DNA of 64,000 nucleotides, taken from positions 439,234-503,233 of the forward strand of contig NZ_KZ614146.1 of assembly GCF_002886185.1 (NCBI RefSeq), in the 5' to 3' direction. The position numbers were made by a program, and so were the translations under genes. The notes below the pieces were generated by a model. That model saw only the letters and a program-made list of their open reading frames with translations. It did not search any database and was not told where the DNA came from. The stretch is from Salipaludibacillus neizhouensis (GTDB taxonomy: Bacteria > Bacillota > Bacilli > Bacillales > Salisediminibacteriaceae). Below are positions 1 through 64,000 of this stretch, piece after piece (positions within the stretch are counted from its first letter, which is position 1; the number at the start of each line of letters is the position of its first letter).

Positions 1-1067
1 TAATAGGATGATCTTTTTAGATTTTCAGTCTTTAATTTAATATGCTGAAAGTCTGAGGTAGGTTTTTGTATTTTATTTAGAATTAATTCTGCAGCTTGCA
101 CCCCTATTTCGAATGCAGGCTGTTTAATTGCTGACAGAGGTGGGGAAATAATTTCTGTCCAATCAGAGTTGTCGTATCCAATAATTCCGATATCATCTGG
201 AATTTTTAACTTTTGTTCTTGAATAAACTTAATGGAACCCATAGTCATTATATTGTTTGCTATAAATATAGCATCGATCTCTTTTGAAATTAGTTGTTTA
301 GCCAGGTCGTACCCTGATTGAAAAGAGGATTCGCCAAATAGTACATAATCGGGATTAAAACTTATTTTATTATCTGATAGAGCAACTTTGTATGCTTGAA
401 ATCTTTCATTATTGGGGTTAACATATATTCTATTATTTGATAGTTCTTCATTTACTTCAAATTTATCATTAGAAGTAGTTATTCCTAATCCAGAACTTAA
501 AAAGCCAATTTTTTTAAAACCAGATTTAATTAATTCATTGATACCTTCATAAGTTCCTTGGAAATTATCTACTAAAACATAATCTCCCTTATAACCAACA
601 GGCAATCTATCAATCATAACAATTTGAAAGTTATGATCAATTGTTTCATTTATACCTTTAAAGTTTTCATTTGTCGGTGCCAATATTAATCCATCAACTT
701 GAGTATTAAACATTTTTATAAGGTTTAATTCTTGTTCCGGATCCTCTTTTGAATTACTTAATATTAAATTATACCCCCTGCTTTTTAATTTTTCCTCTAT
801 CCCTTCTGCAATAGACATAAAAAAAGATTTAGCGGTATCCTCACTATTTATAGGAATTATAAATCCTATTGTATTTGTCTTAGTACTTCTTAAACTTCTT
901 GCTGCAGAATTGGGGTGGTAATTCAGTTCCTTTAGCACTTTATTTACTTTATTTTTTATTTTTTCTGATACATATTTATTTCCATTAATCACATGTGACA
1001 CTGTTGCAGTAGAAACTTCGGCTTTTTCAGCAACATCTTTAATACGTACATTTTTATTACTTTTCAT
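1..1067 (-). CDS. LacI/GalR-family transcriptional regulator (3' end at window edge)
   Basis: A carbohydrate-type repressor read on the minus strand, with 355 codons inside the window. The stop lies at or just beyond base 1: the last partial codon begins TA. Residues 4-25 form the LacI helix-turn-helix (VRIKDVAEKAEVSTATVSHV), followed by a hinge region and a periplasmic-binding-protein-like sensor domain with typical segments (GFIIPI, DGLILAPT, GIIGYDNSDWTEIISPPL). The ATG at 1067 follows a GGTGAAG ribosome binding site. It has its own consensus promoter and a 20-bp palindromic operator between the promoter and the start, so autoregulation is likely. The sugar ligand and target operon are not visible; they may lie left of the window. 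The family call is firm, the effector unknown. Confidence 0.9.
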   Translation of the reverse strand, partial: MKSNKNVRIKDVAEKAEVSTATVSHVINGNKYVSEKIKNKVNKVLKELNYHPNSAARSLRSTKTNTIGFIIPINSEDTAKSFFMSIAEGIEEKLKSRGYNLILSNSKEDPEQELNLIKMFNTQVDGLILAPTNENFKGINETIDHNFQIVMIDRLPVGYKGDYVLVDNFQGTYEGINELIKSGFKKIGFLSSGLGITTSNDKFEVNEELSNNRIYVNPNNERFQAYKVALSDNKISFNPDYVLFGESSFQSGYDLAKQLISKEIDAIFIANNIMTMGSIKFIQEQKLKIPDDIGIIGYDNSDWTEIISPPLSAIKQPAFEIGVQAAELILNKIQKPTSDFQHIKLKTENLKRSSY

Positions 1068-1094
1068 ATCTTCACCAAATTTCGTTTGTTGTTC

Positions 1095-1160
1095 TAAGTT
1101 AATCGATTAACTTATCATTTATATTAATTTTATTATATTTTAAATAAAATTTCATGTCAA
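1095..1160 (-). promoter_or_regulatory. SigmaA promoter and palindromic LacI-type operator of the regulator gene
   Basis: On the minus strand a perfect -35 TTGACA (1160-1155) and -10 TATAAT (1137-1132) are separated by 17 bp. Just downstream of the predicted start of transcription is a perfect 20-bp palindrome, TAAGTTAATCGATTAACTTA (1095-1114), with the central CG typical of LacI-family operators. Its position inside the early transcribed region suggests roadblock autorepression. A near-match to a CcpA cre site (1168-1183, one mismatch at the central CG) lies just upstream of the -35. Confidence 0.8.
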
Positions 1161-1314
1161 TACTTTTTTGTAAGTGTTTTCATTTTTTTATAAAGGAATC
1201 TATTATCCACTCAATCTTATGGCCATACTAGTTATTTTTATTGTTACTCTTTTTAACAGAACCTATATTTCAGTTAATCTGAAGGATATATTCTTACAAA
1301 ACCTTAGCCCTTAA

Positions 1315-1542
1315 CCTGAAGAAGAACTAGAAGAGTTTTTAAGTATAGCTAAGGAAGAAGGCTTAGAGGGGGATCTACTAGCTTTTACTATGTTAGCATA
1401 TACTGGCTTACGGATTGGTGAAATGATTGCTCTGAGGTGGTCTGATATTGATTATACTGAACTTACATTACGTGTTTATATAACTTACTATAATCCAACA
1501 AATAACAAAACTATTTGGATTGGAAAACTGAGTGGAAAGTAG
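1315..1542 (+). pseudogene. Tyrosine recombinase (phage integrase family) relic
   Basis: An open stretch without a start encodes part of the catalytic domain of a tyrosine integrase. It contains EELEEFLSIAKEEG and the box I arginine motif TGLRIGEMIALRWSDID. The frame is closed upstream by TAA at 1312-1314 and ends in TAG at 1540-1542, before the conserved His-X-X-Arg and Tyr motifs, so the gene is truncated at both ends and cannot be active. It marks the left part of a decayed mobile region. Confidence 0.75.
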
Positions 1543-1848
1543 AAGATTATGAATAATACAGTTGTAGTTTGACTAAAAAAATAGTTGTTGAGTGTGTAAC
1601 CTTTATGTAATTGCCAAAAGAGAAGCAGGAAGCAGTACTTCATCAACTGTAAAAGCCAAGAATATCGCAACAAAATATTAGAGCATTCTAAACAAGAAGG
1701 GTCAACTTAAGTCTAGTAAGTATCGATAACTTTAATGGATATGTAAGGAAAACAAAAAATGTTTAGCAACCTTCTAGAGTTGTGAAAGTATAAAATTAAC
1801 AAATCAAAAAGCATATTGGATATATCAGGCGACCTATTCAGCTAGTAA
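1543..1848. other. Gene-free degenerate stretch
   Basis: An AT-rich segment between the integrase relic and a terminator hairpin, with stops in all frames. It may hold further decayed integrase sequence, but no recognisable motif was found. Confidence 0.5.
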
Positions 1849-1882
1849 ATGACTCCGTTATTGAGCCGGGGTCATTTTCTTT
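1849..1882 (+). terminator. Rho-independent terminator in mobile-element debris
   Basis: ATGACTCCG at 1849-1857 pairs with CGGGGTCAT at 1867-1875 (one G-T pair), followed by a T-rich run. It probably ended the transcript of the decayed integrase or a lost neighbour. Confidence 0.65.
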
Positions 1883-2101
1883 AATCCCCACTGGGTTTTT
1901 ATAATGTCAGATATATCTATTGAACTATTATTCCTTCTAAACATGGTTGGACATTTTAAAAAGAGGCTTCCAATAAGTTCGGAAACTTAATGGATAACCT
2001 CTCTAAAAAACTTATTTACTAATATTTTTTGGTTTTAAACTATCATTCCTCACGAACTTTGATATAAGAAAGTTATAAAACTTATATTACATCATGCCGC
2101 C

Positions 2102-3559
2102 CGTCAGTCTGTCTAACAATTATTAATAAATTTTGTTTTTTTGCATGAAAATGGATGCCTTTTGTCGAATCTCTATATCAAAGGATGAGTGTGTATGCCT
2201 TATATTGTAGGTGAAGATAGACATCAAATTTATTTACTGCCAAATACGTTGGACGACTTTGTAAATGAAGAAAATCCTGTCCGAGTTATCGATGCTTACA
2301 TCGATAGTTTGAACCTAGAGGAATTGGGATTTCAAGTATATTCGGGCATCAAAGCTGGGCAAAAGCCTTATCGTCGAGAAGACTTACTTAAGCTCTATCT
2401 TTACTGTTATATGAATGGCATTCGTTCCTCTCGCAAAATGGAAACCGAAACGAATAGAAACATTGAACTAATGTGGCTAATCAGCAAGCTCCAGCCTGAC
2501 CACGGCACTCTATCTGCTTTCATGAAGAATAACAAAACTGCAATAAAAAAGCTGTTTAAAGAGTTCACCTTAATGTTAAAAGGTTTCGGGTTAGTCGATG
2601 GTCAAATCGTCGCAATTGACGGCACAAAATTAAAGGCTTATCAAGAAAGAATTCACGAGCTGCAGGTAATTAAACAAGAACTCAAGGAAACAGGTGAAAA
2701 ACAGCTTTGTGTTACCGATCCAGACGCCAAATCAATGAAAAATAACGGGAAGCATGAAGTTTGTTTCAATGTTCAAACTGCGGTGGACAGCAAGTATAAA
2801 CTAATCGTGGAGTGCGATACTGTCAATGATGTCAACGATCAAGGGCAGCTGTCCAATATGGTGAAGGAAACAAAGGAAATTTTTCACGATCAAAAAACCA
2901 CGGCTCTGGCCGATACAGGCTATTATAACTACCTTGAAATTATTGATGTTGTCGACGAAAGCACCGAACTCTTAATTAAGCCGCAAAAGGGAAAACAAAA
3001 CAAAGTAGCCAGCGGGTTTGATAGAACGAATTTTTCATATGATACCATAAACGATAGATATATTTGTCCGTTCGGTTATGAGTTACCTTTTAAATGGAAT
3101 GGAAAACAGAATGGGAAAGAGTATAGGCGTTACACTTGCACAAACTTCGATATTTGCGGACAAAAAGAGTCCTGCACTTCTGCCAAAGGAGGAAGATCGA
3201 TAACTAGATTAAAAGACGAGGAAGTGATCGAACAGATTACGGAAAATACACGTAGTCAAAGTGATATTTATAAGCAAAGAGCTGCGATAGTTGAGCATCC
3301 TTTTGGGACGATGAAACGTCACTGGGGCTATACATATTTTTTAACACGAGGGTTGGCATCAGTAGGCACTGAGACCAATCTAATTTGTCTTGCCTATAAT
3401 TTCAAAAGAGTGATTAAAATAAAGGGAGTAAAGGAGCTCATACGTCTCTTCAGAGACCGAGTTCGCACAAAATTTCTATGCACAATGTTTATTCGAGTAA
3501 AATTGTATAAATCCCGCTTTACAGCTTGCTTAAATAAGCAATTGTTAGACAGACTGACG
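2102..3559 (+). mobile_element. IS1182-family insertion sequence
   Basis: The element is bounded by perfect 19-bp inverted repeats: CGTCAGTCTGTCTAACAAT at 2102-2120 and its reverse complement at 3541-3559. It is about 1.46 kb and carries one transposase. No obvious target duplication flanks it. The right flank is the 3' end of a group II intron, which suggests insertion into that intron or a later deletion on the left side. Similarity outside the 19 bp is weak but present, so the true inverted repeat may be slightly longer. Confidence 0.85.
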
Positions 3560-3616
3560 TACGGTGGTGTGAGAGGTCGGGGGTTAATACCCCCTCCTAC
3601 TCGATTGGTAACATAA
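2189..3616 (+). CDS. IS1182-family transposase
   Basis: A DDE transposase of 475 aa. The N-terminal DUF772-type domain (LLPNTLDDFVNEENPVRVIDAYID, then REDLLKLYLYCYMNGIRSSRKMETE) is followed by a DDE catalytic domain with IDGTKLKAY, ALADTGYYN and the terminal glutamate region IVEHPFGTMKRHWGY. A GGATGAG sequence lies just before the ATG. The reading frame is intact over the whole domain. Oddly, the frame passes through the right inverted repeat and ends 57 bases outside the element in flanking intron sequence, so the last 19 or so residues (YGGVRGRG...) are fortuitous. The original stop was either lost or always supplied by the insertion site. Family call firm; activity unknown. Confidence 0.88.
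   Translation: MCMPYIVGEDRHQIYLLPNTLDDFVNEENPVRVIDAYIDSLNLEELGFQVYSGIKAGQKPYRREDLLKLYLYCYMNGIRSSRKMETETNRNIELMWLISKLQPDHGTLSAFMKNNKTAIKKLFKEFTLMLKGFGLVDGQIVAIDGTKLKAYQERIHELQVIKQELKETGEKQLCVTDPDAKSMKNNGKHEVCFNVQTAVDSKYKLIVECDTVNDVNDQGQLSNMVKETKEIFHDQKTTALADTGYYNYLEIIDVVDESTELLIKPQKGKQNKVASGFDRTNFSYDTINDRYICPFGYELPFKWNGKQNGKEYRRYTCTNFDICGQKESCTSAKGGRSITRLKDEEVIEQITENTRSQSDIYKQRAAIVEHPFGTMKRHWGYTYFLTRGLASVGTETNLICLAYNFKRVIKIKGVKELIRLFRDRVRTKFLCTMFIRVKLYKSRFTACLNKQLLDRLTYGGVRGRGLIPPPTRLVT
3558..3605 (+). mobile_element. 3' end of a group II intron (domain V end and domain VI)
   Basis: The sequence beginning CGTACGGTGGTGTGAGAGG, followed by a GGGGG-TTAATA-CCCCC hairpin and the end CTCCTACTCGAT, matches the general form of bacterial group II intron 3' ends: the 3' strand of domain V, the domain VI hairpin, then a terminal AT. 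The rest of the intron, including the reverse transcriptase, is gone and IS1182 abuts it directly. Recognition is from memory of family sequences, so confidence is moderate. Confidence 0.55.
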
Positions 3617-3660
3617 GTTAAATTGTTTTGTGTATTGTCACTAAAAATAGGAGGTATTTT

Positions 3661-3990
3661 ATGGCTAAAAGAGATCGTTCATCTACAGGCAAGAAGATAG
3701 AAAAATAGATTGAAGAGGGGAGAGGTAAGGGTGAGGGTTCAGAATATAAACCCTGGTTTACTATAAGAGATGTTCCCTCAAAAGGTATTGTCACTCGAAG
3801 TAAAGGGTAGAAAACAAATCGAATACACCATTTATTATCTTATGAGGAGTTAGATATCTTTATATATTGGAATAGGCAGACAGTGTTGTTGATATTAGAG
3901 ATCCGTATCCGTTGTTGCCACAAGAAAGATCATTAGAAATAGCCGATTTATTAGGAATTAAACATCCCAATGATCCCAATTCGTGGACTA
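3661..3990 (+). pseudogene. tnsA: Tn7-like TnsA endonuclease relic
   Basis: A start with a good ribosome binding site (AGGAGGT) opens MAKRDRSSTGKKIEK. It continues with EYKPWFTIRDVPSKGIVTRSKG and, after a frame shift, ADSVVDIRDPYPLLPQERSLEIADLLGIKHPNDPNS. This pattern is the N-terminal catalytic domain of TnsA, the 5'-strand nuclease of Tn7-like transposons; the DIR-x-x-YPLL stretch carries a catalytic Asp. Three in-frame TAG codons (after IEK, after SKG, and after LE), two of them at positions that are Trp in the family, and one frameshift inactivate it. No tnsB or tnsC is present. The Tn7-like call is by motif recognition. Confidence 0.7.
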
Positions 3991-4024
3991 GGAATTACAT
4001 CAAGCAGGTTAAGACACCAAAAAG

Positions 4025-4246
4025 GTCGATGCATTAACCGAGCAGATCGTTCAATACAAACATCAGCTTGATGCTTAAGAAGAACGACAAGAACAGGCTA
4101 CAAAATAACGAATGGAATTAGAGTGGCTAATGAAAGAATTAAAGGACATCGACGAGTTCGATCCAATGAAGTACCGCATTACCTTTCGATCAGAAATTTT
4201 TGAACGACTTGTCGATAGTGGAACCATTCATCTCGATGGCCGAAAA
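4025..4246 (+). pseudogene. Large serine recombinase C-terminal relic
   Basis: Reading VDALTEQIVQYKHQLDA, stop, EERQEQATK, stop, RMELEWLMKELKDIDEFDP and then YRITFRSEIFERLVDSGT gives the coiled coil and C-terminal motif of large serine integrases. Two in-frame stops and absence of the catalytic and zinc domains show it is dead. It directly follows the TnsA relic, so two different element types are juxtaposed here. Confidence 0.55.
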
Positions 4247-4558
4247 GCGCCTGATTGCAGAAGATCAAGATAATATTTTTATGTTTGCAGTCTTTAGCTT
4301 ATTAAACGCAACCCGTTCAATAGGAAATTCATAAATCTAATTTTATAATTCTTTTATGAGTCATATTGATTTGGAATGTATCTCTTAAAACTCACTGACT
4401 TTATTTTATACCATTTTCCGTTCTAATCTGATGTAAGTTTCAAATAGCCATTAATCGACCGATGATGATTAAAACAAGAGCATCTACAATGATTTTTTGC
4501 TTTAACACAGAATAATCGACTTGATCAATACCAATAAACACCTCATTAGAAGTAATCA
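4247..4558. other. Gene-free stretch with a short hydrophobic fragment on the minus strand
   Basis: About 300 bases without an intact gene. On the minus strand a start-less fragment reads SNEVFIGIDQVDYSVLKQKI followed by a hydrophobic stretch (VDALVLIIIGRLMAI) and a stop. It looks like the tail of a lost membrane protein and sits upstream of the doxX-type gene. Confidence 0.35.
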
Positions 4559-4593
4559 AAAATCCTCAGATTTCATATCAATCTGAGGATTTT
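4559..4593. terminator. Bidirectional hairpin terminator
   Basis: A perfect 14-bp stem (AAATCCTCAGATT type arms at 4559-4572 and 4580-4593) around a 7-base loop, with A-rich and T-rich ends so that it could act on both strands. On the minus strand it lies about 110 bases beyond the stop of the DoxX-family gene. Confidence 0.75.
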
Positions 4594-4701
4594 CGTGTTA
4601 ATAGAAGCGTACTTTTACGAACAATACAAGTTTCAATGAAATTTAGTCCATTAGGATATGAATCTAGCGTATATTTTTCGCGTTTTGTGGACGGAATCCC
4701 T

Positions 4702-5211
4702 TTAAGTACTGTGAGTGGGGGCTTCTTGTTCCCCTTTTCTTAAAATTTGTTTTCTTAAGAATGGAATGATCCAATAATCTAATCCAATTTTAGCTGCGTT
4801 AAAGCCAGCAACAAGGATAAATATCTCAATAAGAACCATTTGGGGATTAGTACTTGTAGTTCCAGAGAACATATAAGCAAAATTCATAACTAATCCCATT
4901 AACGTAACAAAAGAAGTAAATACACCTAAAATAAGGCCAAGTCCCACAAGGAACTCTCCCCAAGGAACTAATACATTAAATACTTCTACGTTAGGTATTG
5001 CAAATCCATTTAGAAACTCAGCCCACCAAGGTTGAACGGCTGGGTTTTCTCCTACAGCCTTTTTTACGGCCCCTTTCAAGAAGCCACTTGAGTCAAATCC
5101 TCCAGTAATTTTTCCCCACCCCGCATGTAACCATTTCCATCCAATATATAGACGAAATACAGTTAGTAAATAAGAAACATAAACATTTTCTCTTAATATC
5201 TTACCAAACAT
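4702..5211 (-). CDS. DoxX family membrane protein
   Basis: A small integral membrane protein of 169 aa with four hydrophobic segments. It matches the DoxX/TQO family (LTVFRLYIGWKWLHAGWGKI, LVPWGEFLVGLGLILGVFTSF, LIEIFILVAGFNAAKIGLDYWIIP). Members are linked to quinone-dependent thiosulfate oxidation or redox stress, but most Firmicute homologues have no proven role. The ATG at 5211 is chosen because GGAGGG lies six to seven bases upstream. An ATG at 5241 would add ten residues but lacks such a site. It stands alone among mobile-element debris and may be cargo. Confidence 0.8.
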   Translation of the reverse strand: MFGKILRENVYVSYLLTVFRLYIGWKWLHAGWGKITGGFDSSGFLKGAVKKAVGENPAVQPWWAEFLNGFAIPNVEVFNVLVPWGEFLVGLGLILGVFTSFVTLMGLVMNFAYMFSGTTSTNPQMVLIEIFILVAGFNAAKIGLDYWIIPFLRKQILRKGEQEAPTHST

Positions 5212-5241
5212 ACCAACCCTCCTATTCTTAATCAATATCAT

Positions 5242-5659
5242 TATTATTTATAAAGCCAATTACATTTATATGGTATCTGGACAAACTTTCCACTCCATAC
5301 CAAATTTATGCCACCACATCATATCTGGATCTGCCAGCTAATAAGAACGCTTATATCCGTCCAAATTAGTCGTGCCAGCTGGTGTCTCCATTAGACATCA
5401 TGGATAAACGATATATGTACCAATGATTACGTTAACCAAGATACAACCGCCATGATCCAAGTGCCATTAAGCAGGTGACGCCATTTCCCTTTTCCATTCA
5501 CCACCTATTGTGTATAAGAAACAAATTTTAGTTTATTTAAAAAAGTTTCCCTTAACCAAATTATATAGCCTATTGCAATTTTATGCTACCTTTTTTTCAT
5601 CAGAGGGTATGTATTTTTTAGGGAAACCGTACGTTAGAAATTATAAATTCAGAAAACAC
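5242..5659. other. Degenerate stretch upstream of the IS6-family relic
   Basis: No intact gene is supported. On the minus strand scattered membrane-protein-like fragments appear (for example WWHKFGMEWK near 5290-5320) but stops interrupt every frame. An open frame of 67 codons begins at 5510; only its last dozen codons resemble a known protein (see the IS6-family relic). Confidence 0.4.
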
Positions 5660-5910
5660 CTTATTTTCGGTGCCTTTGATAATAATGAAACGTATGTGAA
5701 AGTAAAAGGTTAATGGATGTATTTAAGTCTCCAGAAGGGAATACCATTGGTTTTATCTAAGTGAATCAAGAGATAAAAAGGCTGCTTATAGCTTTTTATA
5801 TTTCAAACCTCGTGTCATAACAGTGAATAAAAATAAAGCTTCCCCCGCAGTTGAAGAATTAAAGAAAAAAAAGAACATGCCATATGGCATGCGTCTAATA
5901 CAAAGATAGG
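5660..5910 (+). pseudogene. IS6-family (IS240/IS257-like) transposase relic
   Basis: Broken frames read NNETYVKVKG, stop, WMYL, then YLSESRDKKAAYSFLYFKPRVI, VNKNKASPAVEELKKKKNMPYGMRL and a stop. This is the order of the DDE domain of IS6-family transposases: DETYVKVKGKW, DFYLSxxRDKKAA, then the PRVITVDKxxAYP and EELK segments. At least two frame breaks and loss of the C-terminal glutamate region make it inactive. No inverted repeats were found. Confidence 0.65.
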
Positions 5911-6324
5911 CTAAATCATGATACCTGCAATATATCAACCGGTTGATATGAAATATACAATAAGTATCATTTAAAAGTCATGAAGTTCTAATGAGTAAAC
6001 TAAATTGGCCAAAAACCTTATCTTGCCATGGGATATAAACTTTTAGCCAATGGTACATAAATACATTGAGTATCATTGACACGAAAGGGGCTTAGCGTAA
6101 TAAAAGCTGGCTTGCAACTTCCATAAATTGTCTTAACGAATATTTCCGTCAAAATGTTGGTGATTATTGAACATGCGCACCTTAGTGGAACAAGAATGAT
6201 GAAAAATCACTCACTTTTATTGTGGATTTGACTGATACTGTGAAGGAGAATTAATTGCTACCTTTACGAGTTTGATAAAGATATTAGTAATTCGAATAGA
6301 TAAACGTCCTCCCAAAATGTAATA
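5911..6324. other. Gene-free stretch with an 18-bp palindrome
   Basis: No gene is supported over about 410 bases. At 5932-5949 lies a perfect 18-bp palindrome, ATATCAACCGGTTGATAT, of the kind bound by TetR-type or other dimeric regulators, but no intact gene follows it on either strand nearby. Otherwise nothing recognisable. Confidence 0.45.
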
Positions 6325-6492
6325 TTATTCTTTATCTATATTTCGGTTGCGAATTTCAACTTCCAATAACAATAAAAAGTCTTTCAGATGACTATGTTCT
6401 ATTTCATTATGAACTTCCAAAAAACTCCATGAGCTTTCATATATACAATGAAGCTCATGGTCAGAAAGTATTTCTAAGTTTTTAGAATCCAT
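6325..6492 (-). CDS. Small protein, possible Sda-like sporulation kinase inhibitor
   Basis: A 55-aa protein with ATG at 6492 preceded by GAGGTGACAACT, a strong ribosome binding site. The sequence has the pattern LSD-x-EL-x3-Y, then L-x-LLE-x-EI-x-x-R-x-I, which resembles the helical hairpin of Sda, the checkpoint inhibitor of sporulation histidine kinases. The turn between the two helices is about nine residues longer than in B. subtilis Sda and the basic residues of the second helix are only partly kept. The coding status is fairly safe from the ribosome binding site; the function is an inference. Confidence 0.5.
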   Translation of the reverse strand: MDSKNLEILSDHELHCIYESSWSFLEVHNEIEHSHLKDFLLLLEVEIRNRNIDKE

Positions 6493-6514
6493 AGTTGTCA
6501 CCTCTTTTTTTTAG

Positions 6515-6679
6515 GGGGAGGACCTTTATACACCAACAAGCTATGACACGAGAGGTAGTCAAAGCTCACAACAACAAGGTAATCAAGTGACGTTTAACAA
6601 CCAGTTTACAGCTAAAGAAATGTCACCAAGCGAGATAAACAGAAAAGAACAACAAATGTTACGCAGAATGGCACTGTAA
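6515..6679 (+). pseudogene. Prophage relic: probable C-terminus of a tail tape measure protein
   Basis: A start-less reading frame gives a Gln/Ser-rich segment, then NQVTFNNQFTAKEMSPSEINRKEQQMLRRMAL and a stop. The MSPSEI-x-RK-x-x-Q-x-x-RR-x-A ending is common at the C-termini of Firmicute phage tail tape measure proteins. No other phage genes survive beside it. The assignment rests on this short motif only. Confidence 0.4.
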
Positions 6680-6840
6680 GGTGGATTTATAATCCCTCTC
6701 TCTTTTTTATCATAAGTCTAATTATGCGTTGTTCGTTGATGTGATAACGTTTTCTAACATTACTCGTAAGTAACCGCATAAAACGACACCTTATGAAGCA
6801 GGTATGAACTACAATATTCATAGGTGGAAGGGGTGGTTTA

Positions 6841-6996
6841 ATGTTTGGTGCAGACATTGAGAAGATAACGGAAGATGAGACAACGGTAACCTATCGTATA
6901 TCCTGGTATTTTGGTGATGAGTTGTGTGAGAAGTGGTTGACGATGGATAAGGAAACGATAAGGCGAGAGCAAGAGGAACATGATGAGGATGATTAG
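6841..6996 (+). CDS. Small acidic hypothetical protein
   Basis: A 51-aa frame starting MFGADIEKITEDETTVTYRI, rich in Asp and Glu with a charged tail. AAGGGGTGG lies about seven bases before the ATG. No family is recognised. It lies in a decayed prophage and transposon region and may be phage-derived. Coding is plausible from the ribosome binding site and acidic composition, which matches host proteins. Confidence 0.4.
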   Translation: MFGADIEKITEDETTVTYRISWYFGDELCEKWLTMDKETIRREQEEHDEDD

Positions 6997-7372
6997 GACA
7001 CCAATTAAAAAAACAATTATTTACTTATAGTTCTAAATCTGTGTTCAATATTCTCTCACACAAGGCAAGGTAAAACTTGGAGTGGGTATTGAGCATAGAC
7101 AAGATACTGTAAACGTTTCGGATTTAAAATGGTGTGGCGTTATGAATCGATGTAGGAGGATGAGGGGGGAATGTATCTAAATCTCTCTATATTCCTCTAA
7201 AATTTAACTTTCCCCAATCGTAAGTGCTGTAGATAATTGTTTACAATGCGGCTTAAAAATTTTATAATCAATCTATGAACAAGCTACTTAAGTGTAGGAC
7301 ATGGCTATTTAAACATAGCTATTTCTCAATGAAGTCGTTAAATCGTTTAACATCTTTATTCTAAGTTAATCA
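6997..7372. other. Gene-free stretch
   Basis: About 375 bases with no supported gene. It leads into the terminator of the minus-strand toxin gene. No repeat, RNA gene or promoter was recognised with confidence. Confidence 0.45.
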
Positions 7373-7410
7373 TAAAATAAAAAATGAGCCGAGATGTTGG
7401 TAGCATCTCG
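7373..7410 (-). terminator. Terminator of the holin-like toxin mRNA
   Basis: On the minus strand CGAGATG (7410-7404) and CATCTCG (7396-7390) form a 7-bp stem, followed by GGCTCA and a long T-rich run (7388-7375). It lies about 85 bases beyond the toxin stop, giving the mRNA a structured 3' untranslated region as in known type I toxin messages. Confidence 0.7.
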
Positions 7411-7493
7411 ACTCTCACAAATGTCATTCGGCAAGATAGCGGCCAGTCGGCATTGTAAATAAGTTAAACTTTTGCTTTTGGACGCAGGGTGGG

Positions 7494-7583
7494 TTACTTT
7501 TTCGCCAGATTTATTAACAAAACTACAAAAGTAAGTAATGCAATAAGAAAAATACCAGCAGTAAAAAGTAATTGTAACTCCAT
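7494..7583 (-). CDS. Putative holin-like type I toxin (Hol_Tox family)
   Basis: A 29-aa hydrophobic peptide, MELQLLFTAGIFLIALLTF followed by VVLLINLAKK. It has a single membrane-spanning helix and a short basic tail. It resembles the SprG/PepG1 type I toxins of Staphylococcus (FGLFLIAL...LI-x-LSNKK) and the Bacillus 'putative holin-like toxin' family, which depolarise membranes and are silenced by an RNA antitoxin. The ATG at 7583 has GGAGGTG six bases upstream. An in-frame ATG two codons earlier overlaps the end of that site and is unlikely. An extended -10 (TGGTAATAT, 7657-7649) lies upstream. No cis-antisense RNA promoter was clearly seen. Confidence 0.7.
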   Translation of the reverse strand: MELQLLFTAGIFLIALLTFVVLLINLAKK

Positions 7584-7648
7584 AGCCATCACCTCCGAAA
7601 TACCGAAGGATTTACCGCCCCCCTGCTCACAACATTTGATATATCCTT

Positions 7649-7657
7649 ATATTACCA
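7649..7657 (-). promoter_or_regulatory. Extended -10 promoter of the toxin gene
   Basis: On the minus strand TGG-TAATAT forms an extended -10 element with only a weak -35 upstream. Transcription would begin near 7643, leaving a leader of about 60 bases before the toxin start. Confidence 0.5.
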
Positions 7658-7905
7658 TATTTTGAAATGAATCGGTCTATTTATTCGGAAAACCCCCCCT
7701 ACAAAAAACCAATGAACCCTGCGCTATAAGATGTTTAATTCGAACTTCAATAACCTATTTTCGTTACAGAAGAAACAGCAGTAAATAAGTTAATAGAGTC
7801 TTGATTGTTTTGTTGTCTATATGAATAATAAATGTAAATTTCAAACTCTTTCACTCCCTTCTTATTGACGGTTTGGCAATAAAATTTCCCCCCCTTTTTT
7901 CGATT
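7655..7905. other. Divergent intergenic region between toxin and small RNA
   Basis: AT-rich sequence separating the toxin promoter (minus strand) and the small-RNA promoter (plus strand). No coding potential seen. Confidence 0.45.
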
Positions 7906-7921
7906 CTGGTATAATATAGGA

Positions 7922-8062
7922 GAACGACCAGGTAAATTTTAAATTTAACCGTAATAATTATGAAAATTTGTAAAAGAGTAGCAAAATACCCTCCACGACC
8001 AGTGCAGTTATAATTAATAGTAATGTTTAAGAGCGCCTCATAGTCCGTTGGGGCGCTTTTAA
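7922..8062 (+). ncRNA. Candidate small RNA of about 140 nt
   Basis: An extended -10 promoter (TGG-TATAAT, 7907-7915) is followed about 110 bases later by a strong rho-independent terminator: AGCGCC at 8032-8037, GGCGCT at 8052-8057 and a T run. No reading frame with a ribosome binding site lies between them. The RNA contains a repeated ACGACCAG motif (near 7925 and 7994) and a C-rich CCCTCC segment that could act as an anti-Shine-Dalgarno seed. It diverges from the holin-like toxin gene, so it is not its cis-antisense RNA as placed. A trans-acting or independent role is possible. Confidence 0.55.
8031..8062 (+). terminator. Terminator of the small RNA
   Basis: AGCGCCTC and its GC-rich partner GGGGCGCT form the stem, followed by TTTT and an AT-rich tail. 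The stem is much more GC-rich than its surroundings. Confidence 0.75.
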
Positions 8063-8731
8063 TTGCGTTTTAATGGTACAAAAGTCATTAACATCATAAA
8101 ACTTCATCAGCGAACTCTTAGAGCGCTAAAAATTTATTTGAGAGTTGAACAATTTATTTGAAATTTATAACCACAAACGGAGAGAGTGCCCATTTATACA
8201 CCGCCCAAATTTTTGAGTTATGTTTCACTGTAGTGCCCATTTATATACACCCCTTTTGTGAGGTGGTATATCATGGAATGCCCATCCATACACACTCTGT
8301 GTTTGATGGGTACTTTATGTTGCTTTGCAATAGCTCTTCGAGATCAATTTTTTCAAAAAAAGAAGAGATATTACATCTCCTCTCGTTTAACCGAAAAAGA
8401 GATGCAATATCTCAAGTACCAAATAGGATAATAATCCTACAGAGCACGGATGAATTGCCAGACTTATGTTACCATCGTCAAAATTCATCATCTCACCTCC
8501 CCCTTTTTTCTAAGCTCGCTTCAAGGCTGTAAAGCCCTTGAGCATAACTCATGTAAGGAGACTAATAGTCTTTTTCACATGTTTTCTTGAAAAAAGAGGG
8601 GTGACAAATAATATACCACGAGTACTTGATAAAGTATAAAATATTGACGGGAGATACGATTAATTATTTATTACACTCTAATGAAAGAGGACAAGCAAAA
8701 AGAATAACATAACAGAAAGGGGGGAGTTCAA
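8063..8731. other. Gene-poor stretch with transposon-end-like repeats
   Basis: About 670 bases before the DinB-like gene. AATTTATTTGA occurs twice (8131-8141, 8151-8161). A motif TGCCCATTTATA plus CACC recurs at 8186-8202 and 8233-8251, with a weaker copy near 8279-8294. Arrays of short same-strand repeats like this are typical of IS21-family or Tn7-like transposon ends, but no transposase is present. A 124-codon open frame (8158-8532) spans these repeats, has no ribosome binding site and is judged not to be a gene. Confidence 0.45.
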
Positions 8732-9271
8732 ATGGAGATTGGAAAAGAATATTTGAGGATTGTAATAGAAAGATTTAATAGTGTAAAAAGCCTTGGAGAT
8801 AAGACATTAAACCAATTATCGGAAGAGGAAATACATTGGAATTATAATAGCGAGTCCAATAGTGTGGCAATAATAGTAAAGCATTTAAGTGGAAATATGG
8901 TTTCAAGGTGGAGTGACTTTTTAACTTCAGATGGGGAAAAAGAATATAGAAATCGTGATGAAGAATTTATAGATGATATAACTGCGAAAGCAGAGATAAT
9001 TACTGTTTGGGAAAAGGGTTGGAAAGTCCTAATCGAGACACTAACTGATTTAAGTGAGCAAGATTTATTAAAAAATATATACATTCGTGGAGAAAGTCAT
9101 TTGGTCTTAGAGGCTATTGAAAGGCAAATGGCACATTACGCATATCATGTCGGACAAATTGTATATATGGGCAAACAACTAAAGGATAATAATTGGAAGA
9201 GTCTCAGCATTCCAAAAGGGAAATCTGAGAAATATTTACAGGTAATGCTTGAAAAACACCAAGATAAATAG
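8732..9271 (+). CDS. DinB-like / DUF1572 family protein
   Basis: A 179-aa soluble four-helix-bundle protein of the DinB/YfiT superfamily (DUF1572 branch). It shows the N-terminal helix with RFNSVKSLGDKTLNQLSEEEIHW, the metal-site segment VKHLSGNM and the C-terminal QMAHYAYHVGQIVYMGK, whose histidines together form the usual divalent-metal site. Relatives include metal-dependent thiol transferases such as BstA, but no substrate can be assigned. GGGGGGAG lies eight bases before the ATG, and a TTGACG -35-like sequence lies about 90 bases upstream. It appears intact and is a single-gene unit in the accessory island. Confidence 0.82.
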   Translation: MEIGKEYLRIVIERFNSVKSLGDKTLNQLSEEEIHWNYNSESNSVAIIVKHLSGNMVSRWSDFLTSDGEKEYRNRDEEFIDDITAKAEIITVWEKGWKVLIETLTDLSEQDLLKNIYIRGESHLVLEAIERQMAHYAYHVGQIVYMGKQLKDNNWKSLSIPKGKSEKYLQVMLEKHQDK

Positions 9272-9492
9272 GTTGAGATTGTTCTACTAACGGAGAGGTT
9301 TAGTGCAAGAAGCAAGCTACCTTTAAGTACCTAATTCCTAACGATTCTATCTTCAACGAAACCAGCCAATAGTTGTCAACATTTTTCAATAAAAATATTA
9401 AAAATATCATGTTATACTGAATTTGTGCATGCCAAATACCCTTCCAAATACTATGTTTAGAAAGTTTTGGTTCACTTGGTTAAATTGTTAAA

Positions 9493-10728
9493 TCAAGTTA
9501 AATCTTGGAAAGGGGTTTTGTTTTTTAAAAGTGCATAAATCCAATGTAATAGTTTGTTTGCACAAGCTATTACAGCTACTCTAAAAGGTTTTCCTTCTTC
9601 CCGTTTCTTATCATAAAACGCTCGTAATCTCTTATTACGAGGAAGGATTTCATCCGTTGTTTTCTGTTTGCGACAGTCACGAATAGCACATTTAACAGCC
9701 ATATACAAAGCTTGCCGTAGTCTGCTAGATCCTCTTTTGGTAATTCGATTGTAAGTACCTTTGAATGTGCCAGATTCAAAGACACTTGGATCAAGACCGG
9801 CAAATGCCACTAGTTTCTTAGGGTGATTAAACCTTTCAATTTCCCCAGTTTCAGAAATAATCGTTGCTGCGATTTTTTCACCGATACCGGGAATTGATCG
9901 GATAATCTTAGATTCTTCAAGACTTTTTGCTAAAGCATCTATCTCATTTTCAAGCATGGATAGATGTTTTTTGTGTTCAAAGAGCATATTAATATACATA
10001 TCTAAGCTTAGGGCAAGACTAGAGTATAAAGTCTTCTAAAAAGGGTTTTGAGCTGCGGCAGTAATTAGCTTTTCAGCCTGTTTGTTTGCCCATTGTAGTG
10101 AACGAGTGTTACAGAATTCTTTTATTTTAGTTGCTAATATTTCAGTATCAGCTTTCAAGGCATCTTCTGAAGTAGGAAATACTTGTAATGTTTTTAAAGA
10201 AACAACCGAATATAAGTCTCCAAAAACCTTACTATATTCAGGGAATACTTGATCCAAAACTGCCTGAAATTGTAGTTTGGTTTGTACAAACATGCCTGTA
10301 ATATTATCGTGCTGTCTCGTAAGATGACGTAAGTTCATAAGTTGGATACCACGCTTTTTATAAGGCTCTAAATCCTCTTTATAGTACAGCTCGCAGAGGT
10401 GATTGGCATCAATGATATCTGTTTTTACCTTTCGCAAACTAGAACTTTTTGCTTTATAAGAGATGAGTGGATTTACGATAATGATTAAATAGCCTTTGTC
10501 CTCAAAATATTGAACAACAGGTGTGTGATAATGACCCGTTGATTCCATTACAAGAGGGGGACGTTCTCCCAAAATATCTTCTATCTCTTTAAATAAAATC
10601 TAATAAACTAGCTAACCCATCAAGATCCGTTTTACTTTGAAACTTTTCTTGTAGGGCTTCTTTCTTTCCAAGTATGCTTGAACCTGACTTTCACCTTTTG
10701 CTACATCCAGACCAACGACTGGATTCAT
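9493..10728 (-). pseudogene. IS110-family transposase, disrupted
   Basis: Minus-strand remains of one transposase. The ATG at 10728 (preceded by GGAGGAATTTTA) opens MNPVVGLDVAKGESQVQAYL with the first catalytic Asp of the DEDD RuvC-like domain. Two frameshifts near 10600-10630 follow. Next come PPLVMESTGHYH and VKTDIIDANHLCELY (further catalytic residues), an in-frame TAG at 10036-10038, and the C-terminal Transposase_20 domain with RSIPGIGEKIAATIISETGE and AGLDPSVFESGTFKG. The pieces upstream and downstream of the TAG are in the same frame, so that break is a single nonsense change. The C-terminal serine region is intact. The element probably spans from about 9.45 kb to about 11.0 kb, but IS110 elements lack clear inverted repeats so the ends are uncertain. 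Confidence 0.85.
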
Positions 10729-10744
10729 TAAAATTCCTCCTTCA

Positions 10745-10990
10745 AAAATATAATTGCCGGTAACCCCTAAATCCTCCTCATAGTGTCATAGCTTCGCTTG
10801 TTATACGAGATCATTGTCCCAACCAGCCTCAAACATGTTTCTACAAGTAGGGGGCGAACTGTTTTGCGGACGGGGTCATAGCCCCACAGGCGCGAACGTT
10901 CTACCACGGCTACCGTTATCATATATCGATATAAAAAATGGTTAACCAGAAATATTTTCTGGCTGACCTTGTAATACGATCAGGCGCGAT
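10745..10990 (-). ncRNA. Possible IS110 bridge-RNA region upstream of the transposase
   Basis: About 250 noncoding bases lie between the transposase start and the likely element end. They are GC-richer than the surroundings and contain self-complementary segments (for example GGGGTCATAGCCCC near 10874-10887). In IS110-group elements this 5' noncoding end encodes the structured bridge RNA that guides target choice. This placement is inferred from family knowledge; the RNA fold was not computed. Confidence 0.35.
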
Positions 10991-11057
10991 TGTTGAACAA
11001 CGTAGGTAGAAAATGAGCCATAATTTTTTATGAAAATGAAACTTAAATCTGCTGGAG

Positions 11058-11106
11058 AAGAATCCATTTTGATCAATCTTTTTTCAAAATGGATTCTTTT
11101 TCTTTA
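11058..11106 (+). terminator. Orphan strong terminator
   Basis: AAGAATCCATTTTGA and TCAAAATGGATTCTT form a 14- to 15-bp stem with an 11-base loop and a run of T on the plus strand. No plus-strand gene precedes it, so it is probably what remains of a gene displaced by the IS110-family element. Confidence 0.7.
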
Positions 11107-11224
11107 TTGTGAAATATCCGGTTTGTGAGGTATTTTTGATTTAACTTAATCTCAAAGCTACAAATGTACTCCTTTATTAAGAGTTAAGAAATTGTAGGGT
11201 TCCTAGTGTTTAGAATATGTTTTA

Positions 11225-11340
11225 TGCTATCGAACAGAGGTTTCGAAGCTGCTCTAGACGGATGCTTTCCGCTGGCCACGGCTTCAGCCTCCTGTGAAGA
11301 ATGATGCGGTACCACGCAGAGCGCAAGTAATTTTGCACTT
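11225..11340. repeat. Dispersed Bacillaceae intergenic repeat (degenerate copy)
   Basis: The sequence around GCTCTAGACGGATGCTTTCC, with CAGCCTCCTGTGAAGAATGA after it, matches in order the copies at 62.5 and 62.8 kb. This family (GCGGACGCTTTCCGCGGGC core) is widely scattered in Bacillaceae genomes. The stretch 11109-11415 holds no gene otherwise. Confidence 0.6.
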
Positions 11341-11415
11341 GATCAGTGGCCAATTAGTTGACTCGAGGATCATCCAATGATAGTGAGTGGTAATTCTTCC
11401 AAAAATCTTATTAAC

Positions 11416-12363
11416 TCACTGCATAACACGCTTTGTATTAGAAAAATGCCACTTAACGATATTATAGAGTGTCTCTTGACCGTGACTATTTAGAATATCT
11501 TTCGCGGCTCGATCAACATTTGGTCCAGCACCTTTTAAAATAGGTTTCCCTAGGTTTGCTTCTAAACGATCCATTTCTTGTAAAAAAGAATATCTCGCGA
11601 GGATGGAGGCTGCAGCTACAGAAGGATGAATTCCTTCCGCCTTTGTTGCAAAATAAAGAGGTTTATCGGATTTCCATGACTTACCTTTAGATGACAGATA
11701 TTCAAAATAACGTGCTGGACCTACAAACTGGTCGATTAATGTTCCTTGAAAATCAAGGTTATTTTCAGTACATTTTTGCATAACATTCATAATAGCCTGA
11801 TGGTGAAGCAGTGCTTTCATTTGTCCTTGATTCATACCTTTTTCCTGCATAGCATTGTATTTTTCGTTCTTTAATACAAGTAAACTATACGTGCATTCAT
11901 TTACTAGCCTTGGAGCTAGTTTTCTAATAACATCATCTTTAATTGTTTTCGAATCCCTAACCCCCCAGCTGTCAATGGTAGCCATCTGCTCTTTTGTCAA
12001 ATGCACACAGACAACAGTCATTGGACCGAAATAATCCCCAGTCCCGGTTTCATCACTACCGAGTATAATTTGTTCCTCAATATCCTGAGGCGGATAGTAT
12101 TTGTGGTCATCTACAGAGTTAGAGGTTTTTGTTTCTTTCTTTGAAGTGCTAGCCGGCTTTGTATGTTCCCATTTTGCAGCTTCTGTTGATGCACCTTTTC
12201 CTTGAAAAAGAATTTTGCCTGATTTATAAGCAGTAATACTGCATTGTGGTAACTTTGCGGCAAACAAAGCACCTTGGGGAACTTTGTCTTTTATATATGT
12301 AGCGTAATGGCTTTTCATTTTACTCGCAGTTTTTGTTTGAACGTTGATTACTTCGTAGCTCAT
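11416..12363 (-). CDS. rnhC: Ribonuclease HIII
   Basis: Removes RNA from RNA-DNA hybrids such as R-loops and Okazaki primers. The 315-aa protein has the N-terminal TBP-like substrate-binding domain typical of HIII enzymes (about residues 1-85) and then the catalytic domain with GSDETGTGDYFGP (Asp104, Glu105), the RDSK motif near 136-139 and the later catalytic Asp in TLIDQFVGP. The ATG at 12363 is preceded by GGAGAGGAGC. It is transcribed divergently from zapA, the same arrangement as in B. subtilis, where it follows pheT. Length is normal for the family. Confidence 0.95.
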   Translation of the reverse strand: MSYEVINVQTKTASKMKSHYATYIKDKVPQGALFAAKLPQCSITAYKSGKILFQGKGASTEAAKWEHTKPASTSKKETKTSNSVDDHKYYPPQDIEEQIILGSDETGTGDYFGPMTVVCVHLTKEQMATIDSWGVRDSKTIKDDVIRKLAPRLVNECTYSLLVLKNEKYNAMQEKGMNQGQMKALLHHQAIMNVMQKCTENNLDFQGTLIDQFVGPARYFEYLSSKGKSWKSDKPLYFATKAEGIHPSVAAASILARYSFLQEMDRLEANLGKPILKGAGPNVDRAAKDILNSHGQETLYNIVKWHFSNTKRVMQ

Positions 12364-12522
12364 TAGTTTTGCTCCTCTCCACTCAGAAAAACTGAGGTGT
12401 TTAAAGTATAGACAAAATGACGTTAGTTTTCATCTTAAATGGAAAAATATATTAAATTATTTTCATACGTAACCTGACATGTTATGATATAAGACAGGAT
12501 TTCTTTGACGAATGGGGGTTAA

Positions 12523-12777
12523 TTGGTGGGAGAAGATAAAGAAAAAAGTCGAACAGTTGTTACTATAAATAACCAGCAATACACCATCGTCAGTAAGGAA
12601 GGCTCTGACTATGTTAACAAAGTAGCAGAATTGGTTAATAATAAGATGAGAGAATTAAAGGAACTTAATCCTTATTTAGATTCAACAAAGCTTGCTGTAT
12701 TAACAGCTGTCAATATTGGAAGCGAGTATATTCATTTACTTTCGCAGTTGGAAGATGAAAAGAAAGATGAGGACTAA
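12523..12777 (+). CDS. zapA: Cell division protein ZapA
   Basis: A small FtsZ-associated protein that promotes Z-ring bundling at midcell. The 84-aa sequence shows the ZapA beta strands (RTVVTINNQQYTIVSKEG) and the helix with NKVAELVNNKMRELKELNPYLDSTKLAVLTAVNI, ending in an acidic coil. The start is TTG (12523) or the adjacent GTG (12526); the GGGGG upstream is better spaced for the GTG. An extended -10 (TGTTATGAT near 12480-12488) drives it. It ends five bases before the next gene. Confidence 0.92.
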   Translation: MVGEDKEKSRTVVTINNQQYTIVSKEGSDYVNKVAELVNNKMRELKELNPYLDSTKLAVLTAVNIGSEYIHLLSQLEDEKKDED

Positions 12778-12782
12778 CAAAG

Positions 12783-13325
12783 ATGCTGAGTTTTATATTA
12801 TTTTTTATTTTAATTATGTGTTTTTTCATTGGATTTCGCAGAGGGTTTATTTTACAAGTCATTCACTTACTTGGTCTTGTCGTATCATTTGTCGTCGCAT
12901 ATTTATATTATCAAGAACTAGCCAGCTACATAAGACTTTGGATTCCATTTCCACAGCTCTCTGAAGAGGGTGGAATGGGCTTGTTAGTAGAAAACTTTGA
13001 TATGGAAATGGTTTATTACAATGGGATCGCCTTTGCAGTTTTGTTTATTATCACAAAAATAATTATGCAAGTGATTGGATCGCTGTTTGATTTTATTGCA
13101 CATTTGCCAATTCTGCATTTTCTGAATGGCTGGTTAGGCGGTATATTAGGTTTTATAGAGGGATTAGTGGTAATCGTTGTTCTCCTTCACTTAGCTGCAT
13201 TAGTACAAGTAGATATCGTTCAATCGATATTGCAAGGGTCTTCCTTTGCTCAGATGATATTTGAATACACACCTATCATTTCAGATGAACTTAAAACATT
13301 ATGGATTGAAGGGAAAAAGAAGTAA
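12783..13325 (+). CDS. CvpA family membrane protein
   Basis: A 180-aa integral membrane protein with four hydrophobic helices, matching the CvpA family named for colicin V production. The conserved N-terminus FFIGFRRGFILQVIHLLGLVVSF and the central GSLFDFIAHLPILHFLNGWLGG with a Gly-rich turn are present. It corresponds to yshB of B. subtilis and lies five bases after zapA, so the two are co-transcribed. Its molecular role is not known. A strong terminator follows directly. Confidence 0.88.
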   Translation: MLSFILFFILIMCFFIGFRRGFILQVIHLLGLVVSFVVAYLYYQELASYIRLWIPFPQLSEEGGMGLLVENFDMEMVYYNGIAFAVLFIITKIIMQVIGSLFDFIAHLPILHFLNGWLGGILGFIEGLVVIVVLLHLAALVQVDIVQSILQGSSFAQMIFEYTPIISDELKTLWIEGKKK

Positions 13326-13352
13326 CTTCTCGTCATAGACGAGAAGTTTTCT
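13325..13352 (+). terminator. Terminator after zapA-cvpA
   Basis: A perfect 10-bp stem (ACTTCTCGTC / GACGAGAAGT) with a three-base loop starts at the cvpA stop codon, followed by TTTTCTT. Confidence 0.85.
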
Positions 13353-13357
13353 TATTA

Positions 13358-13515
13358 GATAAGAATTTATAAAATTGGCAGCTACCTTCACACCGCACGT
13401 ATCAAGGGAAACCCACATCCTTTCGAGTAGCACCTACACGCACTACATAGGTGCTACTCGGGTGGTGGAAGCTGACGCTGCATTTAATAAAAGACGGCTA
13501 TGCCGTTTTTCTTAT
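13358..13515 (+). repeat. 160-bp structured repeat, copy 1 (class B)
   Basis: Full copy bounded by GATAAGAA and TTCTTAT. Outer arm: CTTC-A-CACCGC pairs with GTGGTG-GAAG (one G-T pair). Central hairpin: CGAGTAGCACCTA / TAGGTGCTACTCG, 13 bp. Terminal hairpin: ACGGC-TAT-GCCGT followed by TTTTC. It lies between cvpA and polX. Confidence 0.85.
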
Positions 13516-13589
13516 TACTTGCGTCCTAGTAACTCGTTTGGATATGATGAAAGGTGATTAAAAGTTCTGGAATAATATGAGGTGACATT

Positions 13590-15314
13590 ATGACAATATT
13601 AAATAAAAAAGATGTAATTCAGGCTCTTGAACGTATAGCAGTGTATTTAGAAATCAAAGGAGAGAATCCTTTTAAAATCTCTGCTTATAGAAAGGCTGCG
13701 CAAGCATTAGAGCGAGATGAACGTACGATGGCGGAAATTGAGGATCCTTCGAAATTAACTGGGATTGGAAAAGGAACAGCCGGAGTTATTGAGGAATTTG
13801 TCACTCATGGCGAAACCTCACTCTTAACAGAACTAGCTGAAGAAATTCCTGATGGGTTATTACCATTACTTAAATTACCTGGTCTTGGTGGCAAAAAAAT
13901 TGGTAAACTTTATCAGGAACTGGATGTTGTAGATGTCCATTCTCTTCGAACAGTGTGTGAAGAAAACAAAGTCCGCGCACTGGCAGGGTTTGGGGCGAAG
14001 TCAGAAGAAAAGATTCTTGCTTCTATTGAAGAATTCGGAAAACGTCCAGAACGGTTATCAATTGCCCAAGTGCGTCCAGCAGCGGAGGATCTTATCGCAA
14101 GGTTGAATAATATAAACGAAATAGAACGATTTGAGTTAGCAGGAAGTTTTAGACGTGGTAGGGAGACAGTAAAGGACTTGGATATCATCCTATCAACAGA
14201 GGATCCCAAAACCGTAGGAGATATTCTTGTTTCTATGGAGCATATTTATGAGGTCGTCGGTCATGGTGAGACAAAGGTGAGTGTGGAACTTCAATATGAT
14301 GATCTAATTGTGCCCGTAGATTTCAGGATGGTTCGTGACGAATCGTTTGCAACCATTCTTCATCACTTCACTGGGTCTAAAGATCACAATGTACTTTTAC
14401 GTCAACGAGCGAAGGAACGTGGCGAAAAAATAAGTGAATATGGCGTTGAGAATGAAGAGACAGGGGAAGTTAGGCACTTTGAAACGGAAGAAGCTTTCTT
14501 TAACCACTTTGACCTCGCTTTTATACCACCGGAAGTAAGAGAAGGAATGGAAGAGCTGGAGGCCTTTGAGGGTGTACATTCCCTTGTCGAGCATTCTGAT
14601 ATAAAATCGGATCTTCATATGCATACTACATGGAGTGATGGGGCGCAATCGATTGAAGAAATGGTAAATGTGTGCAAGGAAAAAGGCTATACCCATATGG
14701 CCATAACTGATCATTCTAAATATTTAATGGTAGCAAATGGTTTATCTGTCGAGCGTCTTAAGCGCCAGCATGAAGAAGTGAAAAAGCTGAATGAAAAAGA
14801 AAAAGATATCACAATTTTTACTGGAATCGAAATGGACATATTACCAGACGGTAGTCTTGATTATACCGATGATGTCCTAAAAGAAGTCGATTTTGTTATT
14901 GCTTCTATTCACTCGTCCTTTCAACAGGATGAAGATACGATTATGAAACGGTTAGAAAACGCTTGTCGTAATCCACACGTAGCGATGATTGCTCACCCTA
15001 CAGGCAGGGTGATTGGAAAACGTGCTGGTTATCCTGTAAATATGGAAAAATTATTCGAATTAGCTGTGGAAACTGATACAATATTAGAATTGAATGCAAA
15101 TCCTAATCGACTGGATTTATCTTCGGAATGGGTGAAGAAAGCACAAGCAGCCGGTGTGAAAATTGCTGTGAATACAGATGCCCACCGTTTTGATATGCTT
15201 GACGATATGCCAATAGGTGTGAAAACAGCTAGAAGAGGCTGGTTAGCAAAAGATCATGTGGTGAACACGTGGTCAGCGGAAAAATTAAAGGAATTCATAG
15301 ATAAACATAGATAA
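13590..15314 (+). CDS. polX: DNA polymerase X family protein (PolX)
   Basis: A repair polymerase with 3'-5' exonuclease activity, 574 aa, the usual length. An N-terminal 8-kDa-like helix-hairpin-helix region is followed by the nucleotidyltransferase motif GSFRRGRETVKDLDI (about residues 183-197, with the paired catalytic acidic residues). The C-terminal PHP domain starts near residue 339 (SDLHMHTTWSDG) with the metal ligands ITDHS, IEMDILPDG, IAHPTG and NTDAHR. GAGGTGA lies upstream of the ATG. It is the yshC homologue, followed by mutS2 about 75 bases later as in B. subtilis. Confidence 0.94.
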   Translation: MTILNKKDVIQALERIAVYLEIKGENPFKISAYRKAAQALERDERTMAEIEDPSKLTGIGKGTAGVIEEFVTHGETSLLTELAEEIPDGLLPLLKLPGLGGKKIGKLYQELDVVDVHSLRTVCEENKVRALAGFGAKSEEKILASIEEFGKRPERLSIAQVRPAAEDLIARLNNINEIERFELAGSFRRGRETVKDLDIILSTEDPKTVGDILVSMEHIYEVVGHGETKVSVELQYDDLIVPVDFRMVRDESFATILHHFTGSKDHNVLLRQRAKERGEKISEYGVENEETGEVRHFETEEAFFNHFDLAFIPPEVREGMEELEAFEGVHSLVEHSDIKSDLHMHTTWSDGAQSIEEMVNVCKEKGYTHMAITDHSKYLMVANGLSVERLKRQHEEVKKLNEKEKDITIFTGIEMDILPDGSLDYTDDVLKEVDFVIASIHSSFQQDEDTIMKRLENACRNPHVAMIAHPTGRVIGKRAGYPVNMEKLFELAVETDTILELNANPNRLDLSSEWVKKAQAAGVKIAVNTDAHRFDMLDDMPIGVKTARRGWLAKDHVVNTWSAEKLKEFIDKHR

Positions 15315-15389
15315 GACCCCGTAAAAGAGAGGATACTGAGAACGTGATTAATCACTTTCAGTATTCTCAAAAATTTGGAGGTGACCCTT

Positions 15390-17753
15390 GTGATTGAAAG
15401 GGTATGTCGCATTTTAGAATACGATAAGATGAAAGAACAGTTAGTCCAACATGCCGGATCTTCTTTAGGAAAACAACGTGTCAGGGAGTTGATGCCTTCT
15501 TTTAGCTATGAAGACATTTCAGATGCCCAGGAGAGAACTTATGAAGGCGCAAAAGTTGTTAGATTAAGAGGACAAGCTCCATTAGGGGGACTTCGAGACA
15601 TTCGAGCTTCGATAAAGAGAGCAGAAATAGGCGGACTTTTAAATGAATCAGAGCTTTTAGATATTTCATCAACGATCTATGCCAGTCGCCGTTTCAAGCA
15701 ATTCGTTGAAGGGCTTATCGAGGATGAGTTAGAATTAACGATTCTCCCACAACTTGCCGATCAAATTGTCCCTCTTTCAGAACTCGAGCAGGAAATTAAT
15801 CATGCCATCGACGAAAATGGGGGAGTACTTGATTCTGCAAGTGTTGTACTTCGAGGGATTCGCCAACAAATTCGCTCACATGAATCGGGAATTCGCTCGA
15901 AATTGGAAAGTATTACGCGCTCTTCAAATGGAAGAAAAATGCTGTCAGATGCAATCATAACGATTCGGAATGATCGTTATGTTATCCCGGTTAAAGCAGA
16001 ACATAGAGGACATTTTGGTGGAATGGTGCATGACCAATCTGCATCCGGACAAACCTTGTTTATTGAACCTGAATCGGTTGTACTAATTAACAACCAACTC
16101 AGAGAGGCACGGATGAAGGAAAAACAGGAGATCCAACGCATTCTGCAGGTTCTTTCTGCCTTAGTAAGTGAGAATGTAGAAGAACTTGCTTTGATTGTTG
16201 AAGTAATGACGGAAGTGGATTTTATTTTTGCTAAAGCGCATTACAGTCAGACAATAAAAGGCTCTCAGCCTAAATTAAATGAAGATGGTTTTATTCATAT
16301 GAAGAAAGCCAGACATCCGTTGATTCCAACTGAGGAAATTGTTCCAATAGATGTTGAGCTTGGTGGTGATTTTTCTTCCTTAGTAATTACCGGTCCCAAT
16401 ACTGGGGGGAAAACAGTCACTTTAAAAACAGTTGGTTTACTAACACTCATGACACAATCGGGATTACAAATTCCTTGTGAGGAAGGATCTACTGCTGCAG
16501 TTTTCCAAAAAATCTTTGCTGATATTGGAGATGAGCAGTCGATAGAACAGAGTTTAAGTACTTTTTCTTCTCATATGACAAATATCGTTAATATTATGGA
16601 TAATGTAGATTTTCAATCTCTTGTGCTCTTTGATGAGCTTGGAGCTGGAACCGATCCTACAGAAGGGGCTGCTTTAGCAATAGCTATTCTGGATCATGTT
16701 TATAGTGTTGGAGCCAATGTCATAGCAACGACCCACTATAGTGAGTTAAAAGGATATGCATATGATCGGGAAGGTGTGATGAATGCCAGTGTGGAGTTCA
16801 ATGTCGAAACACTCAGACCGACCTATCGATTGTTAATTGGTGTGCCTGGGAGAAGTAATGCCTTTGCTATTAGTAATCGTCTAGGTCTTAGTGAACGAAT
16901 TATTGAAGATGCAAAAGGCCACATTACGGCAGATTCAAACAAGATGGAAAAAATGATTTCTTCTTTAGAAGACAGTCGTAAAAAAGCAGAGCAAGATATG
17001 GAAGAAGCGAATGACCTTCGCCAAGAAGCGGAGAAACTTCACCGAGAGCTTTCTGATGAGTTGGAGAAATTCTCAGAGGAGAAAGAAAAAGTTCTGCAGA
17101 GTGCGCAAGATAAAGCTGCTGAATCGGTAAAAAAAGCAAAAACTGAAGCAGAACAAATTATTGCTGAGCTTCGGGACATGCATAAAAATAATCCAGCTAT
17201 TAAAGATCACGAACTTATAGATGCTAAAAAACGATTGGAAAATGCAGAACCGCAGCTTGTTAAGAATGGTAAAAAGACCAAGCCGAAATTAGTAAAACCA
17301 AATGTGGATAAATTGATTCCAGGCGATGAAGTCAAAGTAGTCAGCTTTGATCAAAAAGGATATATTGTTGATAAAGTGAGTGAAAAGGAATACTATGTGC
17401 AACTTGGTATGATGAAAATGAAAGTCAAAAAAGATGACTTAATCTATATTAATCGTCCTAAAGCAGTAGAAACAAAACCGTTAACTACTTTAAGAGGAAG
17501 AGACGCTCATGTAAAAACAGAGTTGGATCTTCGCGGAGAAAGATATGAAAGTGCAATGATGGATGTTGAAAAGTATTTAGATGATGCTGTACTTGCCGGT
17601 TACCACCAAGTTTCTATTATCCATGGTAAAGGAACTGGAGCCCTTCGTAAGGGTGTCCAAGAGCTTTTAAGAAAGCATAGCAATGTACAAGAGACGAGAA
17701 TGGGAACGCAAGGAGAAGGCGGCTCAGGTGTAACCATCGTTTTGCTTAAATAA
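15390..17753 (+). CDS. mutS2: Endonuclease MutS2
   Basis: A MutS-like ATPase of 787 aa that in Bacillus rescues collided ribosomes and affects recombination. GTG at 15390 is preferred because GGAGGTG lies six bases upstream, and it gives the B. subtilis length. Visible are the clamp region, Walker A GPNTGGKT (about residue 334), Walker B and signature [22 protein letters not shown], a long charged coil (520-640) and the C-terminal Smr domain with ELDLRGERY and [13 protein letters not shown]. It sits between polX and yshE, with the next gene 15 bases after the stop. Confidence 0.95.
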
Positions 17754-17768
17754 GCCAGGAGGTGCAGC

Positions 17769-18176
17769 ATGGGGGATCTTTTCAATCATGACTATGTATA
17801 CACTACTGGTGTGTACAGTGTCGTAGTAATCGCAATTATTATAGCCTTGGCCGTTTTTGAATGGGTAACAAAATATAGTACTTGGGATGAAGTGAAAGAA
17901 GGAAATCTTGCAGTGGCTCTTGCTACAGGAGGGAAAGTGTTTGGTGTTGCCAACATTTTTCGCCATTCGATTATGGCAAACGATTCCGTTTTATCTATGA
18001 TGGGGTGGGGTGCCTTCGGATTTGCCCTTCTATTATTTGTTTATTTTATATTTGAATTTTTGACTCCGGGTTTTAAAGTGGACGAGGAATTAACGAACGA
18101 TAACCGTGCCGTAGGTTTACTATCATTTATTATATCCGTATCTTTATCCTTCGTCATTGGAGCAAGTATTCATTAA
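17769..18176 (+). CDS. yshE: DUF350 family membrane protein
   Basis: A 135-aa membrane protein with four predicted helices arranged as in the DUF350 family: a first helix ending ALAVFEWVTKY, then a pair of conserved segments (GNLAVALATGGKVFGVANIF and NDNRAVGLLSFIISVSLSF). It is the yshE homologue, directly after mutS2 with AGGAGGTG upstream of its ATG, and so is probably co-transcribed with mutS2. Function unknown. Confidence 0.88.
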   Translation: MGDLFNHDYVYTTGVYSVVVIAIIIALAVFEWVTKYSTWDEVKEGNLAVALATGGKVFGVANIFRHSIMANDSVLSMMGWGAFGFALLLFVYFIFEFLTPGFKVDEELTNDNRAVGLLSFIISVSLSFVIGASIH

Positions 18177-18190
18177 AAGTATTAGGGGAG

Positions 18191-18224
18191 GCTGTGTAAA
18201 TAATTGGTTTTTACACAGTCTTTA
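18191..18224 (+). terminator. Probable terminator after yshE
   Basis: GCTGTGTAAA pairs with TTTACACAGT around a short loop, followed by a modest T-rich run. Confidence 0.5.
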
Positions 18225-18246
18225 CAGATTAGAAAGGGGTAAATAA

Positions 18247-18327
18247 ATGGAAACATTGTGGAAGATATTAGTCATTCTCTGTGGCTTATTTATGGTAAGT
18301 GGTATCGTCTATATTCTTTTCTTTTAA
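18247..18327 (+). CDS. Small single-helix membrane protein
   Basis: A 26-aa frame, METLWKILVILCGLFMVSGI then VYILFF, with AAAGGGG about seven bases before its ATG. It is one hydrophobic helix with a charged N-terminus. Nothing in the sequence names a family. It lies after yshE and before the lcfA control region. Coding is supported by the ribosome binding site only. Confidence 0.45.
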   Translation: METLWKILVILCGLFMVSGIVYILFF

Positions 18328-18404
18328 GCGAAAACTAATTTTACATAGATATTACACCTATAAATCCGGTAACATTGAAAAATTTTGAATAAAAAGGTTC
18401 CTTT

Positions 18405-18420
18405 TTGTATACGTTTTCAT
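18405..18420 (-). promoter_or_regulatory. CcpA binding site (cre) upstream of lcfA
   Basis: The minus strand reads ATGAAAACGTATACAA, which fits every position of the consensus WTGNNARCGNWWWCAW. It lies about 140 bases before the first acyl-CoA ligase gene, consistent with known catabolite repression of fatty-acid degradation in Bacillus. Confidence 0.75.
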
Positions 18421-18561
18421 TTACAATGAAAGATAAGAGGGAGAATGCCTTTCAATGTTAAGAGATGTTAACTGAGCGTATGTTTAGCAAACGTTTCTGT
18501 CATCCTCTTTTCATTGATTATCATCTTTTAGAAGGAGGATAAGAAAAAGGGAGGTTTTACC

Positions 18562-20250
18562 ATGGATACAGTCATGAAAAAACCGTGGTTTGAACACTAT
18601 CCAGAGGAAATTCCTAAGACTATTGACTATGATGAGGATACGCTGCAAAGTTATCTGAAAAAAGCGGCAAAAAATTATCCGGATAAATCAGCTTTTCATT
18701 TCATGGGGAAAGAAATGAATTATAAAGAGGTTTATGAATCTGCACTAAAGTTGGCTAACCAGCTCCAGTTATTAGGAGTTACACAAGGCGATCGCGTAGC
18801 TATTATGCTTGCAAATACTCCGCAAGCTGTCATTTCTTATTATGGTGCTCTGTTTGCAGGTGGAATTGTCGTACAGACAAACCCACTGTATGTAGAGCGT
18901 GAAATTGAACATCAAATGAATGATGCTGGTGCTAAGGTTATGATTTGCCTGGATTTAGTTTATCCCCGTGTTGCTAATGTAAAAGAGAAAACAAAATTAG
19001 AACACATCATTGTTACAGGGATAAAGGATTACCTTCCTTTTCCGAAAAATTTGCTCTATCCTTTCATTCAAAAGAAGAATACAGGCATTAAAGTAGATTT
19101 AAAATATGGACCTCATTTGCATTCTTTCAGGGATGTCATTCAGAAAGGTGAAGCAAAAGAGATTCCACTTGATATTGATCCGAAAGTTGATCTTGCACTT
19201 CTTCAATACACCGGTGGAACAACGGGACCGGCAAAAGGTGTGATGCTGACTCATTACAATTTGGTTGTTAATACGCAACAATGTGAAAAGTGGATGCATA
19301 AAATGAAACCTGGGGAAGAGGTCATTATTGCAGCTTTACCATTTTTTCATGTATATGGAATGACAACTGTGATGAATTTAGCGATACGTTTAGGTTTTAA
19401 AATGATTATTATGCCGAAATTTGATCCGCAAGGGATTCTTAAAGCGATACAGAAGCATAAGGCAACATTGTATCCAGGAGCTCCAACGATGTATATTGGT
19501 TTATTGAACCACCCAGATATTAAAAAATACGATCTGTCGTCAATTAAAGCCTGCATCAGTGGCTCAGCAGCATTACCATTAGAAGTGCAGACTCAATTTG
19601 AACAGGCTACAAAAGGAAGATTAGTAGAAGGTTACGGACTAACGGAAACCTCGCCGGTTGCTGTAGCAAATCTTATATGGGGGGATCGCAAGCCGGGATC
19701 TGTAGGTTTACCTTGGCCTGATACAGAAGTAACTATTTTATCAGCAGAGACGGGAGAGCAAGCAAAGCCCAATGAAGTAGGAGAAATCATTATAAAAGGA
19801 CCGCAAGTAATGAAAGGCTACTGGAATCGTCCTGAGGATACACAAGCAAGTTTTCGAGATGATTGGTTTCTCTCAGGTGACATGGGTTATATGGATGAAG
19901 AAGGCTATTTTTACGTTGTCGATCGTAAAAAAGACATGATTATTGCAGGTGGATTTAATATATATCCGCGTGAAATTGAAGAAGTACTTTACGAGTATGA
20001 AGATGTGCAAGAGGTGTGCGTAATTGGAGTTCCAGATCCTTACCGTGGGGAGACGGTAAAAGCATTTATTGTGCCTAAGGAAGGAAAGACAATTTCAGAA
20101 GCGGATCTCGATGAGTATTCACGTAAACATTTAGCATCGTTTAAGGTACCTAAATTCTATGAGTTTAGAGAAGAGTTACCTAAAACAATGGTAGGTAAAA
20201 TTTTACGTCGAGTCCTTGTAGAACAAGAAAAAGAAAGAAATATAAAATAA
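18562..20250 (+). CDS. lcfA: Long-chain fatty acid-CoA ligase, first copy
   Basis: Activates long-chain fatty acids to acyl-CoA with ATP, the entry step to beta-oxidation. It is a 562-aa ANL-superfamily enzyme with the phosphate loop YTGGTTGPAKGVMLTH (about residue 215), YGLTETSP, SGDMGYMDEEGYFYVVDRKKDMI and the C-terminal lysine region PKTMVGKILRR. GGGAGG precedes the ATG. It is preceded by a full-consensus cre site, and no FadR operator was seen directly upstream. A paralogue follows 134 bases later, and the two share most of their length, so they arose by tandem duplication. Confidence 0.94.
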   Translation: MDTVMKKPWFEHYPEEIPKTIDYDEDTLQSYLKKAAKNYPDKSAFHFMGKEMNYKEVYESALKLANQLQLLGVTQGDRVAIMLANTPQAVISYYGALFAGGIVVQTNPLYVEREIEHQMNDAGAKVMICLDLVYPRVANVKEKTKLEHIIVTGIKDYLPFPKNLLYPFIQKKNTGIKVDLKYGPHLHSFRDVIQKGEAKEIPLDIDPKVDLALLQYTGGTTGPAKGVMLTHYNLVVNTQQCEKWMHKMKPGEEVIIAALPFFHVYGMTTVMNLAIRLGFKMIIMPKFDPQGILKAIQKHKATLYPGAPTMYIGLLNHPDIKKYDLSSIKACISGSAALPLEVQTQFEQATKGRLVEGYGLTETSPVAVANLIWGDRKPGSVGLPWPDTEVTILSAETGEQAKPNEVGEIIIKGPQVMKGYWNRPEDTQASFRDDWFLSGDMGYMDEEGYFYVVDRKKDMIIAGGFNIYPREIEEVLYEYEDVQEVCVIGVPDPYRGETVKAFIVPKEGKTISEADLDEYSRKHLASFKVPKFYEFREELPKTMVGKILRRVLVEQEKERNIK

Positions 20251-20273
20251 CTGTTATTTTGATTAGATTTAAT

Positions 20274-20316
20274 ACCAGTAGCACTTTGAAACCAATGCTA
20301 GGTGCTACTGGCTATA
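20274..20316 (+). terminator. Hairpin between the two lcfA copies
   Basis: CCAGTAGCAC pairs with GTGCTACTGG across a 17-base loop. The stem sequence resembles the central hairpin of the 160-bp repeats (GAGTAGCACCTA / TAGGTGCTACTC). It may be a terminator, an mRNA processing element or a remnant of that repeat; the T run is weak. Confidence 0.4.
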
Positions 20317-20384
20317 GTGTTTTAAAGTAATAGTTTAAGAGAGAGAATGTCTGAACTTAAAGGAGAATTGAAGGAGGACTATAC

Positions 20385-22091
20385 ATGGATACAGGATTAC
20401 TGAGACCATGGCTTGCTCATTATCCGGAAGACATTCCTAAAAATATTAATTACGATGATAAATCTCTGCAAGATTACTTACGTGAAGGTGCTTTGGAAGA
20501 GCCTAATAAAACATTGCTTCATTTCATGGGAAAAGAGATGACATTTCATGAAGTTTATGAGTCAGCTCTTCGATTTGCTAATGGGCTTCAAAATCTCGGC
20601 ATTGAAAAAGGCGACAGAGTTGCGATTATGTTAGCGAATACACCGCAGTCGGTGATTGGATATTATGGTGCTCTTATGGCAGGTGCGATCGTTGTACGAA
20701 CGAATCCGCTTTATGTGGAAAGAGAATTAGAGCATCAACTCGTTGATTCGGGAGCAAAAATAATATTGTGTTTGGATCTTGTTTATCCACGAGTGATGAG
20801 TGTTCTGGATAAATCAAAACTTGAGCATATTATTGTAACTCAAGTAAAAGATTATTTGCCATTTCCTAAGAATTTGATTTACCCGTTTATTCAAAAAAAG
20901 AATACAAGTTTAAAAGTCGAAATCACTTATAACGCAACTACTCATTCTTTTACTGAATTATTGAAGGGTTCTTCTACACGTCCCCTCTCAGTATCTATCG
21001 ATCCAAAAGAAGATTTAGCACTTCTGCAATATACGGGTGGGACAACTGGAGTTGCAAAAGGGGTTATGTTAACGCATTACAACCTCGTAGCTAATACGAC
21101 TCAATGTATGAAATGGATGCATAAAATTGATCATGGAAATGAAGTTATACTGTGTGCTCTACCTTTCTTTCATGTATATGGAATGACGGTTGGGATGAAT
21201 TTCTCCGTCATGGATCGATCAAAAATGGTGATCTTACCAAGGTTTGACACGAAACAAACGCTGCAGGCGATTGAAAAACAACGAGTGTCTATTTTTCCTG
21301 GTGCACCAACGATGTACATAGGTTTAATTAATGATCCTAAAGTTACTAACTATAACCTATCGTCAGTAAACGTATGTATTAGTGGTTCTGCACCTCTTCC
21401 TGTTGAAGTTCAACATCAGTTTGAAGAATTAACAGGAGGAAAGCTTTCTGAAGGTTTCGGATTGACGGAAGCTTCACCTGTTACACACTTTAATCTTATG
21501 TGGGGGAAACGTCCGTCTGGAAGCATCGGTCTTCCTTGGCCGGATACTGATGTAGCTGTATTGTCGGCGGAGACAGGGGAAGTTGCAAAATCAGGTGAAG
21601 TCGGAGAACTTATTATAAAAGGACCCCAAGTAATGAAAGGCTATTGGAAACGACCAGAAGAAACAGATGCAGTCTTTATGAATGGGTGGTTACTCACTGG
21701 AGATATGGGATATATGGACGAAGATGGTTTCTTTTATATTGTTGACCGGAAAAAGGATATGATTATTGCTGGTGGCTTTAATATCTATCCTCGGGAAATA
21801 GAAGAGATCCTGTACGAACATGAGGCCATTCAAGAAGCTGTCGCTGTAGGTGTTCCGGATCCTTATCGGGGAGAGACTGTGAAAGCTTTTATTGTTAAAA
21901 AAGAAGGGCACGAAGTTACAGAAAAAGAATTAAATGCTTTTTGCAGAAAAAGTCTATCAGCCTATAAAGTACCAAGGGTGTATGAATTCCGCAAAGAACT
22001 TCCAAAAACAATGGTTGGTAAGGTGTTGAGAAGGGCATTAATTGAGGAAGAAAAAGAAAAAGAAAAAGAAAAGAAGAAAATAGTTAATTAA
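20385..22091 (+). CDS. lcfA: Long-chain fatty acid-CoA ligase, second copy
   Basis: A paralogue of the preceding enzyme, 568 aa, with the same motif order: YTGGTTGVAKGVMLTH (about residue 215), FGLTEASP, TGDMGYMDEDGFFYIVDRKKDMI and PKTMVGKVLRR. GGAGG lies eight bases before the ATG. Differences are spread through the acyl-binding half (for example the PSGSIGLPWPDTDV and FSVMDRSKMVILPRF regions), which could change chain-length preference. It ends with a Lys/Glu-rich tail absent from copy one and a strong terminator. B. subtilis has one lcfA at this locus. Confidence 0.93.
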   Translation: MDTGLLRPWLAHYPEDIPKNINYDDKSLQDYLREGALEEPNKTLLHFMGKEMTFHEVYESALRFANGLQNLGIEKGDRVAIMLANTPQSVIGYYGALMAGAIVVRTNPLYVERELEHQLVDSGAKIILCLDLVYPRVMSVLDKSKLEHIIVTQVKDYLPFPKNLIYPFIQKKNTSLKVEITYNATTHSFTELLKGSSTRPLSVSIDPKEDLALLQYTGGTTGVAKGVMLTHYNLVANTTQCMKWMHKIDHGNEVILCALPFFHVYGMTVGMNFSVMDRSKMVILPRFDTKQTLQAIEKQRVSIFPGAPTMYIGLINDPKVTNYNLSSVNVCISGSAPLPVEVQHQFEELTGGKLSEGFGLTEASPVTHFNLMWGKRPSGSIGLPWPDTDVAVLSAETGEVAKSGEVGELIIKGPQVMKGYWKRPEETDAVFMNGWLLTGDMGYMDEDGFFYIVDRKKDMIIAGGFNIYPREIEEILYEHEAIQEAVAVGVPDPYRGETVKAFIVKKEGHEVTEKELNAFCRKSLSAYKVPRVYEFRKELPKTMVGKVLRRALIEEEKEKEKEKKKIVN

Positions 22092-22093
22092 AA

Positions 22094-22137
22094 AAAGGGA
22101 CTGCAAAGTAAATTTTTACTTTGCAGTCCCTTTTTTA
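22094..22137 (+). terminator. Terminator after the lcfA pair
   Basis: A near-perfect stem of about 19 bp (AAAGGGACTGCAAAGTAAA and complement) with a three-base loop and seven T residues directly follows the stop codon. Confidence 0.9.
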
Positions 22138-22140
22138 TGA

Positions 22141-22235
22141 AATGAGCGAAGTCTCCGCAGTATACAAGCCTGTTAATAGCGTCTTTCTTTTAATAGGACC
22201 ACGGAAAGTGAGCGGTCATTCTTCTAAAGAACATT
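22141..22235. repeat. Dispersed Bacillaceae repeat, truncated copy
   Basis: The end CCACGGAAAGTGAGCGGTCATTCTTC matches, in pieces, the element at 62.8 kb. The rest is degenerate. The following bases to 22.53 kb (about 290) contain no recognisable gene and presumably the promoter of the next one. Confidence 0.55.
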
Positions 22236-22529
22236 CCATAATAACAAAATAGATATGAAGATGCTATGGGTTTTAGTTAAATATTTGATTCTTCCTTTTG
22301 TCTTATTTTCGTATTTTGTAGGTATTTTATAACTGAAAAATGTAAGAAAGTTGTAGAATTTTATTAGGAAATGGGTTAAAATTACAAAATGAGTCAAGTA
22401 TTGCCTGATTTTATCGACTTTTGTTTTGAAAGAGCTTAAATAGTCTCTCTGAATATCTTTTACTTATTTATCATACATAAGATAAAGTTGGTGCAATGAT
22501 TTAATCTAAATTTTTTGGGGGTGTACTTT

Positions 22530-24224
22530 ATGAAAGTAAAAAAGAATGCGAAAAGCTATAAACTTTCTTTACAGTTTTTTAGCGACAAGGACGACAATAA
22601 TTCAACTTCAGAAGAAAATAATCAAAACTCAGATGAAGTCGAAGAAGTGAATGAAAAGCCAAAAAGAAGTATGAAGAAACCAGCTTTTATCGGCGGAGGA
22701 ATTATTGCTGTTCTCCTGTTAGGCATTGGTTACTGGTACTTTTTCGGTATGACTGATAAACAACAGTACTTCTTAGCGGAACAAAATACGTTGAGTGAAA
22801 CATACGAGGATTGGTCCGATACTTATGGGGATGCTCTTGGTATGGCAGAAAAAATGGAGGATAGCGCTTATAAGCAGCAAGTGAATCTGACAGGAAATGT
22901 TAGTGGAAATGACCTGCCTATGATTGTACAGACACTTTTAGGTACCATGTCTATTCAAATGGATACTCAAGTGAATCCGGAGTCAGAAGAAGCACAAATC
23001 GGAGTTGACTTGTTGATGAACAAGGAAAGTGTAATCGGCGCTTCTATCTATCAATCAGAAGACTATGTAGCGACAACTTCACCGTTATTAAACTCTGAAA
23101 CTTATTTTATGCAGAATGAAAATTTCGGTAATATAGCTAGACAGGTAGACCCTGCATATGATGGGCCGGAAGACCTTAAAGATATATTTTTTCTGCCAGG
23201 TGAACTGACGAGAACCTCGGAAACACAAAAGGTACTATTCAAAGAATATAGTGAGTTTATTTATGAATATTTAGATAGCGATCATTTCACTCAAGAGAGT
23301 AATGTTGCGTTTGCTGGCGGGGAGTACGACCAGTTAACATTACATTTAAGCGATGAACAGTTGAAAGATTTTCTTTATGAATTAATCGATAAAATGAAGA
23401 ATGATGACGAGTTGTTAAAGATATTTAATGACCAATTAACGGCTTTAGATGATCAGGAAGACTATTCAATAGAATTTATTGATGGTTTAAATGAAATGCA
23501 AAGCAATCTTCACGAGTTTAGTATTCCAGAAGGTTTAACGAGTACTATTTATTTAGACGGAAAAACGGAAATTGTCGGACGTGAATGGAATGTAACGTTT
23601 GCGGATCCTGAAGATACAGATATGGGTGGTTCTCTTTCCTATGAGATGTCCAAAGAAGAAGACGGAGATCAGGAAGAAATTCGTCGTAATCTAACCATGA
23701 GCGAGGTAGGGCAAGAGTCCGGAAATGCTTTTGAATTCGTAATGGATACGAGTAAATCCGAAACAGATGACGGGGAAAAGGTTGTTACTGATCTTGGTTT
23801 TACAATGGACGAAGCTGGTCAACCGATAAGCGCAGGAATTCACTTGGACACGCTCCGTTCTACTGGAGAGGCGACAACAACGATAACGCTTGAATCCAGT
23901 GAAATGTTGGATGCGGCAGGTATCGGAGAATTTAGTGTTGTGGTTAGAAACCAATATAATGAAGACAATGACGGATATGAACAAAATACGGAGTTGGATA
24001 TCAATGCAGGAATAGACGATATGTATGCAGGATATCAGGAATACACAGTGAACTTGAATTTCAATACGGATCTTGAGTTTACTGAAGACTTGGAATTAAT
24101 TACGGTGGATGCAGAGACTGCAACGAATGTTAGTGAGTTAAGTGAAGAAGAGTGTATGATTCTGATGGAAGAAGTTATGATGGAATTAGAAACATTGATG
24201 TACGGGACATTCGGTGGAATATAA
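22530..24224 (+). CDS. Membrane-anchored protein of unknown function (DUF6583-like)
   Basis: A 564-aa protein. A cytoplasmic Asp/Glu/Asn-rich N-terminus (about 45 residues) and a basic patch (KPKRSMKKPAF) precede one membrane helix (about residues 53-72, GGGIIAVLLLGIGYWYFF) and a large acidic extracellular domain of about 490 residues, rich in beta-prone repeats and containing only one cysteine, near the C-terminus. GGGGGTG precedes the ATG at 22530. It may fall in DUF6583, but that is from general resemblance. It directly precedes a two-permease ABC exporter, which suggests a substrate-handling or envelope role. Confidence 0.7.
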   Translation: MKVKKNAKSYKLSLQFFSDKDDNNSTSEENNQNSDEVEEVNEKPKRSMKKPAFIGGGIIAVLLLGIGYWYFFGMTDKQQYFLAEQNTLSETYEDWSDTYGDALGMAEKMEDSAYKQQVNLTGNVSGNDLPMIVQTLLGTMSIQMDTQVNPESEEAQIGVDLLMNKESVIGASIYQSEDYVATTSPLLNSETYFMQNENFGNIARQVDPAYDGPEDLKDIFFLPGELTRTSETQKVLFKEYSEFIYEYLDSDHFTQESNVAFAGGEYDQLTLHLSDEQLKDFLYELIDKMKNDDELLKIFNDQLTALDDQEDYSIEFIDGLNEMQSNLHEFSIPEGLTSTIYLDGKTEIVGREWNVTFADPEDTDMGGSLSYEMSKEEDGDQEEIRRNLTMSEVGQESGNAFEFVMDTSKSETDDGEKVVTDLGFTMDEAGQPISAGIHLDTLRSTGEATTTITLESSEMLDAAGIGEFSVVVRNQYNEDNDGYEQNTELDINAGIDDMYAGYQEYTVNLNFNTDLEFTEDLELITVDAETATNVSELSEEECMILMEEVMMELETLMYGTFGGI

Positions 24225-24227
24225 GAT

Positions 24228-24336
24228 CTTCATCAGCCTCCTTCCGATTAGCACCTACACAGACTACGTAGGTGCTAATCGGAGCGGTGGAAGCTGACGC
24301 TGTATTTAATAAAAGACGGCTATGCCGTTTTTCTTA
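24228..24336 (+). repeat. 160-bp structured repeat, copy 2 (class B, 5'-truncated)
   Basis: The 5' arm is missing. The central hairpin reads CGATTAGCACCTAC / GTAGGTGCTAATCG, where the G-C pair of other copies has become T-A on both sides (compensatory). The 3' arm (GCGGTGGAAGCTGACGCTG) and terminal hairpin ACGGC-TAT-GCCGT match class B. It lies between the unknown membrane protein and the ABC permease. Confidence 0.8.
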
Positions 24337-24349
24337 AGGAGAGTTTGGT

Positions 24350-25552
24350 ATGAAAAAGGGTTTCGCTTTGTATAAACAAAGGATAAAGATGATCCCTCTG
24401 CCTGCTCTCTTTTTTGTGATGATTTTTTTAGTAGCGGGTGGAGGGTTTGCTGCTGTAAGTATTGCTGACTGGGTGAAAGGTAATGAGATAATTTCTCCAT
24501 TTCAAGTAGCGATTGTTGATAACGAGGATTCTTTTGAAACCGGGATAATTAGAAAACAGCTTCAGGAGTCCGAAGCCACAAAAGAATTAATCACCTATAT
24601 ACATACTAGTCAAGAAGAGGCTAGATATCTTTTGAATTCAGACCAAGTGGTAGCCACCGTTTTAATTCCTGAAACGTTCACAGACGATTTAAGAACAGGT
24701 CGCAACACTCCCCTTGAAGTTGAGCTTCAAGAGTCTTTTTCGCTTGAAAGAGCATTATTTCTGGAATTAATTTATGCAGCAACTGATTTAGTTAATGCTG
24801 CACAGACAGCAGTGAATACTGTTCATTATTATTTAGGCGAATGGGATGTAGAAGCAGAGGAAAAAAGTAAAATAACAAATGAAGCCATAATTCATTTTAG
24901 TCTTGAAGCTTTCAATCGAAGTCAGTTGATTACTCAGTCTGAAATAGAAGCAACTGGAAGTTATTCTGTGGAAAAATATTACGTGAGTTCTTTTTTTATC
25001 ATACTTTTATATCTTTTCCCTGCATTACTAAGCCCAGTTACTCAACTCTCGTTAAATAAATCCGTCGTAGAAAGATTTATCTCTTTGAATGTAGGATACC
25101 TGCCAATCGTTATAAGTTCTTTTATTCTTTTTTTCATGTTCTGTGCAGGGGTATCAACGATAGCTCTTTCAGGCCTAATTTTAATGGGTGTTCTAGAAAT
25201 ATCTTGGGGACTTATCGCTGTCACTTGTTTATTCGTTTTGTTTTTTGCGTCTCTGTTTACGTTTTTCTCTTTTTTACCCGTGAGGCCACTTCAAGAACAA
25301 GCAATGGTTTGTATTATAGGAATCATTTTATTTATTATCGGCGGTCTGATACTACCAATTTCTTTTTTGCCATCATGGTTGAGTGATATACACAGGTTTA
25401 CTCCGTTCCATTGGCTCCATCAATTATTTTTATTAGGAGCATTTGATCAAAATTTTACAAAAGAGCTATATGTCTCTTTTGTATTATTTTTTAGCTTATC
25501 ATTTCTTCTCCTGGCAGCTGCAGTTGGAATGGCAAAGAAAAAGGTGATTTAA
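24350..25552 (+). CDS. ABC-2 type exporter permease, subunit 1
   Basis: A 400-aa membrane protein of the ABC-2 / YhaP-YhgE type. One N-terminal helix (ALFFVMIFLVAGGGFAAVSI) is followed by an extracellular domain of about 180 residues and five further helices in the C-terminal half. GGAGAG lies upstream of the ATG. It overlaps the start of subunit 2 by one base (TAATG). With the second permease and the ATPase it should form one exporter. The substrate is unknown; similar sets export drugs, lipids or sodium. Confidence 0.85.
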   Translation: MKKGFALYKQRIKMIPLPALFFVMIFLVAGGGFAAVSIADWVKGNEIISPFQVAIVDNEDSFETGIIRKQLQESEATKELITYIHTSQEEARYLLNSDQVVATVLIPETFTDDLRTGRNTPLEVELQESFSLERALFLELIYAATDLVNAAQTAVNTVHYYLGEWDVEAEEKSKITNEAIIHFSLEAFNRSQLITQSEIEATGSYSVEKYYVSSFFIILLYLFPALLSPVTQLSLNKSVVERFISLNVGYLPIVISSFILFFMFCAGVSTIALSGLILMGVLEISWGLIAVTCLFVLFFASLFTFFSFLPVRPLQEQAMVCIIGIILFIIGGLILPISFLPSWLSDIHRFTPFHWLHQLFLLGAFDQNFTKELYVSFVLFFSLSFLLLAAAVGMAKKKVI

Positions 25553-26751
25553 TGAATAGAATTTTAATTACATTAGTAAAAATGAATGGATTACAACTCT
25601 TAAAAAAACCAAAACTATTACTATCTGCATGTATGATGCCACTTGTAATTCTATTAGCTGTTCATTTCACCCTATCAGAAACAGTCGATGAAGTAAGAAT
25701 TCCAATTATTGTGGTAAATGAAGATCAAAGTGAAACGTCACAAGAGATCTTACGTACTTTTGAAGAATTAGACCATATGATTCAATTGATTGAATCTACG
25801 ATGACCCAAGGAACAAAGCGGCTTCTTCGTGGTGAAGCAGATGCCATTATATACTTAGAGGAAGGGTTTGAAGAAAAAATATTTGCTGGAGATAATCAGG
25901 ATTTAGTAACCCTTATCCATACTCCTTCGTCGTTATCAGCAGGGTTACTTAGAGAAGTGGTTGCGTCGGAAGTAATGAGGTATGTTAGCAATAGTTCTGC
26001 TAGCCATTACCTTCTTCAATATGCAAGTGAATTTTCGCCGGAATCTTTAGTAAATGAAGAACAGTTATTAGAGGAAACACGCACATATGCAAACGAGCAA
26101 TGGAACCCTTCTCCTCCTTTATATCTTAAAGTCATTGGTGATCATAGTCATTTTAGAGAGTGGGAAGAAGGAAGAGAATTTATAACAACGGAAGACATTG
26201 TGAAAATATGTGTATTAACGTTAATTTTACTTTTTCCATTAACATTTACAACAAATTTTATAGGTAATCGAAAAAAAGATGCGTTTAATCGGCTAGTTCT
26301 TTTTAATGTAGGTTCATTGTTATTTGCGCTTGCTCATGCAATAGTGATTACATTTGTCGTAATCATGATGAGTATTCCTTTACTATTGTTAACACATCAA
26401 CTTTATCCCGAGTCTTTGACTAGTTTATTTATCGTTGCCATTATTGTATATATTATCTTTTCAACCCTTTTATCTACAGCGCTAGGGCTTTTATTTAAAC
26501 GAGAACAATTATTCTTATTTACGGTGCTTGTGATTGTGATTCTAACGGTAGTTAGCAGTATTCTTTTGACTGGTGATTTTATTGAATCTTTTTACTACTC
26601 CTTTATAAGTCCTCAATTTATCATAATTAATATTGAGCTATATTCGACAATGCAACTACTGGTAATTATTATTTTTTGGGCCATTATCGCTGTGTTAATT
26701 AGTAGTTATACTTCTTGGAGGGAGCGTGTTTTAAGTGCTGGAAGTGAGTGA
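25552..26751 (+). CDS. ABC-2 type exporter permease, subunit 2
   Basis: A 399-aa permease with the same layout as subunit 1: an N-terminal helix (LLSACMMPLVILLAVHFTL), an extracellular segment of about 180 residues with VRIPIIVVNEDQSETSQEIL, and about six C-terminal helices. Length and topology suggest an old duplication of subunit 1. Its 3' end overlaps the ATPase gene by 17 bases, so translation is probably coupled. Confidence 0.85.
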   Translation: MNRILITLVKMNGLQLLKKPKLLLSACMMPLVILLAVHFTLSETVDEVRIPIIVVNEDQSETSQEILRTFEELDHMIQLIESTMTQGTKRLLRGEADAIIYLEEGFEEKIFAGDNQDLVTLIHTPSSLSAGLLREVVASEVMRYVSNSSASHYLLQYASEFSPESLVNEEQLLEETRTYANEQWNPSPPLYLKVIGDHSHFREWEEGREFITTEDIVKICVLTLILLFPLTFTTNFIGNRKKDAFNRLVLFNVGSLLFALAHAIVITFVVIMMSIPLLLLTHQLYPESLTSLFIVAIIVYIIFSTLLSTALGLLFKREQLFLFTVLVIVILTVVSSILLTGDFIESFYYSFISPQFIIINIELYSTMQLLVIIIFWAIIAVLISSYTSWRERVLSAGSE

Positions 26752-27457
26752 TTTATCGTTAGGTTATGGAAAAGGAAAGGGTATTACTAATATTGGATTT
26801 CAACTGGAACCTGGTGATAGACTTGCTGTGCTTGGTGCAAATGGAGCTGGAAAAACGACACTTCTTAAACTTTTAGGAACAGTATTAAAGCCTTCAAAGG
26901 GGAAAATCTTTTTACATGGCCAATCATTTAGTAGCAATTTGAAAATAACTAGGCAGCAAATAGGTTATGTCCCTCAGGATATTGCCTTGTTCTCAGAATT
27001 GACTGTGAAACAAGAGCTCGATTTTTGGAGAGGTATTGCCCCTAAGCGAATACATGCATCCAAAGTAGACGAGGTTGCCGGTATTATTGGTATTACGGAT
27101 CTTCTACATAGGAACATCAATGAATTATCCGGCGGTATGAAAAGGAAAATAAACCTAGCTGTAGCATTGCTTCATGGCCCTGATGTGTTAGTCATGGACG
27201 AACCAACAGCTGGGATTGATATTCAATCAAAACTGGAAATTATGAAATTTTTAAAAAGCTGGTCGGAGAAAGGAAAAATTATTATTCTTGCTAGTCACGA
27301 TATGGAAGAAATTCACTACCTTACAGACAAGGTATTAATTCTTAAACATGGAGAAAAGCAATTTTTTGGTTCAGTGGAGGAAATGAATCAATCATTTAAT
27401 GGAGCTTCCGAGGCGCTTTCTTTTTCCGAAAAAGTGGCGCAATTAGGAGGATGGTAA
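26735..27457 (+). CDS. ABC transporter ATP-binding protein
   Basis: The energising subunit of the exporter, 240 aa. It shows Walker A GANGAGKTT, a Q-loop in GYVPQDIALF, signature LSGGMKRK, Walker B VLVMDEPTAG and the switch histidine in ILASHDMEE. The start is GTG at 26735 with GGAGGG upstream, inside the end of the permease gene. Closest in style to drug or sodium exporter ATPases (CcmA group). It is the last intact gene of the operon. Confidence 0.92.
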   Translation: MLEVSDLSLGYGKGKGITNIGFQLEPGDRLAVLGANGAGKTTLLKLLGTVLKPSKGKIFLHGQSFSSNLKITRQQIGYVPQDIALFSELTVKQELDFWRGIAPKRIHASKVDEVAGIIGITDLLHRNINELSGGMKRKINLAVALLHGPDVLVMDEPTAGIDIQSKLEIMKFLKSWSEKGKIIILASHDMEEIHYLTDKVLILKHGEKQFFGSVEEMNQSFNGASEALSFSEKVAQLGGW

Positions 27458-27464
27458 TTAAGTT

Positions 27465-27557
27465 ATGCTGTTATTTCAAGAACATCAAAGTTTTCGAAAA
27501 CAGCCTAAAGTTAAGACCATGCAGTGGGACTATCTAGTTGATTTCAAGAGATATTAG
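27465..27557 (+). CDS. Possible 30-aa protein
   Basis: A short frame, MLLFQEHQSFRKQPKVKTMQ followed by WDYLVDFKRY, just after the ABC ATPase. GGAGGATGG lies upstream but about 12 bases from the ATG, which is long. It may be a real small protein or the head of a lost gene. Low certainty. Confidence 0.25.
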   Translation: MLLFQEHQSFRKQPKVKTMQWDYLVDFKRY

Positions 27558-27666
27558 GAATAGTATGTAAAGAAGAAAAATCATTTCATTGTATAAGTGA
27601 TGAAAAATCCAATTAATATTCGAGAATGGTTTGACAGAACGAAAATATTACTCTAAAATGAAATTA

Positions 27667-27684
27667 TGAATGAATAGTCATTCA
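27667..27684 (+). promoter_or_regulatory. FadR operator upstream of fadR
   Basis: TGAATGAATAGTCATTCA matches the full Bacillus FadR consensus (TGAATGAMTANTCATTCA). It lies 32 bases before the fadR start, so it implies autorepression of the fadR-fadB-etfBA operon, relieved by long-chain acyl-CoA. Confidence 0.88.
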
Positions 27685-27715
27685 GTATAAAAAGGGTTGT
27701 TGAGGACGTGAGCGC

Positions 27716-28300
27716 ATGGCGAAAAAGCGAGGGCAAAAGTACGACAAAATAATTGATGCAGCTGTAAAAGTTATTGCAGAAAATGGCTATCATCATTCTC
27801 AGGTTTCTAAAATAGCAAAAGAAGCCGGAGTTGCAGACGGAACCATTTACTTATATTTTAAAAACAAAGAAGATATTCTCATTTCTTTATTTGAAGAAAA
27901 AATGGGTCGATTTGTTGAAAAGATACAAGAACGCCTTCAAGAAGAATCATCCGTGGAAAGAAAGCTTTATATATTAATTGAAATGCACTTTATGCAATTA
28001 GAGAAAGATCACGAATTGGCCATTGTTACTCAACTTGAGCTTCGTCAGTCCAATATCGAAATACGCCAAAGAATTAATGAAGTACTCAAAGGCTATTTAG
28101 AATTAATTGATACAGTATTACAAGAAGGTGTGGAAGATGGGACCTTTGAAAAGGAACTTAACCTGCGTATAGCTAGACAATTAATTTTTGGCGCCATTGA
28201 TGAAATTGTTACAAATTGGGTCATGAAAGATCATCGGTACAAACTTGTCCCTTTAGTTGAGACGATTCATCCATTGTTACTGAGAGGTTTAGCAAAATAG
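27716..28300 (+). CDS. fadR: TetR-family fatty acid degradation regulator FadR
   Basis: Represses beta-oxidation genes and is released by long-chain acyl-CoA. The 194-aa protein has the TetR helix-turn-helix at about residues 9-50 (KIIDAAVKVIAENGYHHSQV then GVADGTIYLYFKNKEDIL) and a helical ligand domain. It is the ysiA homologue: same length, same position before fadB and etfBA, and its own operator upstream. The ATG is preceded by GAGGACG. A hairpin (ATTGTCTAC / GTAGACAAT, 28329-28362) follows before fadB. Confidence 0.93.
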   Translation: MAKKRGQKYDKIIDAAVKVIAENGYHHSQVSKIAKEAGVADGTIYLYFKNKEDILISLFEEKMGRFVEKIQERLQEESSVERKLYILIEMHFMQLEKDHELAIVTQLELRQSNIEIRQRINEVLKGYLELIDTVLQEGVEDGTFEKELNLRIARQLIFGAIDEIVTNWVMKDHRYKLVPLVETIHPLLLRGLAK

Positions 28301-28394
28301 TTGTGCAGGCCACAGTACGTATTAGTCTCTATTGTCTACCGTTGCTTATTTCATGTAGACAATAGCCAAGTTAAAAAAGAAAGTGGTGATTTGG

Positions 28395-29177
28395 TTGCCA
28401 GAATTCTCATTAATTCGAGTGACTAAGGAAGCTAGAGTGGGCATACTTACATTGGCTAACCCCCCTGCGAATACTCTTTCCCAGAAAATGATTCAAGAGA
28501 TAGACATGGCCTTTGATCACTTCTCTCAAGATTCAGAGGTAAAGGTCATTCTTCTTCACGGAGAAGGACGGTTCTTTGCAGCAGGAGCAGATATCAAGGA
28601 GTTTACTCGGGTGAAACATGGAGCGGATTTTCAAGATTTGGCTAGAGAAGGGCAGCGTGTATTTAGAAGAATTGAAACCTTTCATAAACCTGTACTTGCA
28701 GCAGTCCATGGAGCTGCATTAGGTGGCGGTCTTGAACTGGCGATGGCTTGCCATATGAGAATAGTCGCTGAAAGTGCAAAATTAGGATTACCGGAATTAC
28801 AATTAGGACTGATACCAGGGTTTGCTGGAACACAGCGTCTTCCAAACCTAGTCGGTAAGTCAAAGGCTATGGAGATGATTCTAACGTCAGACCCTGTAAC
28901 AGGAGTAGAAGCAGTAAAATTGGGATTGGCTAATCAAACTTATGCCGAAGATCGTTTGCTGGAAGAAGCAAGAAAGCTGGCATCTAAAATAAGTGACAAA
29001 GGGATACAAACGATTTCAAATGTATTGGAATTACTTAAGGTTTCTGAAACAGAGCCCTTCGAACAGGCGCAGGAAAAAGAAGCGCTACGTTTTGGAGAAG
29101 TATTTGAGACGTATGATGCTTCAGAAGGAATCAAAGCTTTTATTGAAAAAAGAAAACCTAGTTTTGAAGATAGCTAA
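28395..29177 (+). CDS. fadB: Enoyl-CoA hydratase FadB
   Basis: Hydrates trans-2-enoyl-CoA in beta-oxidation. It is a crotonase-fold protein of 260 aa with the oxyanion-hole motifs FAAGADIKEFT and HGAALGGGLELAMACH, and the catalytic-glutamate region LGLPELQLGLIPGFAGTQRLP. The start is ambiguous: TTG at 28395 is spaced well from GTGGTGA and gives the family length, while GTG at 28383 is also in frame. It follows fadR and precedes etfB in the B. subtilis order. Confidence 0.92.
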   Translation: MPEFSLIRVTKEARVGILTLANPPANTLSQKMIQEIDMAFDHFSQDSEVKVILLHGEGRFFAAGADIKEFTRVKHGADFQDLAREGQRVFRRIETFHKPVLAAVHGAALGGGLELAMACHMRIVAESAKLGLPELQLGLIPGFAGTQRLPNLVGKSKAMEMILTSDPVTGVEAVKLGLANQTYAEDRLLEEARKLASKISDKGIQTISNVLELLKVSETEPFEQAQEKEALRFGEVFETYDASEGIKAFIEKRKPSFEDS

Positions 29178-29195
29178 TTTTCATTGATTCGTATT

Positions 29196-29211
29196 TTGTA
29201 AGCGGTTAAAT
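29196..29211 (+). promoter_or_regulatory. Possible cre site upstream of etfB
   Basis: TTGTAAGCGGTTAAAT fits the CcpA consensus at 15 of 16 positions. It lies about 40 bases before etfB, inside the fadB-etfB gap, where it could act as an intraoperonic roadblock. Confidence 0.5.
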
Positions 29212-29248
29212 GATAATAGATTTTAATTAAATTTTGGGAGGGACTTAC

Positions 29249-30019
29249 ATGAATATATATGTAATTATGAAGCGAACGTTTGACACGGAGGAGAAAATCC
29301 AGATCGAAAATGGGATAGTAAACGAAGATGGTGCGGAATTCATTATTAATCCTTATGATGAATATGCGATTGAAGAAGCGATTAAATTAAAAGAAAAACA
29401 TGGTGGTGAAGTGACGTTAGTTACAGTAGGAGACGAAGACGCTGAAAAGCAAATACGTACCGGATTGGCTATGGGTGCTGATAAAGCAGTACTTATTGAA
29501 GACGAAGATGTGGAAAATGGTGATCAATATTCTACGCAAGAGCTTTTAGCGGCTTATTTTAAAGATAAAGAGGTTGATATTATTCTAGGAGGTAATATCG
29601 CAGTTGATGGAGGTTCCGGTCAAGTTGGGCCTAGATTAGCAGAAAAATTAGGGTTTAACCATGTAACGTCCATCGTCAAATTAGAGATTGAGGGGTCAAC
29701 AGCTTTTATTGAGCGCGATGTAGAAGGAGACCAGGAGATCATTGAAGTTCAGCTTCCTCTCCTTGTGACTGCTCAGCAAGGGTTGAATGAACCGAGATAT
29801 CCTTCGCTTCCTGGGATCATGAAGGCAAAGAAGAAGCCTTTAGAAACATTGGACTTGGATGATTTAGATTTAGAGGAAGAGGATGTGGAGGGGAAGACGA
29901 AAACGGTTGATCGTTATCTGCCTCCTGAAAAAGCAGCTGGAAGAATATTAGAGGGTGAATTAGACTCTCAAGTTTCCGAGTTAGTTTCTTTACTAAAAAA
30001 TGAAGCAAAAGTGATATAA
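29249..30019 (+). CDS. etfB: Electron transfer flavoprotein beta subunit
   Basis: With EtfA it carries electrons from acyl-CoA dehydrogenases to the quinone pool. The 256-aa protein has the ETF beta fold: MNIYVIMKRTFDTEEKI, the DEYAIEEAIKLKEKHGGEVT helix, VTVGDEDAEKQIRTGLAMGADKA and the AMP/FAD-contacting QVGPRLAEKLG. GGGAGGG lies seven bases before the ATG at 29249; an upstream in-frame start at 29234 lacks a site. The C-terminal region is unusually acidic (DLDDLDLEEEDVEG). Eighteen bases separate it from etfA. Confidence 0.94.
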   Translation: MNIYVIMKRTFDTEEKIQIENGIVNEDGAEFIINPYDEYAIEEAIKLKEKHGGEVTLVTVGDEDAEKQIRTGLAMGADKAVLIEDEDVENGDQYSTQELLAAYFKDKEVDIILGGNIAVDGGSGQVGPRLAEKLGFNHVTSIVKLEIEGSTAFIERDVEGDQEIIEVQLPLLVTAQQGLNEPRYPSLPGIMKAKKKPLETLDLDDLDLEEEDVEGKTKTVDRYLPPEKAAGRILEGELDSQVSELVSLLKNEAKVI

Positions 30020-30037
30020 CAGAAGGAGATGATGACA

Positions 30038-31009
30038 ATGTCAAAAAAAATACTTGTTGTAGGCGAAATTCGGGATGGAGAATTTAGACATGTGTCTTTT
30101 GAAGGTATTGGTGCTGCAAAGCAACTGTCAGGTGACGGAGAAACTGTAGGGGTTTTACTAGGTAAAAGTGTTAGCGCTTTAGCCAATAAAATGATTCATT
30201 TTGGTGCTGATCGAGTGATTACTGTGGAACATGATAACTTATCACAGTATACACCTGAAGGATTTACACAAGCACTTCAAGCGGTAGTTGAACAAGAAAA
30301 TCCGGATGGTATTCTCCTAGGGCATACATCGATGGGGAAAGATCTTGCACCAAAATTGGCAAGCAGAATTGGATCAGGTCTTGTCTCTGATGTTGTATCA
30401 ATGGAAGTATCGGGAGACGACGTTGTTTTTATCAGACCTATATATTCTGGAAAAGCGTTTGAAAAAATTACTGTAGAAGAAGGTTTAACATTTGCGACGA
30501 TTCGTCCAAATAACATTCCAGCGTTGGAAAAAGATGAATCGCGTACAGGTGATGTGGCAAGTTTGGAAGTTGACGTGAAAGATTTACAAACAATTATCAA
30601 AGAGGTAGTCAAAAATACATCCTCAGGTATTGATCTATCTGAAGCATCGGTCATTGTATCAGGTGGAAGAGGAATGAAAGGGGAAGAAAACTTTAAAATA
30701 TTAGATGAGCTTGCTGAAGTATTAAATGGTGCGGTAGGTGCATCACGTGGCGCGTGTGATGCAGAGTATTGCGATTACGCACTTCAAATTGGTCAAACAG
30801 GTAAAGTTGTAACTCCAGACCTTTATATTGCAGTTGGTCTCAGTGGAGCGATTCAGCATGTTGCAGGAATGTCTAACTCCAAAATTATTGTCGCTATCAA
30901 CAAAGACCCAGAGGCGGAAATTTTTCAAATAGCTGATTATGGAATTGTTGGTGACCTGTTTGACATCGTACCAAAACTAACAGCGGAATTTAAAAAGGTA
31001 TTAGCTTAA
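30038..31009 (+). CDS. etfA: Electron transfer flavoprotein alpha subunit
   Basis: The FAD-binding partner of EtfB, 323 aa. The N-terminal domain begins KKILVVGEIRDGEFRHVSFE. The C-terminal FAD domain has the family signature near residue 265-295 (YIAVGLSGAIQHVAGMSNSK) and AINKDPEAEIFQIADYGIVGDLFD. The third of three clustered ATGs (30038) is best spaced from AAGGAG. It completes the fadR-fadB-etfB-etfA operon. No acyl-CoA dehydrogenase gene lies in the window. Confidence 0.94.
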   Translation: MSKKILVVGEIRDGEFRHVSFEGIGAAKQLSGDGETVGVLLGKSVSALANKMIHFGADRVITVEHDNLSQYTPEGFTQALQAVVEQENPDGILLGHTSMGKDLAPKLASRIGSGLVSDVVSMEVSGDDVVFIRPIYSGKAFEKITVEEGLTFATIRPNNIPALEKDESRTGDVASLEVDVKDLQTIIKEVVKNTSSGIDLSEASVIVSGGRGMKGEENFKILDELAEVLNGAVGASRGACDAEYCDYALQIGQTGKVVTPDLYIAVGLSGAIQHVAGMSNSKIIVAINKDPEAEIFQIADYGIVGDLFDIVPKLTAEFKKVLA

Positions 31010-31022
31010 TACGATTGACATA

Positions 31023-31066
31023 AGAGGGTGTTCTGAAGGCGAAAAGGCTTTGGGACATCTTTTTTT
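31023..31066 (+). terminator. Terminator after etfA
   Basis: GGGTGTTCTGAAGGC pairs with GGCTTTGGGACATC using several G-T pairs, followed by a run of seven T residues. Confidence 0.7.
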
Positions 31067-31078
31067 AGAGGGTGTTCT

Positions 31079-31166
31079 ATGCTTTCGAACAGAGCGGGAG
31101 CAATCCGCTCTCGGCAGTTGAAGCTCACGCTGTATTTTATAAAAAACGCTGTGCCGTTTTTCTTAT
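31079..31166 (+). repeat. Chimeric repeat: dispersed-repeat fragment plus 3' half of the 160-bp repeat (copy 3)
   Basis: The left part (GCTTTCGAACAGAGCGG) resembles the start of the Bacillaceae repeat at 62.5 kb. From about 31113 it becomes GTTGAAGCTCACGCTGTATTTTATAAAAAACG with GTGCCGTTTTTCTTAT, the 3' arm and terminal end of the 160-bp family. The central hairpin is missing. Confidence 0.6.
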
Positions 31167-31341
31167 AAGCATTTATTTTGCGATGAGGCTTAAGTTTAGT
31201 TATGATAGGGATAATGAAAGTTTAAATGGTTAGTCTATAGGGGAACAGAAGCTGTATAGTGTTTTCTATGGAGTTAAAAACATCTTATAGATTAATTAAA
31301 ATTTCAATTAAAGAATGAAAGAATCCAAGGAGGAATATACA

Positions 31342-31656
31342 ATGGCAATTGTAAATGTTACTGACCAAAACTTTTCAACTGAAACAGAACAAGGCTTAGT
31401 TCTTGCAGATTTCTGGGCACCTTGGTGCGGACCATGTAAAATGATCGCTCCAGTGCTTGAGGAACTAGATGGTGAAATGGGCGACAAAGTAAAAATCGTT
31501 AAATTAGATGTTGACGAGAATCAGGAAACAGCTAGTAAACACGGTGTCATGAGTATCCCTACTTTACTCGTATTCAAAAATGGTGAAGTTGTTGATCAAA
31601 TCGTTGGTTTCCAACCTAAAGAAGCGTTAGCTGATACACTAAACAAACATGTATAA
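31342..31656 (+). CDS. trxA: Thioredoxin
   Basis: General disulfide reductase of the cytoplasm, 104 aa, the B. subtilis TrxA length. The active site [14 protein letters not shown] and the cis-proline region [13 protein letters not shown] are intact. GGAGG precedes the ATG at 31342; an upstream ATG at 31315 is part of the leader. A monocistronic unit with its own terminator, between etfA and uvrC as in B. subtilis. Confidence 0.97.
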
Positions 31657-31673
31657 TTAACAAATATTGAAGA

Positions 31674-31706
31674 AACTGGTCATCACTTATGATGATCAGT
31701 TTTTTC
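31674..31706 (+). terminator. Terminator after trxA
   Basis: AACTGGTCATCA / TGATGATCAGTT stem with a short loop and six T residues. Confidence 0.85.
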
Positions 31707-31867
31707 TGTGTTTATCAGTAGCAAGTTTGGAAAAACTCGTGCTATAGTTAGATATTATAACCTCAATCACATGGGGTTCACATTCTTCGAGATTATTCAA
31801 AAACGTGAGTGGACAGCAGACTTTTTTGAATAAGCTTGAACGGTCATATGTTAAAGGGGTTTATACG

Positions 31868-33649
31868 ATGGAAGAACTTAAAGAAAAAATTCAATTAGTA
31901 CCATCCCAACCAGGATGTTATTTAATGAAAAATAAACATGACACGATTATCTACGTAGGAAAAGCAAAAATTCTGAGAAACCGTGTGAGATCATATTTTA
32001 GAGGGACTCATGACAAAAAAACGCAACGGCTTGTTAGCGAAATTACGGATTTTGAATATATCGTTACTTCTTCTGACCTAGAGGCTCTTATTTTAGAGCA
32101 AAATCTGATTAAAAAGTATGAACCACGATATAATGTTTTGCTAAAAGATGATAAGACATATCCGTTTTTAAAAATCACAAAAGAAGAACATCCAAGACTA
32201 ATTACAACGCGTAAAGTCAAAAAAGACGGAGCAAAATATTTTGGTCCATATCCAAACGCGCAGGCGGCCAATGAAACAAAAAAACTATTAGATAGATTGT
32301 ATCCGTTAAGAAAATGCCGCACGTTACCTGATCGAGTCTGTCTTTATTATCACATTGGCCAGTGTCTTGCACCTTGTGAGTTTCCGGTTACGCAAGAAAA
32401 AAACAAGGAACTTGTTTCAGAAATTACGAAGTTTTTAAATGGTGGACATGAAGATGTCAAAAAAAATATCACCAATAAAATGCTGCTTGCTTCGGAAGAA
32501 ATGAATTATGAGCGTGCGAAGGAGCTTCGTGATCAAGTGAAGCATATAGAAGCTGTTATGGAAAAACAAAAGATGACTATCACCGATCAATTGAATCGTG
32601 ATGTTTTTGGCTATTATGTGGATAAAGGATGGATGTGTGTTCAAGTATTTTTTGTTCGCCAAGGGAAACTAATTGAAAGGGATGTATCGTTGTTTCCAAC
32701 CTATCAAGAGCCGGAAGAAGACTTTTATACGTTTCTTGGTCAATTTTATTTAGAAGATCAGCATAAAAAACCATCAGAGATATTTATTCCCGATGGAGCT
32801 GATCCTGAAATCGTATCGCCATTTTTAAATGTCAGAACGATTCAACCTAAAAGAGGACAGAAAAAAGAACTCGTTCATCTAGCGATTAAAAATGCCAAGC
32901 TAGCTTTGCAACAAAAATTTGATTTAATTGAAAGAGATGAAAAAAAGACTGTTTTAGCAATTGAAAGACTCGGACAAGCCATGAATATAGATACACCATA
33001 CCGAATAGAAGCATTTGATAATTCTAATATACAAGGTGCCGATCCTGTTTCAGCGATGGTATCGTTCATCGATGGTAAGCCTGATAAAAATAATTACCGT
33101 AAATACAAGGTAAAAACAGTCCAAGGTCCGGACGATTATGAATCGATGCGGGAAGTGGTTCGACGTCGTTATTTGCGCCTGTTAAAAGAAGAGTTACCTT
33201 TGCCTGATCTTATTGTTATTGATGGAGGAAAAGGCCTAATATCGGCAGCTCTAGGAATTTTGGAAGATGAGCTGAATGTATCGATTCCAGTCTGTGGACT
33301 AGTGAAAGATGATAAACATAAGACTTCCCAACTAATGATTGGAGATCCCCCTGAGGTCATTTCTCTTTCTAGGACGAGTCAGGAATTTTATTTACTGCAG
33401 CGAATTCAAGATGAAGTTCACCGTTTTGCAATCAGCTTTCACAGAAATGTTCGGAAGAAATCTATGTTCACTTCGATACTTGATGAGGTCGAGGGAATTG
33501 GCGAAAAACGTAAAAGAATGCTCTTAAAAGAATTTGGATCTTTAAAACGCTTGAAAGAGGCGTCAGTGGAAGAAATACAGCGATTAGGAATACCTCAGTC
33601 GGTTGCTGAAACCTTAAAGAGAATGATGAGCGATGAGGGGAATAAATGA
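31868..33649 (+). CDS. uvrC: Excinuclease ABC subunit C
   Basis: Makes both incisions in nucleotide excision repair. It is 593 aa from the ATG at 31868, which has AAAGGGG upstream; a GTG 63 bases earlier is in frame but unsupported. Domains in order: GIY-YIG nuclease (residues about 12-95, [19 protein letters not shown]), Cys-rich segment ([13 protein letters not shown]), UVR motif (about 200-235), RNase H-like endonuclease ([24 protein letters not shown]) and tandem helix-hairpin-helix motifs ([20 protein letters not shown]). Complete and ordinary. Confidence 0.96.
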
Positions 33650-33710
33650 AGCTAGATCCGTGTTGCTATGACTCGTTGCATTTGTTAACCTATTAAATGG
33701 GTTTGAAATA

Positions 33711-33990
33711 ACAGGTAGGGGTTGCGGTAACCATCAGTAAAACACTGCAAAACGGTGAGATTTCAGGATAGTGTTTGAAAGGGGAAGTCGCCGAAGAATA
33801 GGTCTTTCTCACAAAGTATTTTTTCGGAAAATGGTGCTTTAGAACAGAGAGGTTTTTGCTTTTACCAGCAACTAGTACTTTCAATATTTTAATACCGAAT
33901 TTTGAAATTTTACTCACAAGGTCAATTCTGGCTTTGCAGTGAATAATTGCAGAGTTGCCACATAGCTATGTATGTGGAGAACTATCTCAC
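33711..33990 (+). promoter_or_regulatory. Lysine riboswitch (L box) in the lysC leader
   Basis: The leader contains L-box core elements in order: GGTAGGGGTTGCGG (P1/P2 5' side), CATCAGTAA, a P3 hairpin (AACACT...AGTGTT), the hallmark GAAAGGGGAAGTCGCCGAAG (33776-33797), then TGCAGTGAATAATTGCA (P5-like, 33937-33953), GTTGCCA and the closing ACTATCTC (33981-33988), which can pair with GGTAG at the 5' end. About 125 bases separate the GCCGAAG core from CTGGC, much more than in B. subtilis lysC. No canonical terminator with a T run precedes lysC, so the expression platform is unclear; control may be translational. Confidence 0.75.
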
Positions 33991-34154
33991 GAAACGGCTT
34001 TTGCCAATAACTTAGAAGTCGTATTCGGCAAGGAGACAAGTCTCGTTGTCGAATTCTTTTATACGAGAGAATTCACTCGTGATCAGTGTGAAAAGATGAA
34101 ACGAATTTTTGAAGACAGAAATTTGTGTGAAAAAAAGTCGAGGAGGCGTTCATA

Positions 34155-35402
34155 TTGACAACGATTGTCCAGAAGTTCGGGGGAACTTCTGTAGGGGATG
34201 TAACTAAAATTAAGAATGTTGCACGGAGAATTAAGCGGGATATGGATGCGGGAAAGAAAGTTGTAACCGTCGTATCAGCTATGGGTAAATCCACTGACTC
34301 ATTAGTGAATTTGGCTAAAGACATAACAGATTCACCGGATCCCAGAGAGATGGATATGCTTTTAACAACAGGAGAACAAGTAACAATATCATTAGTAGTT
34401 ATGGCATTGAAAGAATTAGGTGTAGATGCAGTGTCTATGACAGGTTGGCAAGCAGGAATCAAAACAGAAGCTGTCCACCAAGATGCTCGTATTACAGAAA
34501 TAGACGCAGAAAAAGTGCAAAAGCATTTAAACAAAAACCGGGCAGTTCTTGTAGCTGGATTCCAAGGTGTCGGTCCAAGTGGAGAAATTACAACATTAGG
34601 GCGTGGAGGATCCGATACATCCGCAGTGGCATTAGCTGCAGCACTTGGAGCAGAAACATGCTCGATTTATACGGACGTAACAGGTGTTTTCACAGCTGAT
34701 CCAAGGTATGTGACGAAAGCACGTCAGCTGGACAGCGTGTCGTATGATGAAATGCTTGAATTAGCTAATTTAGGTGCAGGTGTACTTCATCCGAGAGCGG
34801 TGGAGTTTGCTAAAAATTATCACGTTCCTCTTATTGTGCGTTCAAGTACAGAGGACGTAGAGGGAACGATGGTTGAGGAGGAAGCAACAGTGGAACAAAA
34901 TCTAATTGTACGAGGTTTAGCCTTTGAATCGGAAATAACGAAAATTACCATTGAAAGATTACCAAATCAGTTCGAAACAATGCCTACACTTTTCTCCATG
35001 CTTGCTGAAGCGGGAATCAGCGTTGACATCATTATTCAGCAAATGACTTCTGACAATGGGATAAACGTTTCATTCACATTGGATACACAGGATCTTGGAA
35101 AAGCTTTGGATTTGTTACACAATAAAAAAGCGGAATTATGTTACAGTTCTATTAATCATGAAAGCACACTTGCTAAGGTTTCAATCGTTGGATCTGGAAT
35201 GGTTTCGAATCCAGGTGTAGCTTCTGATATGTTTAAAGTATTAGCAGAGCATGAAGTGGCTATTAAAATGGTTACAACATCTGAAATAAAAGTTTCCGTT
35301 GTAGTTCCAGAAGTCGATATGATAACTGCAGTAGAAGGATTACATGCACACTTTGGTTTAGATGCGAAAGAAAAAGCAAAGATTGAAGCAATTAAGGCAT
35401 AA
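34155..35402 (+). CDS. lysC: Aspartokinase, lysine-sensitive type (alpha subunit)
   Basis: Phosphorylates aspartate, the first step to lysine, threonine, methionine and diaminopimelate. It is 415 aa, with QKFGGTSVGD at the N-terminus, the kinase segment TTLGRGGSDTSAVALAAALGA, YTDVTGVFTADPR, and two C-terminal ACT domains (ITIERLPNQFETMPTLFSML and KVSIVGSGMVSNPGVASDMF). The start is TTG at 34155 with GAGGAGG upstream. A lysine riboswitch precedes it. An internal start for a beta subunit lies within the gene. Confidence 0.95.
   Translation: MTTIVQKFGGTSVGDVTKIKNVARRIKRDMDAGKKVVTVVSAMGKSTDSLVNLAKDITDSPDPREMDMLLTTGEQVTISLVVMALKELGVDAVSMTGWQAGIKTEAVHQDARITEIDAEKVQKHLNKNRAVLVAGFQGVGPSGEITTLGRGGSDTSAVALAAALGAETCSIYTDVTGVFTADPRYVTKARQLDSVSYDEMLELANLGAGVLHPRAVEFAKNYHVPLIVRSSTEDVEGTMVEEEATVEQNLIVRGLAFESEITKITIERLPNQFETMPTLFSMLAEAGISVDIIIQQMTSDNGINVSFTLDTQDLGKALDLLHNKKAELCYSSINHESTLAKVSIVGSGMVSNPGVASDMFKVLAEHEVAIKMVTTSEIKVSVVVPEVDMITAVEGLHAHFGLDAKEKAKIEAIKA
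34890..35402 (+). CDS. lysC: Aspartokinase beta subunit from an internal start
   Basis: An in-frame GTG at 34890 is preceded by GAGGAGGAAG with a five-base gap, a stronger site than that of many full genes here. The product (VEQNLIVRGLAFESEIT onward, 170 aa) is the two-ACT-domain regulatory part. B. subtilis LysC is known to be an alpha2-beta2 enzyme whose beta chain starts at the equivalent MEQNLIVRG position, so the same in-frame overlap is expected here. Confidence 0.7.
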   Translation: MEQNLIVRGLAFESEITKITIERLPNQFETMPTLFSMLAEAGISVDIIIQQMTSDNGINVSFTLDTQDLGKALDLLHNKKAELCYSSINHESTLAKVSIVGSGMVSNPGVASDMFKVLAEHEVAIKMVTTSEIKVSVVVPEVDMITAVEGLHAHFGLDAKEKAKIEAIKA

Positions 35403-35435
35403 TTTACTAAAAAACAGTACTCATATATAAATGAA

Positions 35436-35479
35436 AAAAGGAGTTTCCTGAATGTATCATCAGGAAACTCCTTTTTTTT
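35436..35479 (+). terminator. Terminator after lysC
   Basis: A stem of 14 bp or more (AAGGAGTTTCCTGA and complement) with an eight-base loop and eight T residues. Confidence 0.92.
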
Positions 35480-35483
35480 GACA

Positions 35484-35614
35484 GATAAGAAAGTTATAAA
35501 ATGACAGCTATCTTTACGCCACACGTATCAAGGGAAGTTCGCCCTTGATGCTTAAATGATGGTGGCTTTAAAGATCACGCTGTATTTAAGAAAACGGCTC
35601 TGCCGTTTTTCTTA
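35484..35614 (+). repeat. 160-bp structured repeat, copy 4 (class A, short form)
   Basis: Outer arm ATCTTTA-C-GCCAC pairs with GTGGC-TT-TAAAGAT. The usual central hairpin is replaced by ATCAAGGG-AAGTTCG-CCCTTGAT, an alternative 8-bp hairpin made from the left flank. Terminal hairpin ACGGC-TCT-GCCGT then TTTTTC. It lies between the convergent lysC and MMPL genes. Confidence 0.8.
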
Positions 35615-35620
35615 GCCATT

Positions 35621-38470
35621 TTAACGATCTATTTCACTATCTTCCCTTTCCGGTCTTTTAAACGGTAACCAATTCTTTTCTCCAAACATGGTGACCATCA
35701 TTGGAATGAACAGCGGGAGCATTATCACAGCGTATATGAGCAATCCAGTCAGTACAAGTGTACCAATTTGAAGCAGAGATAAAACGCCTGAAGGCATCAT
35801 CGCCCCAAATGTTCCAGCCAAAATAATAGCTGCTGACAGTACAACGGTACCTATTTGAGTCATGGAACTTACTAATGCTTCTTTTATTGGCATTACTCTC
35901 ACATTTTCGCCAAAACGTCCCATTAGAAAAATAGAATAATCGACGCCTAAGGCCATAAGCATGACAAATCCGAAAAATGGAACTGCCCAACTTATACCGG
36001 AGTATCCTAGTATATGGATGAATATTAATTCGGTAAAAGCCATGGACGCAATATAAGTTAAAATTAGTGATGCAATGATATAAACTGGCATAACTAAGGA
36101 TTTCAACAATACTACGAGTACAATAAATATCCCAGTAAGCATGATAATAGCCGTTCGGTTAAAATCTTCATCAGAGATCGTTTTTAAATCCTGATTTACT
36201 ACGGCTAGACCACCTAAAGAGTACGTAATATCTTCGAGTTCCGTACCTTTCAGTGCATTATCTATTTGTCTCTCAATATCACTGACTACCGCCATCGCTT
36301 CGTTGCTGTATGGGTTAATGGCTAAAACAACGTCAAATGTGGTTAATTGACGGTTGGGGCTAGTAAATATATCCCATATTTCATCTAATTCACCATCATC
36401 AAACGCAGTTTGTGGGACAAAAAAACCTTCCAGTGGTTGAGACTGTGTCGACAGCTCATCAAGAATATCCATAACATCTGCTAGGCCATCCTCAACATCC
36501 GCGACTCCTTCGGTAAGCTCATCCATCGCGTTGGCAAGTTCGACATAACCACCTTGAATGTCGTCGAAAGCATCTGTGATCTCTTGCTGACCTTGTTCCA
36601 TTTCACTTAGGCCAGTGCCTATCGAATTCATTTCATTTGAAATTGTTTGCTGGGCTTCAGATAATTCTCTGAGTCCTCCTTCAACATTTGTAATACCTGA
36701 GGCAACTTCATTCATTCCACCAGAAAAAGGAGCTAACTGCTCACCGATGGCAGCCGGAACAGCTTCACTTTGGCTAAATTGGTCTAACTGACCTTGTAGC
36801 TCAGATAGCGAAGATTGAAGTTGATTAAGCCCACTTGCTGACTCTTCTGTAGCTTGGGCAGTATCACTAACACTTTCGGCGAGTTGATTGTTACCAGTTT
36901 GCAGTTCCTGTGTCCCATCCACTAAATCCTGAGTCCCAGTACTTGCTTCACTTAGATCAGTGTCTTGGGCTTGAATATCATCTCGAATCTCGATGAGTGC
37001 ATCGTGTATTTCTACTAATCCTTCATCCATTTCCTCGAGGGCATCAAACAACTCGCCGGCAATCGATGGAACGCGGAAATCTTCAATGATGGTTCCTTCA
37101 GGACGAGTAGCACTTCTTACCTCAGCTACTTCATCCAATTTGGCTATTTCATTTGATATTAGCTCCACATAGGGAAGCATCGATTGTTGATCCCATCGCT
37201 GATCATTAAGCATGACAACCTCAATTGGGAAAGAATGACCCTCTCCGAATTTTTCGGCAACAAGGTCAATTCCTTGGACAGAATCAAAATCATTCCCTAT
37301 TTCGTCTAATGAGTCATAAGTAAGCTTTTGTTCATAGAGCAGAGCAGAAGGGATGAGAAGTAACGCAAGAATAACCAACGTCCATCCCGGTTTATAAACA
37401 GAAAACTTTCCTAATCGATTCCACAACCTGCTTTGTGTCATCTCTACACCTTGTTTAGAAGGCCAAAACAGTTTGTCTCCTAATAACAGCATGGCACATG
37501 GAACCCATACCCATAGAGCAATAACCAAGATAACAATTCCAATAGCTACACCAACAGCTGATTGGTATAAATCGAATTCTGCCATCCCGATAGCAGCAAA
37601 TCCGATAAAACCAGTGAGGGCACTTGAAATAACTGTTGCGCCAACGGCCTTATACGTATTTTTAATGGCTTTTACGCGGTCAGGTTCTTTCGCAAGTTCC
37701 TCCTTGAACCGATTCAAAAGGAGAATACAATAATCCGTTCCTATTCCAAATAAAATAGCGACAATAAATATTTGCGTGAAATTCGACACTGGAAATTGAA
37801 AATTATCAATTAATAGACTAACAATTGATATTGTAACAAAATATGTTGCGCCCACTGTTATAAGGGGGACAAATGGAGCGGCTAAAGATCGGAAGACAAA
37901 AAATAAAATAATCACTACAAAAATAACAGTGATAATTTCTGTGGCTGCCAAGCCTTCTTCAGAACTTATAATGACATCGTCCTCAATGATGGAAGAACCA
38001 GTCATATAGTGTTGAACATCATCAACGGTAACTGCCTCTTCAATATCATCTCTTACCAAAGGAATGTCATTGATACTAATATCCATGGATACAATCGACA
38101 TTAATGTTGTCTCATCTTCACTTATCAAAAATTCTGCTTGATCCGATGATTCAAACGGGCTAACAATATCAATGATTGGATAACTCTCTATGTCACTTCC
38201 AATCTTCGAGAGTTTATTTTCTATTGATCCCTTTTGGTTTTCCGATAACCCCTCTTCATCGTAATAGACAACAAGGATGGACTCGCCGGTTGCACCTTTG
38301 TGTTCTTCCAATAACTTCTTGGTTACTTGAGATGGGTATTCTTCAGAAATAGTGAACTGCCCATGTTCACGGACGAGTTGATCCATATCCGGACTCGAAA
38401 TATATAAGCCTACACCTATAATGATCCATATAATTGGCAATAAATAAATCCAACGAAACTTTCCACTCAT
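35621..38470 (-). CDS. MMPL/RND-family exporter (YdgH-like)
   Basis: A 949-aa membrane protein with two MMPL halves: helix 1 near residue 6-25, a five-helix cluster at about 180-340 with FGIGTDYCILLLNRF, and a second cluster at about 760-930 with MALGVDYSIFLMGRF, where the GxDYxxxL/M aspartates are the likely proton-relay residues. Between them lies a long Gln/Glu/Ser-rich coiled-coil extracellular domain (about 480-690). The gene overlaps the MarR gene by four bases, the same pairing as ydgG-ydgH in B. subtilis. Substrate unknown; MMPL proteins export lipids or hydrophobic compounds. Confidence 0.88.
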   Translation of the reverse strand: MSGKFRWIYLLPIIWIIIGVGLYISSPDMDQLVREHGQFTISEEYPSQVTKKLLEEHKGATGESILVVYYDEEGLSENQKGSIENKLSKIGSDIESYPIIDIVSPFESSDQAEFLISEDETTLMSIVSMDISINDIPLVRDDIEEAVTVDDVQHYMTGSSIIEDDVIISSEEGLAATEIITVIFVVIILFFVFRSLAAPFVPLITVGATYFVTISIVSLLIDNFQFPVSNFTQIFIVAILFGIGTDYCILLLNRFKEELAKEPDRVKAIKNTYKAVGATVISSALTGFIGFAAIGMAEFDLYQSAVGVAIGIVILVIALWVWVPCAMLLLGDKLFWPSKQGVEMTQSRLWNRLGKFSVYKPGWTLVILALLLIPSALLYEQKLTYDSLDEIGNDFDSVQGIDLVAEKFGEGHSFPIEVVMLNDQRWDQQSMLPYVELISNEIAKLDEVAEVRSATRPEGTIIEDFRVPSIAGELFDALEEMDEGLVEIHDALIEIRDDIQAQDTDLSEASTGTQDLVDGTQELQTGNNQLAESVSDTAQATEESASGLNQLQSSLSELQGQLDQFSQSEAVPAAIGEQLAPFSGGMNEVASGITNVEGGLRELSEAQQTISNEMNSIGTGLSEMEQGQQEITDAFDDIQGGYVELANAMDELTEGVADVEDGLADVMDILDELSTQSQPLEGFFVPQTAFDDGELDEIWDIFTSPNRQLTTFDVVLAINPYSNEAMAVVSDIERQIDNALKGTELEDITYSLGGLAVVNQDLKTISDEDFNRTAIIMLTGIFIVLVVLLKSLVMPVYIIASLILTYIASMAFTELIFIHILGYSGISWAVPFFGFVMLMALGVDYSIFLMGRFGENVRVMPIKEALVSSMTQIGTVVLSAAIILAGTFGAMMPSGVLSLLQIGTLVLTGLLIYAVIMLPLFIPMMVTMFGEKNWLPFKRPEREDSEIDR

Positions 38471-38919
38471 TGTTCTTCACTCTCTTCTTCTATGATTATC
38501 GTATTTATTTTTTGATAGATTTTTAAAAAGCTTTCTACTTCCGTTGAATCTAATCTAGTAAAAAAGGGAGATATAAATGCAATCATTGCCTGTTTTGATT
38601 GCTCAAAAACAATATGACCTTCCTCGGTTAAGGTGATTTGAATATGACGTCTGTCTTCTAAGTCAGGGTTTCGTTTAATTAAGCCTTTCTCTTCCAGCCT
38701 TGATGTTTTAGTAGTGATGGCACTTTTATGTACCCCTGTTAGCTCTGCTAATTCCTTGGCGGTTTGAGGACCGTTCATGTCCAGGAGCCTGAGAATTCCA
38801 TATTGCTCTACAGACATTGGGAAAACCTTCTCAGCCAAAACTTTTTCAATGTTTTTAGTTGCGAAAAGATACACATTAGCGTATTGCTCGATTAAATCTT
38901 CCATTTTTGATTCATTCAT
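38467..38919 (-). CDS. MarR-family regulator of the MMPL exporter (YdgG-like)
   Basis: A 150-aa winged-helix repressor. The recognition region reads MNGPQTAKELAELTGVHKSAITTKTSRLEEKGLIKRNPDLEDRR, followed by the wing and ITLTEEGHIVFEQSK. GAGGAGC precedes the ATG at 38919. An inverted repeat just upstream is the likely operator, and the gene overlaps the exporter it probably controls, so induction by exporter substrates is expected. Confidence 0.9.
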   Translation of the reverse strand: MNESKMEDLIEQYANVYLFATKNIEKVLAEKVFPMSVEQYGILRLLDMNGPQTAKELAELTGVHKSAITTKTSRLEEKGLIKRNPDLEDRRHIQITLTEEGHIVFEQSKQAMIAFISPFFTRLDSTEVESFLKIYQKINTIIIEEESEEQ

Positions 38920-38965
38920 TTTTTAAGCTCCTCTTATAGATAACATCTCGAATAGTTTATACCAT

Positions 38966-38990
38966 AAATAGTTTATGAGGTAAACTATTT
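38966..38990. promoter_or_regulatory. MarR-type operator upstream of the exporter operon
   Basis: AAATAGTTTA and TAAACTATTT form a perfect 10-bp inverted repeat with a five-base spacer. Half-site variants (AATAGTTTAT at 38951, AAATAGTTTT at 39000) flank it. Position 47 bases before the MarR start fits autoregulation. Confidence 0.7.
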
Positions 38991-39207
38991 AAAATGACAA
39001 ATAGTTTTGGGAGCATCACTTTTATGAGCTGAACAATGGGAGCTGATTTCATGGGCCGGCTACTTCTAATAAAGAACTGTAGAGGATTATCAAATTCGCT
39101 GAAAAATTCAGCTAAGACTCACAGATCGGTAACTTGCGGATCGTCCAAGGAAAGTGTACAGGATTTATCTAAAAACAACATTCAATGTTAAATATGGACA
39201 AAAATAA
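38991..39207. other. Gene-free stretch between the exporter operon and yslB
   Basis: About 215 bases separating the MarR operator and the yslB terminator, with no recognisable gene. Confidence 0.4.
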
Positions 39208-39243
39208 AAAAGCTCCTCTTATGAAATGCTAAGAGGAGCTTTT
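39208..39243 (-). terminator. Terminator after yslB
   Basis: A perfect 14-bp stem (AAAGCTCCTCTTA type arms) with an eight-base loop, with a T run on the minus strand. It could also act on the plus strand. Confidence 0.85.
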
Positions 39244-39250
39244 CCTGTAA

Positions 39251-39688
39251 TCATTCATTTTTAGTTAAGGGGGAAGGATCTTTTCGGTCCCATCGTACAG
39301 TTATCTGCACAGTAAAAGGTTTTTTCTTTTTTACTTCATAGTAGGATTCAGCTATAACACCTTTTTCGATTTCTACTATTTGTGCAAGAAATCCTGCTTC
39401 TAAAGAAAAAGGTCTGTCATTTGACATGTGAGGAGCCACGACTTCATATATACGTTCGTTTTTTTTCTCTTTCACTGGTTGTAAGGAGCCCCAATGTGCA
39501 TTATGAAAGAAATGAGTCGTTTCAATCTTTTCATTCTCTTTTATTTTTTTTCTGGCTAACGCTTTTCCGGCCCAATATAATATTTTTTCTTCATCCTCAC
39601 CTAATAGTTCAGGTAATAAGTCATGCCTTAGTAAGTCATACCCAGAAGCAGAAGGTGAAGTGGTATCTTGTTGATTTGTGTTTATCAT
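39251..39688 (-). CDS. yslB: DUF2507 family protein YslB
   Basis: A 145-aa cytosolic protein of the YslB family (V4R-like fold). It shows GYDLLRHDLLPELLGEDEEKILYWAGKALARK, FSLEAGFLAQIVEIEKG and the basic C-terminus. The ATG at 39688 is better spaced from AAGGA than the one three codons upstream. In B. subtilis yslB lies between lysC and sdhC on the same strand as its neighbours; here it sits between them on the opposite strand. Function unproven. Confidence 0.88.
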   Translation of the reverse strand: MINTNQQDTTSPSASGYDLLRHDLLPELLGEDEEKILYWAGKALARKKIKENEKIETTHFFHNAHWGSLQPVKEKKNERIYEVVAPHMSNDRPFSLEAGFLAQIVEIEKGVIAESYYEVKKKKPFTVQITVRWDRKDPSPLTKNE

Positions 39689-39829
39689 TGATCTCATCCT
39701 TCTTGTGCAGTGTGTGATAAAAGATTCTTTTTTTATCTTATCATATAGGGAATAATTCTCAAGAGATGTATGGAAACGTGTGTCGGGAAATGGTATACTA
39801 AAGCCCGAAATCAGTCGGAGGTATTGCTT

Positions 39830-41179
39830 ATGAAAATGGGGATGTCGAAACTATTAACTCCCTTTCGAGTTATTTTAATTTCATACATTGTCGCAATGTT
39901 TTTTTTCAGTGTGTTACTTTACTTACCGTTTTCGTCCCATGAAGCCGTCTCGGTAAGTTATACAGAAGCGTTATTTACATCAGTGAGTGCTGTTAGTGTT
40001 ACGGGATTAACCGTTGTTAATGTTCCGGAAACTTACAATGCTTTAGGTGTATTTTTCCTTGCTTCTGCGATTCAATTAGGTGGAATTGGTGTCATGACTT
40101 TGGGTACATTCGTGTGGATGGTATTAGGCAGAAAGATTGCCCTGTCTCAGCGAATGCTTATTATGGTTGACCAAAATCAGATTTCTTTTTCTGGGTTAGT
40201 CAAATTGATGAGAGGAATTTTAGTTGTTGCTTTTGGTATTGAACTGATTGGAGCAATGATTTTAGGTACTTATTTTCTCAATTATTTTGATACGCCACTA
40301 GAGTCGTATTATCAAGGGGCTTTTGCGTCTTTATCCGCATTTACGAATGCTGGATTTGATGTGACCGGTCAATCGTTAGTACCATTTGCGGATGACTATT
40401 TTGTGCAGCTAGTTGTCATTTTGCTGATATTTGCGGGTGCGATAGGTTTTCCAGTGCTAATGGAACTGAGAGAATACTTTTCGTCCAGAAATCCCAATTT
40501 CCGCTTTAGTTTATTTACTAAAATTGCTACGTCTACGTATTTTATCGTATTTTTTATCGGTATGATCGGGCTGTGGCTGATTGAGTATACACACTACTAT
40601 GACGGCTTATCCTGGCATCAACAGCTATTTTTCTCAATGTTTAATTCTGCGACGGCTAGAAGCGGCGGACTTGCTACGATGGATGTGTCTCAGTTAACGT
40701 TAGCCAGCTTGCTTTTATTATCAGGCCTTATGATCATCGGGGCTAGTCCTTCGAGTGTAGGCGGGGGGATCAGAACGACGACTCTTGCAGTCATGTTTTT
40801 AACGATTCGCAGTTTTGCATTAGGGAAAAGTGACGTGAAAGTCTTCGGTAGAGAAATTCATGTAGAGGATAAACAAAAAGCCTTTATTGTCTTATCTGTG
40901 TTTGTTATTGGATTATTTGCATCGATTTTGCTCATTGCTGCTTTTGAAAGTAGCGGGGAGATCGAATTAATGGCGATTATCTTTGAAGCAAGCTCTGCGT
41001 TTGGGACTTGTGGATTATCTATGGGAATTACACCGAGTTTAACGTTTCCTAGTCAAGTAACGTTAATGATCCTTATGTTGATTGGTAGAGTTGGTTTAGT
41101 GGCCTTCTTATTCTCGATCAGAGCGGAAGAAAAGAAAACACATTTCAAGTACCCGACAGAACGAATCATCATTGGCTAA
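39830..41179 (+). CDS. Ktr/Trk-type potassium uptake channel subunit (KtrB/KtrD family)
   Basis: The ion-conducting subunit of a K+ uptake system, 449 aa, in the membrane. It contains the four pore-repeat selectivity segments expected of the family: SAVSVTGLTVV, AFTNAGFDVTG, ARSGGLATMDV and AFGTCGLSMGIT. Each has the central glycine of the filter. GGAGG precedes the ATG at 39830. No cytosolic KtrA/KtrC gating subunit lies nearby, as for ktrD in B. subtilis. K+ uptake of this kind matters for salt and osmotic adaptation. Confidence 0.92.
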   Translation: MKMGMSKLLTPFRVILISYIVAMFFFSVLLYLPFSSHEAVSVSYTEALFTSVSAVSVTGLTVVNVPETYNALGVFFLASAIQLGGIGVMTLGTFVWMVLGRKIALSQRMLIMVDQNQISFSGLVKLMRGILVVAFGIELIGAMILGTYFLNYFDTPLESYYQGAFASLSAFTNAGFDVTGQSLVPFADDYFVQLVVILLIFAGAIGFPVLMELREYFSSRNPNFRFSLFTKIATSTYFIVFFIGMIGLWLIEYTHYYDGLSWHQQLFFSMFNSATARSGGLATMDVSQLTLASLLLLSGLMIIGASPSSVGGGIRTTTLAVMFLTIRSFALGKSDVKVFGREIHVEDKQKAFIVLSVFVIGLFASILLIAAFESSGEIELMAIIFEASSAFGTCGLSMGITPSLTFPSQVTLMILMLIGRVGLVAFLFSIRAEEKKTHFKYPTERIIIG

Positions 41180-41582
41180 TCTGGTAAATAAAAGATATTG
41201 TGGGAAAACAGCCTGTTATTTTATGAGCAAAGTCTTTGTGTGAAAGAGGTAGAGCCAATAGTGATATAAAAATCAAAAAATACGTGTCACTGTTGGACAT
41301 TCCACTTTCTAAAAAAATGTGGTAAGATTATTTAGTCAGAAAATTACCTCGATTCAGCGCTATTAAACGCTTTTCTGTAAAAATAGTTGCTGTATCCGCT
41401 TTCTTGACGAAGTGGGAATGGAGGAGTAAAATAAAGTTGTCACATTTTACTCAATGTTGTCTGATGAACGGGTATTTAACAACGCTTTTGGAAGACTTAT
41501 TTCTTTAAAAGGAGGTTTACGAGATTTCATAATCTTATATGTATCATCTCCGGAAAACTATAATACAGGGGGAGAGAGCTAG
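41180..41582. other. Long leader and control region of the sdh operon
   Basis: About 400 bases between the K+ channel gene and sdhC. An extended -10 (TGTGGTAAGAT, 41319-41329) gives a likely start near 41336 and an untranslated leader of about 245 bases. The leader contains AAAAGGAGGT at about 41509-41518 not followed by a usable start and a GGGGGAGAG site before sdhC. No full cre or riboswitch was recognised. In B. subtilis, small-RNA control (FsrA) acts near the sdhC start. Confidence 0.45.
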
Positions 41583-42194
41583 ATGTCCAATAATCGTGAA
41601 TTTCTTTACAGAAGACTCCATTCTTTGTTAGGTGTGCTTCCTATCGGGCTTTATTTGATTGTTCACTTAATGGTGAATAATTTTGCAGTAAAAGGACCCG
41701 AGGCCTATAATCAAGCCACTCATTTCATGGAGAATTTACCTTTTCGTTATTTCATGGAGGTAACAATCATATTTTTGCCAATTATCTTTCATGCAATTTA
41801 CGGCCTTTATATTGCCTTTCAGGCGAAGCATAATACGTCTACATATAGTTATTTTAGAAACTGGATGTTCCGAATCCAGCGAATTACAGGCGTAATTGTA
41901 TTAATTTTTATTACATGGCATGTTTGGGAAACAAGAGTTGCCTCTGCATTTGGTGCGGAAGTAAATTTCAATATGATGGCTGAAATTGTAAGCAATCCTT
42001 TTGCTTTAGCTCTATACATCATCGGTATTACAGCAACCACGTTCCATTTTGCTAACGGACTTTGGTCTTTTGCAGTAACTTGGGGAATTACAGTTTCACC
42101 CCGGTCTCAGCAAATAATGACCTACGTGAGTATAGCTGTTTTCGTGGCAGTAACATTTGTAGGGGTTCGTGCGATACTAGCATTTGTGGGGTAA
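41583..42194 (+). CDS. sdhC: Succinate dehydrogenase cytochrome b558 subunit
   Basis: The five-helix membrane anchor of complex II. It binds two hemes b and menaquinone. The 203-aa sequence begins REFLYRRLHSLLGVLPIGLYLIVHLMVNN with the first axial histidine pair, followed by helices containing IIFHAIYGLYIAF, FITWHVWET and TTFHFANGLWSFAVTWG, which supply the other histidines. GGGGGAGAG lies before the ATG. First gene of sdhCAB; 24 bases to sdhA. Confidence 0.95.
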   Translation: MSNNREFLYRRLHSLLGVLPIGLYLIVHLMVNNFAVKGPEAYNQATHFMENLPFRYFMEVTIIFLPIIFHAIYGLYIAFQAKHNTSTYSYFRNWMFRIQRITGVIVLIFITWHVWETRVASAFGAEVNFNMMAEIVSNPFALALYIIGITATTFHFANGLWSFAVTWGITVSPRSQQIMTYVSIAVFVAVTFVGVRAILAFVG

Positions 42195-42218
42195 TTTAAG
42201 AGAAGGAGTGTTAGAGAT

Positions 42219-43991
42219 ATGAGCAAAGGAAAAATAATTGTTGTTGGTGGCGGTCTTGCCGGTTTAATGGCAACAATTAAAGCAGCAGAAGCAGGAATGT
42301 CTGTCGATTTATTTTCTGTCGTACCTGTAAAACGGTCTCACTCCGTGTGTGCACAGGGAGGAATTAACGGGGCTTTAAATACGAAAGGTGAAGGCGATTC
42401 TACATGGGAGCATTTTGATGATTCTATTTATGGTGGGGATTTCTTAGCTAACCAACCTCCTGTAAAGGCAATGTGTGAAGCTGCACCAGGAATTATTCAT
42501 CTTTTGGATCGCATGGGAGTCATGTTTAACCGTACAGCGGAAGGGCTTTTAGCACTACGACGTTTCGGAGGTACACAATTTCACCGTACAGCGTTTGCCG
42601 GGGCAACAACTGGCCAACAGTTACTATATGCTTTAGATGAGCAAGTTCGTCGTTTTGAAGTAAGCGGACTTGTAAATAAATACGAAGGCTGGGAATTTTT
42701 AAAAGCAGTACTTGACGAAGACGGTTCCTGTAGAGGGATTACTGCTCAAGATCTCACTTCTTCAGAAATTCATTCTTTCCGTGCAGATGCAGTTATTCTT
42801 GCAACTGGAGGACCTGGAATTATTTTCGGGAAATCAACAAACTCGATGATTAATACAGGATATGCAGCTGCTGCTGTTTATGAGCAAGGTGCTTATTATG
42901 CAAATGGTGAATTTATTCAGATTCACCCGACTGCTATCCCCGGTGATGATAAACTCCGTTTAATGAGCGAATCAGCTAGAGGAGAAGGTGGACGAGTCTG
43001 GACCTATGATGAAGATGGTAAGCCTTGGTACTTTTTGGAGGAAAAATATCCTGCCTACGGAAACCTTGTTCCGCGAGACATTGCTACACGTGAAATTTTC
43101 CACGTGTGTGTAGATTTAAAACGTGGAATTAATGGAGAAAACATGGTTTATTTAGATCTTTCTCATAAGGATCCTAAAGAACTGGATCTAAAGCTTGGTG
43201 GAATCATGGAAATCTATGAAAAATTCATGGGTGATGATCCTCGAAAAGTCCCTATGAAAATTTTCCCGGCTGTTCACTATTCCATGGGAGGACTATGGGT
43301 AGATTACGATCAAATGACCAATATTCCTGGGTTATTTGCAGCTGGTGAAGTAGACTACTCCATTCATGGTGCGAACCGTTTAGGTGCTAACTCGCTACTT
43401 TCTTCGATTTATGGGGGAATGGTCGCCGGACCTAACGCTGCAAAATATATCGAAGGTCTAGAGAAGGCAGCAGAAGATTTACCAGATGATATTTATGAAG
43501 CTCAAAAACAAAAAGATAGAGCTGATTTTGACAAGGTCCTATCAATGAAAGGTACAGAAAATGCCTTTAAACTTCATCAAGAACTAGGATTATTAATGAC
43601 GGAAAATGTGACTGTTGTCCGAGAAAATGATAGACTTAAAGCAACCGATGAAAAAATAGTAGAACTCCTTGAAAGATATGAGAATATTAATATTGATGAT
43701 ACCTCGAAATGGAGCAATCAAAGTGCTATTTTTATTCGACAATTACGATCAATGATGAATTTGGCTCGAGTTGTGACAATTGGGGCTTTGAATCGAAATG
43801 AAAGTCGCGGAGCTCATTATAAGCCTGAGTTTCCAGACCGAAATGATGAGGAATTCCTTAAAACAACGAAGGCTAAATTTAATCCGATAACGAAAGATCC
43901 TGAATTCGAATATGAGGAAGTTGATATTTCATTAATCAAACCTCGTAAGCGTGACTATACAGCGAAGAAAAAGGCGGGTGAAAAAGCATGA
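42219..43991 (+). CDS. sdhA: Succinate dehydrogenase flavoprotein subunit
   Basis: Oxidises succinate to fumarate at a covalent FAD, 590 aa. It shows the dinucleotide fold GGGLAGLMATIKAAEAG, the FAD-linking histidine in RSHSVCAQGGINGA, active-site segments FGGTQFHRTAFAG, HPTAIPGDDKLRLMSESARGEGGR and RDIATREI, and HYSMGGLWVDYD and AGEVDYSIHGANRLGANSL in the C-terminal half. GAAGGAG precedes the ATG. Overlaps sdhB by four bases (ATGA). Confidence 0.97.
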   Translation: MSKGKIIVVGGGLAGLMATIKAAEAGMSVDLFSVVPVKRSHSVCAQGGINGALNTKGEGDSTWEHFDDSIYGGDFLANQPPVKAMCEAAPGIIHLLDRMGVMFNRTAEGLLALRRFGGTQFHRTAFAGATTGQQLLYALDEQVRRFEVSGLVNKYEGWEFLKAVLDEDGSCRGITAQDLTSSEIHSFRADAVILATGGPGIIFGKSTNSMINTGYAAAAVYEQGAYYANGEFIQIHPTAIPGDDKLRLMSESARGEGGRVWTYDEDGKPWYFLEEKYPAYGNLVPRDIATREIFHVCVDLKRGINGENMVYLDLSHKDPKELDLKLGGIMEIYEKFMGDDPRKVPMKIFPAVHYSMGGLWVDYDQMTNIPGLFAAGEVDYSIHGANRLGANSLLSSIYGGMVAGPNAAKYIEGLEKAAEDLPDDIYEAQKQKDRADFDKVLSMKGTENAFKLHQELGLLMTENVTVVRENDRLKATDEKIVELLERYENINIDDTSKWSNQSAIFIRQLRSMMNLARVVTIGALNRNESRGAHYKPEFPDRNDEEFLKTTKAKFNPITKDPEFEYEEVDISLIKPRKRDYTAKKKAGEKA

Positions 43992-44752
43992 GTGAAAAAA
44001 CAATCAAGCTCGTGATCAAACGTCAAAAGAACGACACAGGGGAATCATATGATGAAAGATTTGAACTCCCTTATCGACCAAATATGAATGTTATCTCCGC
44101 CTTAATGGAGATACGCAGAAATCCTCAAAATGAAAGTGGAGAAGATACAACTGCAGTGGCATGGGAAGCGAGCTGTCTAGAGGAAGTTTGTGGAGCTTGT
44201 TCAATGATCATAAATGGTAAACCCAGACAATCCTGTACAGCTTTAATTGATCAGCTGGAGCAGCCAATTCGACTTGAGCCAATGCATACTTTCCCAGTTG
44301 TTCGTGACCTTGTGGTTGATCGCAGTCGCATGTTTGATTCTCTTAAGCGAGTTAAAGCTTGGGTGCCAATTGATGGAACGTATGATCTTGGACCAGGGCC
44401 GAGAATGCCTGAAGCAAAAAGACAATGGGCATACGAATTATCAAAATGTATGACATGTGGTGTTTGTTTACAAGCTTGTCCGAACGTAAACAGTAAGTCT
44501 GAATTTATTGGACCGGCTGCATTGTCTCAGGTTCGCCTTTTTAATGCTCACCCTACAGGTGCAATGCATAAGGCAGAACGACTTGAAACATTGATGGACA
44601 GTGATGGCGGACTTTCGAACTGTGGTAACTCACAAAACTGTGTAGAAGCCTGTCCAAAAGGAATCCCATTGACAACGTCGATCGCAGCTTTGAACCGGGA
44701 AACAACGCTTCAATCATTTAAAAACTTCTTTGGTACAGACCACACAGCATAA
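43988..44752 (+). CDS. sdhB: Succinate dehydrogenase iron-sulfur subunit
   Basis: Carries electrons from FAD to menaquinone through three iron-sulfur clusters, 254 aa. The N-terminal ferredoxin domain has CLEEVCGACSMIINGKPRQSC (2Fe-2S), and the C-terminal domain has CMTCGVCLQACP and CGNSQNCVEACPKGIP (4Fe-4S and 3Fe-4S). The start overlaps the sdhA stop, giving translational coupling. Complete. Confidence 0.96.
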   Translation: MSEKTIKLVIKRQKNDTGESYDERFELPYRPNMNVISALMEIRRNPQNESGEDTTAVAWEASCLEEVCGACSMIINGKPRQSCTALIDQLEQPIRLEPMHTFPVVRDLVVDRSRMFDSLKRVKAWVPIDGTYDLGPGPRMPEAKRQWAYELSKCMTCGVCLQACPNVNSKSEFIGPAALSQVRLFNAHPTGAMHKAERLETLMDSDGGLSNCGNSQNCVEACPKGIPLTTSIAALNRETTLQSFKNFFGTDHTA

Positions 44753-44852
44753 TATAAGTGGGATGTAGATCATGTAAAGCAAGGAAGTCTTTGCAATAAA
44801 TATTGAGGATAGAGGGTGACTTTGGTCACGCTCTATTTCTTAAAAAATAAAA

Positions 44853-44870
44853 TGAATGAATACTCATTCG
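44853..44870 (+). promoter_or_regulatory. FadR operator upstream of ysmA
   Basis: TGAATGAATACTCATTCG matches the FadR consensus at 17 of 18 positions and is nearly identical to the operator before fadR. It lies 15 bases before the thioesterase start, so binding would block initiation directly. Confidence 0.75.
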
Positions 44871-44884
44871 TTAGGGGGGCTTTT

Positions 44885-45340
44885 ATGAAACCTGATTACA
44901 TAAAGGACTTGGAGACTTGGAAAGATGAATTCCAACTTTTCTTTCCTGTATCTGTTCGATTTTCTGAAACAGATGCTTTTGGTCATTTAAATAATACGGT
45001 GTCTTTTGTTTATTTCGAAACAGCCAGAATTGAATTTTTTAAGGAAACAGGACTCATGCAACGTTGGATGTCCCGTACCGGAGAGAACATTCCTGTTACT
45101 GCTGATTTGCAATGTGATTACAGGAAGCAGATTTTTTTTGATGAGAAACTCAACATAGGGGTAAAAGTTGCCAAGGTTGGTTCTTCCTCTCTTGATTTAC
45201 ATTACGTAATTCTTAATGAGAACAAAGAAGTTTGTATGACTGGCAGAGGTAGTATCGTTCAAGTTTCAAAGAAAACAGGTAAATCTTCTGCATGGGAAAC
45301 AGATATTAAAAATATATTGGGAAATTTAGTTAATTTATGA
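44885..45340 (+). CDS. ysmA: Hotdog-fold acyl-CoA thioesterase YsmA
   Basis: A 151-aa protein of the 4HBT thioesterase superfamily. It contains VRFSETDAFGHLNNTVSFVYFETARIEFF, where the Asp of the D-x-x-GHLNN motif is the catalytic residue, then YRKQIFFDEKLNIGVKVAKVG. It should hydrolyse acyl-CoA. AGGGGGG lies four to five bases before the ATG at 44885; a longer frame from 44816 would read through the FadR operator and is rejected. It lies between sdhB and gerE as ysmA does in B. subtilis. The operator ties it to acyl-CoA metabolism. Confidence 0.87.
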   Translation: MKPDYIKDLETWKDEFQLFFPVSVRFSETDAFGHLNNTVSFVYFETARIEFFKETGLMQRWMSRTGENIPVTADLQCDYRKQIFFDEKLNIGVKVAKVGSSSLDLHYVILNENKEVCMTGRGSIVQVSKKTGKSSAWETDIKNILGNLVNL

Positions 45341-45400
45341 TGCTACTCGGGTCGTAAAAAACTGATGCGGTTTAACAAAATACGCTCTGCATTTTCTTGT
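45339..45400 (+). repeat. 160-bp structured repeat, copy 5 (degenerate 3' fragment)
   Basis: TGCTACTCGGG, GATGCGGTTTAACAAAATACG and TGCATTTTCTT keep the order of the right arm of the central hairpin, the 3' arm and the terminal hairpin, but with many changes. It starts at the ysmA stop codon. Confidence 0.5.
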
Positions 45401-45533
45401 CACTTTTAGCTTCTTTGAAACGGGTGGGTCTTTATTACAGTCACATATGAAATATGTTTTACATAAGCTATTGATGACTAAATCTTCGCTTAAATCATGG
45501 TTTAAACAGCCCGTGCAAGAAAGGGTGAAACTA

Positions 45534-45758
45534 TTGAAGGATCACGATTTCAGGCCGAAACCACTTTTAACAAAACGCGAGAGAGAAGTGTTTGAGCTTT
45601 TAGTTCAAGATCAGACAACGAAAGAGATTGCTTCTCAATTGTTTATTAGTGAGAAGACAGTTCGTAATCATATTTCCAATACGATGCAAAAATTGGGAGT
45701 TAAGGGGCGCTCTCAGGCTGTAATTGAATTGGTTCGATTAGGAGAACTGAAAATCTAA
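45534..45758 (+). CDS. gerE: Spore coat regulator GerE
   Basis: LuxR-type DNA-binding protein that acts late in the mother cell to control coat genes. From TTG at 45534 the product is 74 aa, exactly the B. subtilis length, and nearly all of it is the helix-turn-helix: LLTKREREVFELLVQDQTTK, EIASQLFISEKTVRNHISN and MQKLGVKGRSQAVIEL. AAGGGTG lies eight bases upstream of that TTG. Upstream in-frame starts (45447 ATG) would add unrelated residues. Its presence confirms a spore former. Confidence 0.94.
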   Translation: MKDHDFRPKPLLTKREREVFELLVQDQTTKEIASQLFISEKTVRNHISNTMQKLGVKGRSQAVIELVRLGELKI

Positions 45759-45760
45759 TG

Positions 45761-45793
45761 AAAACCGGCTTCTTGAAGAGGGGCCGGTTTTCT
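45761..45793 (+). terminator. Terminator after gerE
   Basis: AAAACCGGC / GCCGGTTTT stem with a 13-base loop and a T-rich tail. Confidence 0.8.
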
Positions 45794-45891
45794 GTTTTCA
45801 TAAATATTTGGCAATTATTCTTCATTGACGAAACGTTTAGATATTCTATATGATGAAAATAGAAAATATTTAAAGTGGGTGTCCGGCTGTT

Positions 45892-46743
45892 ATGAAAGGA
45901 CCATTTAACGTTCAAAAAATATTAAATAATAATGTTGTTATTGCAGAATCTTCTAGCCATGAAGAAGTGATTTTTATTGGCAAAGGAATAGGATTCGGGA
46001 AAAAATTCGGAGACACATTCGAGGCGACGTATTATGAAAAAATATATTCCCTTGTGGATGAAAGAGAAAAGGAAAAGTATATTCATCTAGTCACTAAGGA
46101 AACGGAAGAAACGTTACTTATCATTCATGAAGCAATTGAAAAAATTCATGATTCTATTGGTTTCCAGATTGAAGATACTATTCACTTTGCGATCACTCAA
46201 CACTTAGCTTTAGCTCTGCAAAGAACAAGAGATGGCACAGATATTCAAAATCCATTTTTGACCGAAACAAAATGGCTTTATTATGATACCTATAAAATCG
46301 CTGAGGATATTGTTGCATTTCTTTTCCAAGCGACGGAACTTAAATTGCCGGATGCTGAGATAGGCTTCATTACGCTACATATTCAAAGTGCCATTCGTCA
46401 TACTGACACCATGATCTCTCCAACCTCGGACCTTTTTACAAGGTGTGTGAAATATGTAGAGGAAAAAATGGTTGAACCTAATAAAAAGGATACTCGTTCG
46501 TTTCGCAGGTTTACAGGACAATTAAAAAATATGATTCAGGACCCTTTGGATGACGTTGCTTCTAAAGTGGACAAAGAAATCATTTTATCCTTGAAGAAAA
46601 ATAATCCATTGTGCTATAATATATCTCGAAACGTCATTCGGATGATTGAGAAATCTGCCGACCTTAAAATAAGTGATGCAGAAGTTATCCAATTAATGAT
46701 TTCACTTAGATCCTTAATTGCAGAACAACATAATAAAGCATAA
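45892..46743 (+). CDS. glcT: BglG-type antiterminator, GlcT-like, with degenerate PRD2
   Basis: An RNA-binding antiterminator of PTS genes, 283 aa. The CAT domain (residues 1-57) reads FNVQKILNNNVVIAESSSHE and IFIGKGIGFGKKFGD. PRD1 keeps both regulatory histidines (DTIHFAITQHLALAL and GFITLHIQSAI). PRD2 aligns with GlcT by CYNISRNVIRMIEK, but the two phosphorylation histidines appear lost: the expected RHIRF position reads GQLKN and the expected YLTLHLYRL reads QLMISLRSL. It precedes ptsHI with no ptsG between. GlcT is the best family match, but regulation by HPr through PRD2 is unlikely. Confidence 0.8.
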   Translation: MKGPFNVQKILNNNVVIAESSSHEEVIFIGKGIGFGKKFGDTFEATYYEKIYSLVDEREKEKYIHLVTKETEETLLIIHEAIEKIHDSIGFQIEDTIHFAITQHLALALQRTRDGTDIQNPFLTETKWLYYDTYKIAEDIVAFLFQATELKLPDAEIGFITLHIQSAIRHTDTMISPTSDLFTRCVKYVEEKMVEPNKKDTRSFRRFTGQLKNMIQDPLDDVASKVDKEIILSLKKNNPLCYNISRNVIRMIEKSADLKISDAEVIQLMISLRSLIAEQHNKA

Positions 46744-46767
46744 CTCGTTTACGTGTTACTGAATTTC

Positions 46768-46870
46768 AGGCATGAGTGAAGAGGTGTGTATGAAAAGGAA
46801 AAAAGCTAGTGTGTTTTTCTTTATTGAAGTTTATTCTTCACTTTTCATAGACAGCCATTACTCATGTCTT
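46768..46870 (+). terminator. Long terminator / possible antiterminator hairpin after glcT
   Basis: AGGCATGAGTGA (46768-46779) pairs with TTACTCATGTCT (46858-46869) and a T run follows. Inside, GTGAAG and TGAAAAG can pair with CTTCAC and CTTTTCA, giving overlapping alternative stems. Such alternatives are what PTS antiterminators act on, but no RAT consensus was confirmed. Confidence 0.5.
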
Positions 46871-46981
46871 TTTATATGCTGTTTTAATGAAATCTTCTGT
46901 GTTTAAGAGGAAATGTAGCGTAGAAGATCGAAATAAGGGTATAAATAGTAAGAGGAGTTTATGTTTTATAATTGGAAGTAT

Positions 46982-47010
46982 TTGAATTATCCGAAGGGTA
47001 CTATTATAAT
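46982..47010 (+). promoter_or_regulatory. SigmaA promoter of ptsHI
   Basis: TTGAAT (46982-46987) and TATAAT (47005-47010) are separated by 17 bp. Transcription would begin near 47017, leaving a leader of about 24 bases with no room for an antiterminator hairpin. Confidence 0.75.
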
Positions 47011-47040
47011 TAACTCATTATGGAGAAGGAGTGTTTAAAC

Positions 47041-47304
47041 ATGGCAGAACAAACGTTTAAAATTACAGCAGAAACAGGAATTCACGCTCGTCCAGCAACT
47101 CAATTGGTGAACAAAGCAGGTCAATACGAGTCAGAAGTTACATTGGCTTATAACGGTAAATCTGTTAACTTGAAATCAATCATGGGCGTAATGTCTTTAG
47201 GTGTTGGACAAGGTTCTGAAGTAACTATTAAAGCTGAAGGTCCAGATGCTGATCAAGCTATTAAAGGACTTGAAGAAGTTATGAAGCAAGGACTCTCTGA
47301 TTAA
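47041..47304 (+). CDS. ptsH: Phosphocarrier protein HPr
   Basis: General PTS phosphocarrier, 87 aa. His15 in [12 protein letters not shown] accepts phosphate from enzyme I, and Ser46 in [13 protein letters not shown] is the HPr-kinase site, so P-Ser-HPr can serve CcpA-mediated repression (cre sites are present in this window). GAAGGAG precedes the ATG at 47041. The stop codon overlaps the ptsI start by one base (TAATG). Confidence 0.97.
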
Positions 47305-49019
47305 TGGCTAAAAAGCTTTCCGGCATTGCAGCATCTGCTGGGATCGCCATAGCAAAAGCTTTTCGTCTTGAAACACCTGATTTAACTGTTGAAAAGCAGA
47401 CTGTGGATAACCCAGATGAAGAAATACAGAAGTTTGATGCATCCCTTGAAAAATCAAAGGCTGAACTAGAAGTGATTAAACAAAAAATGTTAGAAGATTT
47501 AGGCGAAGAACATGCAGAAATTTTTTCTGCTCACCTTCTCGTCTTGAGTGATCCTGAACTCGTTGATCCGATTAAACAAAAAATCAATAATGATAAGGTA
47601 AATGCATCTTTTGCTTTAAAAGAAGTTGCTGATCAATTTATTAGCATGTTTGAAGCGATGGATAATGAATATATGAGAGAGCGTGCTGCAGACATTCGTG
47701 ATGTTTCGACGCGGGTTTTAGCACACGTTCTTGGTAGTCCGATTGTCTCTCTTGCGGAGATACATGAAGAAGTCATTCTCATCGCGGAAGATTTAACACC
47801 GTCAGATACAGCGCAACTTAACAAAAAGTTTGTCAAAGGATTCGTGACAGATATTGGTGGTAGAACCTCTCACTCGGCTATTATGGCGAGATCGATGGAA
47901 ATTCCGGCGGTAGTTGGATCGAAGACCGTGACAAAAGACTCTGAGCAAGGTGTGACCGTTATTGTGGATGGTTTAGAAGGGAACGTTATTATTGATCCTT
48001 CTGAAGCAGAATTAGCCGAGTATCGTCAAAAATTGGCGGATCATGAAGAGCAAAAGAAAGAATGGGCGAAGCTCGTGAATGAACCTTCTGTATCTAAAGA
48101 TGGTCATCACGTAGAGTTGGCTGCTAATATTGGCACACCAAAAGATGTCGAAGGTGTGTTGAACAACGGTGCAGAAGGAGTCGGTTTATACCGTACAGAA
48201 TTCTTGTACATGGGAAGAGATGAACTGCCAAACGAGGATGAGCAATTTGAATCTTACAAAAAGGTTGTAGAAAACCTTGATGGAAAACCTGTTGTAATTC
48301 GGACTTTAGACGTAGGTGGCGATAAGGAACTTCCTTATTTAGATCTTCCGAAAGAGATGAATCCATTCTTAGGTTTCCGTGCTATTCGTCTTTGTTTAGA
48401 ACAAGATGACATGTTTCGAGTGCAGCTTCGTGCTTTATTAAGAGCGAGTGCATTTGGTAACTTGAAAATCATGTTCCCGATGATTGCAACACTTGATGAA
48501 TTCAGACAAGCGAAAGCGATGCTTGAAGAAGAAAAACAAAAACTCATCGATAAAAATGTTGAGGTAAGTGAAAAGATTGAAGTGGGAATTATGGTCGAGA
48601 TTCCATCTACTGCTGTAATGGCGCCTCAATTTGCTAAGGAAGTTGATTTCTTCAGTATTGGTACAAATGATTTAATTCAGTATACGATGGCTGCTGATCG
48701 GATGAATGAACAAGTATCTTACTTGTATCAGCCTTATAACCCAGCAATCCTTCGTTTAGTGAAGATGGTCATAGATGCCTCTCACGCGGAAGGCAAATGG
48801 ACAGGCATGTGTGGAGAGATGGCAGGCGATGAAGTTGCTATCCCATTACTTCTAGGCTTAGGACTGGATGAATTCAGTATGAGTGCCACATCCGTTTTAC
48901 CCGCAAGGAGTCAATTACGTAAAATATCAAAAGAAGAAGCAGAATCGGTTGCAACGAAAGCTTTAGAACTTAATACTTCTGAAGAAGTGAAGCAACTGGT
49001 TGAAAAAACGTTTCTTTAA
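47304..49019 (+). CDS. ptsI: Phosphoenolpyruvate-protein phosphotransferase (enzyme I)
   Basis: Transfers phosphate from PEP to HPr, 571 aa. It has the phosphohistidine motif [21 protein letters not shown] (His about 189), the TIM-barrel PEP site with [29 protein letters not shown] and [17 protein letters not shown], and the catalytic Cys in GMCGEMAGD. Translationally coupled to ptsH. A strong terminator follows. Confidence 0.97.
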
Positions 49020-49080
49020 TACGATATTACTATTTGAACATGCTCTTTATTAAGTGTTTAGAATAGAATAAAGTAGAAAC

Positions 49081-49110
49081 AAACGCTGGTTTTTAACCAG
49101 CGTTTTGTTT
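49081..49110 (+). terminator. Terminator after ptsI
   Basis: AAACGCTGGT / ACCAGCGTTT stem with a short T/A loop and a following T-rich run. Confidence 0.88.
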
Positions 49111-49115
49111 TGTAA

Positions 49116-49274
49116 GATAAGAATTTATAAGTTGACAGCTATCTTTACGCCACACGCATCAAGGGAAGTTCGCTTCCTTTCGAGTAGCACCTACACGCAC
49201 TAAATAGGTGCTACTCGGGGGTGGCTTTAAAGATCACGCTGTATTTAATAAAAGACGCTTTGCGTTTTTCTTAT
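49116..49274 (+). repeat. 160-bp structured repeat, copy 6 (class A)
   Basis: Full copy. Outer ends GATAAGAA / TTCTTAT; outer arm ATCTTTA-C-GCCAC with GTGGC-TT-TAAAGAT; central hairpin CGAGTAGCACCTA / TAGGTGCTACTCG; terminal hairpin ACGC-TTT-GCGT then TTTTC. It lies between ptsI and ysmB. Confidence 0.87.
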
Positions 49275-49392
49275 AGAGACAAGTTCGCAGGTAATGCAAG
49301 TCTTGTCCTGAGGAATTCTGAGGAATCACTTGAAATATAGCCGAAAAAGAAGGAAAATAGAACTATTCATAGGAATCGAAAGGAGGAAGGCA

Positions 49393-49872
49393 ATGCCTGA
49401 ACAAAAGCATGTAGAAAAAATCGATGAGGTACAAGTAGAACATATTGAAAAATCACTGCGAATGATTGCAGACATTGTCAAACAAAAAGGACGAGAGATT
49501 CTTAATGAATTTCCTATTACACCTCCTCAATTTATCGCTTTACAATGGTTGCATGAATTTGGCGATATGACGATTGGCGAATTGTCATCAAAAATGTATT
49601 TAGCCTGCAGTACGACGACTGATTTAGTGGATAGAATGGAAAAAAATGAATTAGTTGAACGTGTCAAGGATTCCAAAGATCGACGTGTCGTTAGAATTCA
49701 TTTACTTGATAAAGGTACAACAATAATACGCGAAGTGATTAACCAAAGGCAAGGATATTTACAAGGTGTTTTAGAAGACTTCTCGAGAGAAGACGTTGAT
49801 ATTTTAGAAAAAAACTTACGTTATCTTTACGATGAAATGAAACGTGATGCAAAAAGCTGGAAATCATTTTAA
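49393..49872 (+). CDS. ysmB: MarR-family transcriptional regulator YsmB
   Basis: A winged-helix regulator of 159 aa. It has the MarR recognition region FGDMTIGELSSKMYLACSTTTDLVDRMEKNELVERVKDSKDRRVVRIHL followed by the C-terminal dimer helices. GGAGG precedes the ATG at 49393. It sits immediately upstream of murI, with about 20 bases between them, the position of ysmB in B. subtilis. Targets and ligand unknown. Confidence 0.88.
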   Translation: MPEQKHVEKIDEVQVEHIEKSLRMIADIVKQKGREILNEFPITPPQFIALQWLHEFGDMTIGELSSKMYLACSTTTDLVDRMEKNELVERVKDSKDRRVVRIHLLDKGTTIIREVINQRQGYLQGVLEDFSREDVDILEKNLRYLYDEMKRDAKSWKSF

Positions 49873-49894
49873 TTAAGGAAGAGGACGTTTACCA

Positions 49895-50716
49895 TTGAAT
49901 AAACCTATAGGAGTTATTGACTCAGGAGTTGGCGGGCTGACGGTCGCATCTGAACTGATTCGGCAATTACCCAAAGAAGAAATTATTTATATTGGAGATA
50001 CATCCCGATGCCCGTATGGTCCAAGACATGAAGAAGAAGTACGGAAATATACATGGGAAATGATTGACTATCTCTTGCTTCATGAAATTAAACTATTAGT
50101 AATTGCTTGCAATACAGCTACAGCCGTTGTATTAGAGGAAGCGAAGGAGAAGCTATCCATACCCGTGATTGGAGTAATTCATCCCGGGGCGATTGCCGCG
50201 TTAAAGAGCACACGAAAAAATCATATTGGCGTTATTGGTACTGAAGGTACGATCTCCAGCGGGGCTTATTACCAAGAATTAACGTCTATTAATAATGATG
50301 TGAAAGTAGTAAGTGTAGCTTGTCCTACGCTTGTGCCCCTCGTGGAAAGTGGAGGTTTCACAGGAAATCACGCAACTGAGATTATTGAGCATGCCTTAAA
50401 GCCTATTTTAGAATATGATATTGATAGTTTAATTCTGGGCTGCACGCACTATCCTTTGATTTTAGCTAAAATTCAGGAGATAGCCGGTCCCGATATTAAT
50501 ATCATTTGCTCCGGTGACGAAACAGCTAGGGAAGTTAGTGCACTTCTTTATCATAATAAATTGCTTTATTTTGGTACAAGAATTCCGATTCATCTTTTCT
50601 ATACGACTGGGTTTCCGGAAACATTTGAAAAGGTTGCCTCCGACTGGCTTGACCGTGATGATTTGATTGTGAAAGTAACTGATTTGAATAAACTAGAAGT
50701 AAGTGAATGGTATTAG
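49895..50716 (+). CDS. murI: Glutamate racemase
   Basis: Makes D-glutamate for peptidoglycan (racE of B. subtilis). The 273-aa enzyme has GVIDSGVGGLTVASEL, GDTSRCPYGPR, the first catalytic Cys in VIACNTATAVVLE and the second in LILGCTHYPLI. The start is TTG at 49895 with GAGGACG upstream; no ATG is available nearby. Probably co-transcribed with ysmB. Confidence 0.95.
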   Translation: MNKPIGVIDSGVGGLTVASELIRQLPKEEIIYIGDTSRCPYGPRHEEEVRKYTWEMIDYLLLHEIKLLVIACNTATAVVLEEAKEKLSIPVIGVIHPGAIAALKSTRKNHIGVIGTEGTISSGAYYQELTSINNDVKVVSVACPTLVPLVESGGFTGNHATEIIEHALKPILEYDIDSLILGCTHYPLILAKIQEIAGPDINIICSGDETAREVSALLYHNKLLYFGTRIPIHLFYTTGFPETFEKVASDWLDRDDLIVKVTDLNKLEVSEWY

Positions 50717-50729
50717 TTATCATTTTATC

Positions 50730-50769
50730 AGCCTATCCTTTATTTATTCCTTTATGGATGGGCTTTTTT
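50730..50769 (+). terminator. Terminator after murI
   Basis: AGCCTATCC pairs with GGATGGGCT (one G-T pair) across a 17-base loop, then six T residues. Confidence 0.75.
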
Positions 50770-50770
50770 G

Positions 50771-50928
50771 GATAGAAAGTATAAGTTGACAGCTATCTTT
50801 ACGCCACACGCATCAAGGGAAGTTCGCCCTCCTTTCGAGTAGCACCTACACGCATTACGTAGGTGCTACTCGGGGTGGCTTTAAAGATCACGCTGTATTT
50901 AATAAAAAACGCTTTGTGTTTTTCTTAT
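50771..50928 (+). repeat. 160-bp structured repeat, copy 7 (class A)
   Basis: Outer arm as in copy 6. Central hairpin CGAGTAGCACCTAC / GTAGGTGCTACTCG (14 bp). Terminal hairpin ACGC-TTT-GTGT keeps pairing through a G-T pair. The 5' end is GATAGAAA instead of GATAAGAA. It lies between murI and gerM. Confidence 0.87.
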
Positions 50929-51046
50929 CGATATCCCAGTTACTCATTCTTTTTTCGCATTTTTCTCCGCGAACTTTTTTCTTTTGGTCTAAAAAGAAAG
51001 ATAGCTCGTATATATCTGTAGTACAAACAGTCAAGGAGGGAATGCA

Positions 51047-52225
51047 ATGCATCGCAAATGGAAACAAAGAGGTACTACGATGTTAATCATTGGAGCAACG
51101 GTAATGCTCATTACTGCTTGTGGGTCTGAGGAAACAAATGATGTGCTTGAAGAGATTGACCCGCCGCAAATTGATTATATTGAGGATGAAGAAGAGCTAG
51201 ATTTAGAAGTATTTGAAGCAGAAAGTAATAGTGAGGGTGATCAGCTTAGTTCGATCACGCAAGAAGAAGTAGACGAAGGTGATAATACAGCGGAAGAAAA
51301 AGGTGGTTCCGAAGAGAATGGAGATGCCAAAGAAAAGGGTGGCGCTTTAGAAACAGGGGACGTTCAAGAATTATATCTTCTTGATAAAAACGGGATGGTC
51401 GCTCCCCAATCGATTTCTATCGAGTTAGGGGAAGACGAAGTAAAGACTCTCGTTGATCATCTTGTGCAAGAAGGACCAATCACGGAACAGTTGCCTAATG
51501 GTTTTCAGGCGGTGCTTCCGGCTGGAACAGAGGTTGTGGAATCAGCGGTAGACAAACAAGGTGTTGCCACAGTTGATTTTAATACGGTATTCAATGATTA
51601 TCATCCGTCTCAGGAACTGCAAATTCTTCAATCATTAACCTGGACTCTTACACAATTGGATGATGTAGACAGAGTGAAGTTGAAAATGAATGGAGAAGAA
51701 CTAACGGCAATGCCGCAAAATGATACGCCAATTGGGGAAGGTTATACACGAGATCATGGTATTAACTTAGAAATGAACGATCAAGCAGATCTTGTAGCTA
51801 CAACTCCAGTAGTTGTCTACTTTCTTGCCCAAAATAACGAAGAAACCTATTATGTCCCTGTAACAAGAAGGGTTAATGAAACCGAAAATAAATATGAAGC
51901 GGTAATAAATGAATTACTGGAGGGACCATCCTATACCTCTCAATTACTCACGGATTTTCGTGAAGAGGTAGCCTTAATGGAGGAACCTACGTTTAAAGAC
52001 GGTACGTTGCACCTTGACTTCAACGAAGGATTGTTAAGTCAGATAAATGGTACAGCGATGTCTGAAGAAGCGTTAAATATGCTCGTACTTTCTTTGACGG
52101 AGCAAGAAGAAGTGGAAGATGTTTCTCTTTCTATAAATTCTGATCCATCTGTAATGGTAAGTAATGGACAGGAAGTATCAGCACCTGTCGCTCGACCAAC
52201 GCATGTGAACTCAGGAAGATTTTAA
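51047..52225 (+). CDS. gerM: Spore germination lipoprotein GerM
   Basis: A 392-aa lipoprotein needed for spore cortex and germination in B. subtilis. The N-terminal signal (LIIGATVMLITACG) ends in a lipobox with the acylated Cys at about residue 26. A low-complexity Glu/Asp/Gly-rich linker (about 30-105) follows, then two GerMN domains: residues about 107-245 with LYLLDKNGMVAPQSISIE, and about 250-380 with VVYFLAQNNEETYYVPVTRRV. GGAGGGAAT lies before the ATG. The acidic linker is longer than expected. Confidence 0.92.
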   Translation: MHRKWKQRGTTMLIIGATVMLITACGSEETNDVLEEIDPPQIDYIEDEEELDLEVFEAESNSEGDQLSSITQEEVDEGDNTAEEKGGSEENGDAKEKGGALETGDVQELYLLDKNGMVAPQSISIELGEDEVKTLVDHLVQEGPITEQLPNGFQAVLPAGTEVVESAVDKQGVATVDFNTVFNDYHPSQELQILQSLTWTLTQLDDVDRVKLKMNGEELTAMPQNDTPIGEGYTRDHGINLEMNDQADLVATTPVVVYFLAQNNEETYYVPVTRRVNETENKYEAVINELLEGPSYTSQLLTDFREEVALMEEPTFKDGTLHLDFNEGLLSQINGTAMSEEALNMLVLSLTEQEEVEDVSLSINSDPSVMVSNGQEVSAPVARPTHVNSGRF

Positions 52226-52251
52226 TAATTATACGAAACAACAAAATAGAT

Positions 52252-52442
52252 AGAAAAGATTCTACGCGTTTTTCTTACAAGATAAGAATTTATAAAATTG
52301 GCAGCTACCTTCACACCGCGCGTATCAAGGGAAGTCCACCTCCTTTCGAGTAGCTCCTACACGAATTACGTAGGTGCTACTCGGGGCGGTGGAAGCTGAC
52401 GCTGTATTTAATAATAAAAGACGGCTATGCCGTTTTTCTTAT
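52252..52442 (+). repeat. 160-bp structured repeat, copy 8 (class B) with a leading fragment
   Basis: A short fragment of another copy's end (CTACGCGTTTTTCTTA, to 52277) precedes a full copy at 52281-52442. Outer arm CTTC-A-CACCGC pairs perfectly with GCGGTG-GAAG. Central hairpin GAGTAGCTCCTAC / GTAGGTGCTACTC has one mismatch. Terminal hairpin ACGGC-TAT-GCCGT. The juxtaposed fragment suggests tandem or nested copying. It lies between gerM and rph. Confidence 0.85.
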
Positions 52443-52595
52443 AAATTTGAAATTGATGTTGGAAAGATTTATGATGAGAAGGGGTGGCTATAATGAGCTG
52501 CTTCTTCTTTTCTTTACATATGTAGTGATTTTCGACGAATATGTACATCCTATAATTACATGAGTTTCAGTTTGATTGAGAGAAAGGGGAAATAT

Positions 52596-53363
52596 ATGAG
52601 ATATGAAAATCGTGAAATAGACGAATTAAGAAATGTAGAGATTCTGCCTGGCTATATTAAGCATCCAGAGGGATCTGTACTTATAAGTTTTGGAGATACA
52701 AAGGTTATTTGCTCAGCGAGTGTGGAAGACCGAGTTCCTCCTTTTATGCGTGGCAAAGGAAAGGGATGGGTAACCGCGGAGTATGCCATGTTACCTAGAG
52801 CCACAGAGCAACGTAATATTCGTGAATCATCGAAAGGGAAAATTACAGGGCGTACCATGGAGATTCAACGTCTGATTGGTCGTGCATTGCGGTCTGTGGT
52901 TGACTTAGATAAAATTGGGGAGCGAACTGTCTGGATTGATTGTGATGTCATACAGGCCGATGGAGGCACTAGAACAGCATCCATTACTGGAGCATTCGTA
53001 GCGATGGGATTGGCGTTTGAAAAACTGATTAAAGAGGGAAAGGTAAAGTCTAACCCTCTTAAAGGATATCTAGCGGCAATTTCTGTTGGGGTAGACGAGA
53101 AACAACAAGCGATGCTTGATCTGGATTATGTAGAAGATTCTCAAGCTAATGTGGATATGAATGTGGTCATGACTAGCGACGGCGAGTTAGTCGAAGTACA
53201 AGGTACAGGGGAAGAAGCGACTTTTTCCAGAAAACAATTAAACGAAATGCTCGATCTTGCGGAGAAGGGTATTGAAGAATTATTTCTTATGCAGAAAAAT
53301 GTTCTAGGTGCATTTGGGGATAGTATAGCAAGTAAAAGAGACCGTAAAGCGGATGGAGAGTAG
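52596..53363 (+). CDS. rph: Ribonuclease PH
   Basis: A phosphorolytic 3'-5' exoribonuclease that trims tRNA 3' ends, 255 aa. The family core includes [78 protein letters not shown] and [26 protein letters not shown] precedes the ATG at 52596; an upstream ATG at 52560 is less supported. Six bases separate it from rdgB. Confidence 0.96.
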
Positions 53364-53369
53364 TTAGAC

Positions 53370-53975
53370 ATGAAGGAAATATTTATTGCAACAAGAAATA
53401 GCGGGAAAGTAAAGGAATTTGAGGCATTTTTTCAGGAACGTGGGTTACAGGTGAAATCTCTCCTGGATCTGCCAGATGAAATTGATGTAGTAGAGGATGG
53501 TAAAACGTTTGAAGATAACGCGATAAAAAAAGCGGAAACCATCGGTAAACGAATTGGCATGCCTGTTTTAGCGGACGATTCTGGTTTGGAAGTGGATGCA
53601 TTACAAGGTGCTCCGGGGATTTACTCCGCCAGATTTGCTGGTCCAAAAAAAGATGACGGTGAAAATAATCAAAAGCTTTTGCGTGAGCTGGAAAATGTTC
53701 GTGACGAGGATAGAACTGCCAGATTTGTATGTGCACTTGCAATCTTTTTTCCTAACGGCAAGGTTCAAACAGTTCGTGGTACATGTGAAGGGAAGATTGG
53801 TTATGAATTGATGGGGGCTCATGGATTTGGGTATGACCCATTGTTCAAGATTCCAAATTCAGAACAAACGATGGCTCAATTGGAAAAACACGAGAAAAAT
53901 AAAATTAGTCATCGTGCAAAAGCGTTATTAGCTCTTGCAGATCACTGGGATGATTGGGCCGCGACGAATAAATAA
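53370..53975 (+). CDS. rdgB: XTP/dITP pyrophosphatase (RdgB/HAM1 family)
   Basis: Removes deaminated purine nucleotides (ITP, XTP and dITP) from the pool. The 201-aa protein has the N-terminal IATRNSGKVKEFEAFF, the metal-binding PVLADDSGLEVDALQGAPGIYSARFAG and the C-terminal GFGYDPLFKIP and SHRAKAL. It is the ysnA homologue, in operon with rph and ysnB. Confidence 0.95.
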   Translation: MKEIFIATRNSGKVKEFEAFFQERGLQVKSLLDLPDEIDVVEDGKTFEDNAIKKAETIGKRIGMPVLADDSGLEVDALQGAPGIYSARFAGPKKDDGENNQKLLRELENVRDEDRTARFVCALAIFFPNGKVQTVRGTCEGKIGYELMGAHGFGYDPLFKIPNSEQTMAQLEKHEKNKISHRAKALLALADHWDDWAATNK

Positions 53976-53996
53976 GTAGTAAGGAGTGAAGGAACT

Positions 53997-54512
53997 ATGA
54001 AGGCTTTAATTATGAGTGATAGTCATGGATGGGAAAAGGAAGTCCAATTACTTGTCGATCGTCATAAACAAGAAGTAGATGCTATCTTTCATTGTGGAGA
54101 TTCTGAACTAACATCGGATTCTGGTTGCTTAGAGGCTGTTACTACTGTTCGCGGGAATTGTGATTTTGGAGATGATTTCCCTGAAGAAGTCGTTGAGGAA
54201 GTAAGAGATACGCGCTTTTTAATTGCTCATGGTCATTTGTTAAATATTAAAATGACACCGACGAATCTTATTGAACGTGGGAATGAAGAGGAAGCTGATA
54301 TTTTATGTCATGGGCATTCACATATACCTGTAGCGATGCAGGAAAACAACAAAATCATCATTAATCCAGGCAGTATCCGCCTTCCGCGTCAGTATCCAAT
54401 CGGAACTTATGTGATTGTGGAAACATCAGAAGATGAGGTAGATGTGACGTTTTTATCTATGGCGGGAAATAAAATTGAAGATTTAAGTAAAAATTTTAAG
54501 AAAACCAGTTGA
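53997..54512 (+). CDS. ysnB: Metallophosphoesterase YsnB (YfcE/MJ0936 type)
   Basis: A 171-aa calcineurin-like phosphoesterase with MSDSHG (Asp-x-His), HCGDSEL, VRGNCDFG, IAHGH and CHGHSHIP, the full set of ligands for a dinuclear metal centre. Relatives hydrolyse phosphodiesters such as cyclic nucleotides. AAGGAG precedes the ATG. Last gene of rph-rdgB-ysnB. Confidence 0.9.
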   Translation: MKALIMSDSHGWEKEVQLLVDRHKQEVDAIFHCGDSELTSDSGCLEAVTTVRGNCDFGDDFPEEVVEEVRDTRFLIAHGHLLNIKMTPTNLIERGNEEEADILCHGHSHIPVAMQENNKIIINPGSIRLPRQYPIGTYVIVETSEDEVDVTFLSMAGNKIEDLSKNFKKTS

Positions 54513-54537
54513 CATATTGGCTGAGATTGTTTATATT
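54509..54537 (+). promoter_or_regulatory. Strong sigmaA promoter of the tRNA pair
   Basis: TTGACA (54509-54514) and TATATT (54532-54537) with 17-bp spacing, beginning within the ysnB stop region. The spacer and -10 overlap the left arm of a 14-bp inverted repeat (GCTGAGATTGTTTA at 54520-54533, complement at 54585-54598). Confidence 0.8.
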
Positions 54538-54660
54538 AGATATTGTCGCTGTTAACAAAAACAGTTACTAACGCAAAAATATTTTAAACAATCTCAGCTC
54601 TTTACATAGTTTATAACTGAGAGAGTGACCGATCGATAGTAATAAAGTTTTGTTTTATAT

Positions 54661-54734
54661 GCGGGTGTAGTTTAGTGGTAAAACCTCAGCCTTCCAAGCT
54701 GATGATGTGAGTTCGATTCTCATCACCCGCTCCA
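54661..54734 (+). tRNA. tRNA-Gly (anticodon TCC)
   Basis: Seven-base acceptor stem GCGGGTG / CACCCGC, a D-arm with AGTTTAGTGGTAAAA, anticodon stem TCAGC / GCTGA with loop CTTCCAA, T-loop GTTCGATTC and an encoded CCA end. 74 bases. Confidence 0.97.
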
Positions 54735-54740
54735 AATAAT

Positions 54741-54817
<77 letters not shown>

Positions 54818-54831
54818 TACATAAACTTTCA

Positions 54832-54858
54832 AACCTCTTGGTTATCAAGGGGTTTTTT
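54832..54858 (+). terminator. Terminator of the tRNA operon
   Basis: AACCTCTTG / CAAGGGGTT stem, five-base loop, six T residues. Confidence 0.88.
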
Positions 54859-55085
54859 GTTTGTTTTAAAAGAGGAGTAGGCAGCTTTAACTTAACTGTG
54901 AGTTCTTTTCCTAATGGCTGGCTTTATTTTGAAAAAATTCTTGAAGTAGCGAAAGCGTCCGCCTAGAGCGAATTCAAGCGTCTCTCTGTCCTAAATGAAC
55001 TATCTATCAGAACAACTTCACTATTAGTTTCACTTCGTTTTGGATACTTTAATAAAAAGAGAAGTTTTATTAAAGGAGCTCTATC
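54859..55085. other. Gene-free stretch with a short dispersed-repeat fragment
   Basis: Near 54946-54985 GTAGCGAAAGCGTCCGCCTAGAGCG resembles the inverted core of the Bacillaceae repeat. No gene is seen. Confidence 0.4.
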
Positions 55086-55811
55086 ATGTCCCTAGACGCG
55101 TTAATTATGGGCGTTGCTTTTATCCTCATCCACTTATTCGCAAACAATCTTATACCATCAGAGAGAATTCGACGATTAAAGTGGTTTTCATTTTCCGGAG
55201 GTCTAGCTGTATCCTATGTATTTGTCTACGTTCTTCCCACTCTGCATAAAGAACAAATTATTGTTAAAAAATATGGAGATTACTTTACGATGGAATCGGA
55301 ATTATATTTTGTTGGTTTAATAGGACTAATCATATTTTATGGGATACAAAAGGTTGTTAGGAACGCACAAAAAACATCGTCGCCAGGCAAAGTTAAAACG
55401 CTATTTTGGTTACAAATCATCTTTTTTGGCGTCTATAATATGCTAGTGGCCTATACTGTTATTTCGCATGAGGTTTTGGGTATACAAGCGGTATTTTACG
55501 GTCTTGCAGTTGGAATGCACTTTATCGCGGTTGCTCATGATTTATGGAGGGAATACCCGGAGATCTATAATAAAGTAGGAAAATACGTTCTAGCCTTTGG
55601 CATCGTCGCCGGATGGACTTTAGGTATCGGAGTTAACCTTTCTCCTTTAACGGAATCAGTTATCTTTGCCTTTATTTCAGGAGCAATGATCTTAAATGTT
55701 TTAAAATATGAACTGCCTCCAGATGATGAAGCACACTTTATTACGTTTTCTATTGGCGTGATTTCATACACTACCATTACGATGTCGCTTAAGTTTTTCT
55801 TTCAGTGGTAA
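55086..55811 (+). CDS. Multi-spanning membrane protein, ZIP-like
   Basis: A 241-aa protein with about seven hydrophobic helices and a short basic loop near residue 95-105 (RNAQKTSSPGKVK). AAAGGAGC precedes the ATG. Segments such as GGLAVSYVFVYVLPTLHKE and GLAVGMHFIAVAHDLWREY place histidines and polar residues in helices, reminiscent of ZIP metal transporters, but the canonical HNxxD motif is absent. Treated as unknown. Confidence 0.7.
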   Translation: MSLDALIMGVAFILIHLFANNLIPSERIRRLKWFSFSGGLAVSYVFVYVLPTLHKEQIIVKKYGDYFTMESELYFVGLIGLIIFYGIQKVVRNAQKTSSPGKVKTLFWLQIIFFGVYNMLVAYTVISHEVLGIQAVFYGLAVGMHFIAVAHDLWREYPEIYNKVGKYVLAFGIVAGWTLGIGVNLSPLTESVIFAFISGAMILNVLKYELPPDDEAHFITFSIGVISYTTITMSLKFFFQW

Positions 55812-55900
55812 TCTTCTGTTTCCTTTACCAAGATGAAATTTCTTGGCACGGGTAGAAAGAAAAGAAAGGAAGGGCAAAGCCGATCTTCATCGACTTTGGC

Positions 55901-56230
55901 CTATTCAATACGTTCCATGGATTTTAAATCGTTAATTTTAATCCATTCCCCTGAAATTTTTAATTGGTGAAGTTGATGATCGATATGGTCAATGACTCCA
56001 CTGATTTCGGTATCATATCCATTATTCCAATAAATGATGCGTACATCGATTGTGTAATTCAAGGACTCCATGGCAACAAAGCCGAGCTCTGTTAACTCAT
56101 AGTCATTTAGGTTTGGTTTGGGGTCCTTTGTCACTTCTCTGTTTCGGTTACGTAATGCCTGGATATGTTCAGGAAGCATCATTCGGCTTCCTTCCCACAT
56201 AAGGTTACCTCTCTTGATGTAATCACTCAT
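55901..56230 (-). CDS. YolD-like family protein
   Basis: A 109-aa protein with the YolD-like domain: RGNLMWEGSRMMLPEHIQAL at the N-terminus, then a beta-rich half with YELTELGFVAMESLNYTIDVRIIYW and GEWIKINDLKSMERIE. YolD proteins occur next to UvrX-type Y polymerases and are thought to assist them. The ATG overlaps the uvrX stop by four bases, so they are one operon under the LexA box. Confidence 0.88.
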   Translation of the reverse strand: MSDYIKRGNLMWEGSRMMLPEHIQALRNRNREVTKDPKPNLNDYELTELGFVAMESLNYTIDVRIIYWNNGYDTEISGVIDHIDHQLHQLKISGEWIKINDLKSMERIE

Positions 56231-57459
56231 TTATAATGTCCTCCTATTTTCGCAGCACGTTCATCGGATTGACTGGCTTGAAGAAGAGCAGATGCCCGAC
56301 GAATTGAGGTTTTTCCATACTTTACGTTAATTTCATCCATTGTATAGCCAAGTTGAATACGATGTTCCTGGTCGGGATCAAACAGACTTAGTTGAACCAT
56401 CTGATCACTCGTAAGACTGGATAAGGAGACGCCAAGGCGACGGATGGGAAACGTATCCCAAAATGTTTCCAAGAGCTCACAGGCGTAATGAAACACAGAT
56501 GTGGTGACATTGGTTGGTTCCATCATAGTAAGCTGTCGATGAAAGCCGGTTGGGTGATCGTAGCTTGCTCCTGACATGCTTAGAGTGATCGTTTGTCCCA
56601 TGACGTGAGAGCTTCTTGCACGCAGACAAACTTCTTCGCAAAGCTCCAGCAATACCACTTTGATATCTTCCTTTTTATGATAGTCTGAAGGAAGGGTCAT
56701 CCCGTGCCCGATTGCTTTTTGACTATTCGTGGAAGAGGTGGAAACTGGAGAATAATCAACACCATTTGCATTCATCCATAAAACCTGTCCGTGTATTCCC
56801 CATCTATTTTTTATCTTTTTCACATCTGTTTGTGCCAGTTCTCCGATTGTTCGTATAGCCATCATTCGTAAATGATGACTCATCCGAGTTCCTGCCCGGA
56901 ACAAGTTTTCGATTGGCATCGGCCATAACGTATGAGTCAGTTCCTCTTTTTTCAGGTGAAAAATACCTTCTTTCGTTTTTTTAGCGAAATTATCACATGC
57001 CATTTTGGCTAAAACTTTGTTTTCTCCAATTCCCACCCGAGCGCGGACGCGGATCTGTTTCTGGATGTCGTGTTGAATCTGGCGGGCTATCTCATAGGGG
57101 TCACCGAATAATTTTTGAGAATGGGTAAGATCCATGAACTGCTCATCAATGCTGTACGGTTCTACGATGTCGGTATACCTTTCCAAAATTTCAGTGATTG
57201 CTAACGAACTATCAATGTATTCCTGCATCGTTGGAGGTACAACGACCAGGTGTGGACATTTTTGCTGCGCTTCCCACAACCGTTCGCCATTTTTAATACC
57301 TGACTTCTTGGCGAGAGGACAAGCAGCTAAAATAACACCGGATCTTCGTTTGGGGTCTCCGGAAACGACGAGAGGCTGATCTAGGTTTTTATAATGCTTC
57401 GCTTTTTCCACAGAGGCAAAGAATGATTGCATATCAACTAAAAAGATGACTTTTTTCAT
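56227..57459 (-). CDS. uvrX: Y-family DNA polymerase, UvrX/YqjW type
   Basis: A translesion-synthesis polymerase of 410 aa. It shows the palm motifs FLVDMQSFFASVEKA (first catalytic Asp) and EPYSIDEQFMDLT (catalytic Asp-Glu), fingers with GVILAACPLAKKSGI, thumb helix-hairpin-helix, little finger domain, and a clamp-binding QLSLFDP near the C-terminus. AGGAGGG lies before the ATG. A LexA box lies 53 bases upstream, so it is part of the SOS response. It may be mobile in origin, as uvrX-yolD pairs often travel on phages and plasmids. Confidence 0.92.
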   Translation of the reverse strand: MKKVIFLVDMQSFFASVEKAKHYKNLDQPLVVSGDPKRRSGVILAACPLAKKSGIKNGERLWEAQQKCPHLVVVPPTMQEYIDSSLAITEILERYTDIVEPYSIDEQFMDLTHSQKLFGDPYEIARQIQHDIQKQIRVRARVGIGENKVLAKMACDNFAKKTKEGIFHLKKEELTHTLWPMPIENLFRAGTRMSHHLRMMAIRTIGELAQTDVKKIKNRWGIHGQVLWMNANGVDYSPVSTSSTNSQKAIGHGMTLPSDYHKKEDIKVVLLELCEEVCLRARSSHVMGQTITLSMSGASYDHPTGFHRQLTMMEPTNVTTSVFHYACELLETFWDTFPIRRLGVSLSSLTSDQMVQLSLFDPDQEHRIQLGYTMDEINVKYGKTSIRRASALLQASQSDERAAKIGGHYK

Positions 57460-57511
57460 AGCTGTAATCCCTCCTTAGGCACAATAATACCTAAGGAGTC
57501 GGAAGAAAACA

Positions 57512-57525
57512 AGAACATTTGTTCG
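57512..57525 (-). promoter_or_regulatory. LexA box upstream of uvrX
   Basis: The minus strand reads CGAACAAATGTTCT, matching the Gram-positive SOS box CGAACNNNNGTTCG at all but the last position. Confidence 0.8.
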
Positions 57526-57655
57526 GTAATATTTGGGTCTCATAATTCAATTGATCGGAAAAGAACTCATATACGAAGAGAGACATGGGGAAATATAATG
57601 CAGAGGGTAATAAAAAATATTTTTAATAATCTTTTTGAGACGTCATCAATGTCAG

Positions 57656-58057
57656 TTAGTGACTGGAAGAAAGGAAATTACGTGTATCTATTCCATCAAG
57701 CATAAGTGTCATGTCCTCGTGTGAAGATTTGACAGAGAAAGAAACGACGTGCCAGCCTTTTAATTTCAAATATAATAAAGAGAGTCTAGAAAAAAGCGTT
57801 CTAGGTTTTTCTTCAATGAAAGCCACTCTAAATGGTTCGAGTGCTAAAGGGATAAATACAAAATTAAGTTGCAAACCGCATGATACATAGTATCTTCGAG
57901 CAACAAGGGCTTCATATAATTGTCGTTGACTGTCCGTTAAGATACTTAGTTCGTATTTTTTCACAGTAGTAAAATAGGGGCGCGAATAGTGTACGGTCAT
58001 GGTATGTGTTAATACGATAACGAACATAGCTATCAGCATAAAGAAGAGAGTAGTCAT
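57656..58057 (-). CDS. Hypothetical membrane-anchored protein
   Basis: A 133-aa protein with one N-terminal membrane helix (LFFMLIAMFVIVLTHTMTVHY) and a basic cytoplasmic-type remainder of about 110 residues. GAGGATGG lies upstream of the ATG. No family is recognised. It lies between the uvrX operon and the divergent ysoA gene. Coding status is good, function unknown. Confidence 0.6.
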   Translation of the reverse strand: MTTLFFMLIAMFVIVLTHTMTVHYSRPYFTTVKKYELSILTDSQRQLYEALVARRYYVSCGLQLNFVFIPLALEPFRVAFIEEKPRTLFSRLSLLYLKLKGWHVVSFSVKSSHEDMTLMLDGIDTRNFLSSSH

Positions 58058-58277
58058 TTTTATCCATCCTCACTTTCTATCTATCGATTGAAAAACTATA
58101 TGTATACTTAACATTTTCAAAATCGTTGAAAAATAAACGTGAATCACAAAAGTATTGAAAAAAGACGACGATAGTCATAATTGTATTTGTTTTTCTACTT
58201 GACAATTGATAAACTAATGAGACAGATGTGAGAAATCTACATAATACAGAATTAAAAACGAAAGGAGGATAGCTAAA

Positions 58278-59339
58278 ATGGGGAAGCAGGCAAATGGTCA
58301 TGATGACAATGTTATCCTTTTTCCAGGACTTGTTGCAAGGCTTGTAGAAAAAGGAATGTCATCTTTAAAAGAGAAAAAATTGTATGATGCGCTAACATAT
58401 TTTAAACAGTCGACAGATTTGGAACCGCAGCATCCACAAGCCCGTTATGGACTAGTCATCACGAATATCGAGCTGAACCGTTTAAATGAGGCAAAGAAAT
58501 ATTGTGAATCCATGCTTAAAGAAGGGATTGGAGAATATTTTGATGTGCTTCAAGTTTACGTCTCTCTTCTTATTCAGTTAGGTGATTACGAAGAAGTAGT
58601 AGGATTACTGGAGACGGTAATGACAGAAGAGAAACTGCCTGCAAAAATGGCAGAATCATTTTACCACTTGTTGGATTTCGCAAGGAATATGACAGAAGGG
58701 TTTGAAGAGATCGCGGACGAAGTAGACTTCGGGGAAAAGGATTCGCTTGAAATGGTCCCTTCAACCGATGAACTTATTAAGGTTTTGGAAAAGGGTCATC
58801 CTGATCAGCAATGGGGGGCGATTCAACAACTGAGTCACTATGACTCCAGTGAGGTTCAAAATGCGTATCGTGCTTTTCTGAAAGATAAAGATCATTCACC
58901 AGTTCTAAAAAGCTATCTCCTTCAAATTTTAAGAGAAATGAAGCATCAAGGAGTATATGAAGTACATAAATTTAATGAGCAGTATCAAGTGAATATTGAA
59001 GACTTGGAAGATGTATTTCATGAAAAGTTTGGAAACGAAGTGATTCACAGACTTGAACATGAACTCGGACAAGAAAATCCATCATTATTTGAAATGGTGG
59101 GGCAAGTCTGGTGGCACTATTTATTTGCGATATACCCTCAGGCACCCATTCCTTTAGATATTGAAGTGTGGGCTTGTGCCTTGCATCACATGGGAAACAG
59201 TTTAATGGAAGAGGAAACGTCGTATATAGAAGATGTCCTTCCATTCTATGGAAGCGAAAAAGAAGCAACAGTAACCGCAGTGAAACAAATGAAGGAAATC
59301 GAGTCATTACTATTTGCAACGGATCAGACACATACATAA
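58278..59339 (+). CDS. ysoA: TPR-repeat protein YsoA
   Basis: A 353-aa protein, mostly helical. The N-terminal part has TPR units (GMSSLKEKKLYDALTYFKQSTDLEPQHPQARYGLVITNIELNRLNEAKKYCESML, about residues 27-80, and a further unit to 120), followed by an acidic helical domain. It lies directly upstream of tig-clpX-lonB, the position of ysoA in B. subtilis. GAAAGGAGG precedes the ATG. Likely a protein-interaction scaffold; no enzyme motif. Confidence 0.85.
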   Translation: MGKQANGHDDNVILFPGLVARLVEKGMSSLKEKKLYDALTYFKQSTDLEPQHPQARYGLVITNIELNRLNEAKKYCESMLKEGIGEYFDVLQVYVSLLIQLGDYEEVVGLLETVMTEEKLPAKMAESFYHLLDFARNMTEGFEEIADEVDFGEKDSLEMVPSTDELIKVLEKGHPDQQWGAIQQLSHYDSSEVQNAYRAFLKDKDHSPVLKSYLLQILREMKHQGVYEVHKFNEQYQVNIEDLEDVFHEKFGNEVIHRLEHELGQENPSLFEMVGQVWWHYLFAIYPQAPIPLDIEVWACALHHMGNSLMEEETSYIEDVLPFYGSEKEATVTAVKQMKEIESLLFATDQTHT

Positions 59340-59394
59340 TAATGGAAAAGAAATTACATACAGATATCTGCATTTTCTAATCAAGCAGAAATCA

Positions 59395-59422
59395 TTGAAA
59401 TGAATGCAACGTGTGTTATAAT
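59395..59422 (+). promoter_or_regulatory. Promoter of tig
   Basis: TTGAAA (59395-59400) and an extended -10 TGT-TATAAT (59414-59422) with 16-bp spacing. Confidence 0.75.
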
Positions 59423-59485
59423 GTAGGGGTTGCAAAAAGCTGAAGCGATAAATATGATTTTTTTTATGTTGGAGGGAAAGTATAC

Positions 59486-60781
59486 ATGACAGCTAAATGG
59501 GAAAAAAAAGAAGGTAACTCCGGAGTCTTAACTGTGGAAGTGAACAGTGAGCGCGTAGACGATGCCTTAGATCAAGCATTTAAAAAAGTATCTAAACAGG
59601 TGAATATTCCAGGATTTCGTAAAGGCCGTGTACCGCGTCCGATTTTCGAACAACGTTTTGGTGTAGAATCACTATATCAAGATGCATTGGATATTCTGTT
59701 GCCACAAGCTTATACAGAAGCAGTGGAAGAAACGGGAATTAATCCTGTGGACCAGCCTGATATTGATATTGGTGATATGGAAAAGAGTAAGCCTTTATCT
59801 TTCACAGCAACTGTAATTGTGAAACCAGAAGTGAAACTTGGTGAGTATAAAGGATTAACAGTAGAGGAAGAAGATACTACTGTTACGGATGAAGATGTGG
59901 ATCAGGAAATTACACAACTTCAAGAAAAGAACGCAGATCTTGTCGCTGTAGAAGATGGAGAAGTGCAACAAGGCGATACAGTGGTAATGGATTTTGAAGG
60001 ATTTGTAGACGGCGAACCTTTTGAAGGTGGAACAGCTGAAAACTATTCTTTGGAAATTGGCTCAGGTCAATTCATTCCAGGGTTTGAAGAACAGCTTACA
60101 GGTGCAAAATCCGGAGCGGATACAGAAGTAAATGTAGAGTTTCCTGAAGACTATCATTCAGAGGAACTAGCTGGTAAAAAAGCGACATTTAAGGTGAAAG
60201 TTCATGATATTAAGCGTAAAGATCTTCCTGAACTTGACGATGAATTCGCGAAAGATGTCAATGAAGAGTATGAAACGTTAGAAGACTTGAAGAAAAATAC
60301 TCGCGAAAAGCTGGAAACGGCAAAACAACAAGAAGCAGACGCTAAGAAAAAGGATGTTCTTGTTGAAAAAGCAGCAGAAAATGCTGAAGTTGACATTCCT
60401 GAAGCAATGGTTAAGACAGAAGTCGACCGTATGCTCGAAGAATTCGGTCAACGTTTGCAGTCACAAGGGATGTCTTTAGACATGTATTACCAATTCTCTC
60501 AAACAGATGAAGAAGGTATGAAAGAGCAATTTAAAGAAGACGCTGAAAAGCGTGTTCGAATGAACTTGACTCTTGAAGCTATTTCTATTGAAGAAGAATT
60601 GGAAGCATCAGATGAAGATGTTGATAAAGAAATTGAGCAAATGGCTGGCATGTATCAGCGCTCTGCCGATGAAATTAAACAGATTCTTGCAATGCAGGGT
60701 GGAGTAGATACGCTTAAGAATGATTTAAAAGTTCGAAAAGCAATTGACTTCTTAGTAGATAACAGCAAAAAAGAAAAATAA
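59486..60781 (+). CDS. tig: Trigger factor
   Basis: Ribosome-bound chaperone and peptidyl-prolyl isomerase, 431 aa. The N-terminal ribosome-binding signature is [21 protein letters not shown] (GFRxGxxP). The FKBP domain spans about residues 160-245 ([34 protein letters not shown]), followed by the helical C-terminal arm domain. TTGGAGGG precedes the ATG. Monocistronic with a terminator; strongly acidic. Confidence 0.97.
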
Positions 60782-61139
60782 TTATTTAGTAGGGCAAGGC
60801 GCGAAGTAATTCGTGCCTTGCTTTATACATAACCTAATTACATAAAGCTTAAAGCGAATAACTTGACTTTTAAACCGTGACTCCCGTATTCTAGATCAGA
60901 CTTAGAAGATTTGATTACCCTTTCTTTATGCTCCCGAAATAAAATGTGGTACAATTTAAGGAAAAGGTGTCAAATACAATCTTTTAAGGAAACAAAAATA
61001 AATTTAGTGATCATCGTATGAGAACGTGATTAAAAACAGATACGGCTACGTACAATGTAAAGATAGCATAATAAAATATCGAACAGACGAATTTAAGGTT
61101 TCCGTGCGAGTTTCAATTTTACTGTAAGGGGTGAAGAGA
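60782..61139. other. Intergenic region tig-clpX: terminator and promoters
   Basis: Contains the tig terminator (60794-60825), a candidate sigmaA promoter TTGACT-18-TATTCT (60863-60892) and an extended -10 TGG-TACAAT (60947-60955) closer to clpX. The leader before clpX would be about 180 bases. No CtsR direct repeat or CIRCE inverted repeat was seen, so heat-shock control by those regulators is not supported. Confidence 0.55.
60794..60825 (+). terminator. Terminator after tig
   Basis: GCAAGGCGCGAA / TTCGTGCCTTGC stem (one G-T pair), four-base loop and TTTAT tail. Confidence 0.8.
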
Positions 61140-62411
61140 ATGTTTAAATTTAATGAGGAAAAAGGGCAGTTAAAATGCTCTTTTTGTGGAAAGACACAAG
61201 ATCAAGTGAGAAAGTTAGTTGCCGGACCTGGCGTGTATATATGTGATGAATGTATCGAGCTTTGTACAGAAATTGTAGAAGAGGAGCTAGGTAGCGAAGA
61301 GGAAGTGGAGATGGAAGACATTCCAAAGCCTCAGGAAATTCGTGAGATATTAAACGACTATGTCATTGGTCAGGACCAAGCGAAGAAAACTCTATCCGTA
61401 GCTGTTTACAATCATTATAAGCGTGTCAATGCGACAACGAAAAATGATGAAGTGGAACTAGCGAAAAGTAATATTTGCTTGATCGGTCCAACAGGTAGTG
61501 GTAAAACATTATTAGCTCAAACGCTAGCTAGAATTTTAAATGTTCCGTTTGCTATTGCAGATGCAACATCATTAACAGAAGCCGGGTATGTTGGTGAAGA
61601 TGTGGAAAACATTCTGTTGAAGCTTATTCAAGCAGCAGATTATGATGTTGAAAAAGCAGAGCGCGGTATCATTTATATTGATGAGATCGACAAAGTGGCC
61701 CGAAAATCAGAGAATCCTTCGATTACAAGAGATGTTTCTGGTGAAGGTGTTCAACAAGCATTATTAAAAATTCTTGAGGGAACAACAGCGAGCGTACCTC
61801 CACAAGGTGGACGAAAGCATCCTCATCAAGAATTCATTCAAATTGATACAACCAACGTACTGTTTATTGTTGGGGGAGCATTTGATGGTATCGATCAAAT
61901 TATTAAACGACGTTTAGGCAAAAAAGTTATTGGTTTTGGTTCCGATATAGATAAGGATGACTTGAAGGAAGACCAATATTTATCAAAGATTTTACCAGAA
62001 GATTTGCTTAAATACGGACTTATTCCAGAGTTTATTGGTCGACTTCCGGTTATTGCGAGCTTGGAACATTTAGATGAAGCTGCATTAGTAGAGATCCTAA
62101 CTGCACCTAAAAATGCTCTCGTCAAACAGTATCAGAAGCTGTTGGAATTAGATGAAGTGGAGTTAGAATTTACTGAGGGTGCACTTCGTGAAGTGGCTCA
62201 TCAAGCAATTGAGCGAAAGACAGGGGCTCGAGGACTAAGATCCATTATTGAGTCAATGATGCTTGATGTCATGTATGAACTTCCATCACGTGAGGATATT
62301 GCTAAATGTATCATCACAGATGAAACGGTCCGTGATCTTAAAAGACCAACGCTTCTTTCCAAAGATGGGGAAGAAATCAAAGATCAAAAAGAACCAAAGG
62401 AAAGTGCATAA
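61140..62411 (+). CDS. clpX: ATP-dependent Clp protease ATP-binding subunit ClpX
   Basis: AAA+ unfoldase for ClpP, 423 aa. The N-terminal C4 zinc finger is [15 protein letters not shown] with CDECIELC. Then Walker A GPTGSGKT, pore loop GYVGEDVE, Walker [13 protein letters not shown] pore loop RKHPHQE, the IGF ClpP-contact loop KVIGFGSD and sensor 2 GARGLRSI. The ATG at 61140 is spaced correctly from AAGGGGTG. Between tig and lonB as in B. subtilis. Confidence 0.97.
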
Positions 62412-62418
62412 TACAATC

Positions 62419-62457
62419 AAAACCGCTTAAAGGCCTCGGCTTTTAAGCGGTTTTTTT
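62419..62457 (+). terminator. Terminator after clpX
   Basis: AAAACCGCTTAAA pairs with TTTTAAGCGGTTTT around a nine-base loop, then a T run. Confidence 0.9.
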
Positions 62458-62514
62458 CTGTTTAGGTGGCTCAGTTTAGTTATAAAGTTTTTAGTTTTTT
62501 ACATATTGTTGTTG

Positions 62515-62660
62515 ACTCTTGAACAGAGGTTCTCGAATCCGCTCTAGGCGGACGCTTTCCGCGGGCAACGACTTCAGCCTCTTAGGGAAAGTTCGCCCTG
62601 CAGGGGTCTTCAGTCGTTGCTAATCCGCAGGAGTCGCCGTCTTCGCTTCTTCGAGTTATT
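62515..62660. repeat. Dispersed Bacillaceae intergenic repeat, orientation 1
   Basis: GAACAGAGGTTCTCGAATCC, GCTCTAGGCGGACGCTTTCC and GCGGGCAACGACTTCAGCC, ending with CCGCAGGAGTCGCCGTCTTC. GC-rich against an AT-rich background and self-complementary in parts. The 540-base clpX-lonB gap consists mainly of this and the inverted copy that follows. Confidence 0.7.
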
Positions 62661-62764
62661 TAAGTTAACGTAGCTAGCCTTTCTACATGGTTGGTGTTTA
62701 TTTACTTTTTTAAGCCTCTTATCAGAAACAATAACGGTTACCTAAACTGCTTTATAATAAATTG

Positions 62765-62880
62765 TTGTTTGGAAGAATCCGCGAGACTCCTGTGGAAGAA
62801 TGATCCAAGCGAGACCCCGCAGAGCGTTTGTTAGCTCGAGGAGGCTCCACGGAAAGCGAGCGGTCATTCTTCCAAACAAC
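62765..62880. repeat. Dispersed Bacillaceae intergenic repeat, orientation 2
   Basis: GGAAGAATCCGCGAGACTCC at the left and AGCGAGCGGTCATTCTTCC at the right give terminal inverted ends. The middle carries GACCCCGCAGAGCG and CGAGGAGGCTCCACGGAAAG. It is inverted relative to the neighbouring copy 100 bases away. Confidence 0.75.
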
Positions 62881-62998
62881 CTTTCGTGATATCTATTGCG
62901 TCATTGCTTCTCCAATTTTTACCTCCTTCCAAAATACAGATTAACTAAACATGGTCGGGAGAGACTAAGTGAACCATGTAATATTAGGAGGATGAAGG

Positions 62999-64000
62999 AT
63001 GGCGTTTACAACTTTAGCTTTATTAATTCAACTCTTTTTTGGGTGTGTAATTGGGTTATATTTTTGGAATTTACTACATACACAAAGAAGTAACCGTGTT
63101 TCTATTGATAAACAATCACAGAAAGAAATGGAAGAACTTCGCAAGTTACAAAAAGTAAGGCTGAATGAACCTTTATCAGAAAAAATCAGACCGTCAGTTT
63201 TTCAGGATATCGTGGGACAAGAGAATGGAATAAGGGCATTACAAGCGGCAATCTGTGGACCAAACCCACAGCATGTCATCATTTATGGACCACCAGGTAT
63301 CGGTAAAACTGCGGCAGCCCGTTTAGTGCTGGAGGAAGCAAAAAGAAATCCTCATTCTCCGTTCAAACCTAACTCTGTTTTTGTAGAGTTAGACGGTGCT
63401 ACTGCTCGTTTCGATGAGAGAGGAATAGCAGATCCTTTAATAGGTTCTGTTCATGACCCTATTTATCAAGGTGCCGGAGCGATGGGGCAAGCAGGTATCC
63501 CACAACCTAAACAAGGAGCTGTAACAAAAGCACACGGGGGAGTCCTATTTATTGATGAAATAGGAGAATTACATTCTATTCAAATAAATAAATTATTAAA
63601 GGTTTTAGAGGAACGAAAGGTAATACTAGATAGTGCTTATTATCATGAAGAAAACAAGCAAATCCCTGAACATATTCATCATATTTTTCAGCACGGGCTT
63701 CCGGCAGATTTCCGGTTAATTGCAGCAACAACAAGAAGACCCGAAGAAATACCTCCAGCGATACGGTCAAGGTGCGTAGAAGTCTTTTTCAGGGCACTAA
63801 CTGCAAATGAAGTTGTCACTGTAGCGAAAAAAGCCGTACAACAACTGAAAATGGATATCGAAACCCCCTCTTACGAATGGATAGGAAGATTTGCCTCTAA
63901 TGGGCGTGAAGCAGTAAATATGATTCAATTAGCAGCCGGGATAGCGATTAATGAAGGTAGACAAATTATTAAAGAAATTGATATTGAATGGGTCATTCAA
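62999..64000 (+). CDS. lonB: ATP-dependent protease LonB (N-terminal part, runs off window)
   Basis: The first 334 codons of a Lon-B-type AAA+ protease. An N-terminal membrane-like helix (AFTTLALLIQLFFGCVIGLYF) is followed by the ATPase domain with Walker A YGPPGIGKTAAARL, Walker B GGVLFIDEIGEL and sensor RLIAATTRRPEEIPPAIRSRC. The protease domain with the Ser-Lys dyad lies beyond base 64000. AGGAGGATG precedes the ATG. In B. subtilis LonB acts in the forespore; the neighbour order clpX-lonB agrees. Confidence 0.94.
   Translation, partial: MAFTTLALLIQLFFGCVIGLYFWNLLHTQRSNRVSIDKQSQKEMEELRKLQKVRLNEPLSEKIRPSVFQDIVGQENGIRALQAAICGPNPQHVIIYGPPGIGKTAAARLVLEEAKRNPHSPFKPNSVFVELDGATARFDERGIADPLIGSVHDPIYQGAGAMGQAGIPQPKQGAVTKAHGGVLFIDEIGELHSIQINKLLKVLEERKVILDSAYYHEENKQIPEHIHHIFQHGLPADFRLIAATTRRPEEIPPAIRSRCVEVFFRALTANEVVTVAKKAVQQLKMDIETPSYEWIGRFASNGREAVNMIQLAAGIAINEGRQIIKEIDIEWVIQ

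Follow-up and report, generated by a model that had tools for sequence, protein, structure and literature searches.

Folded repeats in the window and in the genome

The window, a 64,000-nt stretch of the 5.51 Mb genome of Salipaludibacillus neizhouensis, carries a series of short folded repeats in the gaps between genes, and those we take to be cvpA, ptsI, ysmB, racE, gerM and rph are among their neighbours (Table 1). They appear to form a novel family of small non-autonomous mobile elements. All six full or near-full copies described in the initial annotation are present, and they were recovered as repeats by a model-free route as well. Its fragments fared unequally: the one at 31112 was confirmed by profile, whereas those at 45339 and 52252 were missed at E 1e-3 and are by-eye readings.

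Table 1. Repeat copies and the hairpins that precede them in the window (positions of the 64,000-nt stretch)
Feature	Positions	Strand	Context and basis
Target hairpin CTTCTCGTCATAGACGAGAAG with T tract, preceding copy	13326..13357	+	Downstream of Colicin_V-domain gene (cvpA-like); sequence reading, domain match
Full copy, long, class B	13358..13515	+	Directly 3' of terminator-like hairpin; coordinates, profile, flank reading
Copy without 5' part, long, class B	24228..24336	+	Profile: model 55-160 = 24233-24336
3' fragment	31112..31166	+	Profile E 1.9e-10; directly 3' of hairpin GAGCGG...CCGCTC without T tract
Target hairpin AGGAGTTTCCTG...CAGGAAACTCCT with T tract	35439..35483	+	Downstream of aspartokinase-like gene; domain match, flank reading
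Full copy, short, class A, without central palindrome	35484..35614	+	Profile search, alignment
Decayed 3' relic (weak)	45339..45400	+	By eye
Target, terminator-like hairpin AAACGCTGGTTTTTAACCAGCGTTT, preceding copy	49081..49105	+	Congener comparison, terminator scanner
Full copy, long, class A	49116..49274	+	Gap between PEP-utiliser (ptsI-like) and MarR-like genes; profile, domains
Target hairpin GCCTATCC...GGATGGGC with T tract, preceding copy	50731..50769	+	By eye; unflagged by terminator scanner, loop exceeds its limit
Full copy, long, class A	50771..50928	+	Gap between racemase (racE-like) and Germane-domain (gerM-like) genes; profile, domains
3' relic of older copy, terminal hairpin only	52252..52277	+	By eye; 3 nt upstream of next copy
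Full copy, long, class B	52281..52442	+	Gap between gerM-like and RNase PH genes; profile, domains

Repeat copies were counted in 2.464 Mb of the genome. The profile search gave 166 matches, 129 of them longer than 95 bp, with a mean spacing of about one copy per 19 kb; at this density, a lack of copies in an accessory island would mean little. Blastn with one copy as query returned at least 45 genome matches, at least 40 of them with E ≤1.5e-40 (40 of 298 first-look candidates were scored). Given these matches and the profile counts, the family is not a product of chance. Overlaps of >30 nt with a called ORF are limited to 7 of the 129 copies. Identity to the nearest copy reaches 97.8% at most, with a median of 92.6% (95 of the 99 full copies). 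There are two size classes, of ∼128 bp (short) and ∼158 bp (long); the long class has an extra central palindrome, in whose stead the short class, represented in the window at 35484, has the hairpin GTATCAAGGG/CCCTTGATAC. The Rfam 15 covariance models gave no match to the repeats at gathering scores; with the cut-off relaxed to E 1, the sole matches were to L131 and scored far under that level. Plasmid records contained no match to the repeats, and among the titles and abstract openings listed by a literature search they are undescribed.

Anatomy and covariation

The element begins at its left (5') end with GATAAGAA(T/A)(T/G)TATAA. This end is followed by a long two-step stem, formed by ACAGC/GCTGT and then a class A or class B arm, inside which lies a short hairpin or, alternatively, a REP-like palindrome. 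3' of the stem, a spacer TATTTAATAAAA leads to the right end, which consists of a terminator-like hairpin and TTTTTCTTA. The right end is sharp; the left end is uncertain by a few nt. The palindrome GTAGCACCTAC/GTAGGTGCTAC also forms a 91-bp tandem array that adjoins a Y1_Tnp open frame. The GTAG-containing GTAGGTGCTAC palindrome, which the short class lacks, occurs in long copies and is also arrayed on contig C2, where one array lies beside a RAYT-like gene. Long copies resemble a short element that has acquired a palindrome of the type that stands in tandem beside the RAYT-like gene.

Covariation was analyzed in alignments of near-complete copies, taken from 136 matches in 1.664 Mb; 44 of 45 long copies and 24 of 25 short copies were used, one long copy being left out by hand and one short copy for its length. 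As the initial annotation had claimed, the arm pairs covary in both the short and the long alignment. For the 24 short copies, an alignment made without structure shows U-A in 14 and C-G in 7 at pair 33/93, A-U in 15 and G-C in 7 at pair 39/86, and G-C in 19 and A-U in 3 at pair 36/89. The A and B classes are thus real and their differences are compensated at these three pairs; however, one outer-arm pair is uncompensated. It is open in the class B form, in 9 of 24 short copies (columns 29/97) and 22 of 43 long copies (columns 29/135). In the central hairpin, the compensated G-C to T-A replacement first noticed in the window copy at 24228 recurs in 2 of 44 long copies, and the copy alignments also bear out the alternation of the terminal hairpin between forms. 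The initial annotation had staked its claim on covariation and on more than a few copies genome-wide, and it holds on both. Template-switch repair of quasi-palindromes can yield the same pattern, so covariation alone is no proof of selection for the fold.

Landing sites and orientation

A terminator-like hairpin with a T tract precedes 34 of the 85 un-nested copies. The background is 7.1% for 3000 random intergenic points and 14.2% for 535 gene-end points, and the difference from the gene-end points has a p of 5e-9; by the rule used, the other 51 un-nested copies have no terminator before them. Among the nested copies, 9 of 14 are preceded by a terminator-like hairpin, which is the end of an older copy. 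In the copy-rich relative G045, a hairpin with T tract stands before 13 of 24 fetched copies, compared to 43 of 566 random points from the same loci, coding DNA included.

Gaps matching those of the window were measured in seven congeners, between protein-alignment ends. The racE-gerM gap is 153–169 nt in the congeners and 334 nt in the window, and the ptsI-ysmB gap, which holds the copy at 49116, is 167–230 nt in the congeners and 314 nt in the window. Read by eye, both gaps have a terminator and no element in the congeners (two of three matching gaps); the third, gerM-rph, matches more poorly. For one G045 copy, an empty site was sought in two congeners; one match of 31 bp was all that turned up, and no close site.

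The orientation of the copies agrees better with the leading strand than with the genes. The G-rich strand carries 113 of the 129 copies longer than 95 bp, which is the leading-strand orientation. In gaps whose genes give no direction, 31 of 41 copies keep this orientation (p 0.0015), as do 11 of the 14 copies between two oppositely pointing genes (p 0.06). In G045, 47 of 49 listed copies have the same strand sense under the best two-breakpoint split.

General target duplication was absent from the 30 clear-ended copies tested (of 99 full copies); a flank word of at least 6 nt (6–7 nt) common to both sides was seen in 2 of the 30, against ∼0.6 expected. No fixed target of 4–5 nt was found by the left end, where a T tract is followed by variable bases (78 of 99 copies could be anchored). 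In the 2.46 Mb read, no autonomous IS shares the ends of the element. The copies are devoid of genes, and six loose pairings of left and right ends enclose only ordinary-looking ORFs. One seeming element with a 2.8 kb insert (C1:2727343-2730169) was rejected, as it holds ordinary-looking genes.

Relatives and candidate enzymes

Diverged relatives of the element were found in 6 of 35 family genomes, the host included, and in 11 of 397 genomes at the order level. None of the seven congeners has a match at E 0.01, and in a class-wide model search of 398 sampled genomes (E 1e-5, strict filters) only the host matched. G045 has 85 scored matches to the element model. Across genera the folds are kept while the sequence changes.

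The host has seven Y1_Tnp matches of at most 55 bits; two of them lie in uninterrupted open frames, 267 and 204 codons long. All six element-bearing family genomes show some Y1_Tnp match, as do 20 of the 29 without the element; the six share no single type. Judged as low-scoring matches in a longer frame, RAYT-like enzymes occur in five of the six; the host and G010 have only such matches. G017 has a single match, short and high-scoring as in IS200, and showed no RAYT-like one.

The host also has group II introns, which we take to be of class IIC, with nine RVT_1 matches; RF02001 and other Rfam intron matches lie at the reverse transcriptase (RT) loci. The introns at L108, L110 and L115 read directly 3' of terminator hairpins. 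Outside the host, the best three matches to the host intron RT are in the element-bearing genomes G010, G008 and G017, and G045 has none. Across 35 genomes, neither the Y1 transposases nor the group II RTs single out the mobiliser. We favour a HUH (Y1) transposase as the candidate enzyme. Group IIC introns use a target of the same kind, but the copy-rich G045 yields no match to their RT.

Discussion

We lean towards the view that the repeats are non-autonomous mobile elements of ∼128/158 bp that are moved as a single strand, REPIN- or IS200/IS605-like in working. The landing 3' of hairpins, the leading-strand orientation and the lack of target duplication in the copies tested point to single-strand mobility. 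The initial annotation had named an IS200/IS605-type or REP-like ssDNA element as a candidate; it is the best fit to these three observations, but the element is linked to no transposase. From this pattern we infer mobility itself, an ssDNA intermediate and a HUH (Y1) enzyme, perhaps a RAYT-like host transposase. At the replication fork, the single-stranded lagging-strand template would allow the element to fold. The folded element would be cut at its right end, just 3' of the hairpin and T tract, and the excised strand would be joined 3' of another hairpin with T tract on the same strand, often a host gene terminator or the end of an older copy. Such cutting and joining would account for landing in non-coding DNA, for the leading-strand orientation and for the absence of target duplication.

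An RNA-mediated, SINE-like route is unlikely. Here, a transcript ending at its own terminal hairpin would be reverse-transcribed from the 3' end, by an RT such as that of the host group II introns, with lagging-strand DNA held up at a terminator hairpin as the priming site. Three introns of the host have the same landing place, the best outside matches to their RT lie in element-bearing genomes, the right end of the element is sharp while the left is not, and 3'-only fragments exceed 5'-only ones (52 versus 13). A hairpin of any kind, T tract optional, precedes 13 of the 52 3'-only fragments and 15 of 104 shifted points. However, with the T tract the counts are 2 of 52 and 3 of 104; the 5'-truncated copies are therefore unsupported as a sign of copying from RNA, and without enrichment they look more like decay. 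Selection may also keep right ends, and G045 has its many element matches without a match to the intron RT used as query. If the route were SINE-like, the landing place common to element and introns would mean that their machinery is borrowed now, or was once. That the repeats are a true SINE equivalent in bacteria, small structured RNAs reverse-transcribed where lagging strands stall on terminator hairpins, seems improbable.

It is also quite unlikely that selection maintains the repeats as a functional RNA or a terminator cassette, in the role of old 3' ends or backup terminators with no present mobility. A hairpin with a T tract ends most full copies, such an end precedes most nested copies, and the folds covary; the 'terminating RNA' of the initial annotation may be partly right. 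However, in a test of three copies, a simple terminator scanner left every right end unflagged on the + strand, the element's own, and flagged one on the − strand. The spread is patchy, with more than 100 copies in the host and none matched in seven congeners; many copies stand 3' of pre-existing terminators, and at the gaps compared the congeners have no element. Where the genes point otherwise, orientation follows replication, and no Rfam family matches. That the repeats are classical MITEs dependent on a DDE transposase is highly improbable: the ends carry short inverted repeats by flank reading (ATAAGAA/TTCTTAT) and the many copies are non-coding and intergenic, but general target duplication is absent, and replication-strand bias and landing 3' of hairpins are, to our knowledge, not usual traits of DDE elements.

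We compared the element, read as a single-strand mobile element, with known systems. IS200/IS605-derived non-autonomous elements (PATEs, MITE-like) have subterminal hairpins, make no target duplication and insert into the lagging-strand template. Our element resembles them in its subterminal hairpins, its replication-strand bias and the lack of a detected target duplication. Different from them, it showed no fixed target tetranucleotide, its target seeming to be a hairpin with T tract, and it is accompanied by no IS with its ends in the 2.46 Mb read and by host Y1_Tnp matches of low score. Like REPs and REPINs with their RAYT (TnpAREP), it is small, intergenic, non-autonomous and present in many copies, with long hairpins that show compensatory changes; its long class contains the GTAG palindrome, and a RAYT-like gene lies beside an array of this palindrome. 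A passage in PMC3116915 defines the REPIN by two inverted REPs as conserved ends. Our element has no such doublet, as its ends are GATAAGAA... and hairpin-TTTTTCTTA; only one of its ends has a terminator-like hairpin, which makes it asymmetric, and it lands 3' of terminators. Moreover, its short class has no REP, and the element-bearing G017 no RAYT-like match.

Group IIC introns insert at DNA stem-loops and make use of the lagging strand, as described in part of PMC10190682. A large minority of element copies land 3' of terminator hairpins, as some group II introns of the host do, but the element, at ∼128–158 nt, has no intron domains by Rfam and is plentiful in G045, where the intron RT has no match. 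The bcr1–bcr18 repeats of the Bacillus cereus group are intergenic too; bcr1, with a length of 147 or 167 bp in an excerpt of PMC2267715, is similar in length, structured and MITE-like, and about half of the bcr1-18 copies in B. cereus are transcribed according to a portion of PMC3446304. They belong to another host family; in the class-wide search of 398 genomes, in which the B. cereus group is possibly unsampled, the model of our element matched only its own host.

If the proposed mechanism is true, shape-based targeting of gene stop signals would let an element reach hundreds of copies while genes stay unbroken and their 3' ends are remodelled. The folds kept across genera despite sequence change would serve as a ready-made set of variants for asking which features a single-strand transposase recognizes, and the element would offer a clean test of how replication direction controls insertion. 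RAYT-type enzymes are thought to be domesticated, and the element bears on whether they move elements other than REPs.

Copies and anatomy of the repeat in the host genome

All six window copies named in the initial annotation are present where it placed them; among its fragments, the one at 31112-31166 was recovered by a profile built from the six copies, but two relics are too decayed for that profile. The host genome is 5.51 Mb in size, in 11 contigs. One copy used as blastn query gave at least 45 genome matches (40 of the 298 candidates scored). Profiles built on long copies and on short copies found 166 matches in 2.464 Mb; 129 are longer than 95 bp, and the best-fitting model is the long one for 79 and the short one for 50. 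The whole genome would thus carry nearly 300 copies. In the first 1.664 Mb, left-end and right-end modules pair in 97 cases, with inner spacings that cluster at 25-42 nt and at 51-63 nt except for two outliers; 13 left and 52 right ends are unpaired.

The left end is GATAAGAA(T/A)(T/G)TATAA, the outermost bases of which vary; the right end, one hairpin followed by TTTTTCTTA, is almost invariant in the 99 full copies. Between the ends lies the stem ACAGC/GCTGT, followed by a second stem of two sequence forms, class A or class B. The interior of the short form contains hairpin GTATCAAGGG/CCCTTGATAC and then TTAAATGAT, that of the long form the palindrome CGAGTAGCACCTAC/GTAGGTGCTACTCG. The long form lacks the short hairpin except for its 5' arm, a remnant suggesting descent from the short form. 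Beyond the repeats themselves, 1.664 Mb of sequence contains 27 further occurrences of the palindrome core (GTAGCACCTAC or GTAGGTGCTAC). Host contig C2 accounts for 26, most of which are grouped in arrays; a 204-codon Y1_Tnp open frame adjoins one array. The array at locus L031 is flanked by genes resembling atpC and nuoA, as judged by eye from translations.

Covariation of the fold

Compensatory changes in the arms had been proposed from the window copies, and covariation exceeds that of shuffled alignments in all three sets analyzed. For 24 short copies, aligned by MAFFT with structure ignored, the covariation score is 0.158, compared to 0.103 (sd 0.006) in 500 shuffles, and 29 double-change cells compare with 9.6; slid controls score at most 0.069. 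Less striking, seven pairs show double change against 5.0 in shuffles, a value reached by 45 of the 500, and further pair types are not elevated (18 versus 17.9). In the 44 long copies, double-change cells (24 versus 7.7), pairs (7 versus 2.2) and score (0.072 versus 0.052) are all higher. The cross-genus set (39 matches, 37 distinct) has double changes in 26 of 32 pairs and a score of 0.436 versus 0.175 in an alignment that was fitted to the model and is hence biased toward it; the host-structure pairs at columns 32/108, 47/85 and 48/84 are mostly or entirely unpaired there. In the related genome G010, the stem GCAGTGGAATTT/AAATTCCACTGC differs in sequence from that of the host, and by eye its pairing is complete. 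Template-switch repair of quasi-palindromes could yield the same paired changes; the covariation is therefore evidence of a folding single strand, not necessarily of a functional RNA.

Landing place and orientation

Using one simple rule on the upstream flanks of the 99 full copies, we found a hairpin with T tract at the junction of 34 of the 85 un-nested copies (those not directly behind another copy), 22 of them strong. The frequencies are 7.1% (strong, 1.9%) at 3000 random intergenic points and 14.2% (strong, 7.9%) at 535 points behind genes; against the latter, binomial p is 5e-9 for all and 5e-7 for strong cases. In the strong cases, 4-18 nt separate the foot of the hairpin from the element, and 16 of the 22 fall within 7-11 nt. 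In G045, a genome of another genus, the rule is satisfied by 13 of the 24 copies analyzed (10 of them strong), compared to 43 of 566 random points (2 strong) drawn from the same loci, coding parts included. Terminator-like landing was also seen by eye at L119 (G008), L131 (G010), and L125 and L130 (G017), though not at every other copy examined.

The element is absent from the ptsI-ysmB and racE-gerM gaps of seven congeners, where by eye terminators stand. These gaps are shorter than those of the window, racE-gerM by about one element length; the distances, taken between protein-alignment ends, are approximate. The gerM-rph gap, a looser match, is 191 nt in Salipaludibacillus aurantiacus and S. 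sp. CUR1 (GerM 60% identical to the window protein) versus 338 nt in the window, where the element lies upstream of the hairpin that the window has in common with the relatives. No general flank duplication was found: in 2 of 30 copies the two flanks have a word of 6 or 7 nt in common, with about 0.6 expected.

Because host genes run mostly with replication, gene and replication direction were analyzed separately. Alignment with the G-rich strand holds for 116 of 133 matches in the first 1.664 Mb and, by local GC skew, for 113 of 129 copies in 2.464 Mb. For the 127 copies with both neighbours, leading orientation is seen in 69 of 72 between two leading-strand genes, 23 of 30 in convergent and 8 of 11 in divergent gaps (gene-neutral gaps pooled, 31/41, p 0.0015), and 11 of 14 between two lagging-strand genes, the last alone not significant (p 0.06). 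Orientation flips twice around the G045 chromosome: of 49 listed copies (from 85 matches), 47 fit the best split, with an inner arc of 2.13 Mb in a total of 4.46 Mb. GC skew pooled over 24 loci is +0.095 and -0.063, as expected in sign. It follows that hairpin and T tract lie on the strand that replication exposes as lagging-strand template. Among un-nested copies pointing against replication, 7 of 12 also have a hairpin with T tract.

Candidate enzymes

Each of the 6 family genomes with the element has at least one Y1_Tnp match, as do 20 of the 29 others, and the types differ: the only match in G017 is IS200-like, and all those in the host and G010 score low and are RAYT-like. In 2.46 Mb of host sequence, we saw no autonomous copy. 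Group II introns also stand behind terminator hairpins in the host (Table). A IIC intron targets a DNA stem-loop in a published structure, and its proteins use lagging strands, according to PMC10190682. Proteins like the reverse transcriptase of one host intron are found in 20 of 35 genomes and 5 of the 6 with the element; in this comparison G045 has no match. If 5'-truncated repeats were products of incomplete reverse transcription, they would also stand behind a hairpin with T tract. Such repeats do follow a hairpin of whatever kind somewhat more often than control points (13/52 versus 15/104), but not a hairpin with T tract (2/52 versus 3/104). We therefore prefer movement as single-stranded DNA, with an HUH enzyme as candidate mobiliser.

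The intron at L110 lies about 0.5 kb upstream of the window. L109/L115 (G000:C1:3169746-3174266) is a near-identical partial intron duplication that includes a short stretch of unreadable sequence and is probably an artefact of assembly.

Features located in the window and elsewhere in the host genome (G000; contigs C1 and C2)
Feature	Location	Setting
Group II intron (RF02001), L108	G000:C2:533548-537165	directly behind terminator hairpin
Group II intron (RF02001), L110	G000:C1:436130-439747	directly behind terminator hairpin
Group II intron (RF02001), L115	G000:C1:3170856-3174266	directly behind terminator hairpin
Tandem array, 91-bp units with GTAGGTGCTAC palindrome	L031 606-1140 (G000:C2)	beside RAYT-like gene
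Second family of repeats (blocks CCACGGAAAGNGAGCGGTCATTCTTCC and GCTCGAATCCGCTCTAGGCGGACGCTTTC)	window 22202, 62850 (+), 62545 (+), 54954 (-)	
Lysine riboswitch	window 33708-33992	upstream of aspartokinase-like gene

The cores of the second repeat family have 17 and 18 exact matches in 2.46 Mb, and a few copies continue into the AAAAGACGC..GCGTTTTTCTTA tail of the main family.

Distribution and possible function

With a covariance model of the short copies (E 0.01), 6 of 35 family genomes have matches: the host (at least 99, the number scored), G045 (85 of 99 scored), G017 (24), G010 (4), G008 (2) and G050 (1). None of the seven other genomes of the host genus matches; a 33-bp blastn match in the congener G007 covers the palindrome only. 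A near-identical small stem deletion (CATGCGAGCTGACGCTG or close) is present in 5 of 24 G045 loci examined (L146, L147, L148, L153 and L156), which suggests that a shortened form has multiplied there.

The multi-genus model found the element in 11 of 397 genomes of the order, four in the host family and seven in families f3, f6 and f42; G008, G045 and G050, absent from this list, were possibly not drawn in the sample. Among 18 outer loci examined, L189, L198 and L199 (f6) have GATAAGAA-like left ends and the AAAAGACGCT..GCGTTTTTCTTA right end around a very different body; the kinship of several others is less sure, because their tails differ. Under strict filters (E 1e-5), the host alone matched in a class-wide sample of 398 genomes.

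The terminating RNA proposed by the initial annotation may partly fit the right end, which resembles a terminator hairpin with T tract, and copies may act as terminators. However, when a terminator scanner was applied to the three copies at 49-53 kb, the + strand gave no flagged right end and the - strand gave one; we read the miss as due to A-T pairs extending the stem into the T tract. As for the IS200/IS605-type or REP-like element also proposed, the repeat resembles REPINs and IS200/IS605 elements in its working, but by membership tests belongs to neither. We lean, by a modest degree of belief that the mixed Y1_Tnp types and the scanner result reduce slightly, towards the leading explanation as a whole, a non-autonomous element moving as single-stranded DNA. 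Taken together, the repeats form a real, patchily spread and most likely mobile family with an unusual landing rule, undescribed as far as our searches show.
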